From: Mimachlamys varia
Lineage: Eukaryota; Mollusca; Bivalvia; Pectinida; Pectinidae
DNA length: 64,000 bases
Reading direction: 5' to 3'
Assembly (NCBI GenBank): GCA_947623455.1
Contig: OX392529.1
Coordinates: 2,170,001-2,234,000, forward strand
Under the pieces are notes generated by a model. That model saw only the letters and a list, made by a program, of their open reading frames with translations, was not told the DNA's origin and did not search any database. Made by a program: the position numbers and the translations under genes. Position 1 is the first letter of the stretch, and each line of letters opens with the position of its first letter. Shown one piece after another: positions 1 to 64,000 of this stretch.

Positions 1-3000
1 TTAAAATGAAACATAGGAAATAAAAGACGACATACTCCAGAGGTAGGTGTTTGATATACGGATTGAATTCAAATGAAACATGGGAAATACAGGACCACAT
101 ACTTCAGAGATAGGTACTTTATATACGGATTAAATTAAAATGAAACATAGGAAATAAAAGACGACATACTCCAAAGGTAAGTGTTTTATAAACGGATAAA
201 ATTAAAATGAAACAAGGGAAATAAAAGACGACATACTCCAGAGGTAGGTGTTTCATATTCGGATTAAATTAAAGTGACACAAGGGAAATATATGACGACA
301 TACCCCAGAGGTAGGTGTTTTATATACGGATTGAATTAGGATGAAACATTGGAAATCCATAACGACATACTCCAGAGGTAGGTGTTTGATATACGGATTA
401 AATTAAAGTGACAAAAGGGAAATATATGACGACATACTCCAGAGGTAGGTGGTTTATATATGGATTAAAGTAACATGAAACATAGGAAATAAAAGACAAC
501 ATACTCCAGAGGTAGGTATTTTATATATGGATTAAAGTAACATGAAACATAGGAAATAAAAGACAACATACTCCAGAGGTAGGTGTTTTATATACTGATT
601 ACATTAAAGTGACACAAGGGAAATATATGACAACATACTCCAGAGGTAGGTGTTTTATATACGGATTGAATTAGGATGAAACATTGGAAATCCATAACGA
701 CATACTCCAGAGGTAGGTGTTTGATATACGGATTAAATTAAAGTGACAAAAGGGAAATATATGACGACATACTCCAGAGGTAGGTGTTTTATATACGGAT
801 TATATTAAGATATAACATTGGAAATAAAAGACGACATACTCCAGAGGTAGGTGTTTTATATATGGATTAAAGTAACATGAAACATAGGAAATAAAAGACA
901 ACATACTCCAGAGGTAGGTGTTTTATATACTGATTAAATTAAAGTGACACAAGGGAAATATATGACAACATACTCCAGAGGTAGGTGTTTTATATACGGA
1001 TTGAATTAGGATGAAACATTGGAAATCCATAACGACATACTCCAGAGGTAGGTATTTGATATACGGATTAAATTAAAGTGACAAAAGGGAAATATATGAC
1101 GACATACTCCAGAGGTAGGTGTTTTATATAAGGATTGAATTAAGATGAAACATGGGAAATAAAGGACCACATACTCCAGAGGTAGGTATTTTATATACGG
1201 ATAAAATTAAAATGAAACATAGGAAATAAAAGACGACACACTCCAGAGGTAGGTATTTTATATACGGATTAAATTAAAGTGACACAAGGGAACTATATGA
1301 CGACATACTCCAGAGGTAGGTGTTTTATATACGGATTGAATAAAGATGAAACATAGGAAATAAAAGACGACATACTCCAGAGGTAGGTATTTTATATATG
1401 GATTGAATTAAGATAACACAAAGGAAATACAAGACGACATACTCCAGAGGTAGGTGTTTGATATACGGATTAAATTAAAGTGATAAAAGAGAAATATATG
1501 ACGACATACTCCATAGGTAGGTGTTTGATATAAGGATTGAATTAAGATGAAACATGGGAAATACATGACCACATACTCCAGAGGTAGGTGTTTTATATAC
1601 GGATTGAATTAAGATGAAACATAGGAAATAAAAGACGACATACTTCAGAGGTAGGTGTTTTATATTCGAATTGAATTAATATGAAACATAGGAAATAAAA
1701 GACGACATACTCCAGAGGTAGTTGTTTTATATACGGAGTAAATTAAGATGAAACATGGGAAATACAGGACGACATAGTCCAGAGGTAGGTGTTTTATATA
1801 CGGATTAAATGAAGATGAAACATAGGAAATACATGACGAAATACACCAGAGGTAGGTGTTTATATACTGATTAAAGTTTAGTGACACAAGGGAAATCCAT
1901 GACGACATACTCCAGAGGTACGTGTTTTATATACGGATTGAATTAAAGTGACAAAAGGGAAATACAAGACGACATACTCCAGAGGTAGGTGTTTTAAATA
2001 CGGATTAAATTAATATGAAACATGGGAAATACAGTACCACATACTCCAGAGGTAGGTGTTTTACATACGGATTAAATTAAGATGAAACATGGGAAATACA
2101 GTACCACATACTCCAGAGGTAGGTGTTTTATATACGGATTGAATTAAAGTGACAAAAGGGAAATACAGTACCACATACTCCAGAGGTAGGTGTTTTATAT
2201 AAGGATTGAATAAATATGAAACATAGGAAATACATGACCACATACACCAGAAGTAGGTATTTGATTTCCGGATTAAATTAAGATGACACAAAGAAAATAC
2301 AAGACGACATACTCCAGAGGTAGGTGTTTTATATACGAATTGAATTAAGATGAAACATTGAAAATACAAGACGACATACTCCAGAGGTAGGTATTTGATT
2401 TCCGTATTAAATTAAAATGAAACATAGGAAATAAAAGACGACACACTCCAGAGGTAGGTATTTTATATACGGATTAAATTAAAGTGACACAAGGGAACTA
2501 TATGACGACATACTCCAGAGGTAGGTGTTTTATATACGGATTGAATTAAGATGAAACATAGGAAATAAAAGACGACATACTCCAGAGGTAGGTATTTTAT
2601 ATATGGATTGAATTAAGATAACACAAAGGAAATACAAGACGACATACTCCAGAGGTAGGTGTTTGATATACGGATTAAATTAAAGTGACAAAAGAGAAAT
2701 ATATGACGACATACTCCAGAGGTAGGTGTTTGATATAAGGATTGAATTAAGATGAAACATGGGAAATACAGGACCACATACTCCAGAGGTAGGTATTTGA
2801 TATCCTTATTAAATTAAGATGACACAAAGGAATTACAAGACGACATACTCCAGATGAAGGTTTTTATATACGGATTAAATTAAAGTGACACAAGGGAAAT
2901 ACAAGACGACATACTCCTGAGGTAGGTGTTTTATATACGGATTGAATTAAGATATAACATGGGAAATAAAAGACGACATACTCCAGAGGTAGGTGTTTTA

Positions 3001-6000
3001 TATACGGATTGAATTGATATGAAACATAGGAAATAAAAGACGACATACTCCAGAGGTAGGTGTTTTATATACGGAGTGAATTAAGATGAAACAAGGGAAA
3101 TCCATGACGACATACTCCAGAAGTAGGTATTTTATATACGGTTTGAATTAAGATGAAACATGGGAAATAAAAGACGACATACCCCTGAGGCAGTTGTTTT
3201 ATATATGGAGTAAATTAAGATGAAACATGGGAAATACAGGACGACATAGTCCAGAGGTACGTGTTTTATATACGGATAAAATTTTAAGTGACATAAAGGA
3301 AATCCATTACGACATACTCCAGAGGTAGGTGTTTTATAGACGGATTAAATTAAAGTGACACAAGAGAAATATATGACTACATACTCCAGAGGTAGGTGTT
3401 TTATTTACGGATTAAATGAAGATGAAACATGGGAAATACATGACGAAATACTCAAGAGGTAGGTATTTTACATACGGATTAAATTAGGTGACACATGGAA
3501 AATACATGACGACATATTCCAGAGGTAGTTGTTTTATATACGGAGTGAATTAATATGAAACATGGGAAATCCATGACGACATACTCCAGAAGTAGGTATT
3601 TTATATACGGATTATACTAGGATGAAACATGGGAAATACAGGACCACATATTCCAGAGGTAGGTGTTTTATTTACAGATTAAATGAAGATGAAACATGGG
3701 AAATACATGACGACATATTCCAGAGGTAGGTGTTTTATATACGGATAAAATTTCAAGTGACATAAAGGAAATCCATTACGACATACTCCAGAGGTAGGTG
3801 TTTTATATACGGATTAAATTAAAGTGACGGAAGGGAAATACAACACGACATACTCCAGAGGTAGGTGTTTTATATACGGATTGAATTAAAGTGACACAAG
3901 GGAAATACAAGACGACATACTCCAGAGGTAGGTGTTTTATATACGGATTGAATTAAGATGAAACATGGGAAATACAGTACCACATAATCCAGAGGTAGGT
4001 GTTTTATATACGGAGTAAATGAAGATGAAACATGGGAAATACATGACGAAATACCCCAGAGGTAGTTGTTTATATACTGATTAAATTTAGGTGACACAAG
4101 GGAAATCCGTGAGGACATACTCTAGAGGTAAGTGTTTGATATACGGATTGAATTAAAGTGACAAAAGGGAAATACAGCACGACATACTCCAGAGGTAGGT
4201 GTTTTATATACGGATTGAATTAAAGTGACACAAGGGAAATACAAGACGACATACTCCAGAGGTAGGTGTTTTATATACGGATTGAATTAAGATGAAACAT
4301 GGGAAATACAGTACCACATAATCCAGAGGTAGGTGTTTTATATACGGATTAAATGAAGATGAAACATGGGAAATACATGACGAAATACCCCAGAGGTAGT
4401 TGTTTATATACTGATTAAATTTAGGTGACACAAGGGAAATCCGTGAGGACATACTCTAGAGGTAAGTGTTTGATATACGGATTGAATTAAAGTGACAAAA
4501 GGGAAATACAGTACTACATACTTCAGAGGTAGGTGTTTTATATAAGGATTGAATTAATATGAAACATAGGAAATACATGACCACATACTCCTGAGGTAGG
4601 TATTTTATATACGGATTAAATTAAAATGAAACATAGGAAATAAAAGACGACATACTCTAGTGGTAGGTGTTTTATATACGAATTGAATTAATATGAAACA
4701 TTGGAAATACAAGACGACATACTCCAGAGGTAGGTATTTTATATACGGATTAAATTAAAATGAAATATAGGAAATAAAAGACAACATACTCCAGAGGTAA
4801 GTATTTTATATACGTATTGAATTACGATGACACAAAGGAAATACATAACGACATACTCAAGAGGTAGGTGTTTTATATACGGAATGAATTAATATGAAAC
4901 ATAGGAAATAAAAGACGACATACTCCAGAGGTAGGTGTTTTATATACGGAGTGAATTAAGATGAAACATGGGAAATCCATGACGACATACTCCAGAAGTA
5001 GGAATTTTATATACGGTTGAATTAAGATGAAACATGGGAAATAAAAGACGACATACTCCTGAGGTAGTTGTTTTATATACGGAGTAAATTAAGATGAAAC
5101 ATGGGAAATACAGGACGACATAGTCCAGAGGTAGGTGTTTTATATACGGATTAAATTAGGATGAAACGTAGGAAATCCATAACGACATACTCCAGAGGTA
5201 GGTGTTTTATATACGGAGTAAATTAAGATGAAACATGGGAAATACAGTACCACATACTCCAGAGGTAGGTGTTTTATATACGGATTAAATGAAGATGAAA
5301 CATTGGAAATACAAGACGACATACTCCTGTGGTAGTTGTTTTATATACGGAGTAAATTAAGATGAAACATGGGAAATACAAGACGACATACTCCAGAGGT
5401 AGGTGTTTTATATACGGATTGAATTAAGATGAAACATGGGAAATACAGTACCACATACTCCAGAGGTAGGTGTTTTATATACGGATTAAATGAAGATGAA
5501 ACATAGGAAATACATGACCACATACTCCTGAGGTAGGTATTTTATATACGGATTAAATTAAAATGAAACATGGGAAATAACAGACGACATACTCTAGAGG
5601 TAGGTGTTTTATATACGAATTGAATTAATATGAAACATTGGAAATACAAGACGACATACTCCAGAGGTAGGTATTTTATATACGGATTAAATTAAAATGA
5701 AATATAGGAAATAAAAGACAACATACTCCAGAGGTAAGTATTTTATATACGGATTGAATTACGATGACACAAAGGAAATACATGACGACATACTCAAGAG
5801 GTAGGTGTTTTATATACGGAATGAATTAATATGAAACATAGGAAATAAAAGACGACATATTCCAGAGGTAGGTGTTTTATATACGGAGTGAATTAAGATG
5901 AAACATGGGAAATCCATGACGACATACTCCAGAAGTAGGAATTTTATATACGGTTGAATTAAGATGAAACATGGGAAATAAAAGACGACATACTCCTGAG

Positions 6001-7560
6001 GTAGTTGTTTTATATACGGAGTAAATTAAGATGAAACATGGGAAATACAGGACGACATAGTCCAGAGGTAGGTGTTTTATATACGGATTAAATTAAGATG
6101 AAACGTAGGAAATCCGTAACGACATACTCCAGAGGTAGGTGTTTTATATACGGAGTAAATTAAGATGAAATATGGGAAATACAAGACGACATACTCCAGA
6201 GGTAGGTGTTTTATATACGGATTGAATTAAGATGAAACATGGGAAATACAGTACCACATACTCCAGAGGTAGGTGTTTTATATACGGATTAAATGAAGAT
6301 GAAACATTGGAAATACAAGACGACATACTCCTGAGGTAGTTGTTTTATATACGGAGTAAATTAAGATGAAACATGGGAAATACAAGACGACATACTCCAG
6401 AGGTAGGTGTTTTATATACGGATTGAATTAAGATGAAACATGGGAAATACAGTACCACATACTCCAGAGGTAGGTGTTTTATATACGGATTAAATGAAGA
6501 TGAAACATTGGAAATACAAGACGACATACTCCTGAGGTAGGTGTTTTATATACGGATTGAATTAAGATGAAACATGGGAAATACAGTACCACAAACTCCA
6601 AAGGTAGGTGTTTTATATACGGATTGAATTAAGATGAAACATAGGAAATTAAAGACGACATACTCCAGAGGTAGGTGTTTTATATACGGATTGAATTAAG
6701 ATGAAACATGGGAAATCCATGACGACATACTCCAGAGGTAGGTATTTTATATACGGATTGAATTAAGATGACACAAAGGAAATACAAGACGACATACTCT
6801 AGAGGTAGGTTTTTGATATACGGATTGAATTAATATGAAACATTGGAAATACAAGACGACATACTCCAGAGGTAGGTATTTTATATACGGATTAAATTAA
6901 AATGAAACATAGGAAATAAAAGACGACATACTCTAGAGGTAGGTGTTTTATATACGAATTGAATTAATGTGAAACATTGGAAATACAAGACGACATACTC
7001 CAGAGGTAGGTATTTGATTTCTGAATTAAATTAAGACGAAACAAAGGAAAGACAAGACGAAATACTCTAGAGGTAGGTGTTTTATATACGAATTGAATTA
7101 ATATGAAACATTGGAAATACAAGACGACATACTCCAGAGGTAGGTATTTGATTTCTGAATTAAATTAAGACGAAACAAAGGAAATACAAGACGACATACT
7201 CTAGAGGTAGGTGTTTTATATACGAATTGAATTAATATGAAACATTGGAAATACAAGACGACATACTCCAGAGGTAGGTATTTTATATACGGATTAAATT
7301 AAAATGAAACATAGGAAATAAAAGACGACATACTCTAGAGGTAGGTGTTTTATATACGGATTAAATTAATGTGACACAAGGGAAATACAGGACGTCATAC
7401 TCCTGAGGTAGGTGTTTTATATACGGATTGAATTAAGATGACACAATAGAAATACATGACGACATACTCCAGTGGTAGGTGCTTTATAAACGGATTTAAT
7501 TAAAGTAACACTAGGGAAATATATGACGACATACGCCAGTGGTAGGTGATATGTGTAGTG
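1..7560. repeat. 67-bp minisatellite array (about 112 copies)
   Basis: Direct reading shows a unit of about 67 bp with the core CATACTCCAGAGGTAGGTG followed by an AT-rich half around TATATACGGATTAAATTAA. It starts at or before base 1, so the left edge is missing. Copies differ by a few substitutions, and blocks of several units recur (see findings). The short minus-strand open frames of 60-102 residues inside it are read through the repeat and start at the same place in each unit, so I do not call them genes. GC is low and there is no exon evidence. Confidence 0.97.
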
Positions 7561-8100
7561 ATAAAAAAAATGACGAAACGAGTGAAATATATGGCGGTAT
7601 ACACCAGAGGTAGGTGATAAATATATGTTTAAAATGTAAGCGAAACGAGGGAAATGATACGACGACATATGCCAGAGGCAGGTGATATGTGCAGGGATAA
7701 AATAAAGGTGAAACGAGTATAAGTTGCTTTACGCCAGAGGTAGGTGATAAATATATGGATGGAATGAAGGTGAAACGAGAGAAATATATGAGGCCATACG
7801 CTAGAGGTGGGAGTTTTATGTACGGATAAAATATACGCTTGATGAAGTGATACACATGTATATATACAGGATTAGATACATTTGAAACAAGAGAAATATA
7901 CGACGATATACGAGTGAAATATAAAAGAAATGTATGACAACAATGAACATATGTCAGAGGCAGGTAGTATACGGATTAAATATGAATTTAAACTAGACGA
8001 GATACGCCAGAGGTAGGTGTTAGACGGTAAAAAGAGGTGAAATAAGGGAAACAAGGGAAGGGAAGGAAATGAAATGACGACATACGCCAGAAGCACATGT
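7561..8100. repeat. Diverged edge of the 67-bp array
   Basis: Unit spacing and sequence decay here, but the CCAGAGGTAGGTG core is still seen several times (for example near 7598, 7728 and 7991, with CCAGAGGCAGGTG variants). The AT-rich half is largely replaced. This is the expected aged edge of a satellite array. The last recognisable core-like piece is at about 8088. Confidence 0.85.
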
Positions 8101-8785
8101 AATAGATATATAGACGGAATAATTACAATAAAAGATACTTTGTAATTTACGAAATAAAGAAATACTTTTCATAAGCATTTTAACCAAAACTAATTAAGTT
8201 ATCTTTTTATGTCTTTGTTTTAATAATTAATTATTATTCTCTCTATGCCTAAATGTGTATTAATAGTTATGAACTACACAACTTTCTTCTAAGGTTTTGG
8301 TTTTTATATTCTGGCTTTGTCAAATTATTAACTTTGACGTTTAGTCTGTAATTAACAACTATTAACATTATTTAAAAAAAAATCAAAACTGAACCTTTCA
8401 ATATATTACAATACCTCGATAACACAAAATTATTTATGAATCAGTTTTACCTTTTTTAGCAAACATTGTAAATGCTGGAAAATGAATATTTATAGTGTTA
8501 TGCATTTATTAGCCGTTTGATTGTTTAAATTGTACTGATAGATTGTTTATTAGCCTCTGCTCGTGGTCAGCCGTCAGAGTTTCATTTGAAGATAGTTGCT
8601 TAGTAGCCGTAGATAATTATGCTGATGATAGAATTGGGGAACTGTAGATTAGTGTGACCGTCTGTAGTCTATGTTGAGGTGAGTCCAGTCAGTGACGTGA
8701 TTTGTGCCTCTGGTTGATGCTGTGCTGACCGTAGGGGTCATTCAGCAGGATTTATGGCCAGTTTAACCTAGAACTGTGGAGGTCA
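8101..8785. other. AT-rich intergenic sequence, nothing recognised
   Basis: No repeat unit, credible exon or RNA gene was seen. The sequence is AT-rich up to about 8540 and of ordinary composition after that. Confidence 0.6.
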
Positions 8786-9125
8786 AATTTAGCAGTATTC
8801 TGTAAGTTATCAACCGATTTAGTGAGCAGGATTCTGTTAAGATATGAAAAGTTTTAATATAGCAGGATTCTGTTAAAGTATCAAAAGTTTTAATGTAGCA
8901 GGATTCTGTTGAGGTATCGGCAGTTTTAATGTAGAAGGATTTCGTTGAGTTATCAAGCGTTTTAATGTAGCAGGATTCTGTTAAAGTATCAACAGTTTTA
9001 ATATAGCAGGATTCTGTTGAGGTATCGACAGTTTTAATGTAGAAGGATTTTGTTGAGTTTTCAAGAGTTTTAATGTAGCAGGATTCTGTTAAGGTATCAA
9101 CAGTTTTTTTCAATGTAGCAGGTTT
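8786..9125. repeat. 36-bp minisatellite, about 9 copies
   Basis: A unit of about 36 bp is built around GTAGCAGGATTCTGTT and TATCAACAGTTTTAAT. Because 36 is divisible by three, the minus strand stays open for 116 residues, which explains the open frame there. It is not a gene. Confidence 0.9.
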
Positions 9126-10180
9126 TTGACTATCAAAGGAGAGTGTAGAGATTAGTGTGGAATGGAGAAATAGAGTTTACACTTATTCAGACTTTTGTAG
9201 TTCATGACGGATTAAAATACTATGAATATGTTGTAAATAAAATGTAAATGTAAATGTATTAATGTGTTGTTCAATTGATTTGAACTGGTGGCAGCGGAAA
9301 TTGGGAACAGAAACATCAGTAATTACAGTATTGATGAGGAGTGTAACACTGGTGTGAATAGTACGGAATAAATAATAAGGCATACAGTGGTGGTAATGCA
9401 TGAAATAAGTAATCAGTTTACCAAAATGTAACAATATTAACAAAACAATATGTAAGGTATTTTCCAAAATATATAGACCGTTTTATTCAAATTATATTAG
9501 GATAGGTTAAACCACGGAATTAGATTAGACCGTGGTTAAACATTGTTTTCCTGAAGATGTACATTATATATTGTCTCTTATCCATGTGTCTTTGTTTTGA
9601 CAATAAAATATGTTTAAATCAAATCAGATGTACAATGTAATTGAAATGTATAAAACTGTAAAATGTTTGGTTTTTTTTTCAGAATGAGGTAGGTCTATAT
9701 CGGTAGAAATTAAAACATGTGAAGGATTTATTGAAGATTTATCAAAACTGCAAGGGAAAGAAATCAACCTAGTAAGCCAGATGTATACTATAAGGACACA
9801 TGGTCTTGCTGGAATTAAAGATAATTTGATAAATTGCGTTAATTATGAAATGTATGTAATAGCGAAACTATTAATTCTTTCATATACGTCCTTAATTCTT
9901 GTAGAAATTAATTGTAGTAATGACTTATATTCTCATCGACGGTAACCCATGGTCCTGACAATCTCTCTCGTATTTAGGACCGTATGTAACCGACGATATA
10001 CGTTTCTTATAATTAGCTACTGTAAGGAGTTGCACGCACTCGTTCTAAACCATTCTGTTGTAGCACGGAATTAGGCTATCTAAGTCCGTGGTTGTAGTAA
10101 TTACTTTATATGTAATATACAGTACAGCACTCTACTCACTGCAAACTATATATACAGTACAGCTGTAATTGCGTGTAAGT
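9126..10180. other. Intergenic; hairpin and poly(A)-like signal
   Basis: No exon was supported. A perfect 8-bp inverted repeat lies at 9510-9517 (AACCACGG) and 9530-9537 (CCGTGGTT). An AATAAA follows at 9602-9607 after TGTCTTTGTTTTGAC. Together these could be the 3' end of an old retroelement or of an upstream plus-strand transcript; I cannot tell which. TATA-like bases occur at 10147-10154. Confidence 0.4.
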
Positions 10181-10485
10181 GAAAAAAAACGCACGGGCGG
10201 TCGATATAACGTTGTATATCACTACCGGGCTGTGCCGGGCTCTATCGGACTGTAATTAGTATCACCCTTACGAGGAGTTCCGAAATGGCCACCGCCTTCC
10301 AGAGGATGTAATTGAGCACTGACCTTTTACCTGTGACAGCGTGCACTGACAATGGATAGGTGGTGTTTACATCGGGATGTCAAACGGATAAAAATATCTA
10401 TCATGTGCACAGAAACTTAAACAATGGAAGTAAGCATCGTGATGATAAAATTATGTGTGTTTGTTCAAATTGGTAAAGAAATGAA
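10181..10485 (+). promoter_or_regulatory. Probable promoter / 5' leader of PDZ gene, with uORFs
   Basis: This stretch is richer in GC and CpG than its surroundings (for example CGCACGGGCGGTCGAT). It holds a nine-codon upstream frame, ATGGCCACCGCC through TAA at 10285-10311, in good initiation context. A second upstream ATG at 10481 is out of frame and overlaps the chosen start at 10486; its frame closes after about 20 codons. The in-frame TAA at 10474 bars a longer N-terminus on an unspliced leader. The promoter assignment is inference. Confidence 0.4.
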
Positions 10486-10860
10486 ATGTATACCAGAAAC
10501 AGAAGATACCGTTCATCCCCTCACCTGTCTTCAGATAACATAAATACCACAGGTAAACATGTTGACACACCTCCACGTGATATTTACCAAGATCTCGTAA
10601 CATCATCCAGGCTTCTTGATGAACGTCTCAGCAGGAGATTCAATGATTGCCATTACCATGGAGACGGATCTGCTGCAGAGAGGAGGGACAGAAAATCTGA
10701 CAGCAGAGGAATATCTGAGTGGGGGAGTCACCATGCCTCCAGCTTGGAACCCCCCAGGGTCAGCAAAGACAAACACATCCCTTATGGAACTTGGTCCAGA
10801 CCTCCAGAGAGGGGGAAATGGTTGGACTATGCTAAAAACATCAAACCAAGAAAAAAAAGG
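10486..10860 (+). CDS. PDZ gene coding exon 1
   Basis: It encodes residues 1-125, starting MYTRNRRYRSSPHLSS. The composition is basic and polar with many R, S, D and H. It ends at AAAAGG|GTAAGA in phase 0. The start was chosen because an in-frame TAA lies four codons upstream. The frame continues 27 codons into the intron, but the strong donor and the phase match with exon 2 argue for splicing here. Confidence 0.75.
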
Positions 10861-13800
10861 GTAAGAAGACGTAACAATCAATCAAGTCGTTTCGGCCTCT
10901 ATTTAGTGAGTCCAGCCCCCTATAGTTGTTTCGGCTCTTAACCAGTCTTTAGCTGTTCCGGCCCCATAGTCAGTCCATCTCCCATGTAATTTTTTCCCCA
11001 TTCATTACCAATAAATTATGTTTTGATGAATCAATTACATGTACATGCATATATATACAAAAAAAAGATATTTCATTGAAACATTTTTATTTAGAGGTTA
11101 CATGTCGCCCCTGAATCAACTATGTATATGTTTATAAGTAAACAAATTTGTCTCTTGTTTTGTTTTCGCGACTTTGTGGATTGTGTCTGGAAAAACTTTG
11201 ATAACTGTTAAGTTAGAATAAGTTAAATACTTTTTTGATACATGTAATGTTTATATGATAAAACGACTTTGAAAGAATATGTCGTTTCCGAGACACTTTT
11301 TCTCTCTGGATTTGACCAGGTTGCAGATACACTGATCACATGATAGGGGGGCAAGTATACTTTCGATGTACCGCCAAAGCATCAGTACCACAAAACAATA
11401 TAAAAAAAGAGCTTTTATGAGTTTCCAAACTCAAGTTTATAGTATAACAATAAATATCTCTGGTATAACAATAAATATCTCTGTTATAACAATAAATGTA
11501 TATGGTATAACAATAGATATCTCTGGTATAACAATAGATTTCTCTGGTATAACAATAAATATATCTGGTATAACAATATATATAATAAATTGTCTGGTAT
11601 AACAATAAATATCTCTGGTATAGCAATAGATATCTCTGGTATAACAATATATATCTTTGGTATAACAATAGATAAATTTGGTATTTCAATAAATATATCT
11701 GGTATAACAATAGATATATTTGGTATTACAATAAATATATCTGGTATAACAATATATATAATAAATTATCTGGTATAAAAATAGATATATTTGGTATTAC
11801 AATAAATATATCTGGTATAACAATATATATAATAAATTATCTGGTATAACAATATATATATATATATGGTGTAACAATAAATATCTCTGGTATATCAATA
11901 AATATATCTGGAATAACAATATATATGTCTGGTATAACAATAGATATATCTTGTATAACAATATATATTTCTGGTATAACAATATATATAATAAATTATC
12001 TGGTATAACAATAAATATATCTCATATAATAATACATATATCTGGTATAACAATAAATATCTCTGGTATAACAATAAATATATCTCATATAATAATACAT
12101 ATATCTGGTATAACAATAGATATCTCTGGTATAACAATAAATATATCTCATATAATAATAAATATATCTGGTATAACAATAAATATATCTGGTATAACAA
12201 TAAATATCTCTGGTATAATAAAAAATATATCTGGTAAAATAATAATAATAATGTCTGGTCTAGATCCACTGCAGATAGTTTTGTCATTGGTCATGTGCTG
12301 ACGATCACATACTATCTGTATAAGGTTAATTGTTAGCGCTTCACCTTACACATGTGTTATACAGTACACAGGTTCAATGTTAGGTATAAGTCAGGTGTCC
12401 AAGACTTCAACAGGCATTCAGCCCTATACATCATATACAGTACAGAACAGTCAACAGTGATCTCTATCATTGTCAGCCATTGTATTTAATTAGTAATTAA
12501 TCAAGTGTACAGCTAACCTGTATAAATAATTACCTACTAGATAAAATTCATACTCACATTGTCTTCCATATATGTAACTGGTGATCATGGTATTTCTTAA
12601 TACTTGTCGTGTATTACAGTATACAGGGGTGTATGTCATGTATTACAGTATACAGGGGTGTATGTCATGTATTACAGTACACATGGATGTATGTCATGTA
12701 TTACATTTTACAGGGATGTATGTCATGTATTACAGTATACAGGGATGTATGTCATGTATTACAGTATACAGGGATGTATGTCATGTTTTACAGTATACAG
12801 GGATGTATGTCATGTATTACAGTATACAGGGATGTATGTCATGTATTACAGTATACAGGGATGTATGTCATGTATTACAGTGTACAGGGATGTATGTCAT
12901 GTATTACATTGTACAGGGATGTATGTCATGTATTACAGTGTACAGGGATGTATGTCATGTATTACAGTGTACAGGGATGTATGTCATGTATTACAGTGTA
13001 CAGGGATGTATGTCATGTATTACAGTATACAGGGATGTATGTCATGTATTACAGTATACAGGGATGTATGTCATGTATTACAGTATACAGGGATGTATGT
13101 CATGTATTACAGTGTACAGGGATGTATGTCATGTATTACATTGTACAGGGATGTATGTCATGTATTACAGTGTACAGGGATGTATGTCATGTATTACAGT
13201 GTACAGGGATGTATGTCATGTATTACAGTATACAGGGATGTAAGTCATGTATTACAGTATACAGGGACATGTGTCATGTATTACAGTATACAGGGATGTA
13301 TGTCATGTTTTACAGTATACAGGGATGTATGTCATGTATTACAGTATACAGGGATGTATGTCATGTTTTACAGTGTACAGGGATGTATGTCATGTATTAC
13401 AGTGTACAGGGATGTATGTCATGTATTACAGTATACAGGGATGTATGTCATGTATTACAGTGTACAGGGATGTATGTCATGTATTACAGTGTACAGGGAT
13501 GTATGTCATGTATTACAGTATACAGGGGTGTATGTCATGTATTACAGTATACAGGGATGTATGTCATGTATTACAGTGTACAGGGATGTATGTCATGTAT
13601 TACAGTGTACAGGGATGTATGTCATGTATTACAGTATACAGGGATGTATGTCATGTATTACAGTGTACAGGGATGTATGTCATGTATTACAGTGTACAGG
13701 GATGTATGTCATATATTACAGTATACAGGGATGTATGTCATGTATTACAGTATACAGGGATGTATGTCATGTATTACAGTATACAGGGATGTATGTCATG

Positions 13801-16800
13801 TATTACAGTGTACAGGGATGTATGTCATGTATTACAGTATACAGGGATGTATGTCATGTATTACAGTGTACAGGGATGTATGTCATTTATTACAGTGTAC
13901 AGGGATGTATGTCATGTATTACAGTATACAGGGATGTATGTCATGTATTACAGTGTACAGGGATGTATGTCATGTATTACAGTATACAGAGATGTATGTC
14001 ATGTATTACAGTGTACAGGGATGTATGTCATGTTTTACAGTATACAGGGATGTATGTCATGTATTACAGTATACAGGGATGTATGTCATGTATTACAGTG
14101 TACAGGGATGTATGTCATGTATTACAGTGTACAGGGATGTATGTCATGTTTTACAGTATACAGGGATGTATGTCATGTATTATAGTATACAGGGGTGTAT
14201 GTCATGTATTACAGTATACAGGGATGTATGTCATGTATTACAGTATACAGGGATGTATGTCATGTATTACAGTGTACAGGGATGTATGTCATGTATTACA
14301 GTATACAGGGATGTATGTCATGTATTACAGTATACAGGGATGTATGTCATGTATTACAGTATACAGGGATGTATGTCATGTATTACAGTATACAGGGATG
14401 TATGTTATGTATTACAGTATACAGGGATGTATGTCATGTATTATAGTATACAGGGATGTATGTCATGTATTACAGTATACAGGGATGTATGTCATGTATT
14501 ACAGTATACAGGGATGTATGTCATGTATTACAGTATACAGGGATGTATGTCATGTATTATAGTATACAGGGGTGTATGTCATGTATTACAGTATACAGGG
14601 ATGTATGTCATGTATTACAGTATACAGGGATGTATGTCATGTATTACAGTATACAGGGATGTATGTCATATATTACAGTGTACAGGGATGTATGTCATGT
14701 ATTACAGTATACAGGGATGTATGTCATGTATTACAGTGTACAGGGATGTATGTCATGTATTACAGTATACAGGGATGTATGTCATGTATTACAGTGTACA
14801 GGGATGTATGTCATGTATTACAGTACACAGTAATGTATGAAACATAAAGGCCAATGCTTCTATGTTTTATGTCACTTTGACAGGGTTCCCAAACATTTCA
14901 CTGAAGTACTGGTTATAGTGAAGTGAGTTGTATTGCATGCTGCGTCTTATTGGAGTGATCAATCAAGATAACTAATGTCCTTTTTTCCACAATGCAGGAG
15001 GGATCTAATCTACTGAAGGCCCGAAGTATGGAGAATATTGACATCTGCACCAAGTATCCAAGATTACAAAATTCTAATTTTTATCAAAATCTCCATAAGA
15101 AGTATCCTCAGGCTTTTCAACGTAGACTTTCAGCTGAAGCCAACACGCGTAGACCTTCTCGGCGCTTATTTAACTCTGGATTACGTGTTCGGTTCCAAGA
15201 TGATGTTTATGACTCAGAGGACACGAGGAGTGTGTGTTCGGAGAGACCTATGTCAAATTTAGAGCGAGATTTGAGTGAGTTTCTACACAACGGTGATCAG
15301 CAGTATGACCGTGACTGTAGAACCAGTCCGACACCGTCCATGATGTCAGACCTAACAGTGAAGGAACGTCTCAACGCAACATCAGACAGACTCTATCACC
15401 TCTTATACAACGGTGTCCCTCGAGGTCACTATAGAAACAGCTATGACCCTGGACTGACACCAAGGTCAGAGGTCACTCCAAGGGCACGAAGGTCAAGGAC
15501 TAGTAGTGTGTCATCAGATTTACATTGTTTTGATGACCTTGACCAGCTGTCATCACCACGACATTTGGACCCGTACCACAGCCTACTAGACACCAGCAGA
15601 CTAGTACAGGAGGAACAAATACGATCTCTCCAGCGGGAGCTGGAACTCAAGGACAGACAACTGAGGACATATAGACAGAGGCTTGACGTTGATGCACACA
15701 GTACGCACAAAAGTGGCTCCAAACATTCTGAGGACCTTGATTCCTCATATTCACGGGTGATCAGCCCAGACTCTCCCCCAGATAGTGCTATTGATGTAGA
15801 TTCATCATCAATACAATCTGTTATCTCCATGGACACCAGATATCATCTCTACACAGACAATTCCTCAACAGATGTCAAATGCCTTAATGGGTCAGAAACA
15901 CTGGAGAAACATGGAGATCTGCCAAATACTGAAGCCAATTACTTTATGAATGAGTTGGGCAGTTTCACTCTCACAGATGTCATACCGGAGGTAGACGAGG
16001 AACACCTATATGTCGATACAGGTGTAACAGTTACCGCTAATAAAGGTATGTATTCTCATTGCTGTCCACACTAAGTTAATGCCAAGGTCTTATTAATGTA
16101 AAATAAAGTTTAAGTTTGAGGATTTATCAGGGTTATCTTAGGGCAATGGAATTACATAACATCATAGATCAATTCAACTGCATGTAAACCGTACATGTAC
16201 CAAATAGTTAATCAGCACACGTCCTGGCGGGACTATAATTTACAAACACTTATCACATTCACCAGTCAGAGTTATGGCCCTTTTTCAGTAATGTATGATG
16301 GTATAGCAATGTCTATTTGGATACAATAAATAATCTAGAGCATAGCTTACTTCAGCTTTCTATTTGCCCACTTTGACAGGTATATAATAGTAATTAATCT
16401 GTCCATGCAGATTTTCAGAGAATATCTTGGCTGCTATATGTATTTCACAAATAATCACCAAATGTTGTATAATATTATACCTGGTATAGCTGTATCATGG
16501 AAAGTCAGTGTGTCTCCTCCTCACCAAGGTCCTTAGTTTGGACGTTGACCTTGACCTCACTGCTAAAATAGTGATTTCCAGATCTATAGGGCAAGTACTA
16601 ACTTGTAATACCTGTTGGTATGTGGGAAACAGGGATATCGGTGTAATAACTGTTGGTATGTGGGAAACAGGGGTATAGTTGTAATACCTGTTGGTATGTG
16701 GGAAACAGGGGTATCGGTGTAATACCTGTTGGTATGCGGTGAACGGGGGTATTGGTGTAATACCTGTTGGTATGTGGGGAACAGGGGTATTGGTATAATA

Positions 16801-19800
16801 ACTGTTGGTATGTGGGGAACTGGGGTATTGGTGTAATACCTGTTGGTATGCGGGGAACGGGGGTATTGGTGTAATACCTGTTGGTATGTGGAAAACAGGG
16901 GTATTGGTATAATACCTGTTGGTATGTGGGGAACATGGGTATCGGTGTAATACCTGTTGGTATGTGGGGAACGGGGGTATTGGTGTAATACCTGTTTGTA
17001 TGTGGGGAACGGGGGTATTGGTGTAATACCTGTTGGTATGTGGGGAACAGGGGTATTGGTATAATACCTGTTGGTATGTGGGGAACAGGGGTATTGGTGT
17101 AATACCTGTTGGTATGTGGGGAACGGGGGTATTGGTGTAATACCTGTTGGTATGTGGGGAACAGGGGTATTGGTATAATACCTGTTGGTATGTGGGGAAC
17201 AGGGGTATTGGTGTAATACCTGTTGGTATGAGGGGAACAGGGGTATTGGTATAATACCTGTTGGTATGTGGGGAGCAGGGGTATTGATGTAATACCTGTT
17301 GGTATGTGGGGAACAGGGGTATTGGTGTAATACCTGTTGGTATGTGGGGAACAGGGGTATCGGTGTAATACCTGTTGGTATGCGGGGAACGGGGGTATTG
17401 GTATAATACCTGTTGGTATGAGGGGAAGGGGGGTATTGGTATAATACCTGTTGGTATGCGGGGAAGGGGGGTATTGGTATAATACCTGTTGGTATGTGGG
17501 GAACAGGGGTATCAGTGTAATACCTGTTGGTATGTGGGGAACAGGGGTATAGTTGAAGCCCACACGTTAAAGCCAGTTTTCCAACAATCACCAATCTTAA
17601 CCTGGCTATCTTAATGCATTTTGGGATGATGGGTCCACACTGAACATAACTAGAGATATATCCCTTTTGATTCTAAAGTTAGTTCAAAGTATGGCAGATT
17701 CTAACTGTACATAGGATTACAGTTGCCCTTTTCCCTTTAGCTCAGTGGTAAAGCGTCCGACTAGCAACCTGGAGATCAAGGGTTTGATCCCAGGTGGAAG
17801 CACACTATTCCCGTTCCTGTAACACAGTGTTAGTGGCCCTCCTAGTGGTGACAGCGGGATAATTACAAGTAATTGGTGTTGTGAACACATTAAAAAAGTG
17901 GGGGAAGGAGTAGTGTAACAGATTTTATTTGTGTGGGAAAGGAGTAGTGTAGCATATTTTATTTGTGGGGGAAGGAGTAGTGTAGCAGATTTTATTTGTG
18001 GGGAAGGAGTAGTGTAGCAGATTTTATTTGTGGGAAGGAGTAGTGTATCAGATTTTATTTGTGTGGGGAAGGAGTAGTGTAGCAGATTTTATTTGTGGGA
18101 AGGAGTAGTGTATCAGATTTTATTTGTGTGGGGAAGGAGTAGTGTAGCAGATTTTATTTGTGGGAAGGAGTAGTGTATCAGATTTTATTTGTGTGGGGAA
18201 GGAGTAGTGTAGCAGATTTTATTTGTGGGAAGGAGTAGTGTATCAGATTTTATTTGTGTGGGGAAGGAGTAGTGTAGCAGATTTTATTTGTGGGAAGGAG
18301 TAGTGTATCAGATTTTATTTGTGTGGGGAAGGAGTAGTGTAGCAGGTTTTATTTGTGGGGGAAGGAGTAGTGTAGCATATTTTATTTGTGGGAAGGAGTA
18401 GTGTAGCAGATTTTATTTATGTGGGAAGGAGTAGTGTAGCATATTTTATTTGTGGGGGGAAGGAGTAGTGTAACAGATTTTATTTGTGGGGGAAGGAGTA
18501 GTGTAGTAGATTTTATTTGTGGGAAGGAGTAGTATAGCAGATTTTATTTGTGTGGGAAAGGAGTAGTGTAGCAGATTTTATTTGTGTGGGAAAGGAGTAG
18601 TGTAGCAGATTTTATTGTGTGGGAAGGAGTAGTGTAGCAGGTTTTATTTGTGGGGGGAAGGAGTAGTGTAACAGGTTTTATTTGTGGGGGGAAGGAGTAG
18701 TGTAGCAGGTTTTATTTGTGGGGGGGAAGGAGTAGTGTAGCAGATTTTATTTGTGTGGGAAGGAGTAGTGTAGCCGATTTTATTTGTACAAAGCTTGGTA
18801 GAGTTCACCTTCTAGCTTCTAGAATTAACTCAGCTCAGGGGAATAGTGTCCGACTACAAAACTGGGAATCATGGGTAAATTTGGATCCCTGCTGGAAGCG
18901 CACTCTTTCCTGATCAGTATGAAGTTTGTGATACATAAACAATAAGTAGTATCAAAATGTCCCGACACTGACACCCAACCATCACTGACACCCAACCATC
19001 ACTGACACCCAACCATCACTGACACCCAACCATCGTGTCCAGTGACAAAATGTCCCGACACTGACACCCAACCATTGTGTCCAGTGACAAAATGTCCCGA
19101 CACTGACACCCAACCATTGTGTCCAGTGACAAAATGTCCCGACACTGACACCCAACCATCGTGTCCAGTGACAAAATGTCCCGACACTGACACCCAACCA
19201 TCGTGTCCAGTGACAAAATGTCCCGACACTGACACCCAACCATCGTGTCCAGTGGACAAAATGTCCCCACACTGACACCCAACCATCGTGTCCAGTGGAC
19301 AAAATGTCCCCACACTGACACCCAACCATTGTGTCCAGTGACAAAATGTCCCCACACTGACACCCAACCATTGTGTCCAGTGACAAAATGTCCCGACACT
19401 GACACCCAACCATCACTGACACCCAACCATCACTGACACCCAACCATTGTGTCCAGTGACAAAATGTCCCGACACTGACACCCAACCATCACTGACACCC
19501 AACCATTGTGTCCAGTGACAAAATGTCCCGACACTGACACCCAACCATCACTGACACCCAACCATCACTGACACCCAACCATTGTGTCCAGTGACAAAAT
19601 GTCCCGACACTGACACCCAACCATCACTGACACCCAACCATCACTGACACCCAACCATTGTGTCCAGTGACAAAATGTCCCGACACTGACACCCAACCAT
19701 TGTGTCCAGTGACAAAATGTCCCGACACTGACACCCAACCATTGTGTCCAGTGACAAAATGTCCCCACACTGACACCCAACCATTGTGTCCAGTGACAAA

Positions 19801-22800
19801 ATGTCCCCACACTGACACCCAACCATTGTGTCCAGTGGACAAAAGCCACTTACTTCTTACTGGAGTCAGTGTGATTTATAATATCAATTTTACACACAGG
19901 CCGGTAGGTAAACATGGCCTGGCCTAGGTTCAGATCATGTGTGTCTTTTTGCTGTCCTAATATGTTATCCAAACTTATTTGTACACCTAAGTCAACACAC
20001 TGGGCACTCTAGCGATTTAACGTGCTGGTCAAGCAATAGTGTCAAATTACGCAGTGTCCAAAAATACTGTAGGAGGTACTTGACGGGAAATATAACAGTA
20101 TACCTGTCAATATTGTAGTATACAGGTATTTCAGTGGGGTAGATGTGTGACTTCATTCTGGCAGAATTTCACAATGAAAATATCCTATTTATGGCAGACC
20201 TGAATTAAAGAACCTGAGGGTAATAAAAAGCAGTTTTGCAATTAGTAAATGTAACTGTTTTTATAGCCCCGTTTAGCTTTAGTCTGCTGTATATAGCTTG
20301 TCCTCAGTCTGACACTGCACAGTTTTACCTGTTAAGTCTGCTGTATAAAGCTTGTCCTCAGTCTGACACTGTGTACAGTTTTACCTGTTTAGTCTGCTGT
20401 ATATAGCTTGTCCTCAGTCTGACACTGTGTACAGTTTTACCTGTTTAGTCTGCTGTATATAGCTTGTCCTCAGTCTGACACTGTGCACAGTTTTACCTGT
20501 TTAGTCTGCTGTATATAGCTTGTCCTCAGTCTGACACTGTACACAGTTTTACCTGTTTAGTCTGCTGTATATAGCTTGTCCTCAGTCTGACACTGTGTAC
20601 AGTTTTACCTGTTTTGTCTGCTGTATATAGCTTGTCCTCAGTCTGACACTGTGTACAGTTTTACCTGTTTAGTCTGCTGTATATAGCTTGTCCTCAGTCT
20701 GACACTGTGTACAGTTTTACCTGTTTAGTCTGCTGTATATAGCTTGTCCTCAGTCTGACACTGTGTACAGTTTTACCTGTTTTGTCTGCTGTATAAAGCT
20801 TGTCCTCAGTCTGACACTGTGCACAGTTTTACCTGTTTAGTCTGCTGTATATAGCTTGTCCTCAGTCTGACACTGTGCACAGTTTTACCTGTTTAGTCTG
20901 CTGTATATAGCTTGTCCTCAGTCTGACACTGTGCACAGTTTTACCTGTTTAGTCTGCTGTATAAAGCTTGTCCTCAGTCTGACACTGTGTACAGTTTTAC
21001 CTGTTTAGTCTGCTGTATATAGCTTGTCCTCAGTTTGACACTGTGTACAGTTTTACCTGTTTAGTCTGCTGTATATAGCTTGTCCTCAGTCTGACACTGT
21101 GTACAGTTTTACCTGTTTAGTCTGCTGTATATAGCTTGTCCTCAGTCTGACACTGTGCACAGTTTTACCTGTTTAGTCTGCTGTATATAGCTTGTCCTCA
21201 GTCTGACACTGTGCACAGTTTTACCTGTTTAGTCTGCTGTATAAAGCTTGTCCTCAGTCTGACACTGTACGCAGTTTTACCAGTTTAGTCTGCTGTATAT
21301 AGCTTGTCCTCAGTCTGACACTGTGTACAGTTTTACCTGTTTAGTCTGCTGTATATAGCTTGTCCTCAGTCTGACACTGTGCACAGTTTTACCTGTTTAG
21401 TCTGCTGTATATAGCTTGTCCTCAGTCTGACACTGTGCACAGTTTTACCTGTTTAGTCTGCTGTATAAAGCTTGTCCTCAGTCTGACACTGTACGCAGTT
21501 TTACCAGTTTAGTCTGCTGTATATAGCTTGTCCTCAGTCTGACACTGTGTACAGTTTTACCTGTTTAGTCTGCTGTATATAGCTTGTCCTCAGTCTGACA
21601 CTGTACACAGTTTTACCTGTTTAGTCTGCTGTATATAGCTTGTCCTCAGTCTGACACTGTGTACAGTTTTACCTGTTTAGTCTGCTGTATATAGCTTGTC
21701 CTCAGTCTGACACTGTGCACAGTTTTACCTGTTTAGTCTGCTGTATATAGCTTGTCCTCAGTCTGACACTGTGCACAGTTTTACCTGTTTAGTCTGCTGT
21801 ATAAAGCTTGTCCTCAGTCTGACACTGTACGCAGTTTTACCAGTTTAGTCTGCTGTATATAGCTTGTCCTCAGTCTGACACTGTGTACAGTTTTACCTGT
21901 TTAGTCTGCTGTATATAGCTTGTCCTCAGTCTGACACTGTGCACAGTTTTACCTGTTTAGTCTGCTGTATATAGCTTGTCCTCAGTCTGACACTGTGCAC
22001 AGTTTTACCTGTTTAGTCTGCTGTATAAAGCTTGTCCTCAGTCTGACACTGTACGCAGTTTTACCAGTTTAGTCTGCTGTATATAGCTTGTCCTCAGTCT
22101 GACACTGTGCACAGTTTTACCTGTTTAGTCTGCTGTATATAGCTTGTCCTCAGTCTGACACTGTACACAGTTTTACCTGTTTAGTCTGCTGTATATAGCT
22201 TTTCCTCAGTCTGACACTGTGTACAGTTTTACCTGTTTAGTCTGCTGTATATAGCTTGTCCTCAGTCTGACACTGTGTACAGTTTTACCTGTTTAGTCTG
22301 CTGTATATAGCTTGTCCTCAGTTTGACACTGTGTACAGTTTTACCTGTTTAGTCTGCTGTATATAGCTTGTCCTCAGTCTGACACTGCACATTTTTACCT
22401 GTTTAGTCTGCTGTATATAGCTTGTCCTCAGTCTGACACTGTGCACAGTTTTACCCGTTTAGTCTGCTGTATATAGCTTGTCCTCAGTCTGACACTGTGT
22501 ACAGTTTTACCCGTTTAGTCTGCTGTATATAGCTTGTCCTCAGTCTGACACTGTGTACAGTTTTACCAGTTTAGTCTGCTGTATATAGCTTGTCCTCAGT
22601 CTGACACTGCACAGTTTTACCTGTTTAGTCTGGTGTATATAGCTTGTCCTCAGTCTGACACTGTGTACAGTTTTACCCGTTTTGTCTGCTGTATATAGCT
22701 TGTCCTCAGTCTGACACTGTGCAAAGTTTTACCTGTTTAGTCTGCTGTATATAGCTTGTCCTCAGTCTGACACTGTGTACAGTTTTACCTGTTTAGTCTG

Positions 22801-25800
22801 CTGTATATAGCTTGTCCTCAGTCTGACACTGTGTACAGTTTTACCTGTTTAGTCTGCTGTATATAGCTTGTCCTCAGTCTGACACTGTGTACAGTTTTAC
22901 CTGTTTAGTCTGCTGTATATAGCTTGTCCTCAGTCTGACACTGTGTACAGTTTTACCCGTTTTGTCTGCTGTATATAGCTTGTCCTCAGTCTGACACTGT
23001 GCAAAGTTTTACCTGTTTAGTCTGCTGTATATAGCTTGTCCTCAGTCTGACACTGTGTACAGTTTTACCTGTTTAGTCTGCTGTATATAGCTTGTCCTCA
23101 GTCTGACACTGTGTACAGTTTTACCTGTTTAGTCTGTGTTATTAAGACCTCACCACATAGTGATGGACACTCTATAGTGGTCAATTTGTCTGCCAGTCCG
23201 TCCGTCCGTCCAAAATACATTTGTTTCTGCTCCGAAATGAAACTATCAAAAGGTGTCACATTCTTTGTTCATCTTTGCCATCCAAAGGTCAAGGTCTCAA
23301 ACTAAGGGCTTTTCATGGGACCCCGTTATTGTGAAACCTGCTCATTTGTGCTCTATAAAGTTTTATTTTTATGGGTAATCTATCAAAGTAGATGAGTGAG
23401 AATTGTTAACCAGCATAAGAAGTTATGTAGCATATATTAACTCATCATTCAAGTTTGTCCTCCAAAAGTCAAATCTCAAACTTATGAGTTTTCAATAAAC
23501 CCCTTATTTGTGAAATACATACATTTCTGCTCTCTAACTTGGTAACCTGTCTTAGTAGAGCAATGAAACGGGATTGCGGAATTATTAAAAACACTATAAG
23601 ATGACATGCAGTATGCTGTCATTAGGTCATGGGTCCCTCCCTGTTCCTAAATTTGCCTGCTCTTCATAATCAATTTGCCTTATTTTGACCTATGTTGCAC
23701 TGGTGAGGCCTTAGGGATGGTTTTCATCTCCATACCATCTACTTACTTATATTATATAGAGCTAGGTCACAGGTTACCTATATATAGCTAGGTGGTTACC
23801 TATATATATAGCTACATGGTTACCTATATATAGATATGTGGTTACCTTGATGTAGCTAGGTGGTTACCTATATATATATATAGCTAGGTGGTTACCTATA
23901 TACAGCTAGGTGGTTACCTATATATATATAGCTAGGTGGTTACCTATATATATATATATAGCTAGGTGGTTACCTTTATGTAGCTAGGTGGTTACCTATA
24001 TACAGCTAGGTGGTTACCTTTATATAGCTAGGTGGTTACTTATATACAGCTAGGTGGTTACCTTTATATAGCTAGGTGGTTACTTATATATAGCTAGGTG
24101 GTTACCTGTATATAGCTAGGTGGTTACCTGTATATATAGCTAAGTGGTTACCTTTATATAGCTAGGTGGTTACCTATATATGTAGCTAGGTGGTTACCTT
24201 TATGAAGATAGATTGTTACCTGTATGTAGCTAGGTGGTTACCTTTATGTAGCTAGGTGGTTACCTTTATGAAGATAGATTGTTACCTGTATGTAGCTAGG
24301 TGGTTACCTTTATGTAGCTAGGTGGTTACCTTTATGAAGATAGATTGTTACCTGTATGTAGCTAGGTGGTTACCTTTATGTAGCTAGGTGGTTACCTTTA
24401 TGTAGCTAGGTGGTTACCTTTATGAAGATAGATTGTTACCTGTATGTAGCTAGGTGGTTACCTTTATGTAGCTAGGTGGTTACCTTTATGTAGCTAGGTG
24501 GTTACCTTTATGTAGATAGATTGTTACCTTTATGTAGCTAGGTGGTTACCTTTATACAGCTAGGTGGTTACCTATATATATAGCTAGGTGGTTACCTATA
24601 TACAGCTAGGTGGTTACCTATATACAGCTAGGTGGTTACCTATATATATAGCTAGGTGGTTACCTATATACAGCTAGGTGGTTACCTATATACAGCTAGG
24701 TGGTTACCTATATATATAGCTAGGTGGTTACCTATATATAAAGCTAGGTGGTTACTTATATATAGCTAGGTGGTTACCTTTATGAAGATAGATTGTTACC
24801 TTTATGTAGCTAGGTGGTTAGCTTTATGTAGCTAGGTGGTTGCCTATATTTAGCTAGATGGTTACGTTTATGTAGCTAGGTGGTTGCCTGTATATAGCTA
24901 GGTGGTTACCTTTATGTAGCTAGGTGGTTGCCTATATATAGCTAGGTGGTTACCTTTATGTAGCTAGGTGGTTGCCTGTATATAGTTAGATGGTTACCTT
25001 TATGTAGCTAGATGGTTACCTGTATATAGCTAGGTGGTTACCTTTATGTAGCTAGGTGGTTACCTTTATATAGCTAGGTGGTTACATATATATCTAAGTA
25101 GTTGCATTTGGGTGTTGCACTGTGGATAGTGCACTTGCCTTTCAAAAAGAAATATAGAAAGGTACAGGTCACCTGTCGAACCATGTGGGTTTTCTACAGG
25201 TACTCCAGTTTCCTCCCAAATACCCCAAATACATTTACATTCGGGCCAACAACAAGTTCAAAATTTGTAATGACATGTTTCATAATTTTTGAAAAATAAA
25301 TAGATGTATTAGTTATATATTTATAAAAGAAGTCCAATTAAACAATTTGATTGTAGTGATTATAATTATATTAATTATTTAGGAAAAACCAAATATCTGT
25401 GGGATATACGTTTTGTATTTTATAATGCAGCACTAAAGCAGGACTGAACATGTTATATATAGAGACAAACATTTAAAGCTCAGTAAGATATGCTGACATT
25501 TTTAATCATTAAGTTGAAATCTAAGACAGGTATATACTGTAATATAAAGGCCAAACATTTAAATTCCTATAGAGTCCTTCATATTGTGGTCACAGAAAAG
25601 AGCATTTAGGTGTGATAAAAGACATTTTTGATCGACATTTGACCGATATTCAGCGTGAAAATCAATGTTTTCAAACACCTAAGTTATACACATTCTTGGT
25701 TTAAACTTGTCAGTGTACCTGTTCAATGTGTTGCTATATTTGTGTCATATGGGTATAGTACAGCATACATAATGACAACAGGAAAACTGTTCATACCCTG

Positions 25801-28800
25801 TTAGACAAATAATTACTGGTGTTTAGATGTGAATGTAGCCTTGTAAATATCAGATCTAAGTATGGTGGAGCTTGACAGTACTGACACACTAATTGGGAAC
25901 TATTTAAACAGTACAGGTGTGAAGGTCACTGGTTTCCTGGTGTAGACCAGGGCACTTGTTGTTACCTGTCAAGTATCAATCTGGCCTTACTCTCTACCTT
26001 ACTATGTCACATTGTCCAGGGTTTTCTCATTAATTTAAAATGTTCTAACTAATCATAGCCATGTTCTAGATTATTTAATATCAGGGTTTGCATGGACCTT
26101 GAAAAAGTTTTGAATTTATAGTATGGCCTTGAAAAGCCTCAAACCCCTATACTGGTTACATACTCCAAGTATTAAAGAACTTTACAACATCATGATTATG
26201 GTCAGAAACACTGCTATGGTTGGTGATCTGTTTAAGAAAACTTTGAATTTTGTAAAATAATTTTGCTCATGATATAATCTGATTTAAAAAAAACAAAAAA
26301 ACTTAACTTTGTCAGATGGATATGACCATCAATGAAATAAATATACAGAGACCTGTTTAAAAATTTATTTGATAGTTATCTGTTAGATGGTTACAGGTAA
26401 GATGATAATTGAATGGATGGTTACCTGTAAGATGGTAACCTGTTATATGGTAACCTGTTAGATGGTTACCTGTTAGATGGCTACCTGTTATATGGTTACC
26501 TGTTATATGGTTACCTGTTAGATGGTTATCTGTTATATGGTTACCTGTTAGATGGTTACCTGTTATATGGCTACATGTTAGACAGCTACCTGTTAAATGG
26601 CTACCTGTTATATGGCTATCTGTTAAATGGCTACCTGTTAGATGGCTACCTGTAAGATTTTTACCTGATATATGGTTACCTGTTAGATGTTTACCTGTAA
26701 GATGGTTACCTGTTATATGGTTACCTGTTAGATGGTTACCTATAAGATGGTTACCTGTAAGATGGTTACCTGTAATATGGTTACCTGTTATATGGTTACC
26801 TGTTAGATGGTTACCTATAAGATGGTTACCTGTAAGATGGTTACCTGTTATATGGTTACCTGTTATATGGTTACCTGTTATATGGTTACCTGTTAGATGG
26901 TTACCTATAAGATGGTTACCTGTAAGATGGTTACTTGTTATATGGGTACCTGTTAAATGGCTACCTGTTATATGGCTACCTGTTAGATGGCTACCTGTTA
27001 GATGGTCACTGTTATATGGTTACCTGTTAAATGGCTACCTGTTAAATGGCTACCTGTTAGATGGCTACCTGTAAGATGGTTACCTGTTATATGGTTACCT
27101 GTTAAATGGCTACCTGTTATATGGTTACCTGTTAGATGGCTACCTGTAAGATGGTTACCTGTTATATGGGTACCTGTTAAATGGCTACCTGTTAGATGTT
27201 TACCTGTAAGATGGTTATCTGTTATATGGTTACCTATAAAATTGTTACCTGTTAGATGGTTACCTGTTTGATGGTTAACTGTAAGATTGTTACCTGTTAG
27301 ATTGTGACCTGTTAGATGGTTACCTGTTATATGGTTATCTGTTAGATGGCTACCTGTTAGATGGCTACCTGTTAGATGGTTACCTGTTAGATTGTTACCT
27401 GTTATATGGTTACCTGTTATATGGTTACCTGTTAGATGGTTACCTATAAGATGGTTACCTGTAAGATGGTTACCTGTTAGATGCTAATTGATAAGATAGT
27501 TACCTGTTAGATGGTTACCTATAAGATGGTTACCTGTAAGATGGTTACCTGTATTATGGTGACCTATAAGATGGTTACCTGTAAGATGGTTACCTGTTAG
27601 ATCGTTACCTGTAAGATTGTTACCTGTTAAATGGTTACCTGTTAGATGGCTACCTGTTAGATGGCTACCTGTTAGATGGTTACCTGTTAGATGGTTACCT
27701 ATAAGATGGTTACCTGTTAAATGGTTACCTGTAAGATGGTTATCTGTTAGATGGCTACCTGTTAGATGGTTACCTGTTTGATGGTTACCTGTAAGATCGT
27801 TATATCTGTGAGATGGTTACCTGTTGGATGATTATTGGAGATATCTATTTCAGCCTCTGTAGAAGATGTTGATGTATCAGATGACATAGAAAAGGATGGA
27901 GGGTTGACAGGAAGGGCATCACTAACACCTACCTCCAGGTAAGTTACCTGTCATAACACCTACCTCCAGGTAAGTTACCTGTCATAACACCTACTTCCAG
28001 GCAAGTTACCTGTCATAACACCAAACTCCAGGTAAGTTACCTGTCATTATACCTACCTCCAGGTAAGTTACCTGTCATAACACCTACCTCCAGGTAAGTT
28101 ACCTGTCATAACACCTACCTCCAGGTTAGTTACCTGTCATAACACCAACCTCCAGGTAAGTTACCTGCCATAATACATACCTCCAGGTTAGTTACCTGTC
28201 ATAACACCTACCTCCAGGTTAGTTACCTGTCATAACACCTACCTCCAGGTAAGTTACCTGTCATTACACCAACCTCCAGGTTAGTTACCTGTCATTACAC
28301 CAACCTCCAGGTTAGTTACCTGTCATAACACCTATCTCCAGGTAAGTTACCTGTCATTACACCAACCTCCAGGTTAGTTACCTGTCATAACACCTATCTC
28401 CAGGTAAGTTACCTGTCATAACACCAACCTCCAGGTATGTTACCTGTCATAATACATACCTCCAGGTAAGTTACCTGTCATAACACCTACCTCCAGGTAA
28501 GTTACCTGTCATAACACCTACCTCCAGGTAAGTTACCTGTCATAACACCTACCTCCAGGTAAGTTATCTGTCATAACACCTACCTCCAGGTTAATTACCT
28601 ATCATTATACCTACCTCCAGGTGAAGGTGGTATGTGTCAAAAGTGTTGAAATCTCCAAACAACTTCTCAGTAACCAAAAGGCCCAGTTGCTGACATTGGC
28701 CCAACATCGTGTTGTAATGCAGGGCTAGCAAGTTTGTTCAAATGATTGATCTTGACTTATCTTCAAGGTCACTGCATGGGTTGAATTCATTTTACAAGAC

Positions 28801-31800
28801 TTCTCAAACCAATATGCTAGGTTGATCATAATATATTTGTGTAAAGGGATTCCAAATTTGTTTATATCAAGGTCACAGCATCAAATATGTTTATATTGTA
28901 ATTGCATTCCTCTGAATAGCCAATCAGTAACATTTGGCTTATAGCTTTTTGTGTAACTTTTAAAACTACCTGTGTGAGATTTGTACCATATGAGCGATGC
29001 AGGCCCATTGAGCCTCTTATAGAAAATGGTTCTCCGTATTTGTATTTTGTATTGTTAACCTTAAAGTTGTTGTAACTATGTATATATGAATCTTGTGTAT
29101 TTATTTTGCAGCTCCCCAGAGTGTGAGTCAGAGGCGATGATGCAAGCCATAGTACAGCAAACAATGTCTAGGATACCATCCAGTTCATCTGTCAACCATT
29201 ACAGGCTACCGGACAACGACCTTCACAGTACACGTGGTAATGACCTTCACAATACACCGGACAACGACCTTCACAGTACACCGGACAACGACCTTCACAG
29301 TACACCGGACAACGACCTTCACAGTACACCAGACAACGACCTTCACAGTACACCTGGCAACGACCTTCACAGTACACCTTGCAACGACCTCCAGAATCTG
29401 GGAAGTAGACTCTCTGTGGAACCGCCTGTTGACATTATGTATAATTCATATGATGACTCGCCAAGGATTGACTTCCAGCATTCTCACTGCCAAGACTCTG
29501 CACAAAGCGACACTCAGAACCATAGTCAGGTTCATTTTGATGAGGAAGAAGATGATTCAGATCCACGTCTTGGAATTCCAGAAGTAAAAACTTATAACGA
29601 AATTCTGATCCAAGAGCGTTACCATGAGAAACGCCAGAAAATCAAGTATCGTTCTAAACAACATTGTATGACTCCTCGTGAAAGACCAGAGAGTGCCCCC
29701 TTACACAGAAATAAATGCCAAAGTGATGACCAGCTGTCTATTTTATGTTCCCCGAGGTCTGCTGGTCATTCAGGGATCGGCACTAACAAACTACAAAAAT
29801 CGAGTGTACATCAGTCTAACCACAGTTTAAACGTAGTTCCTGAAAATCATGATTTAGGATCACGCAGGTTGGTATCTGAATCGGACATCAGAAATGTTGG
29901 TTTAGAAACTTCTGGAATATTTTTCTCAAAGTCCTCAAATACAGAATCAGTGGGGTCAGACTTGTCGACGGACACACTGGTGTCCTCTCAGCAAACCTTA
30001 ACCGACCTCACGGAGTCTTACCCCAAAGTCACCTTACATTCTCACTCACCCCGGAAGAAATTTCGTTTTAAAAATATTTTCAAAGGTAAAAAAGGCCATT
30101 ACAATCCATCTCAGGTAGAAGCCAATTTACCTGTGGATTTAGAGACTATGTTAAAACGGTCTTCTGAATCAGATATATCTCGTCACCAGGAGGTCAATCA
30201 AACTTTCTACTCTGTGCAATACGAACAATCCAAAAACCATGGTCTTCATGATGAAGATGAAGAATCAGGTGACCATTCTAATGGTGAAAGTCCTCAGACC
30301 ATTAATAAACATCAAGGTGCTGAAAACAACATCAAGGGAGTTGACTGCCATACTGCTGCAAACTGCTCTAATGTAAATACTTCAAGTGAATGTCTGCCTA
30401 GTGAAGCTGTGCTGGGACCACCTCCCGCCTACAGCACACATCTGGTAGACAGCCAGCTGACTGCCTATGAAGCTGCGCTGGTCAATCTTGACCAGAATGG
30501 AGTGGACATTGATGAGTTGATAGAGAGTGACTCGGATAGTGTGTTCTCAGCCAAACCTGTGGTTATAGATTCACAGCAGAAAAATCAAAATAAGAGATCT
30601 GTAACTTTGGAATCAAGTGAGCGAAAAAAAGGTGAGAGAATAGATCTAGTAGGTGATTCTACATCGTCTGCTGTGGGAGCGGAGAAAGAAGACGACACGG
30701 GGAATTCTGAAGATGAAGTGTTTATACCAAAGCCTGGCGATCAGGGACTGGAGCAAGGCGACTGTAGGCCAGAGGGAGGCAAGGGACCAGCGCCTGGAGA
30801 CCAGGGGTCAGAGCATGGACACCAGGGGTCAAACCATGGACACCAGGGATCAAACCATGGAGACCAGAGGTCAGAACATGGACCCCAGGGGTCAAACCAT
30901 GGAGACCACGGGTCAGAGCATGAAGACCAGGGGTCAGAGCAAGGAGACCAGGGGTCAGAGCTTGGAGACCAGGGGTCAGAGCAAGGGGACCAGGGGTCAG
31001 AGCATGAATACCAGGGGTCAGAGCTTGGAGACCAGGGGTCAGAGCTTGGAGACCAGGGGTCAGAGCATGGAGACCAGGGATCAGAGCATGGAGACAAGGG
31101 GTCAGAGCTTGGAGACCAGTGGTCAGAGCTTGGAGACCAGGGACAAGAGCCTGTAGACCAAGGGTCAAAGCAAAGAAATCAGAGGTCAGAGCCTATTGAA
31201 CAAAGGTCAGAGCCTGTAGACCAAAGGTCAGAGCCTGTAGACCAAAGGTCAGAGCATGGAGACCAGGGGTCAGAGAATGGAACCAGTACACAGGAGAGGG
31301 ACCTAGCACAAGGGTCGTATGCTACAGTGATTGTACACAGTGACTCTAGTGTCGGTCCAGGGGCACAGAATAGATCAGGTATGTGGTAGTTAGAACAGTT
31401 CTAACACTCAGTGATGCTCAGTAGTCTGTCACACAGAACAGTTCAGGTATGTGGTACTTAGAACAGTTCTAACACTCAGTGATGCTCAGTAGTCCGTCAC
31501 ACAGAACAGTTCAGGTATGTGGTACTTAGAACAGTTCTAACACTCAGTGATGCTCAGTAGTCTGTGACACAGAATAGTTCTAACACTCAGTGATGCTCAG
31601 TAGTCGGTGACACAGAACAGTTCTAACACTCAGTGATGCTCAGTAGTCTGTGACACAGAATAGTTCTAACACTCAGTGATGCTCAGTAGTCGGTGACACA
31701 GAACAGTTCTAACACTCAGTGATGCTCAGTAGTCTGTGACACAGAATAGTTCTAACACTCAGTGATGCTCAGTAGTCGGTGACACAGAACAGTTCTAACA

Positions 31801-34800
31801 CTCAGTGATGCTCAGTAGACCGTGACACAGAACAGTTCTAACACTCAGTGATGCTCAGTAGTCGGTGACACAGAATAGTTCAGGTATGTGGTACTTAGAA
31901 CAGTTCTAACTGTCAGTGATGGTCAGTAGACCGTGACACAGAATAGTTCAAGTATGTAGTACTTAGAACAGTTCTAACACTCAGTGATGCTCAGTAGACC
32001 GTGACACAGAATAGTTCAGGTATGTGGTACTTAGAACAGTTCTAACTGTCAGTGATGAACAGTAGTCAGTGACACAGAATAGTTCAGGTATGTGGTACTT
32101 AGAACAGTTCTAACACTCAGTGATGAACAGTAGTCAGTGACACAGAATAGTTCAGGTATGTGGTACTTAGAACAGTTCTAACACTCAGTGATGAACAGTA
32201 GTCAGTGACACAGAATAGTTCAGGTATGTGGTACTTAGAACAGTTCTAACACTCAGTGATGTTCAGTAGTCCGTGACACAGAATAGTTCAGGTATGTAGT
32301 ACTTAGAACAGTTCTAACACTCAGTGATGCTCAGTAGTCCGTGACACAGAACAGTTCAGGTATGTGGTACTTAGAACAGTTCTAACACTCAGTGATGCTC
32401 AGTAGTCCGTCACACAGAACAGTTCTAACACTCAGTGATGCTCAGTAGTCCGTCACACAGAATAGTTCAGGTATGTGGTACTTAGAACAGTTCTAACACT
32501 CAGTGATGCTCAGTAGTCTGTGACTTAGAAAAAAGCAGAACTTACATGTTAGCTAGTTTTCAGTTACAGTAAATCCCCTTTTACTGGAACTCATCGGGAC
32601 CTGATCAATAGTCGAGGAATACATGGTATTCGAGTAATCCGAGTTTGGTTGAAAATGTACGATGTTGGTTGGGACCAAACGAACTGTTCGAAGAATGAGG
32701 AGTATTGGAGTAAACCGAGTTCGAGTGAGTGGGGTATTACTGTAAGCTGTTTCTATTAAGACTGAAATGTGTGCACATAAATGAATACCAATGCCATGTT
32801 AACAACATGTTAAAACCAAAACTTTATCTTCAGATTCTAACAACTGTACTGATGAATTGGACCTGTCCAACAAACTTGAGGAGATGGGAAGTTCTAAAGC
32901 CAGGGGAGATAACCAAACAAAGCAGTTTTCCTTCGTAGCAGCAGGTAGCCATGTGGATGATAGTATCACTGTGTTGGAGGAAAGCACACACCCCGCACCA
33001 AAGAGGACATACCAAAGGTAGGTAACTCTATCTCACCCATCACAGTTCGGACAACTTAAATATAACAGTTGTGATGATGTTACAGCAGTATCAATGAACA
33101 CCTAACAGGGATTATTGCTGGTTTTTGTGTCAGTCTGGCACACAACTGAGCATCAAGCATTGAAATGTTACACCAATGAAAATCATTTAAAAACATCCGC
33201 AAGCTTTGTCTTATATCTGCAAAATTTTCCGTTTTTATAAACTGAAATAAAAAGAAAAGATATTTAACATGATAAGTATATTTCATCAAGAAAATATTTG
33301 TAACTTAGTGTTACCAAGGTAACAAGTGATTGATGTTTTACAGGGAGGAGAGTAACTTAGTGTTACCAAGGTAACAAGTGATTGATGTTTTATAGGGAGG
33401 AGAGAAACTAAGTGTTACCAAGGTAACAAGTGATTGATGTTTTATAGGGAGGAGAGTAACTAAGTGTTACCAAGGTAACAAGTGATTGATGTTTTATAGG
33501 GAGGAGAGTAACTAAGTGTTACCAAGGTAACAAGTGATTGATGTTTTATAGGGAGGAGAGAAACTAAGTGTTACCAAGGTAACAAGTGATTGATGTTTTA
33601 TAGGGAGGAGAGTAACTAAGTGTTACCAAGGTAACAAGTGATTGATGTTTTACAGGGAGGAGAGTAACTTAGTGTTGCCAAGGTAACAAGTGATTGATGT
33701 TTTACAGGGAGGAGAGTAACTAAGTGTTACCAAGGTAACAAGTGATTGATGTTTTACAGGGAGGAGAGTAACTTAGTGTTACCAAGGTAACAAGTGATTG
33801 ATGTTTTACAGGGAGGAGAGTAACTTAGTTAGAAGTAAGGAACTGAGCGCATCGAAACAATCACTCGGTGACAAAGTCAGATCATCTGCCAAGAGCAAGT
33901 TCAAGGCCATTCGTAAGGCGGTCAGTCTGGACAAGGGCCTGAACAAGATAGGGGAAGACAACCCTGATCACACCACCAAGAACAAAAACAAGGAAAAGAA
34001 GAAGTCAGGCTTTAAAATGCCTAAGATCAAAGCTGCTCTGTTTACCAGAAAGAAGAAATCCAAACCACCCCTGGCTCCAGACTCTTCTACAGGAAAACAA
34101 AGGTATACATATAGTCATCACTGGAACGATGTTTGTAGTTTTGTGTATTTGATGTATATGTGTGTGTGGTTTTATATGTAGGAGACAATTTTTTAAGTGC
34201 GAGCAAACACACTTATTAAATTTGTCTGGTCTGTGTCCTGTTTCCAGTATATGTGCAAAAACCCACTGCGCATATAATACCAGATATAAAGGTCAGTGTT
34301 ACCTGCTAATGTTTCGAGCAAATTTTACTTTTGTGCACTCATGTCATCAGAAATAGAATGCCATATAATGTATAAATACTCCTTACCAGATATCTGTGCA
34401 ATTTAAACCTAGCTCTAACAGTCTGGTCGAACATGCTACGACACACATTTTGTAGGTCAGCACAAGCTGAAGCAGTACATCTTATCAGCGCTTGTATTGG
34501 TTAAGATTGTTAAGCACTTCTGTGACAGAAAGCTAGGGGCGATTATTCTTAACTACTGGAATCTTAGAAAGCATGAATTTGACGTCTGAATTTTGTACTC
34601 TGCTTTGTTGAATGAAATGCTTGATAATACTTGAATGACAGCTACTCTGTTCGTCTGTTAATCTCATTTTATTAGCTCACCTGGCCGGAAGGTCCGTCTT
34701 CCGTCCGGCCATCCTATGTCCGTCAACTTTTTCCTTTAAACGACTTCTTCTAAAATACCAAACGGCCTAGTAACATGAAATTTGGTTGGTAGCTTTCTTG

Positions 34801-37800
34801 GAAGAAACTGAACAAAGTTTGCGAAAAAAATCACTTTGACCTACTTTCAAGGTCACAGGGGTCAAAAATGTCAAAACCTTCAAATACCATCAGGCATAAA
34901 GACCTCATATTTGACAGTATAAAGTTTGCGAAAAGAAAAGACCTTGACCCATATTCAATGTCACATCTATTATTACCTTTAAACGACTTCTTCTAATAAA
35001 CCAAAACCCCTAGAAGCATGATATTTGGCTGAAAGGTTCCTTGGATGAAGTCCGACAAAGTTTGCGAAAAGAAATGACCTTGACCTAAATTCAAGGTCAC
35101 AGGGGTCAAATCTGTTAAAACATTTGAACGACTTCTTCTAATTAACCAACAAGCCTAGAGACATTATATTTGGCTGGTAGCTTCCTTGGATGAACCCAAC
35201 AAAGTTTGCGAAAAGAAATGACCTTGACCTATATTCAAGGTCACAAGGGTCAAATCTGTTAAAACCTTCAAACGACTTCTTCTGAAATACCAAAAGCCCT
35301 AGAAGCATGATATTTGGCTGGTAGCGTCCTGAGATGAAAGCAAACAAAATTTGAAAATGAAAATGATGTTGTCTTACAAGGTCACAGGGGTAAAATATGT
35401 TAAAATGTTAACACGTTCTTCAAAATGTCTTACAGTAAAAGATTTTAGGGGACTTTAGGGCTACACTTTAATATAAGTCAGAGATTGATACCAGGTGAGC
35501 AATGCAGGCCCATTGGGCCTCTTGTTGGTATAAGGTATGATTAAAACGAATGCTGACAATAAATGTTTTTTTTAAGAATATAAAAATAACATACTTTTCA
35601 TAGCAGCCCTAGGCATGAGGAATTCGGTCAAAACAGAACAACAGAACCAAGTTTCTATTAGATACTACATGAACATTTCTTGCAATTTTGGGTATCGCCT
35701 TTAGGATAAAAATTGAGAGAAATTACAGCGTTTTGGGGGAAATTGGTAGCATTATGTAGACAAAAACATATTGCCTAAAAGATCAATATACGAGGATATT
35801 CATTGAAATTTGATTTCAAGTGTTTACAGCGTACAGACAGCAGTAATATTGATCGGAAATTTCTCGCATTCCATGAGCATGATTTTCAATGCTCAATTGC
35901 AGCTGCAAAGCCATCATCATGTAAAAATACATGTAAAGCGTTTTTTTAGTATTATTATTACAGACATATAAATGAATTAATTGAATTACTTGGTATATAT
36001 GTCATCATAATAATTTAAAGGTCACATTCTAGACAAAAATGAATTACTTAAGAATCAAATTCTCAAATAAAAAAATAATGAAATGCCTGTGCTGCAATCA
36101 CTACCATGGAAATAAACTCAAACCAAATAATATGTCAGTGCTGGTAGAATTATTTCACAAGGTCAAATTCCGTTTGTTTATAGGGATCAAACTTTTTTTA
36201 TCTGTGAAATAATAACGTATCAAAACATGACATTTAGGTATATATACAATGAAACGTTTTACACTGGCTACATTCAGGGGCTTGAAGTTTTATATTTGAA
36301 AAAAAAAAAATTTAATTTAAAACTAAATCTACTGTATTCACCGTAATTAGCGCCTTTCACCTAAAAACTACCCATTCTGGTCCCAAAACATCGTACTTCA
36401 TGACTGTAATAGAAAAAAAAGTTTTTGTTCACGAGTTCTTTTTGTTATCCTATTAAGCAACCTCTTCAAAATTTTAGTTGCCCTGTGCGCTAATTACGGC
36501 AAATACTTAAGCGAAATCTTAAGGAGGTGCGAGCACACTTCAAGTCTTCCAGACATATTTCTAGTTTTAATAGTGTAATTTGATTACCGTATGTGTACAA
36601 TTTATTTTATCTAATTTCAGTTTTGACACCAAGACTCCATTAGAAACGGCCAAAAATGATGAAGGTGAGAAGCAGCAAGATAAACAAGGAGGTTATATGG
36701 GGAAAGTTTCCTCCTGTCAGTCTTTGGAGTCCCTAGACAACACACCGGATACTGGCCTGGTGGAGAGGCATGGTTCCCTCGGCAAGCTCCTCAAACTCAA
36801 TCAGGACGGTACACATGTCATCCAAATACACAAGCCCAAACATGGACCAGTGGGATTCTTCATCGCCAGGGGCAACGCTCAGTTCAATCATGGTATGTGA
36901 CTGTCAGGTTAAATACCCTGTATAGTTACTGTCAGGTTAAATACCCCGTATAGTTACTGTCAGGTTAAATACCCTGTATAGTTACTGTCAGGTTAAATAC
37001 CCTGTATAGTTACCGTCAGGTTAAATACCCTGTATAGTTACTGTCAGGTTAAATACCCTGTATAGTTACTGTCAGGTTAAATACCCTGTATAGTTACTGT
37101 CAGGTTAAATACCCTGTATAGTTATTGTCAAGTTAAATACCCTGTATAGTTACTGTCAGGTTAAATACCCTGTATAGTTACCGTCAGGTTAAATACCCTG
37201 TATATTTACTGTCAGGTCAATTAAATACCCTGTATAGTTACTGTCAGGTCAATTAAATACCCAGTATATTTACTGTCAGGTTAATTCAATACCCTGTATA
37301 TTTACTGTCAGGTTAATTAAATACCCTGTATAGTTACCGTCAGGTTAAATACCCTGTATAGTTATTGTCAGGTTAAATACCCTGTATAGTTACCGTCAGG
37401 TTAAATACCCTGTATAGTTATTGTCAGGTTAAATACCCTGTATAGTTATTGTCAGGTTAAATACCCTGTATAGTTACTGTCAGGTTAAATACCCTGTATA
37501 ATTACTGTCAGGTTAAATACCCTGTATAGTTATTGTCAGGTTAAATACCCTGTATAGTTACTGTCAGGTTAAATACCCCGTATAGTTACTGTCAGGTTAA
37601 ATACCCTGTATAGTTACTGTCAGGTCAATTAAATACCCTGTATATTTACTGTCAGGTTAATTAAATACCCTGTATAGTTACTGTCAGGTCAATTAAATAC
37701 CCTGTATAGTTACTGTCAGGTCAATTAAATACCCTGTATAGTTACTGTCAGGTTAAATACCCTGTATAGTTACTGTCAGGTTAAATACCCTGTATAGTTA

Positions 37801-40800
37801 CCGTCAGGTTAAATACCCTGTATAGTTATTGTCAGGTTAAATACCCTGTATAGTTACTGTCAGGTTAAATACCCTGTATAGTTACCGTCAGGTTAAATAC
37901 CCTGTATAGTTACTGCCAGGTGAAATACCCTGTATAGTTACTGTCAGGTCAATTAAATACCCTGTATATTTACTGTCAGGTTAATTAAATACCCTGTATA
38001 GTTACTGTCAGGTTAAATACCCTGTATAGTTACTGTCAGGTTAAATACCCTGTATAGTTATTGTCAGGTTAAATACCCTGTATAGTTACTGTCAGGTTAA
38101 ATACCCTGTATAGTTACCGTCAGGTTAAATACCCTGTATAGTTACTGTCAGGTTAAATACCCTGTATAGTTACTGTCAGGTCAATTAAATACCCTGTATA
38201 TTTACTGTCAGGTTAATTAAATACCCTGTATAGTTACTGTCAGGTCAATTAAATACCCTGTATAGTTACTGTCAGGTCAATTAAATACCCTGTATAGTTA
38301 CTGTCAGGTCAATTAAATACCCTGTATAGTTACTGTCAGGTTAAATACCCTGTATAGTTAGCGTCAGGTTAAATACCCTGTATAGTTACCGTCAGGTTAA
38401 ATACCCTGTATAGTTATTGTCAGGTTAAATACCCTGTATAGTTACTGTCAGGTTAAATACCCTGTATAGTTACTGTCAGGTCAATTAAATACCCTGTATA
38501 GTTACTGTCAGGTTAATTAAATACCCTGTATAATTACTGTCAGGTTAATTAAATACCCTGTATAATTACTGTCAGGTTAAATACCCCGTATAGTTACTGT
38601 CAGGTTAATTAAATACCCTGTATAGTTACTGTCAGGTCAATTAAATACCCTGTATATTTACTGTCAGGTTAATTAAATACCCTGTATATTTACTGTCAGG
38701 TTAATTAAATACCCTGTATAGTTACTGTCAGGTTAAATACCCTGTATATTTACTGTCAGGTCAATTAAATACCCTGTATAGTTACTGTCAGGTTAAATAC
38801 CCTGTATAGTTACTGTCAGGTTAAATACCCTGTATAGTTACTGTCAGGTTAAATACCCTGTATAGCTACTGTCAGGTTAAATACCCCGTATAGTTACTGT
38901 CAGGTTAAATACCCTATATAGTTACTGTCAGGTCAATTAAATACCCTGTATAGTTACTGTCAGGTTAAATACCCTGTATAGTTACCGTCAGGTCAAATAC
39001 CCTGTATAGTTACTGTCAGGTTAAATACCCTGTATAGTTACTGTCAGGTCAATTAAATACCTTGTTAGCTCACCTGGTCCAAAGGACCAAGGTGAGCTTA
39101 TGCGATACCGTGTCGTCCGTCGTCCGTCGTCCGTCGTCCGTCCGTCGTCCGTCGTCCGTCCGTCAACAATTGACTTCTTCTTTATAACCACTGATCGGAA
39201 TTTGACCAAATTTGGTCAGAAGCATCCCTATGGGGTGGGGACTCAAAATTGTACAAATGGTTGGGCTGACCCCCCAGGGGCCTGGGGGGCGGGGCCAAAA
39301 GGGGTCAATTTGGCTATTTGATATAAACGACTACTTCTCTGAAACCGAGCAATGTATATTGCTCATATTTGGCTGGTAGTATTACTATGGGTTGGGGATT
39401 CAAAATTGTACAAATGGTGGGGCTGACCCCCCAGGGGCCTGGGGGGCGGGGCCAAAATGGTAAGTTGGCTATATTGATATAAACGACTTCTTCTCTGAAA
39501 CCCAGTAATATATATCGCTCATATATGGCTGGTAGCATCACTATTGAGTGGGGATTCAAAATTGTACAGATGGTGGGGCTGACCCCCAAGGGGCCTGGGG
39601 GGCGGGGTCAAAAGGGGTCAATTTGGCTATATTGATATAAACGATTTCTTCTCTGAAACCCAGTAATGTATATCGCTTATATTTGCCTGGTAGCATTACC
39701 ATGGGGTGTGGATTCAAAATTGTATAAATGGTGGGTCTGACCCCCAAGGGGCCTGGGGGTGGGGCCAAAAGTGGCCAATTTGGCTATATTGATAAAAAAC
39801 ATCTTCTTTTCTGAAACTGTACAATGTATATCACACAAGTTTGTTCAAACGAATACATAGACCTTCATTCACGGGGATCAAACAGGTTAAAGGGTCGCGG
39901 CGCCAAATACGGGAACCAGAAAATTCTTTAACATCTGTTTCCAAAAAAATCAAGGATTTTGTGCATGTATACCCGGTAGCATGTTTGGAAAAATGATATC
40001 CTATTTTGTTGGACTATGTATTGGAGCCTTTTTCTTTATCTATTCTTTTATCAGATATCAACATTTTAGTTTAACTGGCAGGTCTCAAACTGAAAATGTG
40101 TACATAAAATATTTTGAACCAGGTGAGCGATACAGGCCCTCTGGGCCTCTTGTATAGTTACTGTCAGGTTAAATACCCTGTATAGTTACTGTCAGGTTAA
40201 ATACCCTGTATAGTTACTGTCAGGTCAATTAAATACCCTGTATAGTTACTGTCAGGTCAATTAAATACCCTGTATAGTTACTGTCAGGTTAAATACCCTG
40301 TATAGTTATTGTCAGGTTAAATACCCTGTATAATTACTGTCAGGTCAATTAAATACCCTGTATATTTCATTGTAGAATGCATGTGTTGGGTAACTAATAA
40401 CTCACTGTAAAACCATATCTTAAGTGTAACATAACAGAAATTTCCTTAATCGCTCAACCAAGTCTGTAACATAACAGAAATCTCCTTTATTGCTCAACTA
40501 TGTCTATAACATTACAGGAAATCTCCTTAATCGCTCAACCATGTCTGTAACATAACAGAAATCTCCTTAATTGCTCGACCATGTCTGTAACATAACAGAA
40601 ATCTCCTTAATCGCTCAACCATGTCTGTAACATAACAGAAATCTCCTTAATCGCTCAACCATGGCCTGTAATATAAAGTTAATCACAATAATCAAGCAAC
40701 CAAGTCTATATATCATTATACCCCCTGCAACGAAGTTAGGTGGGGTATACTGAAATCAGGTTGTTCGTCTGTCTGTCTGTCTGTAGACACAATTTTGTCC

Positions 40801-41287
40801 GGCTATGCATTCGCTCAGTTTTTAACATATCTTTTTAAAATTTTGTGGGAATAGACAGTACAGTATGAAGATGTCCCCCATGAAGTAAATTTGATTTTCG
40901 ACCCTTTTTCAGAAAGTTATTCCCCATTTATGTAAAAAATGATCACAATTTTGTCTGGCTATGCATTCAATCAGTTTTCAACGGATCTTTTTAAATTTTG
41001 TGGGAATAGACAGTACAATATGTTAATGTGCCCCCTAAAGTAAATTTGCATTTTCGACAGTTCTAGTTATACCTGATTTATCACCCACAGGAGTGTTTGT
41101 GTCACGGTTCAGTGAGAGTCCACAGGAAGCCTTGTACTCGGGTCTGGTGGGTGTTGGGGACGAGATACTGGAGATGAACAAGTTTGTGCTGAGAGACCTG
41201 GCTCTTGATGATATTTATGATATCATGGCTGCCAAGGAAACGCTGGTGATGACCATCCTACCATTAATGGCACGCCAAGATGTGTGA
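10486..41287 (+). CDS. PDZ-domain protein, 8 coding exons, 1572 residues (gene span)
   Basis: Eight exons (10486-10860, 14998-16045, 27854-27938, 29112-31378, 32834-33017, 33812-34102, 36621-36892, 41091-41287) join with matching phases 0,1,2,1,2,2,1 into one frame of 4719 nt including the stop. Every boundary has GT and AG. The protein is long, polar and probably disordered: serine- and acid-rich N-terminal half, coiled coil at about 327-355, NDLHSTPD-type repeats at about 533-595, PPAY at about 939 (a WW-domain ligand motif), GDQGSE-type repeats at about 1060-1230, basic tracts at about 1330-1410, and a PDZ domain at about 1481-1568 with the binding loop PVGFF. A role as a cortical or junctional scaffold is inferred from the PDZ domain plus disorder. 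Candidates I considered are KIAA1614-like proteins and SYD-1/RhoGAP100F, but no C2 or RhoGAP domain is present and I could not verify either. Extra 5' non-coding exons are possible. Confidence 0.85.
10861..11440 (+). other. Intron 1, unique part
   Basis: This is the single-copy start of intron 1 after the donor GTAAGA at 10861. Nothing beyond AT-rich sequence was seen. Confidence 0.6.
11441..12252. repeat. 21-bp AT-rich minisatellite in intron 1
   Basis: A unit of about 21 bp, TCTGGTATAACAATAAATAT, is repeated roughly 37 times with short TATATA variations. Being divisible by three, it gives open frames on both strands (runs of YQRYLLL or ISGITIN). These are not genes. Confidence 0.93.
12253..12606. 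other. Intron 1 single-copy gap
   Basis: Non-repetitive intron sequence between two arrays. No exon with acceptable splice sites was seen. Confidence 0.5.
12607..14832. repeat. 29-bp minisatellite, about 77 copies, in intron 1
   Basis: The unit is about 29 bp with the core ACAGGGATGTATGTCATGTA. Copies are nearly identical and differ mainly at GTATAC versus GTGTAC. No stop occurs on the plus strand in any frame, so it generates open frames of up to 743 residues. It ends 165 bp before exon 2, and each copy carries a TTACAG acceptor-like string. Confidence 0.97.
14998..16045 (+). CDS. PDZ gene coding exon 2
   Basis: The acceptor TTTTTTCCACAATGCAG precedes GAGGGATCT in phase 0, and the donor is AAAG|GTATGT in phase 1. 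It encodes about residues 126-475, beginning EGSNLLKARSMENID. It is serine- and acid-rich and includes SNLERDLSEFL and a heptad-like stretch, EEQIRSLQRELELKDRQL, at about 330-347, which I read as a short coiled coil. The ATG at 14992 lies inside the acceptor and is not used in the spliced message. Confidence 0.9.
16046..16607 (+). other. Intron 2, 5' unique part
   Basis: Donor GTATGT at 16046, then single-copy AT-rich intron sequence with no recognised feature. Confidence 0.6.
16608..17548. repeat. 38-bp minisatellite in intron 2, about 25 copies
   Basis: A unit of about 38 bp is built from TAATACCTGTTGGTATGTGG and GGAACAGGGGTATTGGTG. TGTTG|GTATGT resembles a 5' splice site on the plus strand. 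The minus strand is stop-free and reads as Pro-rich peptide repeats (IPTGITPIPLF), which explains the 336-residue open frame; not a gene. Confidence 0.95.
17738..17905 (+). mobile_element. tRNA-derived SINE copy
   Basis: The head resembles a tRNA with pol III boxes: A-box-like TTAGCTCAGTGGTAAAGCG and B-box-like GGGTTTGATCCC, spaced as in a tRNA. A non-tRNA body follows (CCTCCTAGTGGTGACAGCGG) and an A-rich end near 17892. Acceptor-stem pairing is poor, so it is a SINE rather than a working tRNA gene. Confidence 0.65.
17906..18788. repeat. About 31-bp minisatellite between two SINE heads
   Basis: Units of 29-34 bp with the core GGAAGGAGTAGTGTAGCAGA followed by TTTTATTTGTG. Length varies through the number of G bases. 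It begins immediately after the SINE tail. Confidence 0.94.
18810..18915 (+). mobile_element. Degenerate second SINE head
   Basis: AACTCAGCTCAGGGGAATAG, then GTGTCCGACTACAAAACTGG and GGATCCCTGCTGGAAGCGCA, align by eye with the SINE at 17738 (GCGTCCGACTAGCAACCTGG, GATCCCAGGTGGAAGCACA). It is an older or shuffled copy of the same family. Confidence 0.55.
18957..19850. repeat. 42-bp minisatellite with nested 17-bp repeats
   Basis: The main unit is 42 bp: CACTGACACCCAACCAT plus TGTGTCCAGTGACAAAATGT and a short CCCGA. The first 17 bases are also repeated alone two to four times at about 18970-19030, 19402-19445 and 19540-19660. All plus and minus frames are largely open, giving shadow frames. Confidence 0.95.
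19851..20275. other. Intron 2 single-copy gap
   Basis: No feature was supported in this intronic stretch. Confidence 0.5.
20276..23134. repeat. 56-bp minisatellite in intron 2, about 51 copies
   Basis: A 56-bp unit joins CAGTTTTACCTGTTTAGTCT, GCTGTATATAGCTTGTCCTC and AGTCTGACACTGTGTA. Variants at the end (GTGTAC, GTGCAC, GTACGC) recur in ordered series, so several units amplified together. TTTTACCTGTTTAG resembles a branch and acceptor region. Confidence 0.97.
23140..23750. mobile_element. Interspersed-element fragment with GTCC microsatellite
   Basis: It contains CCAGTCCGTCCGTCCGTCC followed by repeated phrases such as CCATCCAAAGGTCAAGGTCT and TCCTCCAAAAGTCAAATCTC. The internal style matches the CTCACCTGG-type elements elsewhere in this window (34672, 39065). 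Ends are not defined. Confidence 0.4.
23751..25095. repeat. 20-26-bp minisatellite in intron 2, about 60 copies
   Basis: The core TAGCTAGGTGGTTACCT is constant. The spacer varies from TATATA runs to TTTATG and GTATATA, and a subtype AAGATAGATTGTTACCT recurs in the middle. Confidence 0.94.
25105..25310 (+). mobile_element. tRNA-derived SINE (degenerate)
   Basis: GGGTGTTGCACTGTGGATAG and GCACTTGCCTTTC form a decayed tRNA-like head. The body, GTGGGTTTTCTACAGGTACT then CCAGTTTCCTCCCAAATACC, and the tail, ATGTTTCATAATTTTTGAAA, match the better-preserved copy at 61690. It ends in AAATAAATAG. Confidence 0.65.
25311..26370. other. Intron 2 single-copy sequence
   Basis: AT-rich intronic sequence. 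I saw no exon, element end or repeat of note. Confidence 0.5.
26371..27828. repeat. 15-bp minisatellite, about 95 copies, before exon 3
   Basis: The unit is AGATGGTTACCTGTT with frequent TATATGG and AAATGGC variants. At 15 bp it keeps one plus frame open as WLPVR/K pentapeptides (89 residues near 27002), which is not a gene. It stops 25 bp before the exon 3 acceptor. Confidence 0.96.
27854..27938 (+). CDS. PDZ gene coding exon 3 (85 nt)
   Basis: A small exon between TATCTATTTCAG and AG|GTAAGT, phase 1 to phase 2. It encodes SVEDVDVSDDIEKDGG followed by LTGRASLTPTS, an acidic then Ser/Thr-rich linker. It is squeezed between two minisatellites: one stops 25 bp before the acceptor, and the other includes its last 16 bases and its donor. 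Confidence 0.85.
27923..28622 (+). repeat. 31-bp array carrying the exon 3 / intron 3 junction, about 22 copies
   Basis: The unit is TAACACCTACCTCCAG plus GTAAGTTACCTGTCA. The first 16 bases equal the last 16 bases of exon 3, and the rest equals the first bases of intron 3. The first copy is the real junction at 27938/27939. Most copies keep a GT donor (GTAAGT, GTTAGT, GTATGT); one near 28000 has GCAAGT. Confidence 0.97.
28623..29111 (+). mobile_element. 3' fragment of AGCTCACCTGG-type element in intron 3
   Basis: The stretch to about 29020 contains CTTGACTTATCTTCAAGGTC and ends ACCATATGAGCGATGCAGGC followed by CCATTGAGCCTCTTAT, the diverged 3' terminus of the element seen whole at 34672-35524. 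The 5' end is missing. Remaining intron bases run to the TTATTTTGCAG acceptor. Confidence 0.6.
29112..31378 (+). CDS. PDZ gene coding exon 4 (large, repeat-bearing)
   Basis: The acceptor TTATTTTGCAG precedes CTCCCCAGAG in phase 2; the donor is ATCAG|GTATGT in phase 1. It encodes about 756 residues, 503-1258. Features in order are: NDLHSTPD-type octapeptide repeats (29203-29390); Ser-rich charged sequence with SESDIR and SESDIS motifs; a basic patch KKFRFKNIFKGKKG near 30055; the PPAY motif at 30421-30432; and about 24 heptapeptides of GDQGSEH/L type (about 30730-31290). Two coding minisatellites with units divisible by three keep the frame open. Confidence 0.92.
29203..29390 (+). repeat. Coding 24-bp repeats in exon 4
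   Basis: About seven copies of an eight-codon unit encode NDLHSTPD or close variants (DNDLHSTR, GNDLHNTP). The unit stays divisible by three and the copies are nearly identical at DNA level (AACGACCTTCACAGTACACC), which points to recent slippage inside coding sequence. Confidence 0.93.
30730..31290 (+). repeat. Coding 21-bp repeats in exon 4
   Basis: About 24 copies of a seven-codon unit encode GDQGSEH/GDQGSEL with HQGSNHG and VDQRSEP variants; the DNA core is GGAGACCAGGGGTCAGAGC. The tract is highly acidic and polar. The minus strand is open too (a shadow frame). Confidence 0.94.
31362..32524 (+). repeat. 43/68-bp array carrying the exon 4 / intron 4 junction
   Basis: The long unit (about 68 bp) includes CACAGAATAGTTCAG|GTATGT, which matches the end of exon 4 (CACAGAATAGATCAG|GTATGT) at 14 of 15 exon bases, then CTTAGAACAGTTCTAACACT and GATGCTCAGTAGTC. 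The short unit (about 43 bp) lacks the 25-bp donor part. The first copy is the real junction at 31378/31379. Confidence 0.96.
32567..32742. mobile_element. MITE with TA target duplication
   Basis: Terminal inverted repeats CAGTAAATCCCC and GGGGTATTACTG are flanked by TA at 32565-32566 and 32743-32744. The 176-bp size, CAGT ends and TA target fit a non-autonomous Tc1/mariner-superfamily (pogo/Tigger-like) element. No coding capacity. It lies in intron 4, just before exon 5. Confidence 0.8.
32834..33017 (+). CDS. PDZ gene coding exon 5
   Basis: The acceptor TTTATCTTCAG precedes ATTCTAACAAC in phase 1; the donor is CAAAG|GTAGGT in phase 2. It encodes about 61 residues including NNCTDELDLSNKLEEMG and HVDDSITVLEES, an acidic polar segment with no recognised domain. 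Competing frames here contain stops or lack phase matches. Confidence 0.82.
33018..33300 (+). other. Intron 5 single-copy part
   Basis: Donor GTAGGT at 33018, then non-repetitive sequence up to the array. No feature was seen. Confidence 0.55.
33301..33829 (+). repeat. 52-bp array carrying the intron 5 / exon 6 junction, about 10 copies
   Basis: Each unit reads GATTGATGTTTTACAG| then GGAGGAGAGTAACTTAGT and GTTACCAAG|GTAACA. The acceptor and the first 18 bases of exon 6 are thus repeated upstream of the real junction at 33811/33812. Each copy looks like a 27-nt microexon with its own acceptor (TACAG or TATAG) and a weak donor. Confidence 0.97.
33812..34102 (+). CDS. PDZ gene coding exon 6 (basic segment)
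   Basis: The acceptor is GATGTTTTACAG before GGAGGAGAGT in phase 2; the donor is ACAAAG|GTATAC in phase 2. It encodes REESNLVRSKELSASKQSLG and then a strongly basic stretch (KFKAIRKAVSLDKG, KNKNKEKKKSGFKMPKIK, RKKKSK). Such tracts commonly bind acidic membrane lipids or act as nuclear localisation signals; which applies is not visible. The first 18 bases of this exon are repeated in the array upstream. Confidence 0.88.
34672..35524 (+). mobile_element. AGCTCACCTGG-type interspersed element, full copy, in intron 6
   Basis: It starts TTAGCTCACCTGGCC, runs through GGTCCGTCTTCCGTCCGGCC, then three or four internal repeats with AACGACTTCTTCT and TGACCTTGACC phrases, and ends ACCAGGTGAGCAATGCAGGC and CCATTGGGCCTCTTG. 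The start (AGCTCACCTGG) is inverted at the end (CCAGGTGAGC). No transposase is present, so it is non-autonomous. Confidence 0.75.
35525..36336 (+). other. Intron 6 single-copy sequence
   Basis: AT-rich intronic sequence with a poly(A) run at 36299-36310. I saw nothing else in it. Confidence 0.5.
36337..36503. mobile_element. 167-bp MITE in intron 6
   Basis: The ends TTCACCGTAATTAGCGCC and GTGCGCTAATTACGGCAAA are imperfect inverted repeats flanked by TA on both sides (36335-36336 and 36504-36505). Short, non-coding, Tc1/mariner-type target. Confidence 0.78.
36621..36892 (+). CDS. PDZ gene coding exon 7 (N-terminal half of PDZ)
   Basis: The acceptor TTATCTAATTTCAG precedes TTTTGACACC in phase 2; the donor is CATG|GTATGT in phase 1. 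After a polar linker with CQSLESLDNTPD it encodes GSLGKLLKLNQDG and then the start of the PDZ fold, THVIQIHKPKHGPVGFFIAR. PVGFF fills the GLGF carboxylate-binding loop position. Confidence 0.93.
36893..39064 (+). repeat. 28/32-bp array starting at the exon 7 donor
   Basis: The intron opens GTATGTGACTGTCAGG and then repeats CTGTATAGTTACTGTCAGG with TTAAATACC; the unit is 28 bp, with a 32-bp variant containing GGTCAATTAAATACC. The repeated GTATAGTTACTGTC appears to derive from the donor sequence GTATGTGACTGTC. About 70 copies occur before the element insertion. Confidence 0.96.
39065..40150 (+). mobile_element. AGCTCACCTGG-type element inserted inside the intron 7 array
   Basis: It starts TTAGCTCACCTGGTCC, carries a GTCCGTCGTCC microsatellite (39113-39165), about four internal repeats of roughly 160 bp with CCCCCAGGGGCCTGGGGGGC, and ends AACCAGGTGAGCGATACAGG and CTGGGCCTCTTG. 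CTTG is present at both edges and the minisatellite resumes directly after it. Short open frames inside are not genes. Confidence 0.82.
40151..40372 (+). repeat. Resumed 28/32-bp array of intron 7
   Basis: The same units as at 36893-39064 continue for about seven copies after the inserted element. Confidence 0.95.
40424..40672. repeat. 40-bp minisatellite, about 6 copies
   Basis: Unit CTGTAACATAACAGAAATCT plus CCTTAATCGCTCAACCATGT. Intronic. Confidence 0.93.
40720..41075. mobile_element. CCCCCTGCAACGAAGTTAGG-type repeat fragment
   Basis: ATACCCCCTGCAACGAAGTT then AGGTGGGGTATACTG with a GTCTGTCTGTCTGT stretch resembles a second mollusc interspersed family. Two roughly 150-bp internal halves repeat the phrase CACAATTTTGTC-GGCTATGCATTC. 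Boundaries are uncertain. Confidence 0.5.
41091..41287 (+). CDS. PDZ gene terminal coding exon 8 (C-terminal half of PDZ)
   Basis: The acceptor GATTTATCACCCACAG precedes GAGTGTTTGTG in phase 1. It encodes the rest of the PDZ fold: GVFVSRFSESPQ (beta strand C), LVGVGDEILEMN (the conserved GDxIxxVN-type strand), LALDDIYDIM (helix B) and ETLVMTILPL (last strand). It ends RQDV-stop. The stop TGA at 41285-41287 lies inside the first copy of a 22-bp array. No further in-phase exon was seen downstream, so this is probably the true C-terminus. Confidence 0.88.
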
Positions 41288-42392
41288 TGTACGACACCAA
41301 GATGTGTGATGTACGACACCAAGATGTGTGATGTACGACACCAAGATGTGTGATGTACGACACCAAGATGTGTGATGTACGACACCAAGATGTGTGATGT
41401 ACGACACCAAGATGTGTGATGTACGACACCAAGATGTGTGATGTACGACACCAAGATGTGTGATGTACGACACCAAGATGTGTGATGTACGACACCAAGA
41501 TGTGTGATGTACGACACCAAGATGTGTGATGTACGACACCAAGATGTGTGATGTACGACACCAAGATGTGTGATGTACGACACCAAGATGTGTGATGTAC
41601 GACACCAAGATGTGTGATGTACGACACCAAGATGTGTGATGTACGACACCAAGATGTGTGATGTACGACACCAAGATGTGTGATGTACGACGCCAAGATG
41701 TGTGATGTACGACACCAAGATGTGTGATGTACGACACCAAGATGTGTGATGTACGACACCAAGATGTGTGATGTACGACACCAAGATGTGTGATGTACGA
41801 CACCAAGATGTGTGATGTACGACACCAAGATGTGTGATGTACGACACCAAGATGTGTGATGTACGACACCAAGATGTGTGATGTACGACACCAAGATGTG
41901 TGATGTACGACACCAAGATGTGTGATGTACGACACCAAGATGTGTGATGTACGACACCAAGATGTGTGATGTACGACACCAAGATGTGTGATGTACGACA
42001 CCAAGATGTGTGATGTACGACACCAAGATGTGTGATGTACAATGCCAAGATGTGTGATGTACGACACCAAGATGTGTGATGTACAATGCCAAGATGTGTG
42101 ATGTACGACACCAAGATGTGTGATGTACAATGCCAAGATGTGTGATGTACGACACCAAGATGTGTGATGTACGACACCAAGATGTGTGATGTACGACACC
42201 AAGATGTGTGATGTACGACACCAAGATGTGTGATGTACAATGCCAAGATGTGTGATGTACGACACCAAGATGTGTGATGTACAATGCCAAGATGTGTGAT
42301 GTACGACACCAAGATGTGTGATGTACGACACCAAGATGTGTGATGTACGACACCAAGATGTGTGATGTACGACACCAAGATGTGTGATGTAC
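41266..42392. repeat. 22-bp array starting in the last codons of the PDZ gene, about 51 copies
   Basis: Unit CCAAGATGTGTGATGTACGA plus CA. The first copy contains CAA GAT GTG TGA, the final QDV codons and stop of the gene. Only ACGACA and ACAATG variants plus one CGCCAAG variant are seen, so homogenisation is strong. The minus strand lacks stops in all frames, giving open frames of up to 403 residues that are not genes. Confidence 0.97.
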
Positions 42393-42829
42393 GCCTCAGT
42401 GTGAAAGTTATCCCATAATCCAACATCAGCTTCAGACCGCTTCAGCATTCCTACAGCACCTCGTACTCCGTACAACTTTTATTGTCAAAAAGCTTGTCTG
42501 ATGTTTAATAATTCATCATTGTACAAGTACATTTTGTTCTTGCCAATGTTTTTTTGACTAGATCAAGTTAAAGATTCTTATCACAATGACATATCTTCCA
42601 GTATGTATTTTGAGATTTAATTTTAAAGCAATTATGTAATCCATATATGCTGATTTTGTCAGGCATGCATTGTACCATGTACAAGTGTTGTTATACACTT
42701 AGTCTTAAGTCACAAGTAAATAATGTACCAACTGTTATGTGGTATGGGGGACCTCTGACCTCTGACCTTTTTGTTACTATAAGGACTATAATATGATGGA
42801 AGACATTATATAGAGACATTATAGTTCTG
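42393..42829 (+). other. Single-copy downstream region of the PDZ gene
   Basis: Ordinary non-coding sequence, probably 3' UTR. No canonical AATAAA was found in it. Confidence 0.45.
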
Positions 42830-43275
42830 TGAAGTATAGTGTACTATTGTTTAAGACAATAGATGACATAGTATAGTGTACCATTGTTCAAGACAATAGA
42901 TGACATAGTATAGTGTACTATTGTTTAAGACAATAGATGACATAGTATAGTGTACCATTGTTTAAGACAATAGATGACATAGTATAGTGAAATATTGTTT
43001 ACAACAATAGATAACATAGTATAGTGTACTATTGTTCAAGACAATAGATGACATAGTATAGTGTACCGTTGTTTAAGACAATAGATGACGTAGTATAGTG
43101 TACCATTGTTTAAGACAATAGATGACATAGTATAGTGTACCATTGTTTAAGACAATAGATGACATAGTATAGTGTACCATTGTTCAAGACAATAGATGAC
43201 ATAGTATAGTGTACCATTGTTTAAGACAATAGATGACATAGTATAGTGTACTATTGGTTAAGACAATAGATTTAT
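42830..43275. repeat. 37-bp minisatellite, about 12 copies
   Basis: Unit GACATAGTATAGTGTACCAT plus TGTTTAAGACAATAGAT. ATTGT and ACAAT within each unit form a small inverted repeat. Confidence 0.94.
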
Positions 43276-43454
43276 AGTTTTATTTTGAATTAGTACAATA
43301 ATTCATACTATATACCATAGTTAAATGCTGTATAATGGATATTTACCATCACGTGTAGAAATTGTTAGCCAAATTGATTCATGTGAAATTTTCTATAAAT
43401 ATCTTGTTATCAATATAGCAGGTCATTTGACACCCTGGATATATTAAGTCTGCT

Positions 43455-43640
43455 TACACATAAATAGTCTGACTAACACATAAATAGTCTGACTTACACA
43501 TAAATAGTCTGAATTACACATAAATAGTCTGAATTACACATAAATAGTCTGAATTACACATAAATAGTCTTAATTAAACATAAATAGTCTGAATTACACA
43601 TAAATAGTCTGAATTACACATGAATAGTCTGATTTACAAG
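43455..43640. repeat. 20-bp minisatellite, about 9 copies
   Basis: Unit TACACATAAATAGTCTGAAT with minor variation. Confidence 0.93.
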
Positions 43641-43799
43641 TAAGTCTGACTATAACATGTAAGCTGGACTTTTTCAATAGATGATATCCACTCACTAAAT
43701 CTATTTCCCATTTCTTTTAAAACATTTGCTATTTCAGTTTCATCGAAGCAATGTTATATTTTCTAGTAAGAAAACATACAGTGGATATGTAAATATATT

Positions 43800-44032
43800 A
43801 CATGTTTATCAAGTACTATATACATACAGTGTATATATGATATTTATCCAGTACTATATACCTAGAGTGTATATATGATATTTGTCCAGTACTATATACA
43901 TACAGTGTATATATGATATTTATCCAGTACTATATACCTACAGTGTATATATGATGTTTATCCAGTACTATATACCTACAGTGTATATATGATATTTATC
44001 CACTACTATATACATGCAGTGTATATAATACA
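43800..44032. repeat. 38-bp minisatellite, about 6 copies
   Basis: Unit CAGTGTATATATGATATTTA plus TCCAGTACTATATACATA. A diverged copy recurs near 44785. Confidence 0.9.
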
Positions 44033-45145
44033 CTTAACCAAAGTTTTAAGTGGTCACTGACTTTTTAGTTCATAAAAAGGTAATGCACCACCCTATTTTC
44101 ATTTATTGATTAAAGAATAAAACATACATATCTTATGAAATGATGCATTAAATTGCATCAATGTATTCAACTGATTGAAGCCGGTATTTCAGCTAAAAGA
44201 CCCCCACCCCCAAAAATGAAAGTCACAGTCTCAATCAATATCGCATATAGCATCCTCCTGCATTGATAACAGGTTAAAACTGTTGTGTTATTAGGGCCCC
44301 TCACAAAATATGCGTGTCCTATAGCAATTACCTTGTTGGTCCGTCTGTCTGTGCATCAGCAGTTTTATTTTCATGCGATATCTTGAGTTTCCTTCGACTG
44401 AACACCCTTACACTTCAGACAGTGCTTCCTTTTTGACAATGCTTAATCAGGATGACTTTGTTGTATCAAAGGTCAAGGTTACTGTTACCTGATACAGAAA
44501 ATCAGTTTCTATACAAAATTAGAGTTTGCTTTTGTCTGCTTTCCCTCATTCCTCCTGTGGTCAGTTTTATGATCTAAATTTTTTTTTTGGAATGCCAATT
44601 CTAAGACTAGCGAAAAATGAAGTAAGTTATTTTTGCACAGGCGCATGTGCAGTACAGCGATAATAGAAAAAGGTGCAAAAGCTTAACATCGGCAGTGTTT
44701 TATATGCAAAATATCAAGAAAAGACAATACTTTTAATGTATTAAATATTAAATATAAAAGTGACCAGTTAGAGCTTTGGTTCAGTGTATATATTTATCCA
44801 GCACTATATATATAAATACATGTAGTTGTTTTGTTTTACTTAACCCTGCTCTCCTGTTTGACTCGGGAAGTCAGTTATTTGATATATCAGACACAGCTTT
44901 GGCTGTGGGTAAAGAAATACTTTGCATGGTTAGTCTGTACCCTTAGGTTTTCAAAATGTTTGTATTTTTAAATCATTGTTAATTTTATTTATATTGAGAA
45001 GATGTCTTACAAAGCAATATTTAAGTTTTTCTTTATATTTTAATCTTTAAACTGTGAGTGAGAATTGTGAGGGATTGTAATATGGAGGTTTAAGGATTAG
45101 TTTTACATGGATTATTGTTTACTGAACTGTTCAACAGTTATAATA
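44033..45145. other. Non-coding; interspersed-repeat fragment
   Basis: Between about 44290 and 44560 the text GGGCCCCTCACAAAATATGC, CCTTGTTGGTCCGTCTGTCT and ATCAAAGGTCAAGGTTACTG resembles the GTCC-type elements. An AATAAA is at 44116-44121 with no clear GT-rich downstream element. The rest shows nothing. Confidence 0.4.
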
Positions 45146-46506
45146 TCTTGTGTACGGTAATATTTACCTGGAGTTAATGTCCTGTGTAATATTTACCTGG
45201 AGTTAATGTCCTGTGTAATATTTACCTGAAGTTAATGTCCTGTGTAATATTTACCTGGAGTTAATGTCCTGTGTAATATTTACCTGGAGTTAGGGTCCTG
45301 TGTAATATTTACCTGGAGTCAATGTCCTGTGTAATATTTACCTGGATTTAATGCCCTGTGTAATATTTACCTTGATTTAATGTCCTGTGTAATATTTACC
45401 TGAAGTTAATGTCCTGTGTAATATTTACCTGAAGTTAATGTTCTGTTTAATATTTACCTGGAGTCAATGTCCTGTGTAATATTTACCTGGAGTCAATGTC
45501 CTGTGTAATATTTACCTGGAGTCAATGTCCTGTGTAATATTTACCTGGAGTTAGGGTCCTGTGTAATATTTACCTGGAGTCAATGTCCTGTGTAATATTT
45601 ACCTGGATTTAATGCCCTGTGTAATATTTACCTTGATTTAATGTCCTGTGTAACATTTACCTGAAGTTAATGTCCTGTGTAATATTTACCTGAAGTTAAT
45701 GTTCTATTTAATATTTACCTGGAGTCAATGTCCTGTGTAATATTTACCTGGAGTCAATGTCCTGTGTAATATTTACCTGGAGTCAATGTCCTGTGTAATA
45801 TTTACCTGGAGTCAATGTCCTGTGTAATATTTACCTGGAGTTAATGCCCTGTGTAATATTTACCTGGAGTCAATGTCCTGTGTAATATTTACCTAGAGTT
45901 AATGCCCTGTGTAATATTTACCTTGATTTAATGTCCTGTGTAATAGTTACCTTGATTTAATGTCCTGTGTAATATTTACCTGGAGTTAGTGTCCTGTGTA
46001 ATATTTACCTGGAGTTAATGTCCTGTGTAATATTTACCTGGAGTCAATGTCCTGTGTAATATTTACCTAGAGTTAATGCCCTGTGTAATATTTACCTTGA
46101 TTTAATGTCCTGTGTAATAGTTACCTTGATTTAATGTCCTGTGTAATATTTACCTGGAGTTAGTGTCCTGTGTAATATTTACCTGGAGTTAATGCCCTGT
46201 GTAATATTTACCTGGAGTTAAGTGTCCTGTGTAATATTTACCTGGAGTTAAAGTCCTGTGTAATATTTACCTGGAGTTAAAGTCCTGTGTAATATTTACC
46301 TGGAGTCAATGTCCTGTGTAATATGTACCTGGAGTCAATGTCCTGTGTAATATTTACCTGGAGTTAATGTCCTGTTCAATATTTACCTGGAGTTTTTAAT
46401 GGTTTATCATTTACCTGGAGTTTTTATGGTTTAATATTTACCTGGAGTCAATGTCCTGTGTAATATTTACCTGGAGTTTTCTATGGTTTAATATTTACCT
46501 GGAGTT
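45146..46506. repeat. 29-bp minisatellite, about 46 copies
   Basis: Unit TGTGTAATATTTACCTGGAG plus TTAATGTCC. Subtypes (GAGTCAATG, GATTTAATG, GAAGTTAATG) occur in ordered blocks that repeat at about 45290-45480 and 45540-45720. On the minus strand each copy carries CTCCAG|GTAAAT, a donor-like string. Confidence 0.96.
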
Positions 46507-46870
46507 GGTTCTGTTGATTAATTGGGTGAAGGGGGATTTTTTTGTCTCTTATTAATATTATATACCAGATTTACATATCATGCCATAATGATCCGTCCAA
46601 TAACCATACACTCACCAGCTACGTACGGTCAGTGTGAGATTCATCTCCCGTTTGCAATCTATTTTTATTCAGGATATATATATATATTTTCTAATTTATT
46701 AATTTCATTGATATGTGATTATGGATTTGTCATTGCTAATGTATTATTTTATTTATGAACATGATGAATATATGCATATTTTGTCTTACTTTAAACTTTT
46801 ATTTCAATTCTTTGCTGCCATACTTAGTGTTCTATGTCCAGTTCTCTTGTTATATCCTTTCACACTGAAC
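46507..46870. other. AT-rich non-coding gap
   Basis: Open frames here are weak and AT-driven. I saw no splice or domain evidence for a gene. Confidence 0.45.
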
Positions 46871-47572
46871 ACTTGTACGGATGTTCTGTGTCAAGGTTTG
46901 TACACACTGAACATTTGTACAGATGTTTTATGTTTGTATACACATACAATAAACATTTGTACAGATTTTCTATTTGTATACATATACCATGAACATTTGT
47001 ACAGATTTTCTATTTGTATACACAAACAATGAACATTTGTACAGATTTTCTGTTTGTATACACATACAATGAACATTTGTACAGATTTTCTATTTGTATA
47101 CACAAACAATGAACATTTGTACAGATTTTCTATTTGTATACATATACAATGAACATTTGTAGATTTTCTATTTGTATACACAAACAATGAACATTTGTAC
47201 AGATTTTCTGTTTGTATACACATACAATGAACATTTGTACAGATTTTCTATTTGTATACACAAACAATGAACATTTGTACAGATTTTCTGTTTGTATACA
47301 CATACAATGAACATTTGTACAGATTTTCTATTTGTATACACAAACAATGAACATTTGTACAGATTTTCTGTTTGTATACACATACAATGAACATTTGTAC
47401 AGATTTTCTATTTGTATACACAAACAATGAACATTTGTACAGATTTTCTGTTTGTATACACATACAATGAACATTTGTACAGATTTTCTATTTGTATACA
47501 CAAACAATGAACATTTGTACAGATTTTCTGTTTGTATACATATACAATGAACATTTGTACAGATTTTCTGTA
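46871..47572. repeat. 40-bp minisatellite with 80-bp dimer periodicity
   Basis: The unit joins ATGAACATTTGTACAGATTT and TCTATTTGTATACACAAACA. Alternate copies read TCTGTTTGTATACACATACA, so the working period is 80 bp over most of the array. One early copy creates AATAAA at 46948. Minus-strand frames in it are shadows. Confidence 0.95.
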
Positions 47573-48486
47573 AATGTGTTGTTTATATATGAACTGAGGT
47601 TTTCCCTTACAGTTCAGGATGGGTCTCTTTTATATAATCTGGGTTGTGCATATTAAAACTTTTGTTAATGATATAATAATTTCAATGTTATAACAATATT
47701 ACATTCCAACAGATAATATATAACATAGGTAGTTACTCAGGTCTATCATAACTAAGCTTCTTTACACTTTTCAAACACAACTCTTCTCTTTGAAGACTTT
47801 TTATTCAACATTCTTGCCATGATGTTCCTCCTGTTAGGACAGTTTTTTGCTCCTCTGTGTAACTGACCCCTCTGTTACCTACCAAGTTCTACTATAATGT
47901 TCCTCCTGTTATTATAATAACTTTATTTAAACGCCGATGACCCATTGAGCCAGATGCTCATCTTCCATGACGATCGACATAAGACATACATCTCATTGTA
48001 CAAATATAACGTAACAATATCATTGTCTTGGATTCCGTTGCCTGTATGTTGTTGACCGCTTTTAGTAAGACACTTGTTGTTCAGGTGTCCATAGTCTGTT
48101 TACAGCTGACAACTATGTAGACTTATTTTCTAGGCCATCAATTAGCACATGGCTTCGGAACCATTGGATTCAACGAAACCTTGTTGAAGCCTACTAGTTA
48201 CTAGTAGTGTTATCTGTAACAGTAGACTCCACTGTAGCAACATCATATAAAGTACACCTCTTACATTTATAACTAGTATATCAGGCTTACTGTAGTTAGA
48301 TATTGATGGTTGTCTCCCTTTAATGTCTCGGGTACAGAACCAGAGACATATATTCTAAATGGACCCCCTTAATTAAATGTAAGAAAGGCCAAGAGAAATG
48401 TTTGTGTTGACTAACTATTAAGCTTACCTCATATATTTACTTGTTGTACCTGTTATACTTAATGATTATATATACAATGTACTAAT

Positions 48487-48492
48487 ATTAAA
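48487..48492 (+). terminator. Candidate poly(A) signal (ATTAAA) for the PDZ gene
   Basis: ATTAAA is followed within 40 bases by the GT-rich TCTGTCTTGTGATTTGTATT, the usual arrangement at animal cleavage sites. It implies a 3' UTR of about 7.2 kb filled with arrays. This is inference; AATAAA at 44116 is an alternative. Confidence 0.3.
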
Positions 48493-48759
48493 ACCTGAAA
48501 ATTGATCTCTGTCTTGTGATTTGTATTTCTGGTATTGAAAAACAAGTTAGTTTCAGTACATGTAGTAGTTATAGGCTATAGTGTATAAATCAAATATAAC
48601 TAGCCTCATTTTTCAGACTGCCAGAAAGTCCTGTTCTCATTCTACATACTATTAAGCCTTTTAAAATTGTTTTCATATCAACGTCATTAAATCCAACACT
48701 AGATACAGAAAAACCTGAGGAAACAAAGAAAAGTCACAGAACTCTGCTGTATTACATCT

Positions 48760-48765
48760 TTTATT
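48760..48765 (-). terminator. Candidate poly(A) signal (AATAAA) on the minus strand
   Basis: On the minus strand this reads GAAATAAAAGATGTAATACA. If TSEN15 transcripts run through both arrays at 49091-56832, this would be the first good signal outside them. Inference only. Confidence 0.25.
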
Positions 48766-49090
48766 TCTTTATCACAAAAGAAACAATGATCATTCCATAA
48801 AGATTTGTTTGTCAATAATAAACAGTATGACATCAGTGTCAATGAAAATTTGATGATCCACATTTATACAAAGATATTGATGATATGAGAACAATGAAAC
48901 GCTAACTGAGGAAATGGAAGAGAAAGACCTTGAGATAAATGTCACCTGAATCTTTAATTTGCCATTTGTGCATAGTTTAAATATACAGGAGCAAAAGACA
49001 ACAGAAAAACAGGCACACCATTTCATACAACGTTCCCGGACAATTCTTACAACTCTGATACTACAGTGTTATACTGTACTAACAACAAAG

Positions 49091-49860
49091 GGGGTGTTCA
49101 TGTACGGTATATCTGGGTGTTCATGTACAGTATACCAGGGTGTTCATGTACGGTATATCAGGGTGTTCATGTACGGTATATCAGGGTGTTCATGTACGGT
49201 ATACCAGGGTGTTCATGTACGGTATACCAGGGTGTTCATGTACGGTATATCAGGGTGTTCATGTACGGTATATCAGGGTGTTCATGTACGGTATATCAGG
49301 GTGTTCATGTACAGTATTTCAGGTTGTTCATGCACAGTATATCAAGGTGTTCATGTACAGTATATCAGGGTGTTCATGTACAGTATATCAGGGTGTTCAT
49401 TTACAGTATACCAGGGTGTTCATGCACTGTATATCAGGGTGTTCATGTACGGTATATCAGAGTGTTCATGTACGGTATATTGGGGTGTTCAAGTACAGTA
49501 TATCAGGGTGTTCATGTACAGTATACCAGGGTGTTCATGTACAGTATACCAGGGTGTTCATGTACTGTATATCAGGGTGTTCATGTCAGTAAATCAGGGT
49601 GATCATGTACAGTATATCAGGGTGTTCATGTACGGTATACCAGGGTGTTCATGCACAGTATATCAGGGTGTTCATGTACAGTATATCAGGATGTTCATGC
49701 ACGGTATATTAGGGTGTTGATGTACAGTATTTCAGGTTGTTCATGCACAGTATATCAGGGTGTTCATGTACAGTATATCAGGGTGTTCATGCACAATATA
49801 TCAGGGTGTTCATGCACAATATATCAGGGTGTTCATGCACAGTATATCAGGGTGTTCTAG
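49091..49860. repeat. 23-bp minisatellite, about 33 copies
   Basis: Unit GGTGTTCATGTACGGTATAT plus CAG, with CAGTATACCAG variants. Length not divisible by three and few stops give three overlapping plus-strand frames of up to 253 residues; none is a gene. Confidence 0.96.
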
Positions 49861-49914
49861 CTGTATATTTCAACATATTCCAGCTGTGTGCATGTGTAGT
49901 AAGCCACCTCACTA

Positions 49915-52900
49915 CTGTATGTTTCGTGTGTCTCTACCTCACTGTGTTCCGTGTGTAATCCGCGCTGTACGTTCTACCTCACTGTGTTCCGTGTGTAATC
50001 AGTGCTGTACATTCTACCTCACTGTGTTACGTGTGTAATCCGCGCTGTACGTTCTACCTCACTGTGTTCCGTGTGTAATCAGTGCTGTACATTCTACCTC
50101 ACTGTGTTACGTGTGTAATCAGCACTGTACGTTCTACCTCACTGTGTTCCGTGTGTAATCCGCGCTGTACGTTCTACCTCACTGTGTTCCGTGTGTAATC
50201 AGTGCTGTACATTCTACCTCACTGTGTTCCGTGTGTAATCCGCGCTGTACGTTCTACCTCACTGTGTTCCGTGTGTAATCCGCGCTGTACGTTCTACCTC
50301 ACTGTGTTCCGTGTGTAATCAGCATTGTACATTCTACCTCACTGTGTTCCGTGTGTAATCAGCGCTGTACGTTCTACCTCACTGTGTTCCGTGTGTAATC
50401 AGTGCTGTACATTCTACCTCACTGTGTTCCGTGTGTAATCAGTGTTGTACATTCTTCCTCACTGTGTTCCGTGTGTAATCAGTGCTGTACATTCTACCTC
50501 ACTGTGTTCCGTGTGTAATCAGTGCTGTACGTTCTACCTCACTGTGTTCCTTGTGTAATCAGTGCTGTACGTTTTACCTCACTGTATTCCTTGTGTAATC
50601 AGCATTGTACATTCTACCTCACTGTGTTCCTTGTGTAATCAGTGCTGTACATTCTACCTCACTGTGTTCCGTGTGTAATCAGTGCTGTACGTTCTACCTC
50701 ACTTTGTTCCGTGTGTAATCAGTGCTGTACGTTCTACCTCACTGTGTTCCGTGTGTAATCAGCACTGTACATTCTACCTCACTGTGTTCTGTATGTAATC
50801 AGTGCTGTACATTCTACCTCACTGTGTTCCATGTGTAATCAGTGTTGTATGTTCTACCTCACTGTGTTCCGTGTGTAATGAGTGCTGTACATTCTACCTC
50901 ACTGTGTTCCGTGTGTAATTAGTGCTGTACGTTCTTCCTCACTGTGTTCCTTGTGTAATCAGTGTTGTACGTTCTACCTCACTGTGTTCCGTGTGTAAAC
51001 AGTGTTGTACATTCTACCTCACTGTGTTCCGTGTGTAATCAGCGCTGTACGTTCTTCCTCACTGTGTTCCTTGTGTAATCAGTGCTGTACGTTCTTCCTC
51101 ACTGTGTTCCTTGTGTAATCAGTGCTGTACGTTCTACCTCACTGTGTTCCGTGTGTAATCAGTGCTGTACATTCTACCTCACTGTGTTCCGTGTGTAATC
51201 AGTGCTGTACATTCTACCTCACTGTGTTCCGTGTGTAATCAGCGCTGTACGTTCTTCCTCACTGTGTTCCTTGTGTAATCAGTGCTGTACGTTCTTCCTC
51301 ACTGTGTTCCTTGTGTAATCAGTGCTGTACGTTCTTCCTCACTGTGTTCCTTGTGTAATCAGTGCTGTACGTTCTTCCTCACTGTGTTCCTTGTGTAATC
51401 AATGCTGTACATTCTACCTCACTGTGTTCCTTGTGTAATCAGTGCTGTACGTTCTTCCTCACTGTGTTCCGTGTGTAATCAGCACTGTACATTCTACCTC
51501 ACTGTGTTCTGTGTGTAATCAGTGCTGTACGTTTTACCTCACTGTGTTCCGTGTGTAAACAGTGCTGTACATTCTACCTCACTGTGTTCCGTGTGTAAAC
51601 AGTGCTGTATGTTCTAACTCACTGTGTACCGTGTGTAATCAGTGCTGTACGTTCTACCTCACTGTGTTCCTTGTGTAATCAGTGCTGTAAGTTCTACCTC
51701 ACTGTGTTCCTTGTGTAATCAGTGCTGTACGTTCTACCTCACTGTGTTCCTTGTGTAATCAGTGCTGTAAGTTCTACCTCACTGTGTACCGTGTGTAATC
51801 AGTGCTGTACATTCTACCTCACTGTGTTCTGTGTGTAATCGGCACTGTAAGTTCTACCTCACTGTGTTCCGTCTGTAATCAGCACTGTACATTCCACCTC
51901 ACTGTGTTCCGTGTGTAATCAGTGCTATACGTTCTACCTCACTGTGTTCCGTGTGTAATCAGTGCTGTTCGTTCTACCTCAATGTGTTCCGTGTGTAATC
52001 GGCACTGTACGTTCTACCTCACTGTGTTCCGTGTGTAATCAGTGTTGTACGTTCTACCTCACTGTGTTCCATGTGTAATCAGTGTTGTACGTTCTACCTC
52101 ACTGTGTTCTGTGTGTAATCAGTGCTGTACGTTCTACCTCACTGTGTTCCGTGTGTAAACAGTGCTGTATGTTCTACCTCACTGTGTTCCGTGTGTAATC
52201 AGTGCTGTACATTCTACCTCACTGTGTTCCGTGTGTAATCAGTGCTGTACATTCTACCTCACTGTGTTCCGTGTGTAATCAGTGTTGTACATTCTACCTC
52301 ACTGTGTTCCGTGTGTAATCAGTGCTGTACGTTCTACCTCACTGTGTTCTGTGTGTCATCAGTGCTGTACGTTCTACCTCACTGTGTTCCGTGTGTAATC
52401 AGTGCTGTACGTTCTACCTCACTGTGTTCTGTGTGTAATCAGTGCTGTACGTTCTACCTCACTGTGTTCCGTGTGTAATCAGTGCTATACGTTCTACCTC
52501 ACTGTGTTCCTTGTGTAATCAGTGCTATACGTTCTACCTCACTGTGTTCCGTGTGTAATCAGTGCTGTACGTTCTACCTCAATGTGTTCCGTGTGTAATC
52601 GGCACTGTACGTTCTACCTCACTGTGTTCCGTGTGTAATCAGTGCTGTACGTTCTACCTCACTGTGTTCCTTGTGTAATCAGTGTTGTACATTCTAACTC
52701 ACTGTGTTCCGTGTGTAATCAGTGCTGTAAGTTCTACCTCACTGTGTTCCGTGTGTAATCAGTGCTGTACATTCTACCTCACTGTGTTCCGTGTGTAATC
52801 AGTGCTGTACATTCTACCTCACTGTGTTCCGTGTGTAATCAATGCTGTACGTTCTACCTCACTGTGTTCCTTGTGTAATCAGTGCTGTACGTTCTACCTC

Positions 52901-55900
52901 ACTGTGTTCCGTGTGTAATCAGTGCTGTACGTTCTAACTCACTGTGTTCCTTGTGTTATCAGTGTTGTACATTCTACCTCACTGTGTTCCGTGTGTAAAC
53001 AGTGTTGTACATTCTACCTCACTGTGTTCCGTGTGTAATCAGTGTTGTACATTCTACCTCACTGTGTTCCGTGTGTAAACAGTGTTGTACGTTCTTCCTC
53101 ACTGTGTTCCATGTGTAATCAGTGTTGTACGTTCTACCTCACTGTGTTCCGTGTGTAATCAGTGTTGTACATTCTACCTCACTGTGTTCCATGTGTAATC
53201 AGTGCTGTACGTTCTACCTCACTGTGTAACGTGTGTAATCAGTGTTGTACGTTTACCTCACTGTGTTCCGTGTGTAATCAGTGCTGTACGTTCTACCTCA
53301 CTGTGTTCCGTGTGTAATCAGTGTTGTATGTTCTACCTCACTGTGTTCCGTGTGTAATCAATGCTGTACATTCTACCTCACTGTGTTCTGTGTGTAATCA
53401 GTGCTGTACGTTCTAACTCACTGTGTTCTGTGTGTAATCAGGGCTGTACGTTCTACCTCACTGTGTTCCGTGTGTAATCAGTGTTGTATGTTCTACCTCA
53501 CTGTGTTCCGTGTGTAATCAGTGTTGTATGTTCTACCTCACTGTGTTCCGTGTGTAATCAGTGCTGTACATTCTACCTCACTGTGTTCCGTGTGTAATCA
53601 GTGCTGTACGTTCTAACTCACTGTGTTCCTTGTGTAATCAGGGCTGTACGTTCTAACTCACTGTGTTCCGTGTGTAATCAGTGCTGTACGTTCTACCTCA
53701 CTGTGTTCCGTGTGTAATCAGTGCTGTACGTTCTACCTCACTGTGTTCCGTGTGTAATCAGTGTTGTACGTTCTACCTCACTGTGTTCCGTGTGTAATCA
53801 GTGTTGTACGTTCTACCTCACTGTGTTCCGTGTGTAATCAGGGCTGTATGCTTACCTCACTGTGTTCCGTGTGTAATCAGGGTTGTACGTTCTACCTCAC
53901 TGTGTTCCGTGTGTAATCAGTGCTGTACGTTCTACCTCACTGTGTTCCGTGTGTAATCAGTGTTGTACATTCTACCTCACTGTGTTCCGTGTGTAATCAG
54001 TGTTGTACATTCTACCTCACTGTGTTCCGTGTGTAATCAGTGCTGTACGTTCTACCTCACTGTGTTCCGTGTGTAATCAGTGCTGTACATTCTACCTCAC
54101 TGTGTTCCGTGTGTAATCAGTGCTGTACGTTCTACCTCACTGTGTTCCGTGTGTAACCAGTGCTGTACATTCTACCTCACTGTGTTCCGTGTGTAATCGG
54201 CGCTGTACATTCTACCTCACTGTGTTCCGTGTGTAATCAGTGCTGTACATTCTACCTCAATGTGTTACGTGTGTAATCAGCACTGTACATTCTACCTCAA
54301 TGTGTTACGTGTGTAATCAGCACTGTACATTCTACCTCAATGTGTTACGTGTGTAATCAGCACTGTACATTCTACCTCACTGTGTTCCGTATGTAATCAG
54401 CACTGTACATTCTACCTCAATGTGTAACGTGTGTAATCAGCACTGTATGTTCTACCTCAATGTGTTACGTGTGTAATCAGCACTGTACATTCTACCTCAC
54501 TGTGTTACGTGTGTAATCAGTGCTGTACGTTTTACCGCACTGTGTTCCATGTGTAATCGGCGCTGTACATTCTACCTCAATGTGTTCCGTGTGTAATCAG
54601 CACTGTACATTCTACCTCACTGTGTTACGTGTGTAATCAGCACTGTACATTCTACCTCAATGTGTTCCGTGTGTAATCAGCACTGTACGTTCTACCTCAC
54701 TGTGTTACGTGTGTAATCAGCACTGTACATTCTACCTCACTGTGTTCCGTGTGTAATCAGCACTGTACATTCTACCTCACTGTGTTCCGTGTGTAATCAG
54801 CACTGTACATTCTACCTCAATGTGTTACGTGTGTAATCAGCGCTGTACGTTCTACCTCAATGTGTTACGTGTGTAATCAGCACTGTACATTCTACCTCAC
54901 TGTGTTACGTGTGTAATCAGTGCTGTACGTTTTACCGCACTGTGTTCCATGTGTAATCGGCGCTGTACATTCTACCTCAATGTGTTACGTGTGTAATCAG
55001 CACTGTACATTCTACCTCACTGTGTTACGTGTGTAATCAGCACTGTACATTTTACCTCACTGTGTTCCGTGTGTAATCAGCACTGTACATTCTACCTCAC
55101 TGTGTTACGTGTGTAATCAGCACTGTACATTTTACCTCACTGTGTTCCATGTGTAATCGGCGCTGTACATTCTACCTCACTGTGTTCCTTGTGTAATCAG
55201 TGCTGTACGTTCTACCTCACTGTGTTCCGTGTGTAATCAGTGCTGTACGTTTTACCGCACTGTGTTCCATGTGTAATCGGCGCTGTACATTCTACCTCAA
55301 TGTGTTACGTGTGTAATCAGCACTGTACATTCTACCTCAATGTGTTACGTGTGTAATCAGCGCTGTACATTCTACCTCAATGTGTTCCGTGTGTAATCGG
55401 CGCTGTACATTCTACCTCAATGTGTTACGTGTGTAATCAGCGCTGTACATTCTACCTCAATGTGTTACGTGTGTAATCAGCGCTGTACATTCTACCTCAA
55501 TGTGTTACGTGTGTAATCAGTGCTGTACATTCTACCTCAATGTGTTACGAGTGTAATCAGCACTGTACATTCTACCTCACTGTGTTCCGTGTGTAATCAG
55601 TGCTGTACATTCTACCTCAATGTGTTACGAGTGTAATCAGCGCTGTACGTTCTACCTCAATGTGTTACGTGTGTAATCAGTGCTGTACGTTCTACCTCTC
55701 TGTGTTCCGTGTGTAATCAGTGCTGTACGTTCTACCTCTCTGTGTTCCGTGTGTAATCAGCACTGTACATTCTACCTCAATGTGTTACGTGTGTAATCAG
55801 CACTGTACATTCTACCTCAATGTGTTACGTGTGTAATCAGCACTGTACATTCTACCTCACTGTGTTCCATGTGTAATCAGTGCTGTACATTCTACCTCAC

Positions 55901-56832
55901 TGTGTTCCGTGTGTAATCAGTGCTGTACATTCTACCTCACTGTGTTCCGTGTGTAATCAGTGCTGTACATTCTACCTCACTGTGTTACGTGTGTAATCAG
56001 CACTGTACATTCTACCTCAATGTGTTACGTGTGTAATCAGCACTGTACATTCTACCTCACTGTGTTACGTGTGTAATCAGCACTGTACATTCTACCTCAA
56101 TGTGTTCCGTGTGTAATCAGCACTGTACATTCTACCTCACTGTGTTACGTGTGTAATCAGCACTGTACATTCTACCTCAATGTGTTCCGTGTGTAATCAG
56201 CACTGTACGTTCTACCTCACTGTGTTACGTGTGTAATCAGCACTGTACATTCTACCTCACTGTGTTACGTGTGTAATCAGCACTGTACATTCTACCTCAA
56301 TGTGTTCCGTGTGTAATCAGCACTGTACGTTCTACCTCACTGTGTTACGTGTGTAATCAGCACTGTACATTCTACCTCACTGTGTTACGTGTGTAATCAG
56401 CACTGTACATTCTACCTCACTGTGTTACGTGTGTAATCAGCACTGTACATTCTACCTCAATGTGTTACGTGTGTAATCAGCACTGTACATTCTACCTCAC
56501 TGTGTTACGTGTGTAATCAGTGTTGTATGTTCTACCTCACTGTGTTACGTGTGTAATCAGTGTTGTACATTCTACCTCACTGTGTTACGTGTGTAATCAG
56601 TGTTGTATGTTCTACCTCAATGTGTTACGTATGTAATCGGCGCTGTACGTTCTACCTCACTGTGTTACGTGTGTAATCAGCACTGTACATTCTACCTCAC
56701 TGTGTACCGTGTGTAATCAGCACTGTACATTCTACCTCACTGTGTTACGTGTGTAATCAGCACTGTACGTTCTACCTCACTGTGTTCCGTGTGTAATCAG
56801 CACTGTACATTCTACCTCACTGTGTTACGTCC
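49915..56832. repeat. 40-bp satellite-like array, about 173 copies, next to the TSEN15 stop
   Basis: Unit ACTGTGTTCCGTGTGTAATC plus AGTGCTGTACGTTCTACCTC. Copies vary at a few sites; the left part is rich in GTTCCG and GTTCCT, the part after about 54250 in GTTACG with AGCACTG, so different subfamilies occupy different zones. It ends 7 bp from the TSEN15 stop codon. Confidence 0.97.
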
Positions 56833-56839
56833 TGCATTA

Positions 56840-57089
56840 CTATGTTCCTTGTGTCTCTTTAAGAAGTTCTGTTTTACTACTTTCCACTTCATTTGAGCTG
56901 TCACACCTAAGTTTCTTTTCGATATATTTATTAACACTAGCGATCACATCTATTCTCCGTTTGTTTATGCGTTCTGTGTGATATAACTTCTTTTTCTCTG
57001 TCATTTCTGGGCAGGGTGGAGGCACAAGGCCGTCTGATATTTTGTAGTAAACAGTTGTGGAATCTGTGTCCATAACAGCCATTGTTATT
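56840..57089 (-). CDS. TSEN15: TSEN15 terminal coding exon 4
   Basis: On the minus strand the acceptor TGTTCTGTTTCTTTCAG precedes AATAACAATGG in phase 2. It encodes ITMAVMDTDSTTVYYKISDG, the most conserved Sen15 segment, then PPPCPEMTEKKK and a charged tail ending ETQGT-stop. The ATG inside it is internal, not the start. The stop is 7 bp from the 40-bp array. Confidence 0.93.
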
Positions 57090-60000
57090 CTGAAAGAAAC
57101 AGAACACTGTTATTAAGATAAAGCAAGAGGCCCAGATGGCCTGTATTGCTCATGTATCAGTTAAATTGCACACACTTTTCCAGCGTGGAATCTGCTGTAG
57201 TACTGTATGGTGGCATGCGGTAAATATAATTAATGAACACATAGCTCTCAAATTCAGAAGTAGATTAAAGACAATTTAGTTGAAATTGGTTTCCATAAAT
57301 AAAGCTGAACTGCTGGCTTTTAGCCCCACCCCTCAGGCCCCTGGAAGGTCAGACCCATCTTTTAAAAAAATTTGATTCTCAGACACCTAGGGTTGCTACC
57401 ACTGAAATATAAATCTTATACATTGCTTAGATCCAAAGAAGAAGTTGTCAATATCAATATTACCAAATGGACCCTTTTTGGCCCTCCCCTCAGGCCCCTT
57501 GGAGTCATCCTTATCATTTGTAATATGACAAAGGCAAAGCCTTAAAATAGCATAGCTTCAGTATAGTAAAGGTCTGATATTAACTGAGAATCATCATTCA
57601 TGTACTGGGTTCATCATGAAATAAAGTTTCCACAATTTAAAGTCGGCAAGTCGGAAAAAACAAGAAGCACAATGGGCCTATATCACTCACCTGTTATCAA
57701 TCTCTTACCTGTAACCCAAGTCGCCTAAATCTATTATTTATTAAAGTAAAACAAGGTCATTTTCATAAGCAAATTTTGTTTGGCTTCTTCCAAGAAATTT
57801 AGCAGCCAAATATCAAGTTTCTAGGCCTTTTGGTATTTCAGGAGACTTTGTTAAAAGATTTTAACAGATCTGAACCCTGTTACCTTGAATACGGGTCAAG
57901 TTAATTTCTTTTTTCAAACTTTGTAAGGCTTTATTCAAGGAATCTTTTAGCTGTATATCATGCTTCTAGGCATTTAGGTTAATCAGAAGAAGTTGTTTTA
58001 TGGTTTTAACAGATTTGACCCCTGTGATCTTGAATAAATGTCAAGGTCATTTATTTTTGCAAAATTCATCTGGATTCATCAAAGGAAGCTACCAGCAGAA
58101 TATCATGCTTCTAGGCCTTATTGTATTTCAGAAGTAGTTGTTAAAGGTTTTAACAGATCTGAACCCTGTGACCTTGAATATGGGTCAAGGTCTTTTCTTT
58201 TTTCAAAGTTTGTAAGACTTTATCAAAGGAATCTTTCAGCAAAATATCATGCTTCTAGACATTTTGGTTAGTCGGGAAAAGTTGTTTAAATGTTTAAACA
58301 ATTTTGACTCCCTGTGACCTTGAATAGGGGTCAAAGTCATTTAATGTTTGAGATTTATCCAGCTTCATCCAAGGAAGCTAACAGCCAAATATCATGCTTC
58401 TAAGCATTTTGGAATTTCAGAAGATGCCATCTAAAGATTTTAACAGATTTATTTGACCCTTCGGGCCAGGTGAGCTAAACGAGAGGCACAATGGGCCTGC
58501 ATTGCTCACCTTGAGTTAGTGTGTGAAAGTAGGTCTGTAGATCACTAGGGTAACGGTGATCTGTCTCACTGTACTTACCCTGTCTGGTAGTTCTCCAGAG
58601 TTATTGTGTTGAGGTAGGTCTGTAGATCACTAGGGGTAACGGTGATCTGTCCCATTGTACTTACCCTGTCTGGTAGTTCTCCAGAGTTGGTGTGTGGAGG
58701 TAGGTCTGTAGATCACCAGGGGTAACGGTGATCTGTCCCACTGTACTTACCCTGTCCTGTAATTCTCCAGAGTTAGTGTGTGGAGGTAGGTCTGTAGATC
58801 ACTAGGGGTAACGGTGATCTGTCCAACTTTACTTACCCTGTCTGGTAGTTCTCCAGAGTTAGTGTGTGGAGGTAGGTCTGTAGATCACCAAGGGTAACGG
58901 TGATCTGTCCCGCTGTACTTACCCTGTCTGGTAGTTCTCCAGAGTTAGTGTGTGGAGGTAGGTCTGTAGATCACTAGGGGTAACGGTGATCTGTCCCACT
59001 GTACTTACCCTGTCTGGTAGTTCTCCAGAGTTAGTGTGTGGAGGTAGGTCTGTAGATCACTAGGGGTAATGGTGATCTGTCCCACTGTACTTACCCTGTC
59101 TGGTAGTTCTCCAGAGTTAGTGTGTGGAGGTAGGTCTGTAGATCACTAGGGGTAATGGTGATCTGTCCCACTGTACTTACCCTGTCTGGTAGTTCTCCAG
59201 AGTTAGTGTGTGGAGGTAGGTCTGTAGATCACTAGGGGTAATGGTGATCTGTCCCACTGTACTTACCCTGTCTGGTAGTTCTCCAGAGTTAGTGTGTGGA
59301 GGTAGGTCTGTAGATCACTAGGGGTAATGGTGCACCCCCGGGGGAGAGGCAGCACCAACTCCCGAGGAGTATGTCTAGTTGCATGTCCAGATATAAAAAC
59401 AAGGCCAAGGTCACAGCAAGTATGAAGATCAAGATTCCACCATTGTTTTGCTACAAAAATAATACATAAAGATACAGCTGAAAAACTAAACAGTAATTTA
59501 CAATAACCTCAGCTTTGTTAGTGTAGTGGTTACTGTTAGCAATATAACAAATCCCTTTCCCACAGTTTCTGTGGTATTGAGATTTTGTTGATGTGACACA
59601 GAGATGGACTCACCTTCACATAGGTCCAGGTAAACCAAGCGAGCAGCTATCAGCTGTTCCCTATTCCCAAGCTCATACTTCTCAATTTCTTTGAACTGTA
59701 AAAAATGAAGCTTCAGTTTAATGAAGGTTAATGTGTGATTCAATTCTGCATCATTTATTTTGTGAAGATATGGAAAATGGAATGAACATACATGTAGAAA
59801 TTTGATGCACAGAAACTGGACTAACAAATTTCCCAAAACCATGTCGATACAAATTGAAATCATAGACTTCAAACTTTTAAGGCAATAGAAATAAAAAAAG
59901 ACATAACATTTGCTGATCAATTACTGTAAAGAGAATTCCTGGTCCATTACTTTTATAATTTTCAAAATCCTGTTTTGAAGGATCTTACATTTGAGATAAT

Positions 60001-63000
60001 ATACCAGAATATATTCAGGTACGTATACATTAGCTCACATCCTTATAATCGACCTATGGTGGAACACCTGATTATGTCATAGTCTTACATCTGGAGCTTT
60101 ACTGAATCCATCCAGGTATATACCACCTCAACCACACAAGTTACAGGCCATGAACATCAATACTTAACCGGTTAACGAGTGGAACACAAGAAACCAGTGA
60201 GTTCCACAGTTGTGCAGTCAGTACTACACACTATAATGATCCCCCTAACATTCCAACAATCAAATGGATCACTAGGGGTAACGGTGATCTGTCCCACTGT
60301 ACTTACCCTGTCTAGTAGTTCTCCAGAGTTAGTGTGTGGAGGTAGGTCTGTAGATCACTAGGGGTAACGGTGATCTGTCCCACTGTACTTACCCTGTCTG
60401 GTAGTTCTCCAGAGTTAGTGTGTGGAGGTAGGTCTGTAGATCAAAAGGGGTAACGGTGATCTGTCCCACTGTACTTACCCTGTCTGGTAGTTCTCCAGAG
60501 TTAGTGTGTGGAGGTAGGTCTGCAGATCACCAGGGGTAACGGTGATCTGTCCCACTGTACTTACCCTGTCTGGTAGTTCTCCAGAGTTAGTGTGTGGAGG
60601 CAGGTCTGTAGATCACTAGGGGTCACGGTGATCTGTCCCACTGTACTTACCCTGTCTGGTAGTTCTCCAGAGTTAGTGTGTGGAGGTAGGTCTGTAGATC
60701 ACTAGGGGTCACAGTGATCTGTCCCACTGTACTTACCCTGTCTGGTAGTTCTCCAGAGTTAGTGTGTGGAGGTAGGTCTGTAGATCACTAGGGGTAACGG
60801 TGATCTGTCCCACTGTACTTACCCTGTCCTGTAGTTCTCCAGAGTTAGTGTGTGGAGGTAGGTCTGTAGATCACTAGGGGTCACGGTGATCTCTGTACTT
60901 ACCCTGTCTGGTAGTTCTCCAGAGTTAGTGTGTGGAGGTAGGTCTGTAGATCACTAGGGATAACGGTGATCTGTCCCACTGTACTTACCCTGTCTGGTAG
61001 TTCTCCAGAGTTAGTGTGTGGAGGTAGGTCTGTAGAACACTAGGGGTAACGGTGATCTGTCCCACTGTACTTACCCTGTCTGGTAGTTCTCCAGAGTTAG
61101 TGTGTGGAGGTAGGTCTGTAGATCACTAGGGGTAACGGTGATCTGTCCCACTGTACTTACCCTGTCTGGTAGTTCTCCAGAGTTAGTGTGTGGAGGTAGG
61201 TCTGTAGATCACTAGGGGTCACGGTGATCTGTCCCACTGTACTTATCCTGTCTGGTAGTTCTCCAGAGTTAGTGTGTGGAGGTAGGTCTGTAGATCACCA
61301 GGAGTAACGGTGATCTGTCCCACTGTACTTACCCTGTCTGGTAGTTCTCCAGAGTTAGTGTGTGGAGGTAGGTCTGTAGATCACCAGGGGTAACGGTGAT
61401 CTGTCCCACTGTACTTACCCTGTCTGGTAGTTCTCCAGAGTTTCAGAATTGGAAAGGGTGACTAATTCTTATTTAACTCTGAAACATCCTTATAAAACTA
61501 TAGCAGAATTGGAAAGGGTGACTAATTCTTATTTAACTCTGAAACATCCTTATAAAACTATAGCAGAATTGGAAAGGTTGACTAATTCTTATTTAACTCT
61601 GAAACATCCTTATAAAACTATAGCAGAATTGGTAACAGTTGATACCAGCAACCTGAGATATATATATTCTAATCTAATTTAGTTTAACTGGGTGGTCGGG
61701 TGGTGTAATGGCTAGCACACTCGCCTTTCACCAAGGCGATCGGGGTTAGATCCCCTGGACCGGATGTCAAAAGGAATGGGGTCACCTGCCCAACTACATG
61801 GGTTTTCTCCAGGTACTCAAGTTTCCTCCTATAATAAGACCCCTCGCTAACATCTGGGCCAACAGGAGTGATTATAATTAATATAAGTTGGATAACTTGT
61901 TTCATAATTGTTGTAAAATAAGTAAAGTTTATTTATTTAATTTGGTTAATTGGCTTGAAATATCTAAGAGTTTGAAGGGTTCTGGGTTTGAGTCCCTGAG
62001 TCTGGCATCACATTTCATTTCTCCTGTTATTATTGGTAAGCTTGTCAACCAACACTTCCAAATGTGTCAATCTCTGAAACCTCCAATGAGATAGATCTCC
62101 TTCATTCAACAGCTATTTCAAATCAGAGAGTGTGTGTAAAATATGCAACTAAAATTACTGCTTTACTCATTTCATCTCCTATTGTATACAATTAAAGGAC
62201 AAGTCAAATATATCATTTTATGTACATTGATGAATGTATGTTTAAACAACTGTTCAAGGCATTAATTATATTGTGCTTGTTCAAAAATCCTTCATTGCAT
62301 TGTAAATTTATTCAGCTATTTTGTATAAGTTATTGTCATTCAAAGGTTCAAACACAGTGATGTTCATTTGTAAGTAAACATTTTAAGGTTTTTATATAAA
62401 TAAATTTCAACTACATGTAATTTATTACACAAAATATACATACAGTAGATTAAACAGCAGTTACACGTTTTTTAATCATAGAATATACTCGTTTTGTGAG
62501 TTTGGGTTTGAATAAGTGGATTTCAATTTCAAGCAGGACTGGTAAATTTTCATGGTTTCACTGCTGAATTAAGTTCTGAACTGGGCTATTTAACTCTTTA
62601 AATTTCTACACTTCAAACCATAGTGGACTCGTCCAGACCAAAGGGACCTGAGAATTTGTTACAGCTAGTTTTGGACCTAAAATAGGGTGTTTAGAGTAAT
62701 TTTACACATTTGGGGAGTTAAGATCAATTTTCGATAAAAATGCCCCCTCAATGGCCATAAAAGCTAGATACAAATTCTCAGGTCCCTGTGGTCCAGACTA
62801 CATGCAGCTAGCTAGGTCCCTGTGTATTGTAGATCTAGATCTAACGTTAGACTGTAACGTTAACGTTACATGCGATTTAGTGGTGGGGAGCTGTGAACCA
62901 CACTGACATGTAGGTTGCATGAATAGAGTTGAAAAGTGTGGAAATTAAGTGATAATGTGTTCTGTTTATCTCAGTGGGGTATTCTCATTGTTTATATACC

Positions 63001-63042
63001 CACTTTTGGGTGCTGGTAAATGGATGACCCGACTTCACTCAT
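56840..63042 (-). CDS. TSEN15: tRNA-splicing endonuclease subunit Sen15 (gene span, 4 coding exons)
   Basis: Exons on the minus strand are 63042-63004, 59695-59614, 59450-59267 and 57089-56840. Phases 0, 1 and 2 match and the total is 555 nt, 184 residues plus stop; human TSEN15 is 171. Conserved landmarks: HPK followed by an acidic helix, AARLVYLDLCE (human FLVYLDLMES), then W, DLGLVFISG, ITPSDLQ, and MDTDSTTVYYKISDG (human ESDSTIVYYKLTDG). TSEN15 is the non-catalytic partner in the nuclear TSEN2-TSEN34-TSEN54-TSEN15 complex that cuts introns from pre-tRNAs; its YYK-bearing strand belongs to the endonuclease-like fold used for pairing. The C-terminal extension of about 60 charged residues is longer than in human. 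Its exon 3 end is tandemly amplified nearby. Confidence 0.92.
57122..57650 (-). mobile_element. Reverse-oriented AGCTCACCTGG-type element fragment, TSEN15 intron 3
   Basis: CAAGAGGCCCAGATGGCCTG then TATTGCTCATGTATCAG is the inverted 3' terminus. CCCCTCAGGCCCCTGGAAGG and CCCCTCAGGCCCCTTGGAG match, inverted, the internal repeats of the element at 39065. It looks truncated at its other end. Confidence 0.6.
57655..58478 (-). mobile_element. Reverse-oriented AGCTCACCTGG-type element, near full length
   Basis: It begins CAAGAAGCACAATGGGCCTA and TATCACTCACCTGTTATC, runs through repeats with TTTTAACAGATCTGAACCCT and GTGACCTTGAATA, and ends CCCTTCGGGCCAGGTGAGCT. This is the inverse of the 34672-35524 copy and of similar length. 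A 30-bp extra terminus (GAGGCACAATGGGCCTGCAT) follows at 58482-58510. Confidence 0.72.
58511..59334 (-). repeat. 86-bp array carrying the TSEN15 exon 3 / intron 3 junction, about 9.5 copies
   Basis: On the minus strand each unit has 68 bases that read like the end of exon 3 (ITVTPSDLQTYLHTLTLENY) and then GG|GTAAGTACAGTGGGACAG. The first copy overlaps the real exon. Each later copy retains a strong GTAAGT donor and an acceptor-like GGGACAG. Confidence 0.97.
59267..59450 (-). CDS. TSEN15: TSEN15 coding exon 3 (184 nt)
   Basis: On the minus strand the acceptor TATTATTTTTGTAG precedes CAAAACAATGG in phase 1, and the donor is GACAGG|GTAAGT in phase 2. It encodes KQWWNLDLHTCCDLGLVFIS, then RELVLPLPRGCTITPSDLQ and TYLHTLTLENYQTG. 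Its last 68 bases and the donor form the first unit of an 86-bp array. Reading past the donor gives an immediate TAA, so use of a later decoy donor would truncate the protein. Confidence 0.9.
59614..59695 (-). CDS. TSEN15: TSEN15 coding exon 2 (82 nt)
   Basis: On the minus strand the acceptor CATTTTTTACAG precedes TTCAAAGAAATTG in phase 0, and the donor is GTGAAG|GTGAGT in phase 1. It encodes FKEIEKYELGNREQLIAARL and VYLDLCE, the first conserved helix region of Sen15 proteins. The other two frames contain stops. Confidence 0.92.
59700..60266 (-). other. TSEN15 intron 1, part next to exon 2
   Basis: Non-repetitive intron sequence. A possible exon ending at GCTCCAGAT|GTAAGA (near 60089 on the minus strand) was considered and not supported. 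Nothing else was seen. Confidence 0.45.
60267..61442 (-). repeat. Second 86-bp array, same unit as TSEN15 exon 3 end, in intron 1, about 13.7 copies
   Basis: The units are almost identical to those at 58511-59334, including the partial exon and the GTAAGT donor, but the block lies upstream of exon 2 in transcription order. It begins and ends inside a unit, as expected for an inserted or duplicated block rather than local growth. Confidence 0.96.
61443..61640. repeat. 60-bp repeat, 3 copies
   Basis: Three almost identical 60-bp copies (one G/T change) begin CAGAATTGGAAAGGGTGACT and end AAACTATAG, abutting the 86-bp array. Because the unit is 20 codons and stop-free, it gives a plus-strand open frame; no other coding evidence. 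Confidence 0.94.
61690..61935 (+). mobile_element. tRNA-derived SINE, well preserved
   Basis: The head GGTGGTGTAATGGCTAGCAC and the B-box-like GGGGTTAGATCCCC are tRNA-like. The middle ATGGGTTTTCTCCAGGTACT then CAAGTTTCCTCCTATAATAA and the end ACTTGTTTCATAATTGTTGT are shared with the copy at 25105. It ends in TAAAATAAGTAAAGTTTATT. A small inverted repeat (CTTTCACCAAGGCG) replaces a normal anticodon arm, so it is not a functional tRNA. Confidence 0.75.
61936..62630. other. TSEN15 intron 1, single-copy sequence
   Basis: AT-rich intronic sequence with no supported feature. Confidence 0.5.
62631..62798. mobile_element. 168-bp MITE with long inverted repeats
   Basis: The first 29 bases (GTCCAGACCAAAGGGACCTG and on) and the reverse complement of the last 29 match at 26 positions; AATTTGT ends both arms. 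No coding capacity and no clear target duplication was seen. Confidence 0.75.
63004..63042 (-). CDS. TSEN15: TSEN15 coding exon 1 (39 nt)
   Basis: Minus-strand ATG at 63042 opens MSEVGSSIYQHPK, ending at AAAA|GTGGGT in phase 0. HPK matches the position of THPK in vertebrate TSEN15 and joins in frame to exon 2. The GTGGGT donor is weaker than average, and the exon is very short. A TATATATA lies about 20 bp upstream of the ATG. Confidence 0.78.
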
Positions 63043-63313
63043 GTTGGTGTTGCCCCGTCTATATATAGCTTAGGGAATTCCGTTTGCACAAAGTATCGTG
63101 TAGTCTCGCGATATATTACTTTATCCAATCAAATCGAATGTTCTAAATTTAGCATCAATAATATGTTGTCAGAGTCTGTAAATAGAATTTCTGTACGTTA
63201 CCCGTCAGTTGTGCAATGTCAACGATATAAATAAGCTGGACAATGATTGAATCGAAGTCATTTGCATTAACCGGTTCCTCCGGTCGGAGGCTGCTCTACA
63301 GAAGACAATTGTA
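63043..63313. promoter_or_regulatory. Shared divergent promoter, TSEN15 (-) and downstream gene (+)
   Basis: Only 271 bp separates the two start codons. It holds TCTCGCGA at 63104-63111, eight of ten bases of the TCTCGCGAGA element typical of housekeeping and bidirectional animal promoters, CCAAT at 63125-63129, TATATATA at 63059-63066, and a CCTCCGGTCGGAGG hairpin near 63276. Promoter activity itself is inferred. Confidence 0.6.
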
Positions 63314-63533
63314 ATGGCGTCTCTTTTCCTAACTGTCCGACCAGCAGAGGATATCACATTTTCAGACACCGCGATGTCAGGAGACGGCAAAGTCTGCCCG
63401 TCGCCTTTATCCACATTTGGGAGTGATTTCAATGACAGTTTATTTTTACAAGCGTCAAATACTCGTAATATAGAAAGGACAGACTATCAAGAGCTTCATT
63501 CAGATACAACAAACAAACAGCAACAGATAACAG
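63314..63533 (+). CDS. Unidentified gene, coding exon 1
   Basis: It encodes 73 residues plus one base and ends QQQIT at AACAG|GTTAGT, phase 1. The opposite-strand frame across it is a shadow. Confidence 0.65.
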
Positions 63534-64000
63534 GTTAGTACAGGGGCATGTTATGTATAGGCCTAGACCGACCTACTTTCACTTTGTTATATAAGATTGT
63601 TCCCTGGTTACCGTGCAGAGTGTGCACTGTACGAATAACCGCTTACAGTAGATAATTGCTGATGTCGAGCAATCGAGTTAAAACCTGTAATCTAATAACC
63701 ATAATCTTAAACTGTTAAAAGAGGAATGATATAAAGTGATAGACAAAATATTACTCTTGACTCTACATGATGTATAATTATGAGTGCCTCAAAAGAACCT
63801 GTTCCAAAGTTTAAACCGACTTGAGTTCGAATGTTACTATAAAACTCGATTTTCCCTCTAACACATAGCTGAATCTATCTTTTTATAATTTTATGTACAA
63901 TTAAAATACATGTATGCCACAACTGTAAATACAACACTACCTTTCTCTGTCCATACAGAACCAGAGGAAATGATAAACAGCAAGGAGCGAGTGGAAGTGG
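63314..64000 (+). CDS. Unidentified gene, 5' part, runs off the window
   Basis: Two exons, 63314-63533 and 63959 to the edge, join in phase 1. The predicted N-terminus starts MASLFLTVRPAEDITFSDTA and is polar and Ser/Thr/Asp-rich, without signal peptide or membrane segment. The ATG has a good context (G at -3, G at +4). I recognise no family from 87 residues. It shares a promoter with TSEN15, so broad expression is likely (inference). Confidence 0.65.
63534..63958 (+). other. Intron 1 of the unidentified gene
   Basis: It runs GTTAGT to CTTTCTCTGTCCATACAG. No other feature was seen. Confidence 0.55.
63959..64000 (+). CDS. Unidentified gene, coding exon 2 (partial)
   Basis: After a strong pyrimidine-rich acceptor it reads EPEEMINSKERVEV to the window end, in phase with exon 1. 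The 3' end is beyond the window. Confidence 0.6.

Follow-up and report, generated by a model that had tools for sequence, protein, structure and literature searches.

In the scallop Mimachlamys varia, minisatellites begin at, run across or closely adjoin exon edges and stop codons of two neighbouring genes, and arrays of the same kind straddle exon edges of other genes across the genome. These straddling arrays probably represent ordinary tandem duplications over exon edges, which were amplified and have been tolerated for as long as the exon-side splice site survived. The two genes lie in the window, that is, the whole 64,000-nucleotide stretch analysed here (contig OX392529.1, positions 2,170,001 to 2,234,000), to which all coordinates refer; features of the PDZ gene are on its forward (+) strand and those of TSEN15 on the reverse (–) strand.

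Arrays and landmarks in the window

The models of both genes were rebuilt and then checked in frame, the PDZ-gene exons being numbered as in the earlier note on this DNA. They include, for the PDZ gene, exon 3 (27854..27938, with AG/GT flanks and an open frame), exon 4 (29112..31378), exon 5 (32834..33017, its start placed at 32834), exon 6 (33812..34102, acceptor at 33812), exon 7 (36621..36892, donor at 36892) and exon 8 (41091..41287, stop codon included), whose PDZ match of 18.3 bits is under the curated cut-off of 23.2. For TSEN15, they comprise exon 2 (59614..59695), exon 3 (59267..59450, donor at 59267), with a Sen15 match of 19.3 bits that is slightly under the cut-off of 22, and the last exon (56840..57089, stop codon included), which has a Sen15 Pfam match. 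The protein from these three TSEN15 exons shares 86% identity with that of Mizuhopecten yessoensis and aligns with seven proteins across the array-bearing junction, save for one missing residue, the joined frame being open. In a count by eye against the Mizuhopecten protein, four residues of 21 are substituted and one is missing at the array-covered end of exon 3, and three of 40 are substituted upstream – numbers too small for a claim of faster change at that end.

At the donor of PDZ exon 3 (27938) stands a 31-bp array of 22.6 copies (27923..28622), whose unit consists of 16 exon and 15 intron nucleotides, the GTAAGT donor included; the GT is kept in 21 of the 22 full copies. A composite 68/43-bp array (31364..32518) starts 15 nucleotides inside exon 4 (donor at 31378) and has 11 CAGGTATGT sites, counting the real donor, while exon 4 itself carries two in-frame coding minisatellites, one of 24 bp encoding an 8-residue repeat (29208..29390) and one of 21 bp encoding a 7-residue repeat (30788..31286). 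The 52-bp array at 33300..33829 ends 18 nucleotides into exon 6, with the AG acceptor kept in all ten copies. From the donor GT of exon 7 extends a 28-bp array (36893..39049) with no exon nucleotide in its unit, the typical copy of which has lost the donor consensus (score –0.2 versus 7.4); a second block of the same unit follows past a repeat-rich stretch (40151..40364). The stop codon of exon 8, ending at 41287, falls within the first unit of a 22-bp array of 50.9 copies (41275..42393), which takes in the final 13 coding nucleotides.

In TSEN15, an 86-bp array of 9.5 copies (58513..59332) lies over the exon 3 donor, its unit combining 66 exon nucleotides with 20 intron nucleotides that include the donor; there are nine GGTAAGTA sites, and the donor is kept in 9/9. 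A second array of this unit (60267..61442), upstream of exon 2, has 13 GGTAAGTA sites, and the variant carried by the exon occurs in none of its copies. Finally, a 40-bp array of 172.5 copies (49933..56830) lies 10 bp past the TSEN15 stop codon (56840), without overlap.

The array coordinates, set against the rebuilt exon edges, thus bear out the descriptive core of the earlier note: all seven arrays that it had placed at named landmarks are real, both stop codons start or adjoin an array, decoy splice sites are present beside real ones, and where it had put the number of units with exon bases at five or more, exactly five hold coding bases. Repeats are in general error-prone, yet an assembly artefact is extremely improbable here. 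The copies differ by ordered variants, and HiFi reads are usually longer than arrays of 0.5–2.2 kb, the size of six of the seven, the array past the TSEN15 stop measuring 6.9 kb. According to its report, the assembly was built from 44-fold HiFi long reads (PMC11252643).

For an enrichment test within the window, 27 arrays (29 minus the two inside coding exon 4) were each collapsed to one seed unit and compared with 19 landmarks, a set that leaves out TSEN15 exon 1 and the PDZ-gene start and includes one tentative donor (16045). Seven of the 19 landmarks lie within 10 bp of a seed unit, against 1.13 expected under random placement (0 of 20,000 placements reach seven) and 1.14 under rotation (p = 0.0009); exact overlap is found for five, against 0.77 expected (p = 0.0006 by random placement, p = 0.0017 by rotation). 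The earlier argument that arrays with random starts would hardly produce such a pattern therefore stands for the window.

Exon edges elsewhere in the genome

An alternative that we hold to be unlikely is that exon edges are nothing special: at one array per two to four kb, some edges would be straddled by chance, and the window is both dense in arrays and near a chromosome end. The excess of seven landmarks over 1.13 already counts against it. The repeat background was gauged at 20 loci, chosen by round coordinates plus one chromosome end rather than drawn at random, with TRF at score 50 and a minimum of 2.5 copies. Arrays, 58 in number, make up 33% of the 197 kb at these loci and 61–63% of the window. 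Cover reaches 0.51–1.00 at the four loci within 6 Mb of a chromosome end and averages 0.22 at the other 16, although its correlation with distance to the end is not significant over the 20 loci (Spearman –0.31, p = 0.18).

Forty exon matches of other genes were then picked by Pfam match and location, 20 of them no more than 7 Mb from a chromosome end and the other 20 interior, and scanned with TRF at score 40 and 1.9 copies. Their edges were first assigned by script and then revised manually; where there was no convincing site, the match end served as the edge (acceptors of L033, L036 and L048; donors of L040, L043, L044, L048, L059 and L070). Since several exons belong to one gene (e.g. L037–L040 and L049–L052; L038 and L039, both straddled, are from a single gene), the edges are not all independent. 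Eight of these 80 edges, belonging to about seven genes and spread over six chromosomes, are straddled by arrays: the donors of L036, L038, L039, L045 and L062 and the acceptors of L043, L067 and L072. Six of the eight belong to kinesin exons and the other two to PDZ exons. A process local to the window, as the earlier note had suggested, does not fit this spread. Among 66 further match ends at CCT and PDZ loci, scanned with the same TRF settings and with distances taken to match ends only, none was overlapped by a TRF array, and a ninth straddled edge (L005) was seen by eye.

How far these numbers exceed chance depends on the test. Among the first arrays beside an exon (22 of the 23, excluding the outer one of L068 and counting L062 once), eight straddle the edge, against 2.3 expected (p = 0.001) or 3.2 with GC weighting (p = 0.009), and 12 lie within 20 bp, against 3.6–6.0 (p = 0.00004–0.006). 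At the highest array density tried, p rises to 0.04, a point in favour of chance, as are the single straddled edge among the 66 further match ends and the shared genes. A stricter shuffle of collapsed arrays over the 40 exons gives eight straddled edges against 4.96 (p = 0.077), nine within 10 bp against 6.03 (p = 0.09) and 11 within 20 bp against 6.98 (p = 0.031); split by place, it yields five against 4.14 for the 20 near-end exons (p = 0.39) and three against 0.86 for the interior ones (p = 0.046). The near-end figures favour chance and the interior ones speak against it, and this shuffle is conservative in 0.9-kb pieces cut off by arrays. The clustering of arrays at coding edges is thus clear in the window and weaker in the other exons. 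Both units and junctions are GC-rich (units 0.397 versus 0.351 in the background; junctions 0.410 versus 0.335 in intron flanks), which explains about 1.5-fold of the edge enrichment; the remaining ~2.5-fold goes beyond the origin that we propose.

Breakpoints, spare splice sites and the origin of the arrays

The position of the exon edge within the unit was compared for the 12 straddling arrays, leaving out the stop-codon array, the exon 7 array and L005 and entering exon 4 as 14/68 instead of 15. The exon share of the unit ranges from 0.15 to 0.79 and is even (KS versus uniform, p = 0.62), and array edges are spread over 6–66 nucleotides into the exon. The break therefore has no constant position at the splice site: a process that cuts splice sites was rejected on account of the even share, and the junction itself as a seed, as suggested in the earlier note, is not supported. 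Growth of arrays from the intron towards the exon was likewise rejected, as the units hold exon codons.

A broader junction-directed process – breaks or template switching at splice sites, for instance through transcription, R-loops or RNA-templated repair – could account for the enrichment left after GC weighting, for the eight donors against four acceptors among the 12 arrays, and for the donor-like motifs in window units (9 of 36 at score 8 versus 3.6 expected, p = 0.003; donor matrix and acceptor rule are approximations). We nevertheless consider it distinctly unlikely. Not only are the breakpoints scattered, but the 8:4 ratio falls short of significance (p = 0.39), the arrays also involve landmarks other than splice sites, namely stop codons, and the 52 units of the 20 arbitrary loci have no clear donor-motif enrichment (12 versus 10.5 expected at score 6, p = 0.37; 7 versus 3.6 at score 8, p = 0.08; 3 versus 2.0 at score 9, p = 0.32; 3 versus 1.1 at score 10, p = 0.11).

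Retention of splice dinucleotides in the arrays of exon 3, exon 6 and TSEN15 exon 3, and in 11 of 12 copies in L039, might suggest that selection maintains the decoys, either to control splicing or as insurance should the real site be lost. This is very unlikely: other positions of the exon 3 array vary about equally little (a mean of 1.19 variant copies per exon position and 0.87 per intron position, against 0 and 1 at the GT), the typical exon 7 copy is without the donor consensus, and recent homogenisation accounts for the retention.

If ordinary tandem duplication is the source, as we favour, short duplications (~20–90 bp), presumably born at microhomology and ending at variable distances from an exon edge, one end on each side, would have been amplified to tens of copies. 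The copy joined to the rest of the exon, intact in these arrays, would stay so, the others coming to lie in the intron or past the stop codon. Because this one copy lets the message be made, presumably by splicing from the exon-side site, selection would tolerate straddling arrays, which may well be neutral, and they would be common here because the scallop genome is crowded with minisatellites. L045 (2.1 copies, with GTTC at either end) and L067 (2.0 copies) are as expected of young tandem duplications; long arrays stop at any unit phase, so their outer ends bear no trace of the founding event. Duplications wholly within an exon would persist only when in frame and harmless: the periods of the two arrays inside coding sequence are both multiples of 3, whereas 10 of the 12 straddling units are not, a number that is no more than consistent with the idea, since chance alone expects 8 of 12.

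Two observations stand against simple duplication: the edge enrichment beyond GC (8/22 versus 3.2, p = 0.009) and the recurrence of the 86-bp TSEN15 unit upstream of exon 2, something that tandem growth by itself does not produce. The latter is also the one hint of the circle re-integration raised in the earlier note. As regards a transposon as carrier of the repeats, BLAST of 36 unit consensuses against the window argues against it: units with a strong match at a second place were confined to the 28-bp and 86-bp pairs, blocks of one compound array and dispersed repeats of 144/145 and 158 bp, and these last are not at the landmarks.

A more far-reaching reading, in our view rather unlikely, is that minisatellites arise preferentially at exon edges and are continually renewed there: the conserved exon copy would anchor, re-seed and homogenise the array, some 6–10% of edges (8/80, or 9/146 when the further CCT and PDZ match ends are included) would store intact spare splice sites, and arrays could, as in TSEN15, move a donor-bearing exon fragment within a gene. 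If this were true, such edges would be a permanent supply, throughout the genome, of new introns and alternative exon ends.

Kinship with amphioxus mirages

The earlier note knew of no described system of this sort. It was mistaken, since the scallop straddling arrays belong with the amphioxus 'mirages', reported in Branchiostoma Adh, globin, troponin C and PGBD5 genes as minisatellite-like repeats over 5′ and 3′ exon–intron boundaries, with units of 10–160 bp, many copies bearing AG/GT signals and regular splicing in RT-PCR (PMC3087553, PMC3902484). Likewise, the scallop units hold exon and intron bases (at four window junctions, those of exons 3, 4 and 6 and TSEN15 exon 3, and at the 8/80 edges elsewhere), donors (8) and acceptors (4) are both affected, and many but not all copies keep AG/GT (21/22 in exon 3, 11/12 in L039).

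Related cases come from other eukaryotes. Human genes in segmental duplications have internal tandem repeats at exon–intron boundaries, with units of ~30 bp, that can create novel introns (PMC2812944); these amount to 27 intron modifications among recent paralogues, with about four repeats on average, whereas the scallop arrays are long and, as far as seen, not limited to such paralogues. In intron gain by tandem duplication (potato RdRp, ATP2A1, fission yeast genes), a segment is copied with its splice signals, and some of these may serve to form a new intron (PMC4974935), while the scallop arrays lengthen an existing intron, no new one having been shown. For molluscs, an abalone gene has a minisatellite within an intron (PMC6905558), and the literature matches listed for boundary-spanning repeats outside amphioxus held no mollusc case.

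The scallop thus extends an oddity of a few amphioxus genes to a mollusc, in which it can be counted across a chromosome-scale HiFi genome. Up to about 20 near-identical donors beside a real one make a natural test of the spliceosome's choice of the exon-side site, and the presence of stages from two to 50 copies in one genome renders the tandem-duplication route to new introns testable with RNA and long-read data that already exist. Compared with mirages, the scallop arrays occur in a bivalve, in several genes of one genome and at stop codons too, and the TSEN15 unit recurs upstream in its own gene. They also reach higher copy numbers, up to 22.6 at a donor and 50.9 at a stop codon, as against the 3–6 reported for the amphioxus globin gene BflGb6.

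Arrays at the splice sites and stops of two genes

The genome analysed comprises 71 contigs and 975,302,275 bases; for the published Mimachlamys varia assembly xbMimVari1.1, the source describes 44-fold HiFi coverage and 82 scaffolds of 975,381,475 bases, with a longest scaffold of 65,822,114, an N50 of 50,749,371 and an N90 of 41,658,273 (PMC11252643). Within the window, 68 TRF rows were merged by hand into 29 arrays, which together occupy 39,050 bases (61%). At 39050-40150, a stretch with 158-bp repeats lies between two blocks built from one 28-bp unit, an arrangement that a mobile element inserted into the 28-bp array might have left. A short dispersed repeat, resembling a mobile-element terminus, recurs at 35493-35526, 57659-57708 and 58478-58511, one copy abutting the end of the TSEN15 array.

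The PDZ gene (plus strand) was modelled with six exons and TSEN15 (minus strand) with three, all open in frame. Pfam Sen15 matches two of the TSEN15 exons – one slightly under the cut-off – and the protein aligns with seven others, six of them named bivalve proteins, the closest being that of Mizuhopecten yessoensis at 86% identity. At the exon 3/4 junction of TSEN15 (window position 59267), the M. varia protein is one residue short relative to all seven aligned proteins, and the array's donor lies at the same spot.

All seven arrays that the earlier note had placed at landmarks of these genes – their splice sites and stops – were located where it had put them. In line with its count of at least five, five of them contain exon bases within the unit (16, 15, 18, 13 and 66 coding bases); the remaining two begin exactly at the donor GT of PDZ exon 7 and 10 bases past the TSEN15 stop. 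Its view that random placement would hardly produce such a pattern held within the window: with each array collapsed to a seed unit, seven of the 19 landmarks have one within 10 bp, where chance would give 1.13; random placement never reached seven in 20,000 trials, and rotation gave p=0.0009.

Putative spare splice sites are plentiful in these arrays. The GT is intact in 21 of the 22 copies of the PDZ exon 3 array and the AG in all ten copies of the exon 6 array, while the exon 4 array holds 11 CAGGTATGT sites, the real donor among them. Nine GGTAAGTA sites are found in TSEN15 array 1 (58513-59332, at the exon 3 donor) and 13 in array 2 (60267-61442). The exception is the PDZ exon 7 array, from whose typical copy the donor consensus is gone.

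Straddling arrays elsewhere in the genome

Across 20 loci of 7-10 kb (197 kb), chosen rather than drawn at random, 58 arrays make up 33% of bases. In this small sample, array cover is 0.51-1.00 in the four loci less than 6 Mb from a chromosome end (L011, L013, L022 and L028), compared with a mean of 0.22 in the other 16. Unlike this sample, four CCT chaperonin genes (L029-L032, 33 kb) are nearly array-free, with arrays at a single place.

A wider sample comprised 40 exon matches to kinesin, PDZ and CCT Pfam models, some of them sharing a gene, each with 350 bases either side. Eight of its 80 exon edges, on six chromosomes, are straddled by an array unit: five donors (L036, L038, L039, L045 and L062) and three acceptors (L043, L067 and L072). 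L038 and L039 belong to the same gene; the L038 edge is supported by the next exon, L040, which resumes the domain at profile position 286 with an in-frame join. The 34-base unit of L039 has GGTAAGT at its end in 11 of 12 copies, and in all eight full copies of L072 the start of the exon is preceded by TTTAG or TTCAG. Near misses include L068, whose array stops 1 base short of the edge, and L035, where the gaps between arrays and edges are 10 and 14 bases.

TRF arrays overlapped none of 66 hit ends examined in the four CCT genes and in a set of eight PDZ loci, and one straddling array was visible by eye, at L005 (1666-3154). TRF placed it 24 bases off, reporting a period of 317 from 1689, whereas a shorter unit with CCACAGGGTAAGG begins at the exon end; straddling arrays can thus be hidden by TRF.

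The kinesin matches also brought up about five very similar gene copies at G000:C10:7.99-8.95 Mb, spaced by ~0.13-0.38 Mb, and two nearly whole, intronless kinesin domains on low-ranked contigs (G000:C33:9806-10723 and C60:3089-4021), one with two internal TAG codons. The latter two are perhaps contaminants, one using another genetic code.

Strength of the enrichment at exon edges

Outside the window, an enrichment is probable, though of modest size, about 2-3 fold. Eight of the 22 first arrays beside an exon straddle its edge; uniform placement of seeds along the unit and a further 350 bases predicts 2.3 (p=0.001). GC content is higher in units than in their surroundings, and likewise at exon edges, which accounts for an enrichment of ~1.5-fold; GC weighting raises the expectation to 3.2 (p=0.009). 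Allowing for array density gives 2.5-4.2 (p=0.0015-0.04) and, for the 12 of 22 first arrays within 20 bp, 3.6-6.0 (p=0.00004-0.006). Under a stricter shuffle, with arrays collapsed within each short locus, 8 straddle versus 4.96 expected (p=0.077) and 11 lie within 20 bp versus 6.98 (p=0.031). The 20 interior exons retain an excess (3 versus 0.86, p=0.046); the 20 terminal exons, within 7 Mb of chromosome ends, show no signal (5 versus 4.14, p=0.39). One idea for what remains after GC is that the exon copy, impossible to lose, keeps its array alive.

Probable tandem duplication and the TSEN15 unit variants

Among 12 arrays, units differ in their exon share, which is distributed evenly between 0.15 and 0.79 (KS p=0.62); a founding duplication would therefore have its ends anywhere around the edge. 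Tandem duplications would arise at random and be filtered by selection, an edge-crossing one leaving one full exon with a working splice site. Unit lengths fit such a process: 10 of the 12 units that cross an edge have lengths not divisible by three, and the two in-frame coding minisatellites within PDZ exon 4 (29208-29390 and 30788-31286, plus strand) have periods of 24 and 21. L045, which has only 2.1 copies and whose ends share a 4-base direct repeat, and the two-copy L067 look like the first stage of array growth; at L062, a 34-base repeat adjoining the exon grades into a 31-base array.

A known parallel is the mirages of amphioxus, boundary-spanning minisatellites also described for TnC and, in imperfect form, for PGBD5 (PMC3902484). 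The scallop arrays share the three mirage features tested: a unit that spans an exon-intron boundary, occurrence at donors as well as acceptors, and AG/GT signals in many of the copies. A limited literature search gave no molluscan case of boundary-spanning repeats among the matches listed.

In TSEN15, an A at unit position 5 is common to the exon copy and the three adjoining copies and is absent from those farther away. It encodes Ile where Mizuhopecten and Pecten share Val in the protein alignment; A could therefore be the more recent state, having spread between the exon and its neighbours. The only hint of relocation is TSEN15 array 2, which lies upstream of exon 2 and repeats the same 86-base unit, exon 3 bases and donor included. 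None of its copies has the exon's A, and three carry another variant, TGGTGATC, seen in two distal copies of array 1; array 2 thus resembles the distal intronic copies more closely than it does the exon copy, and may have been copied from them or have separated before A arose.
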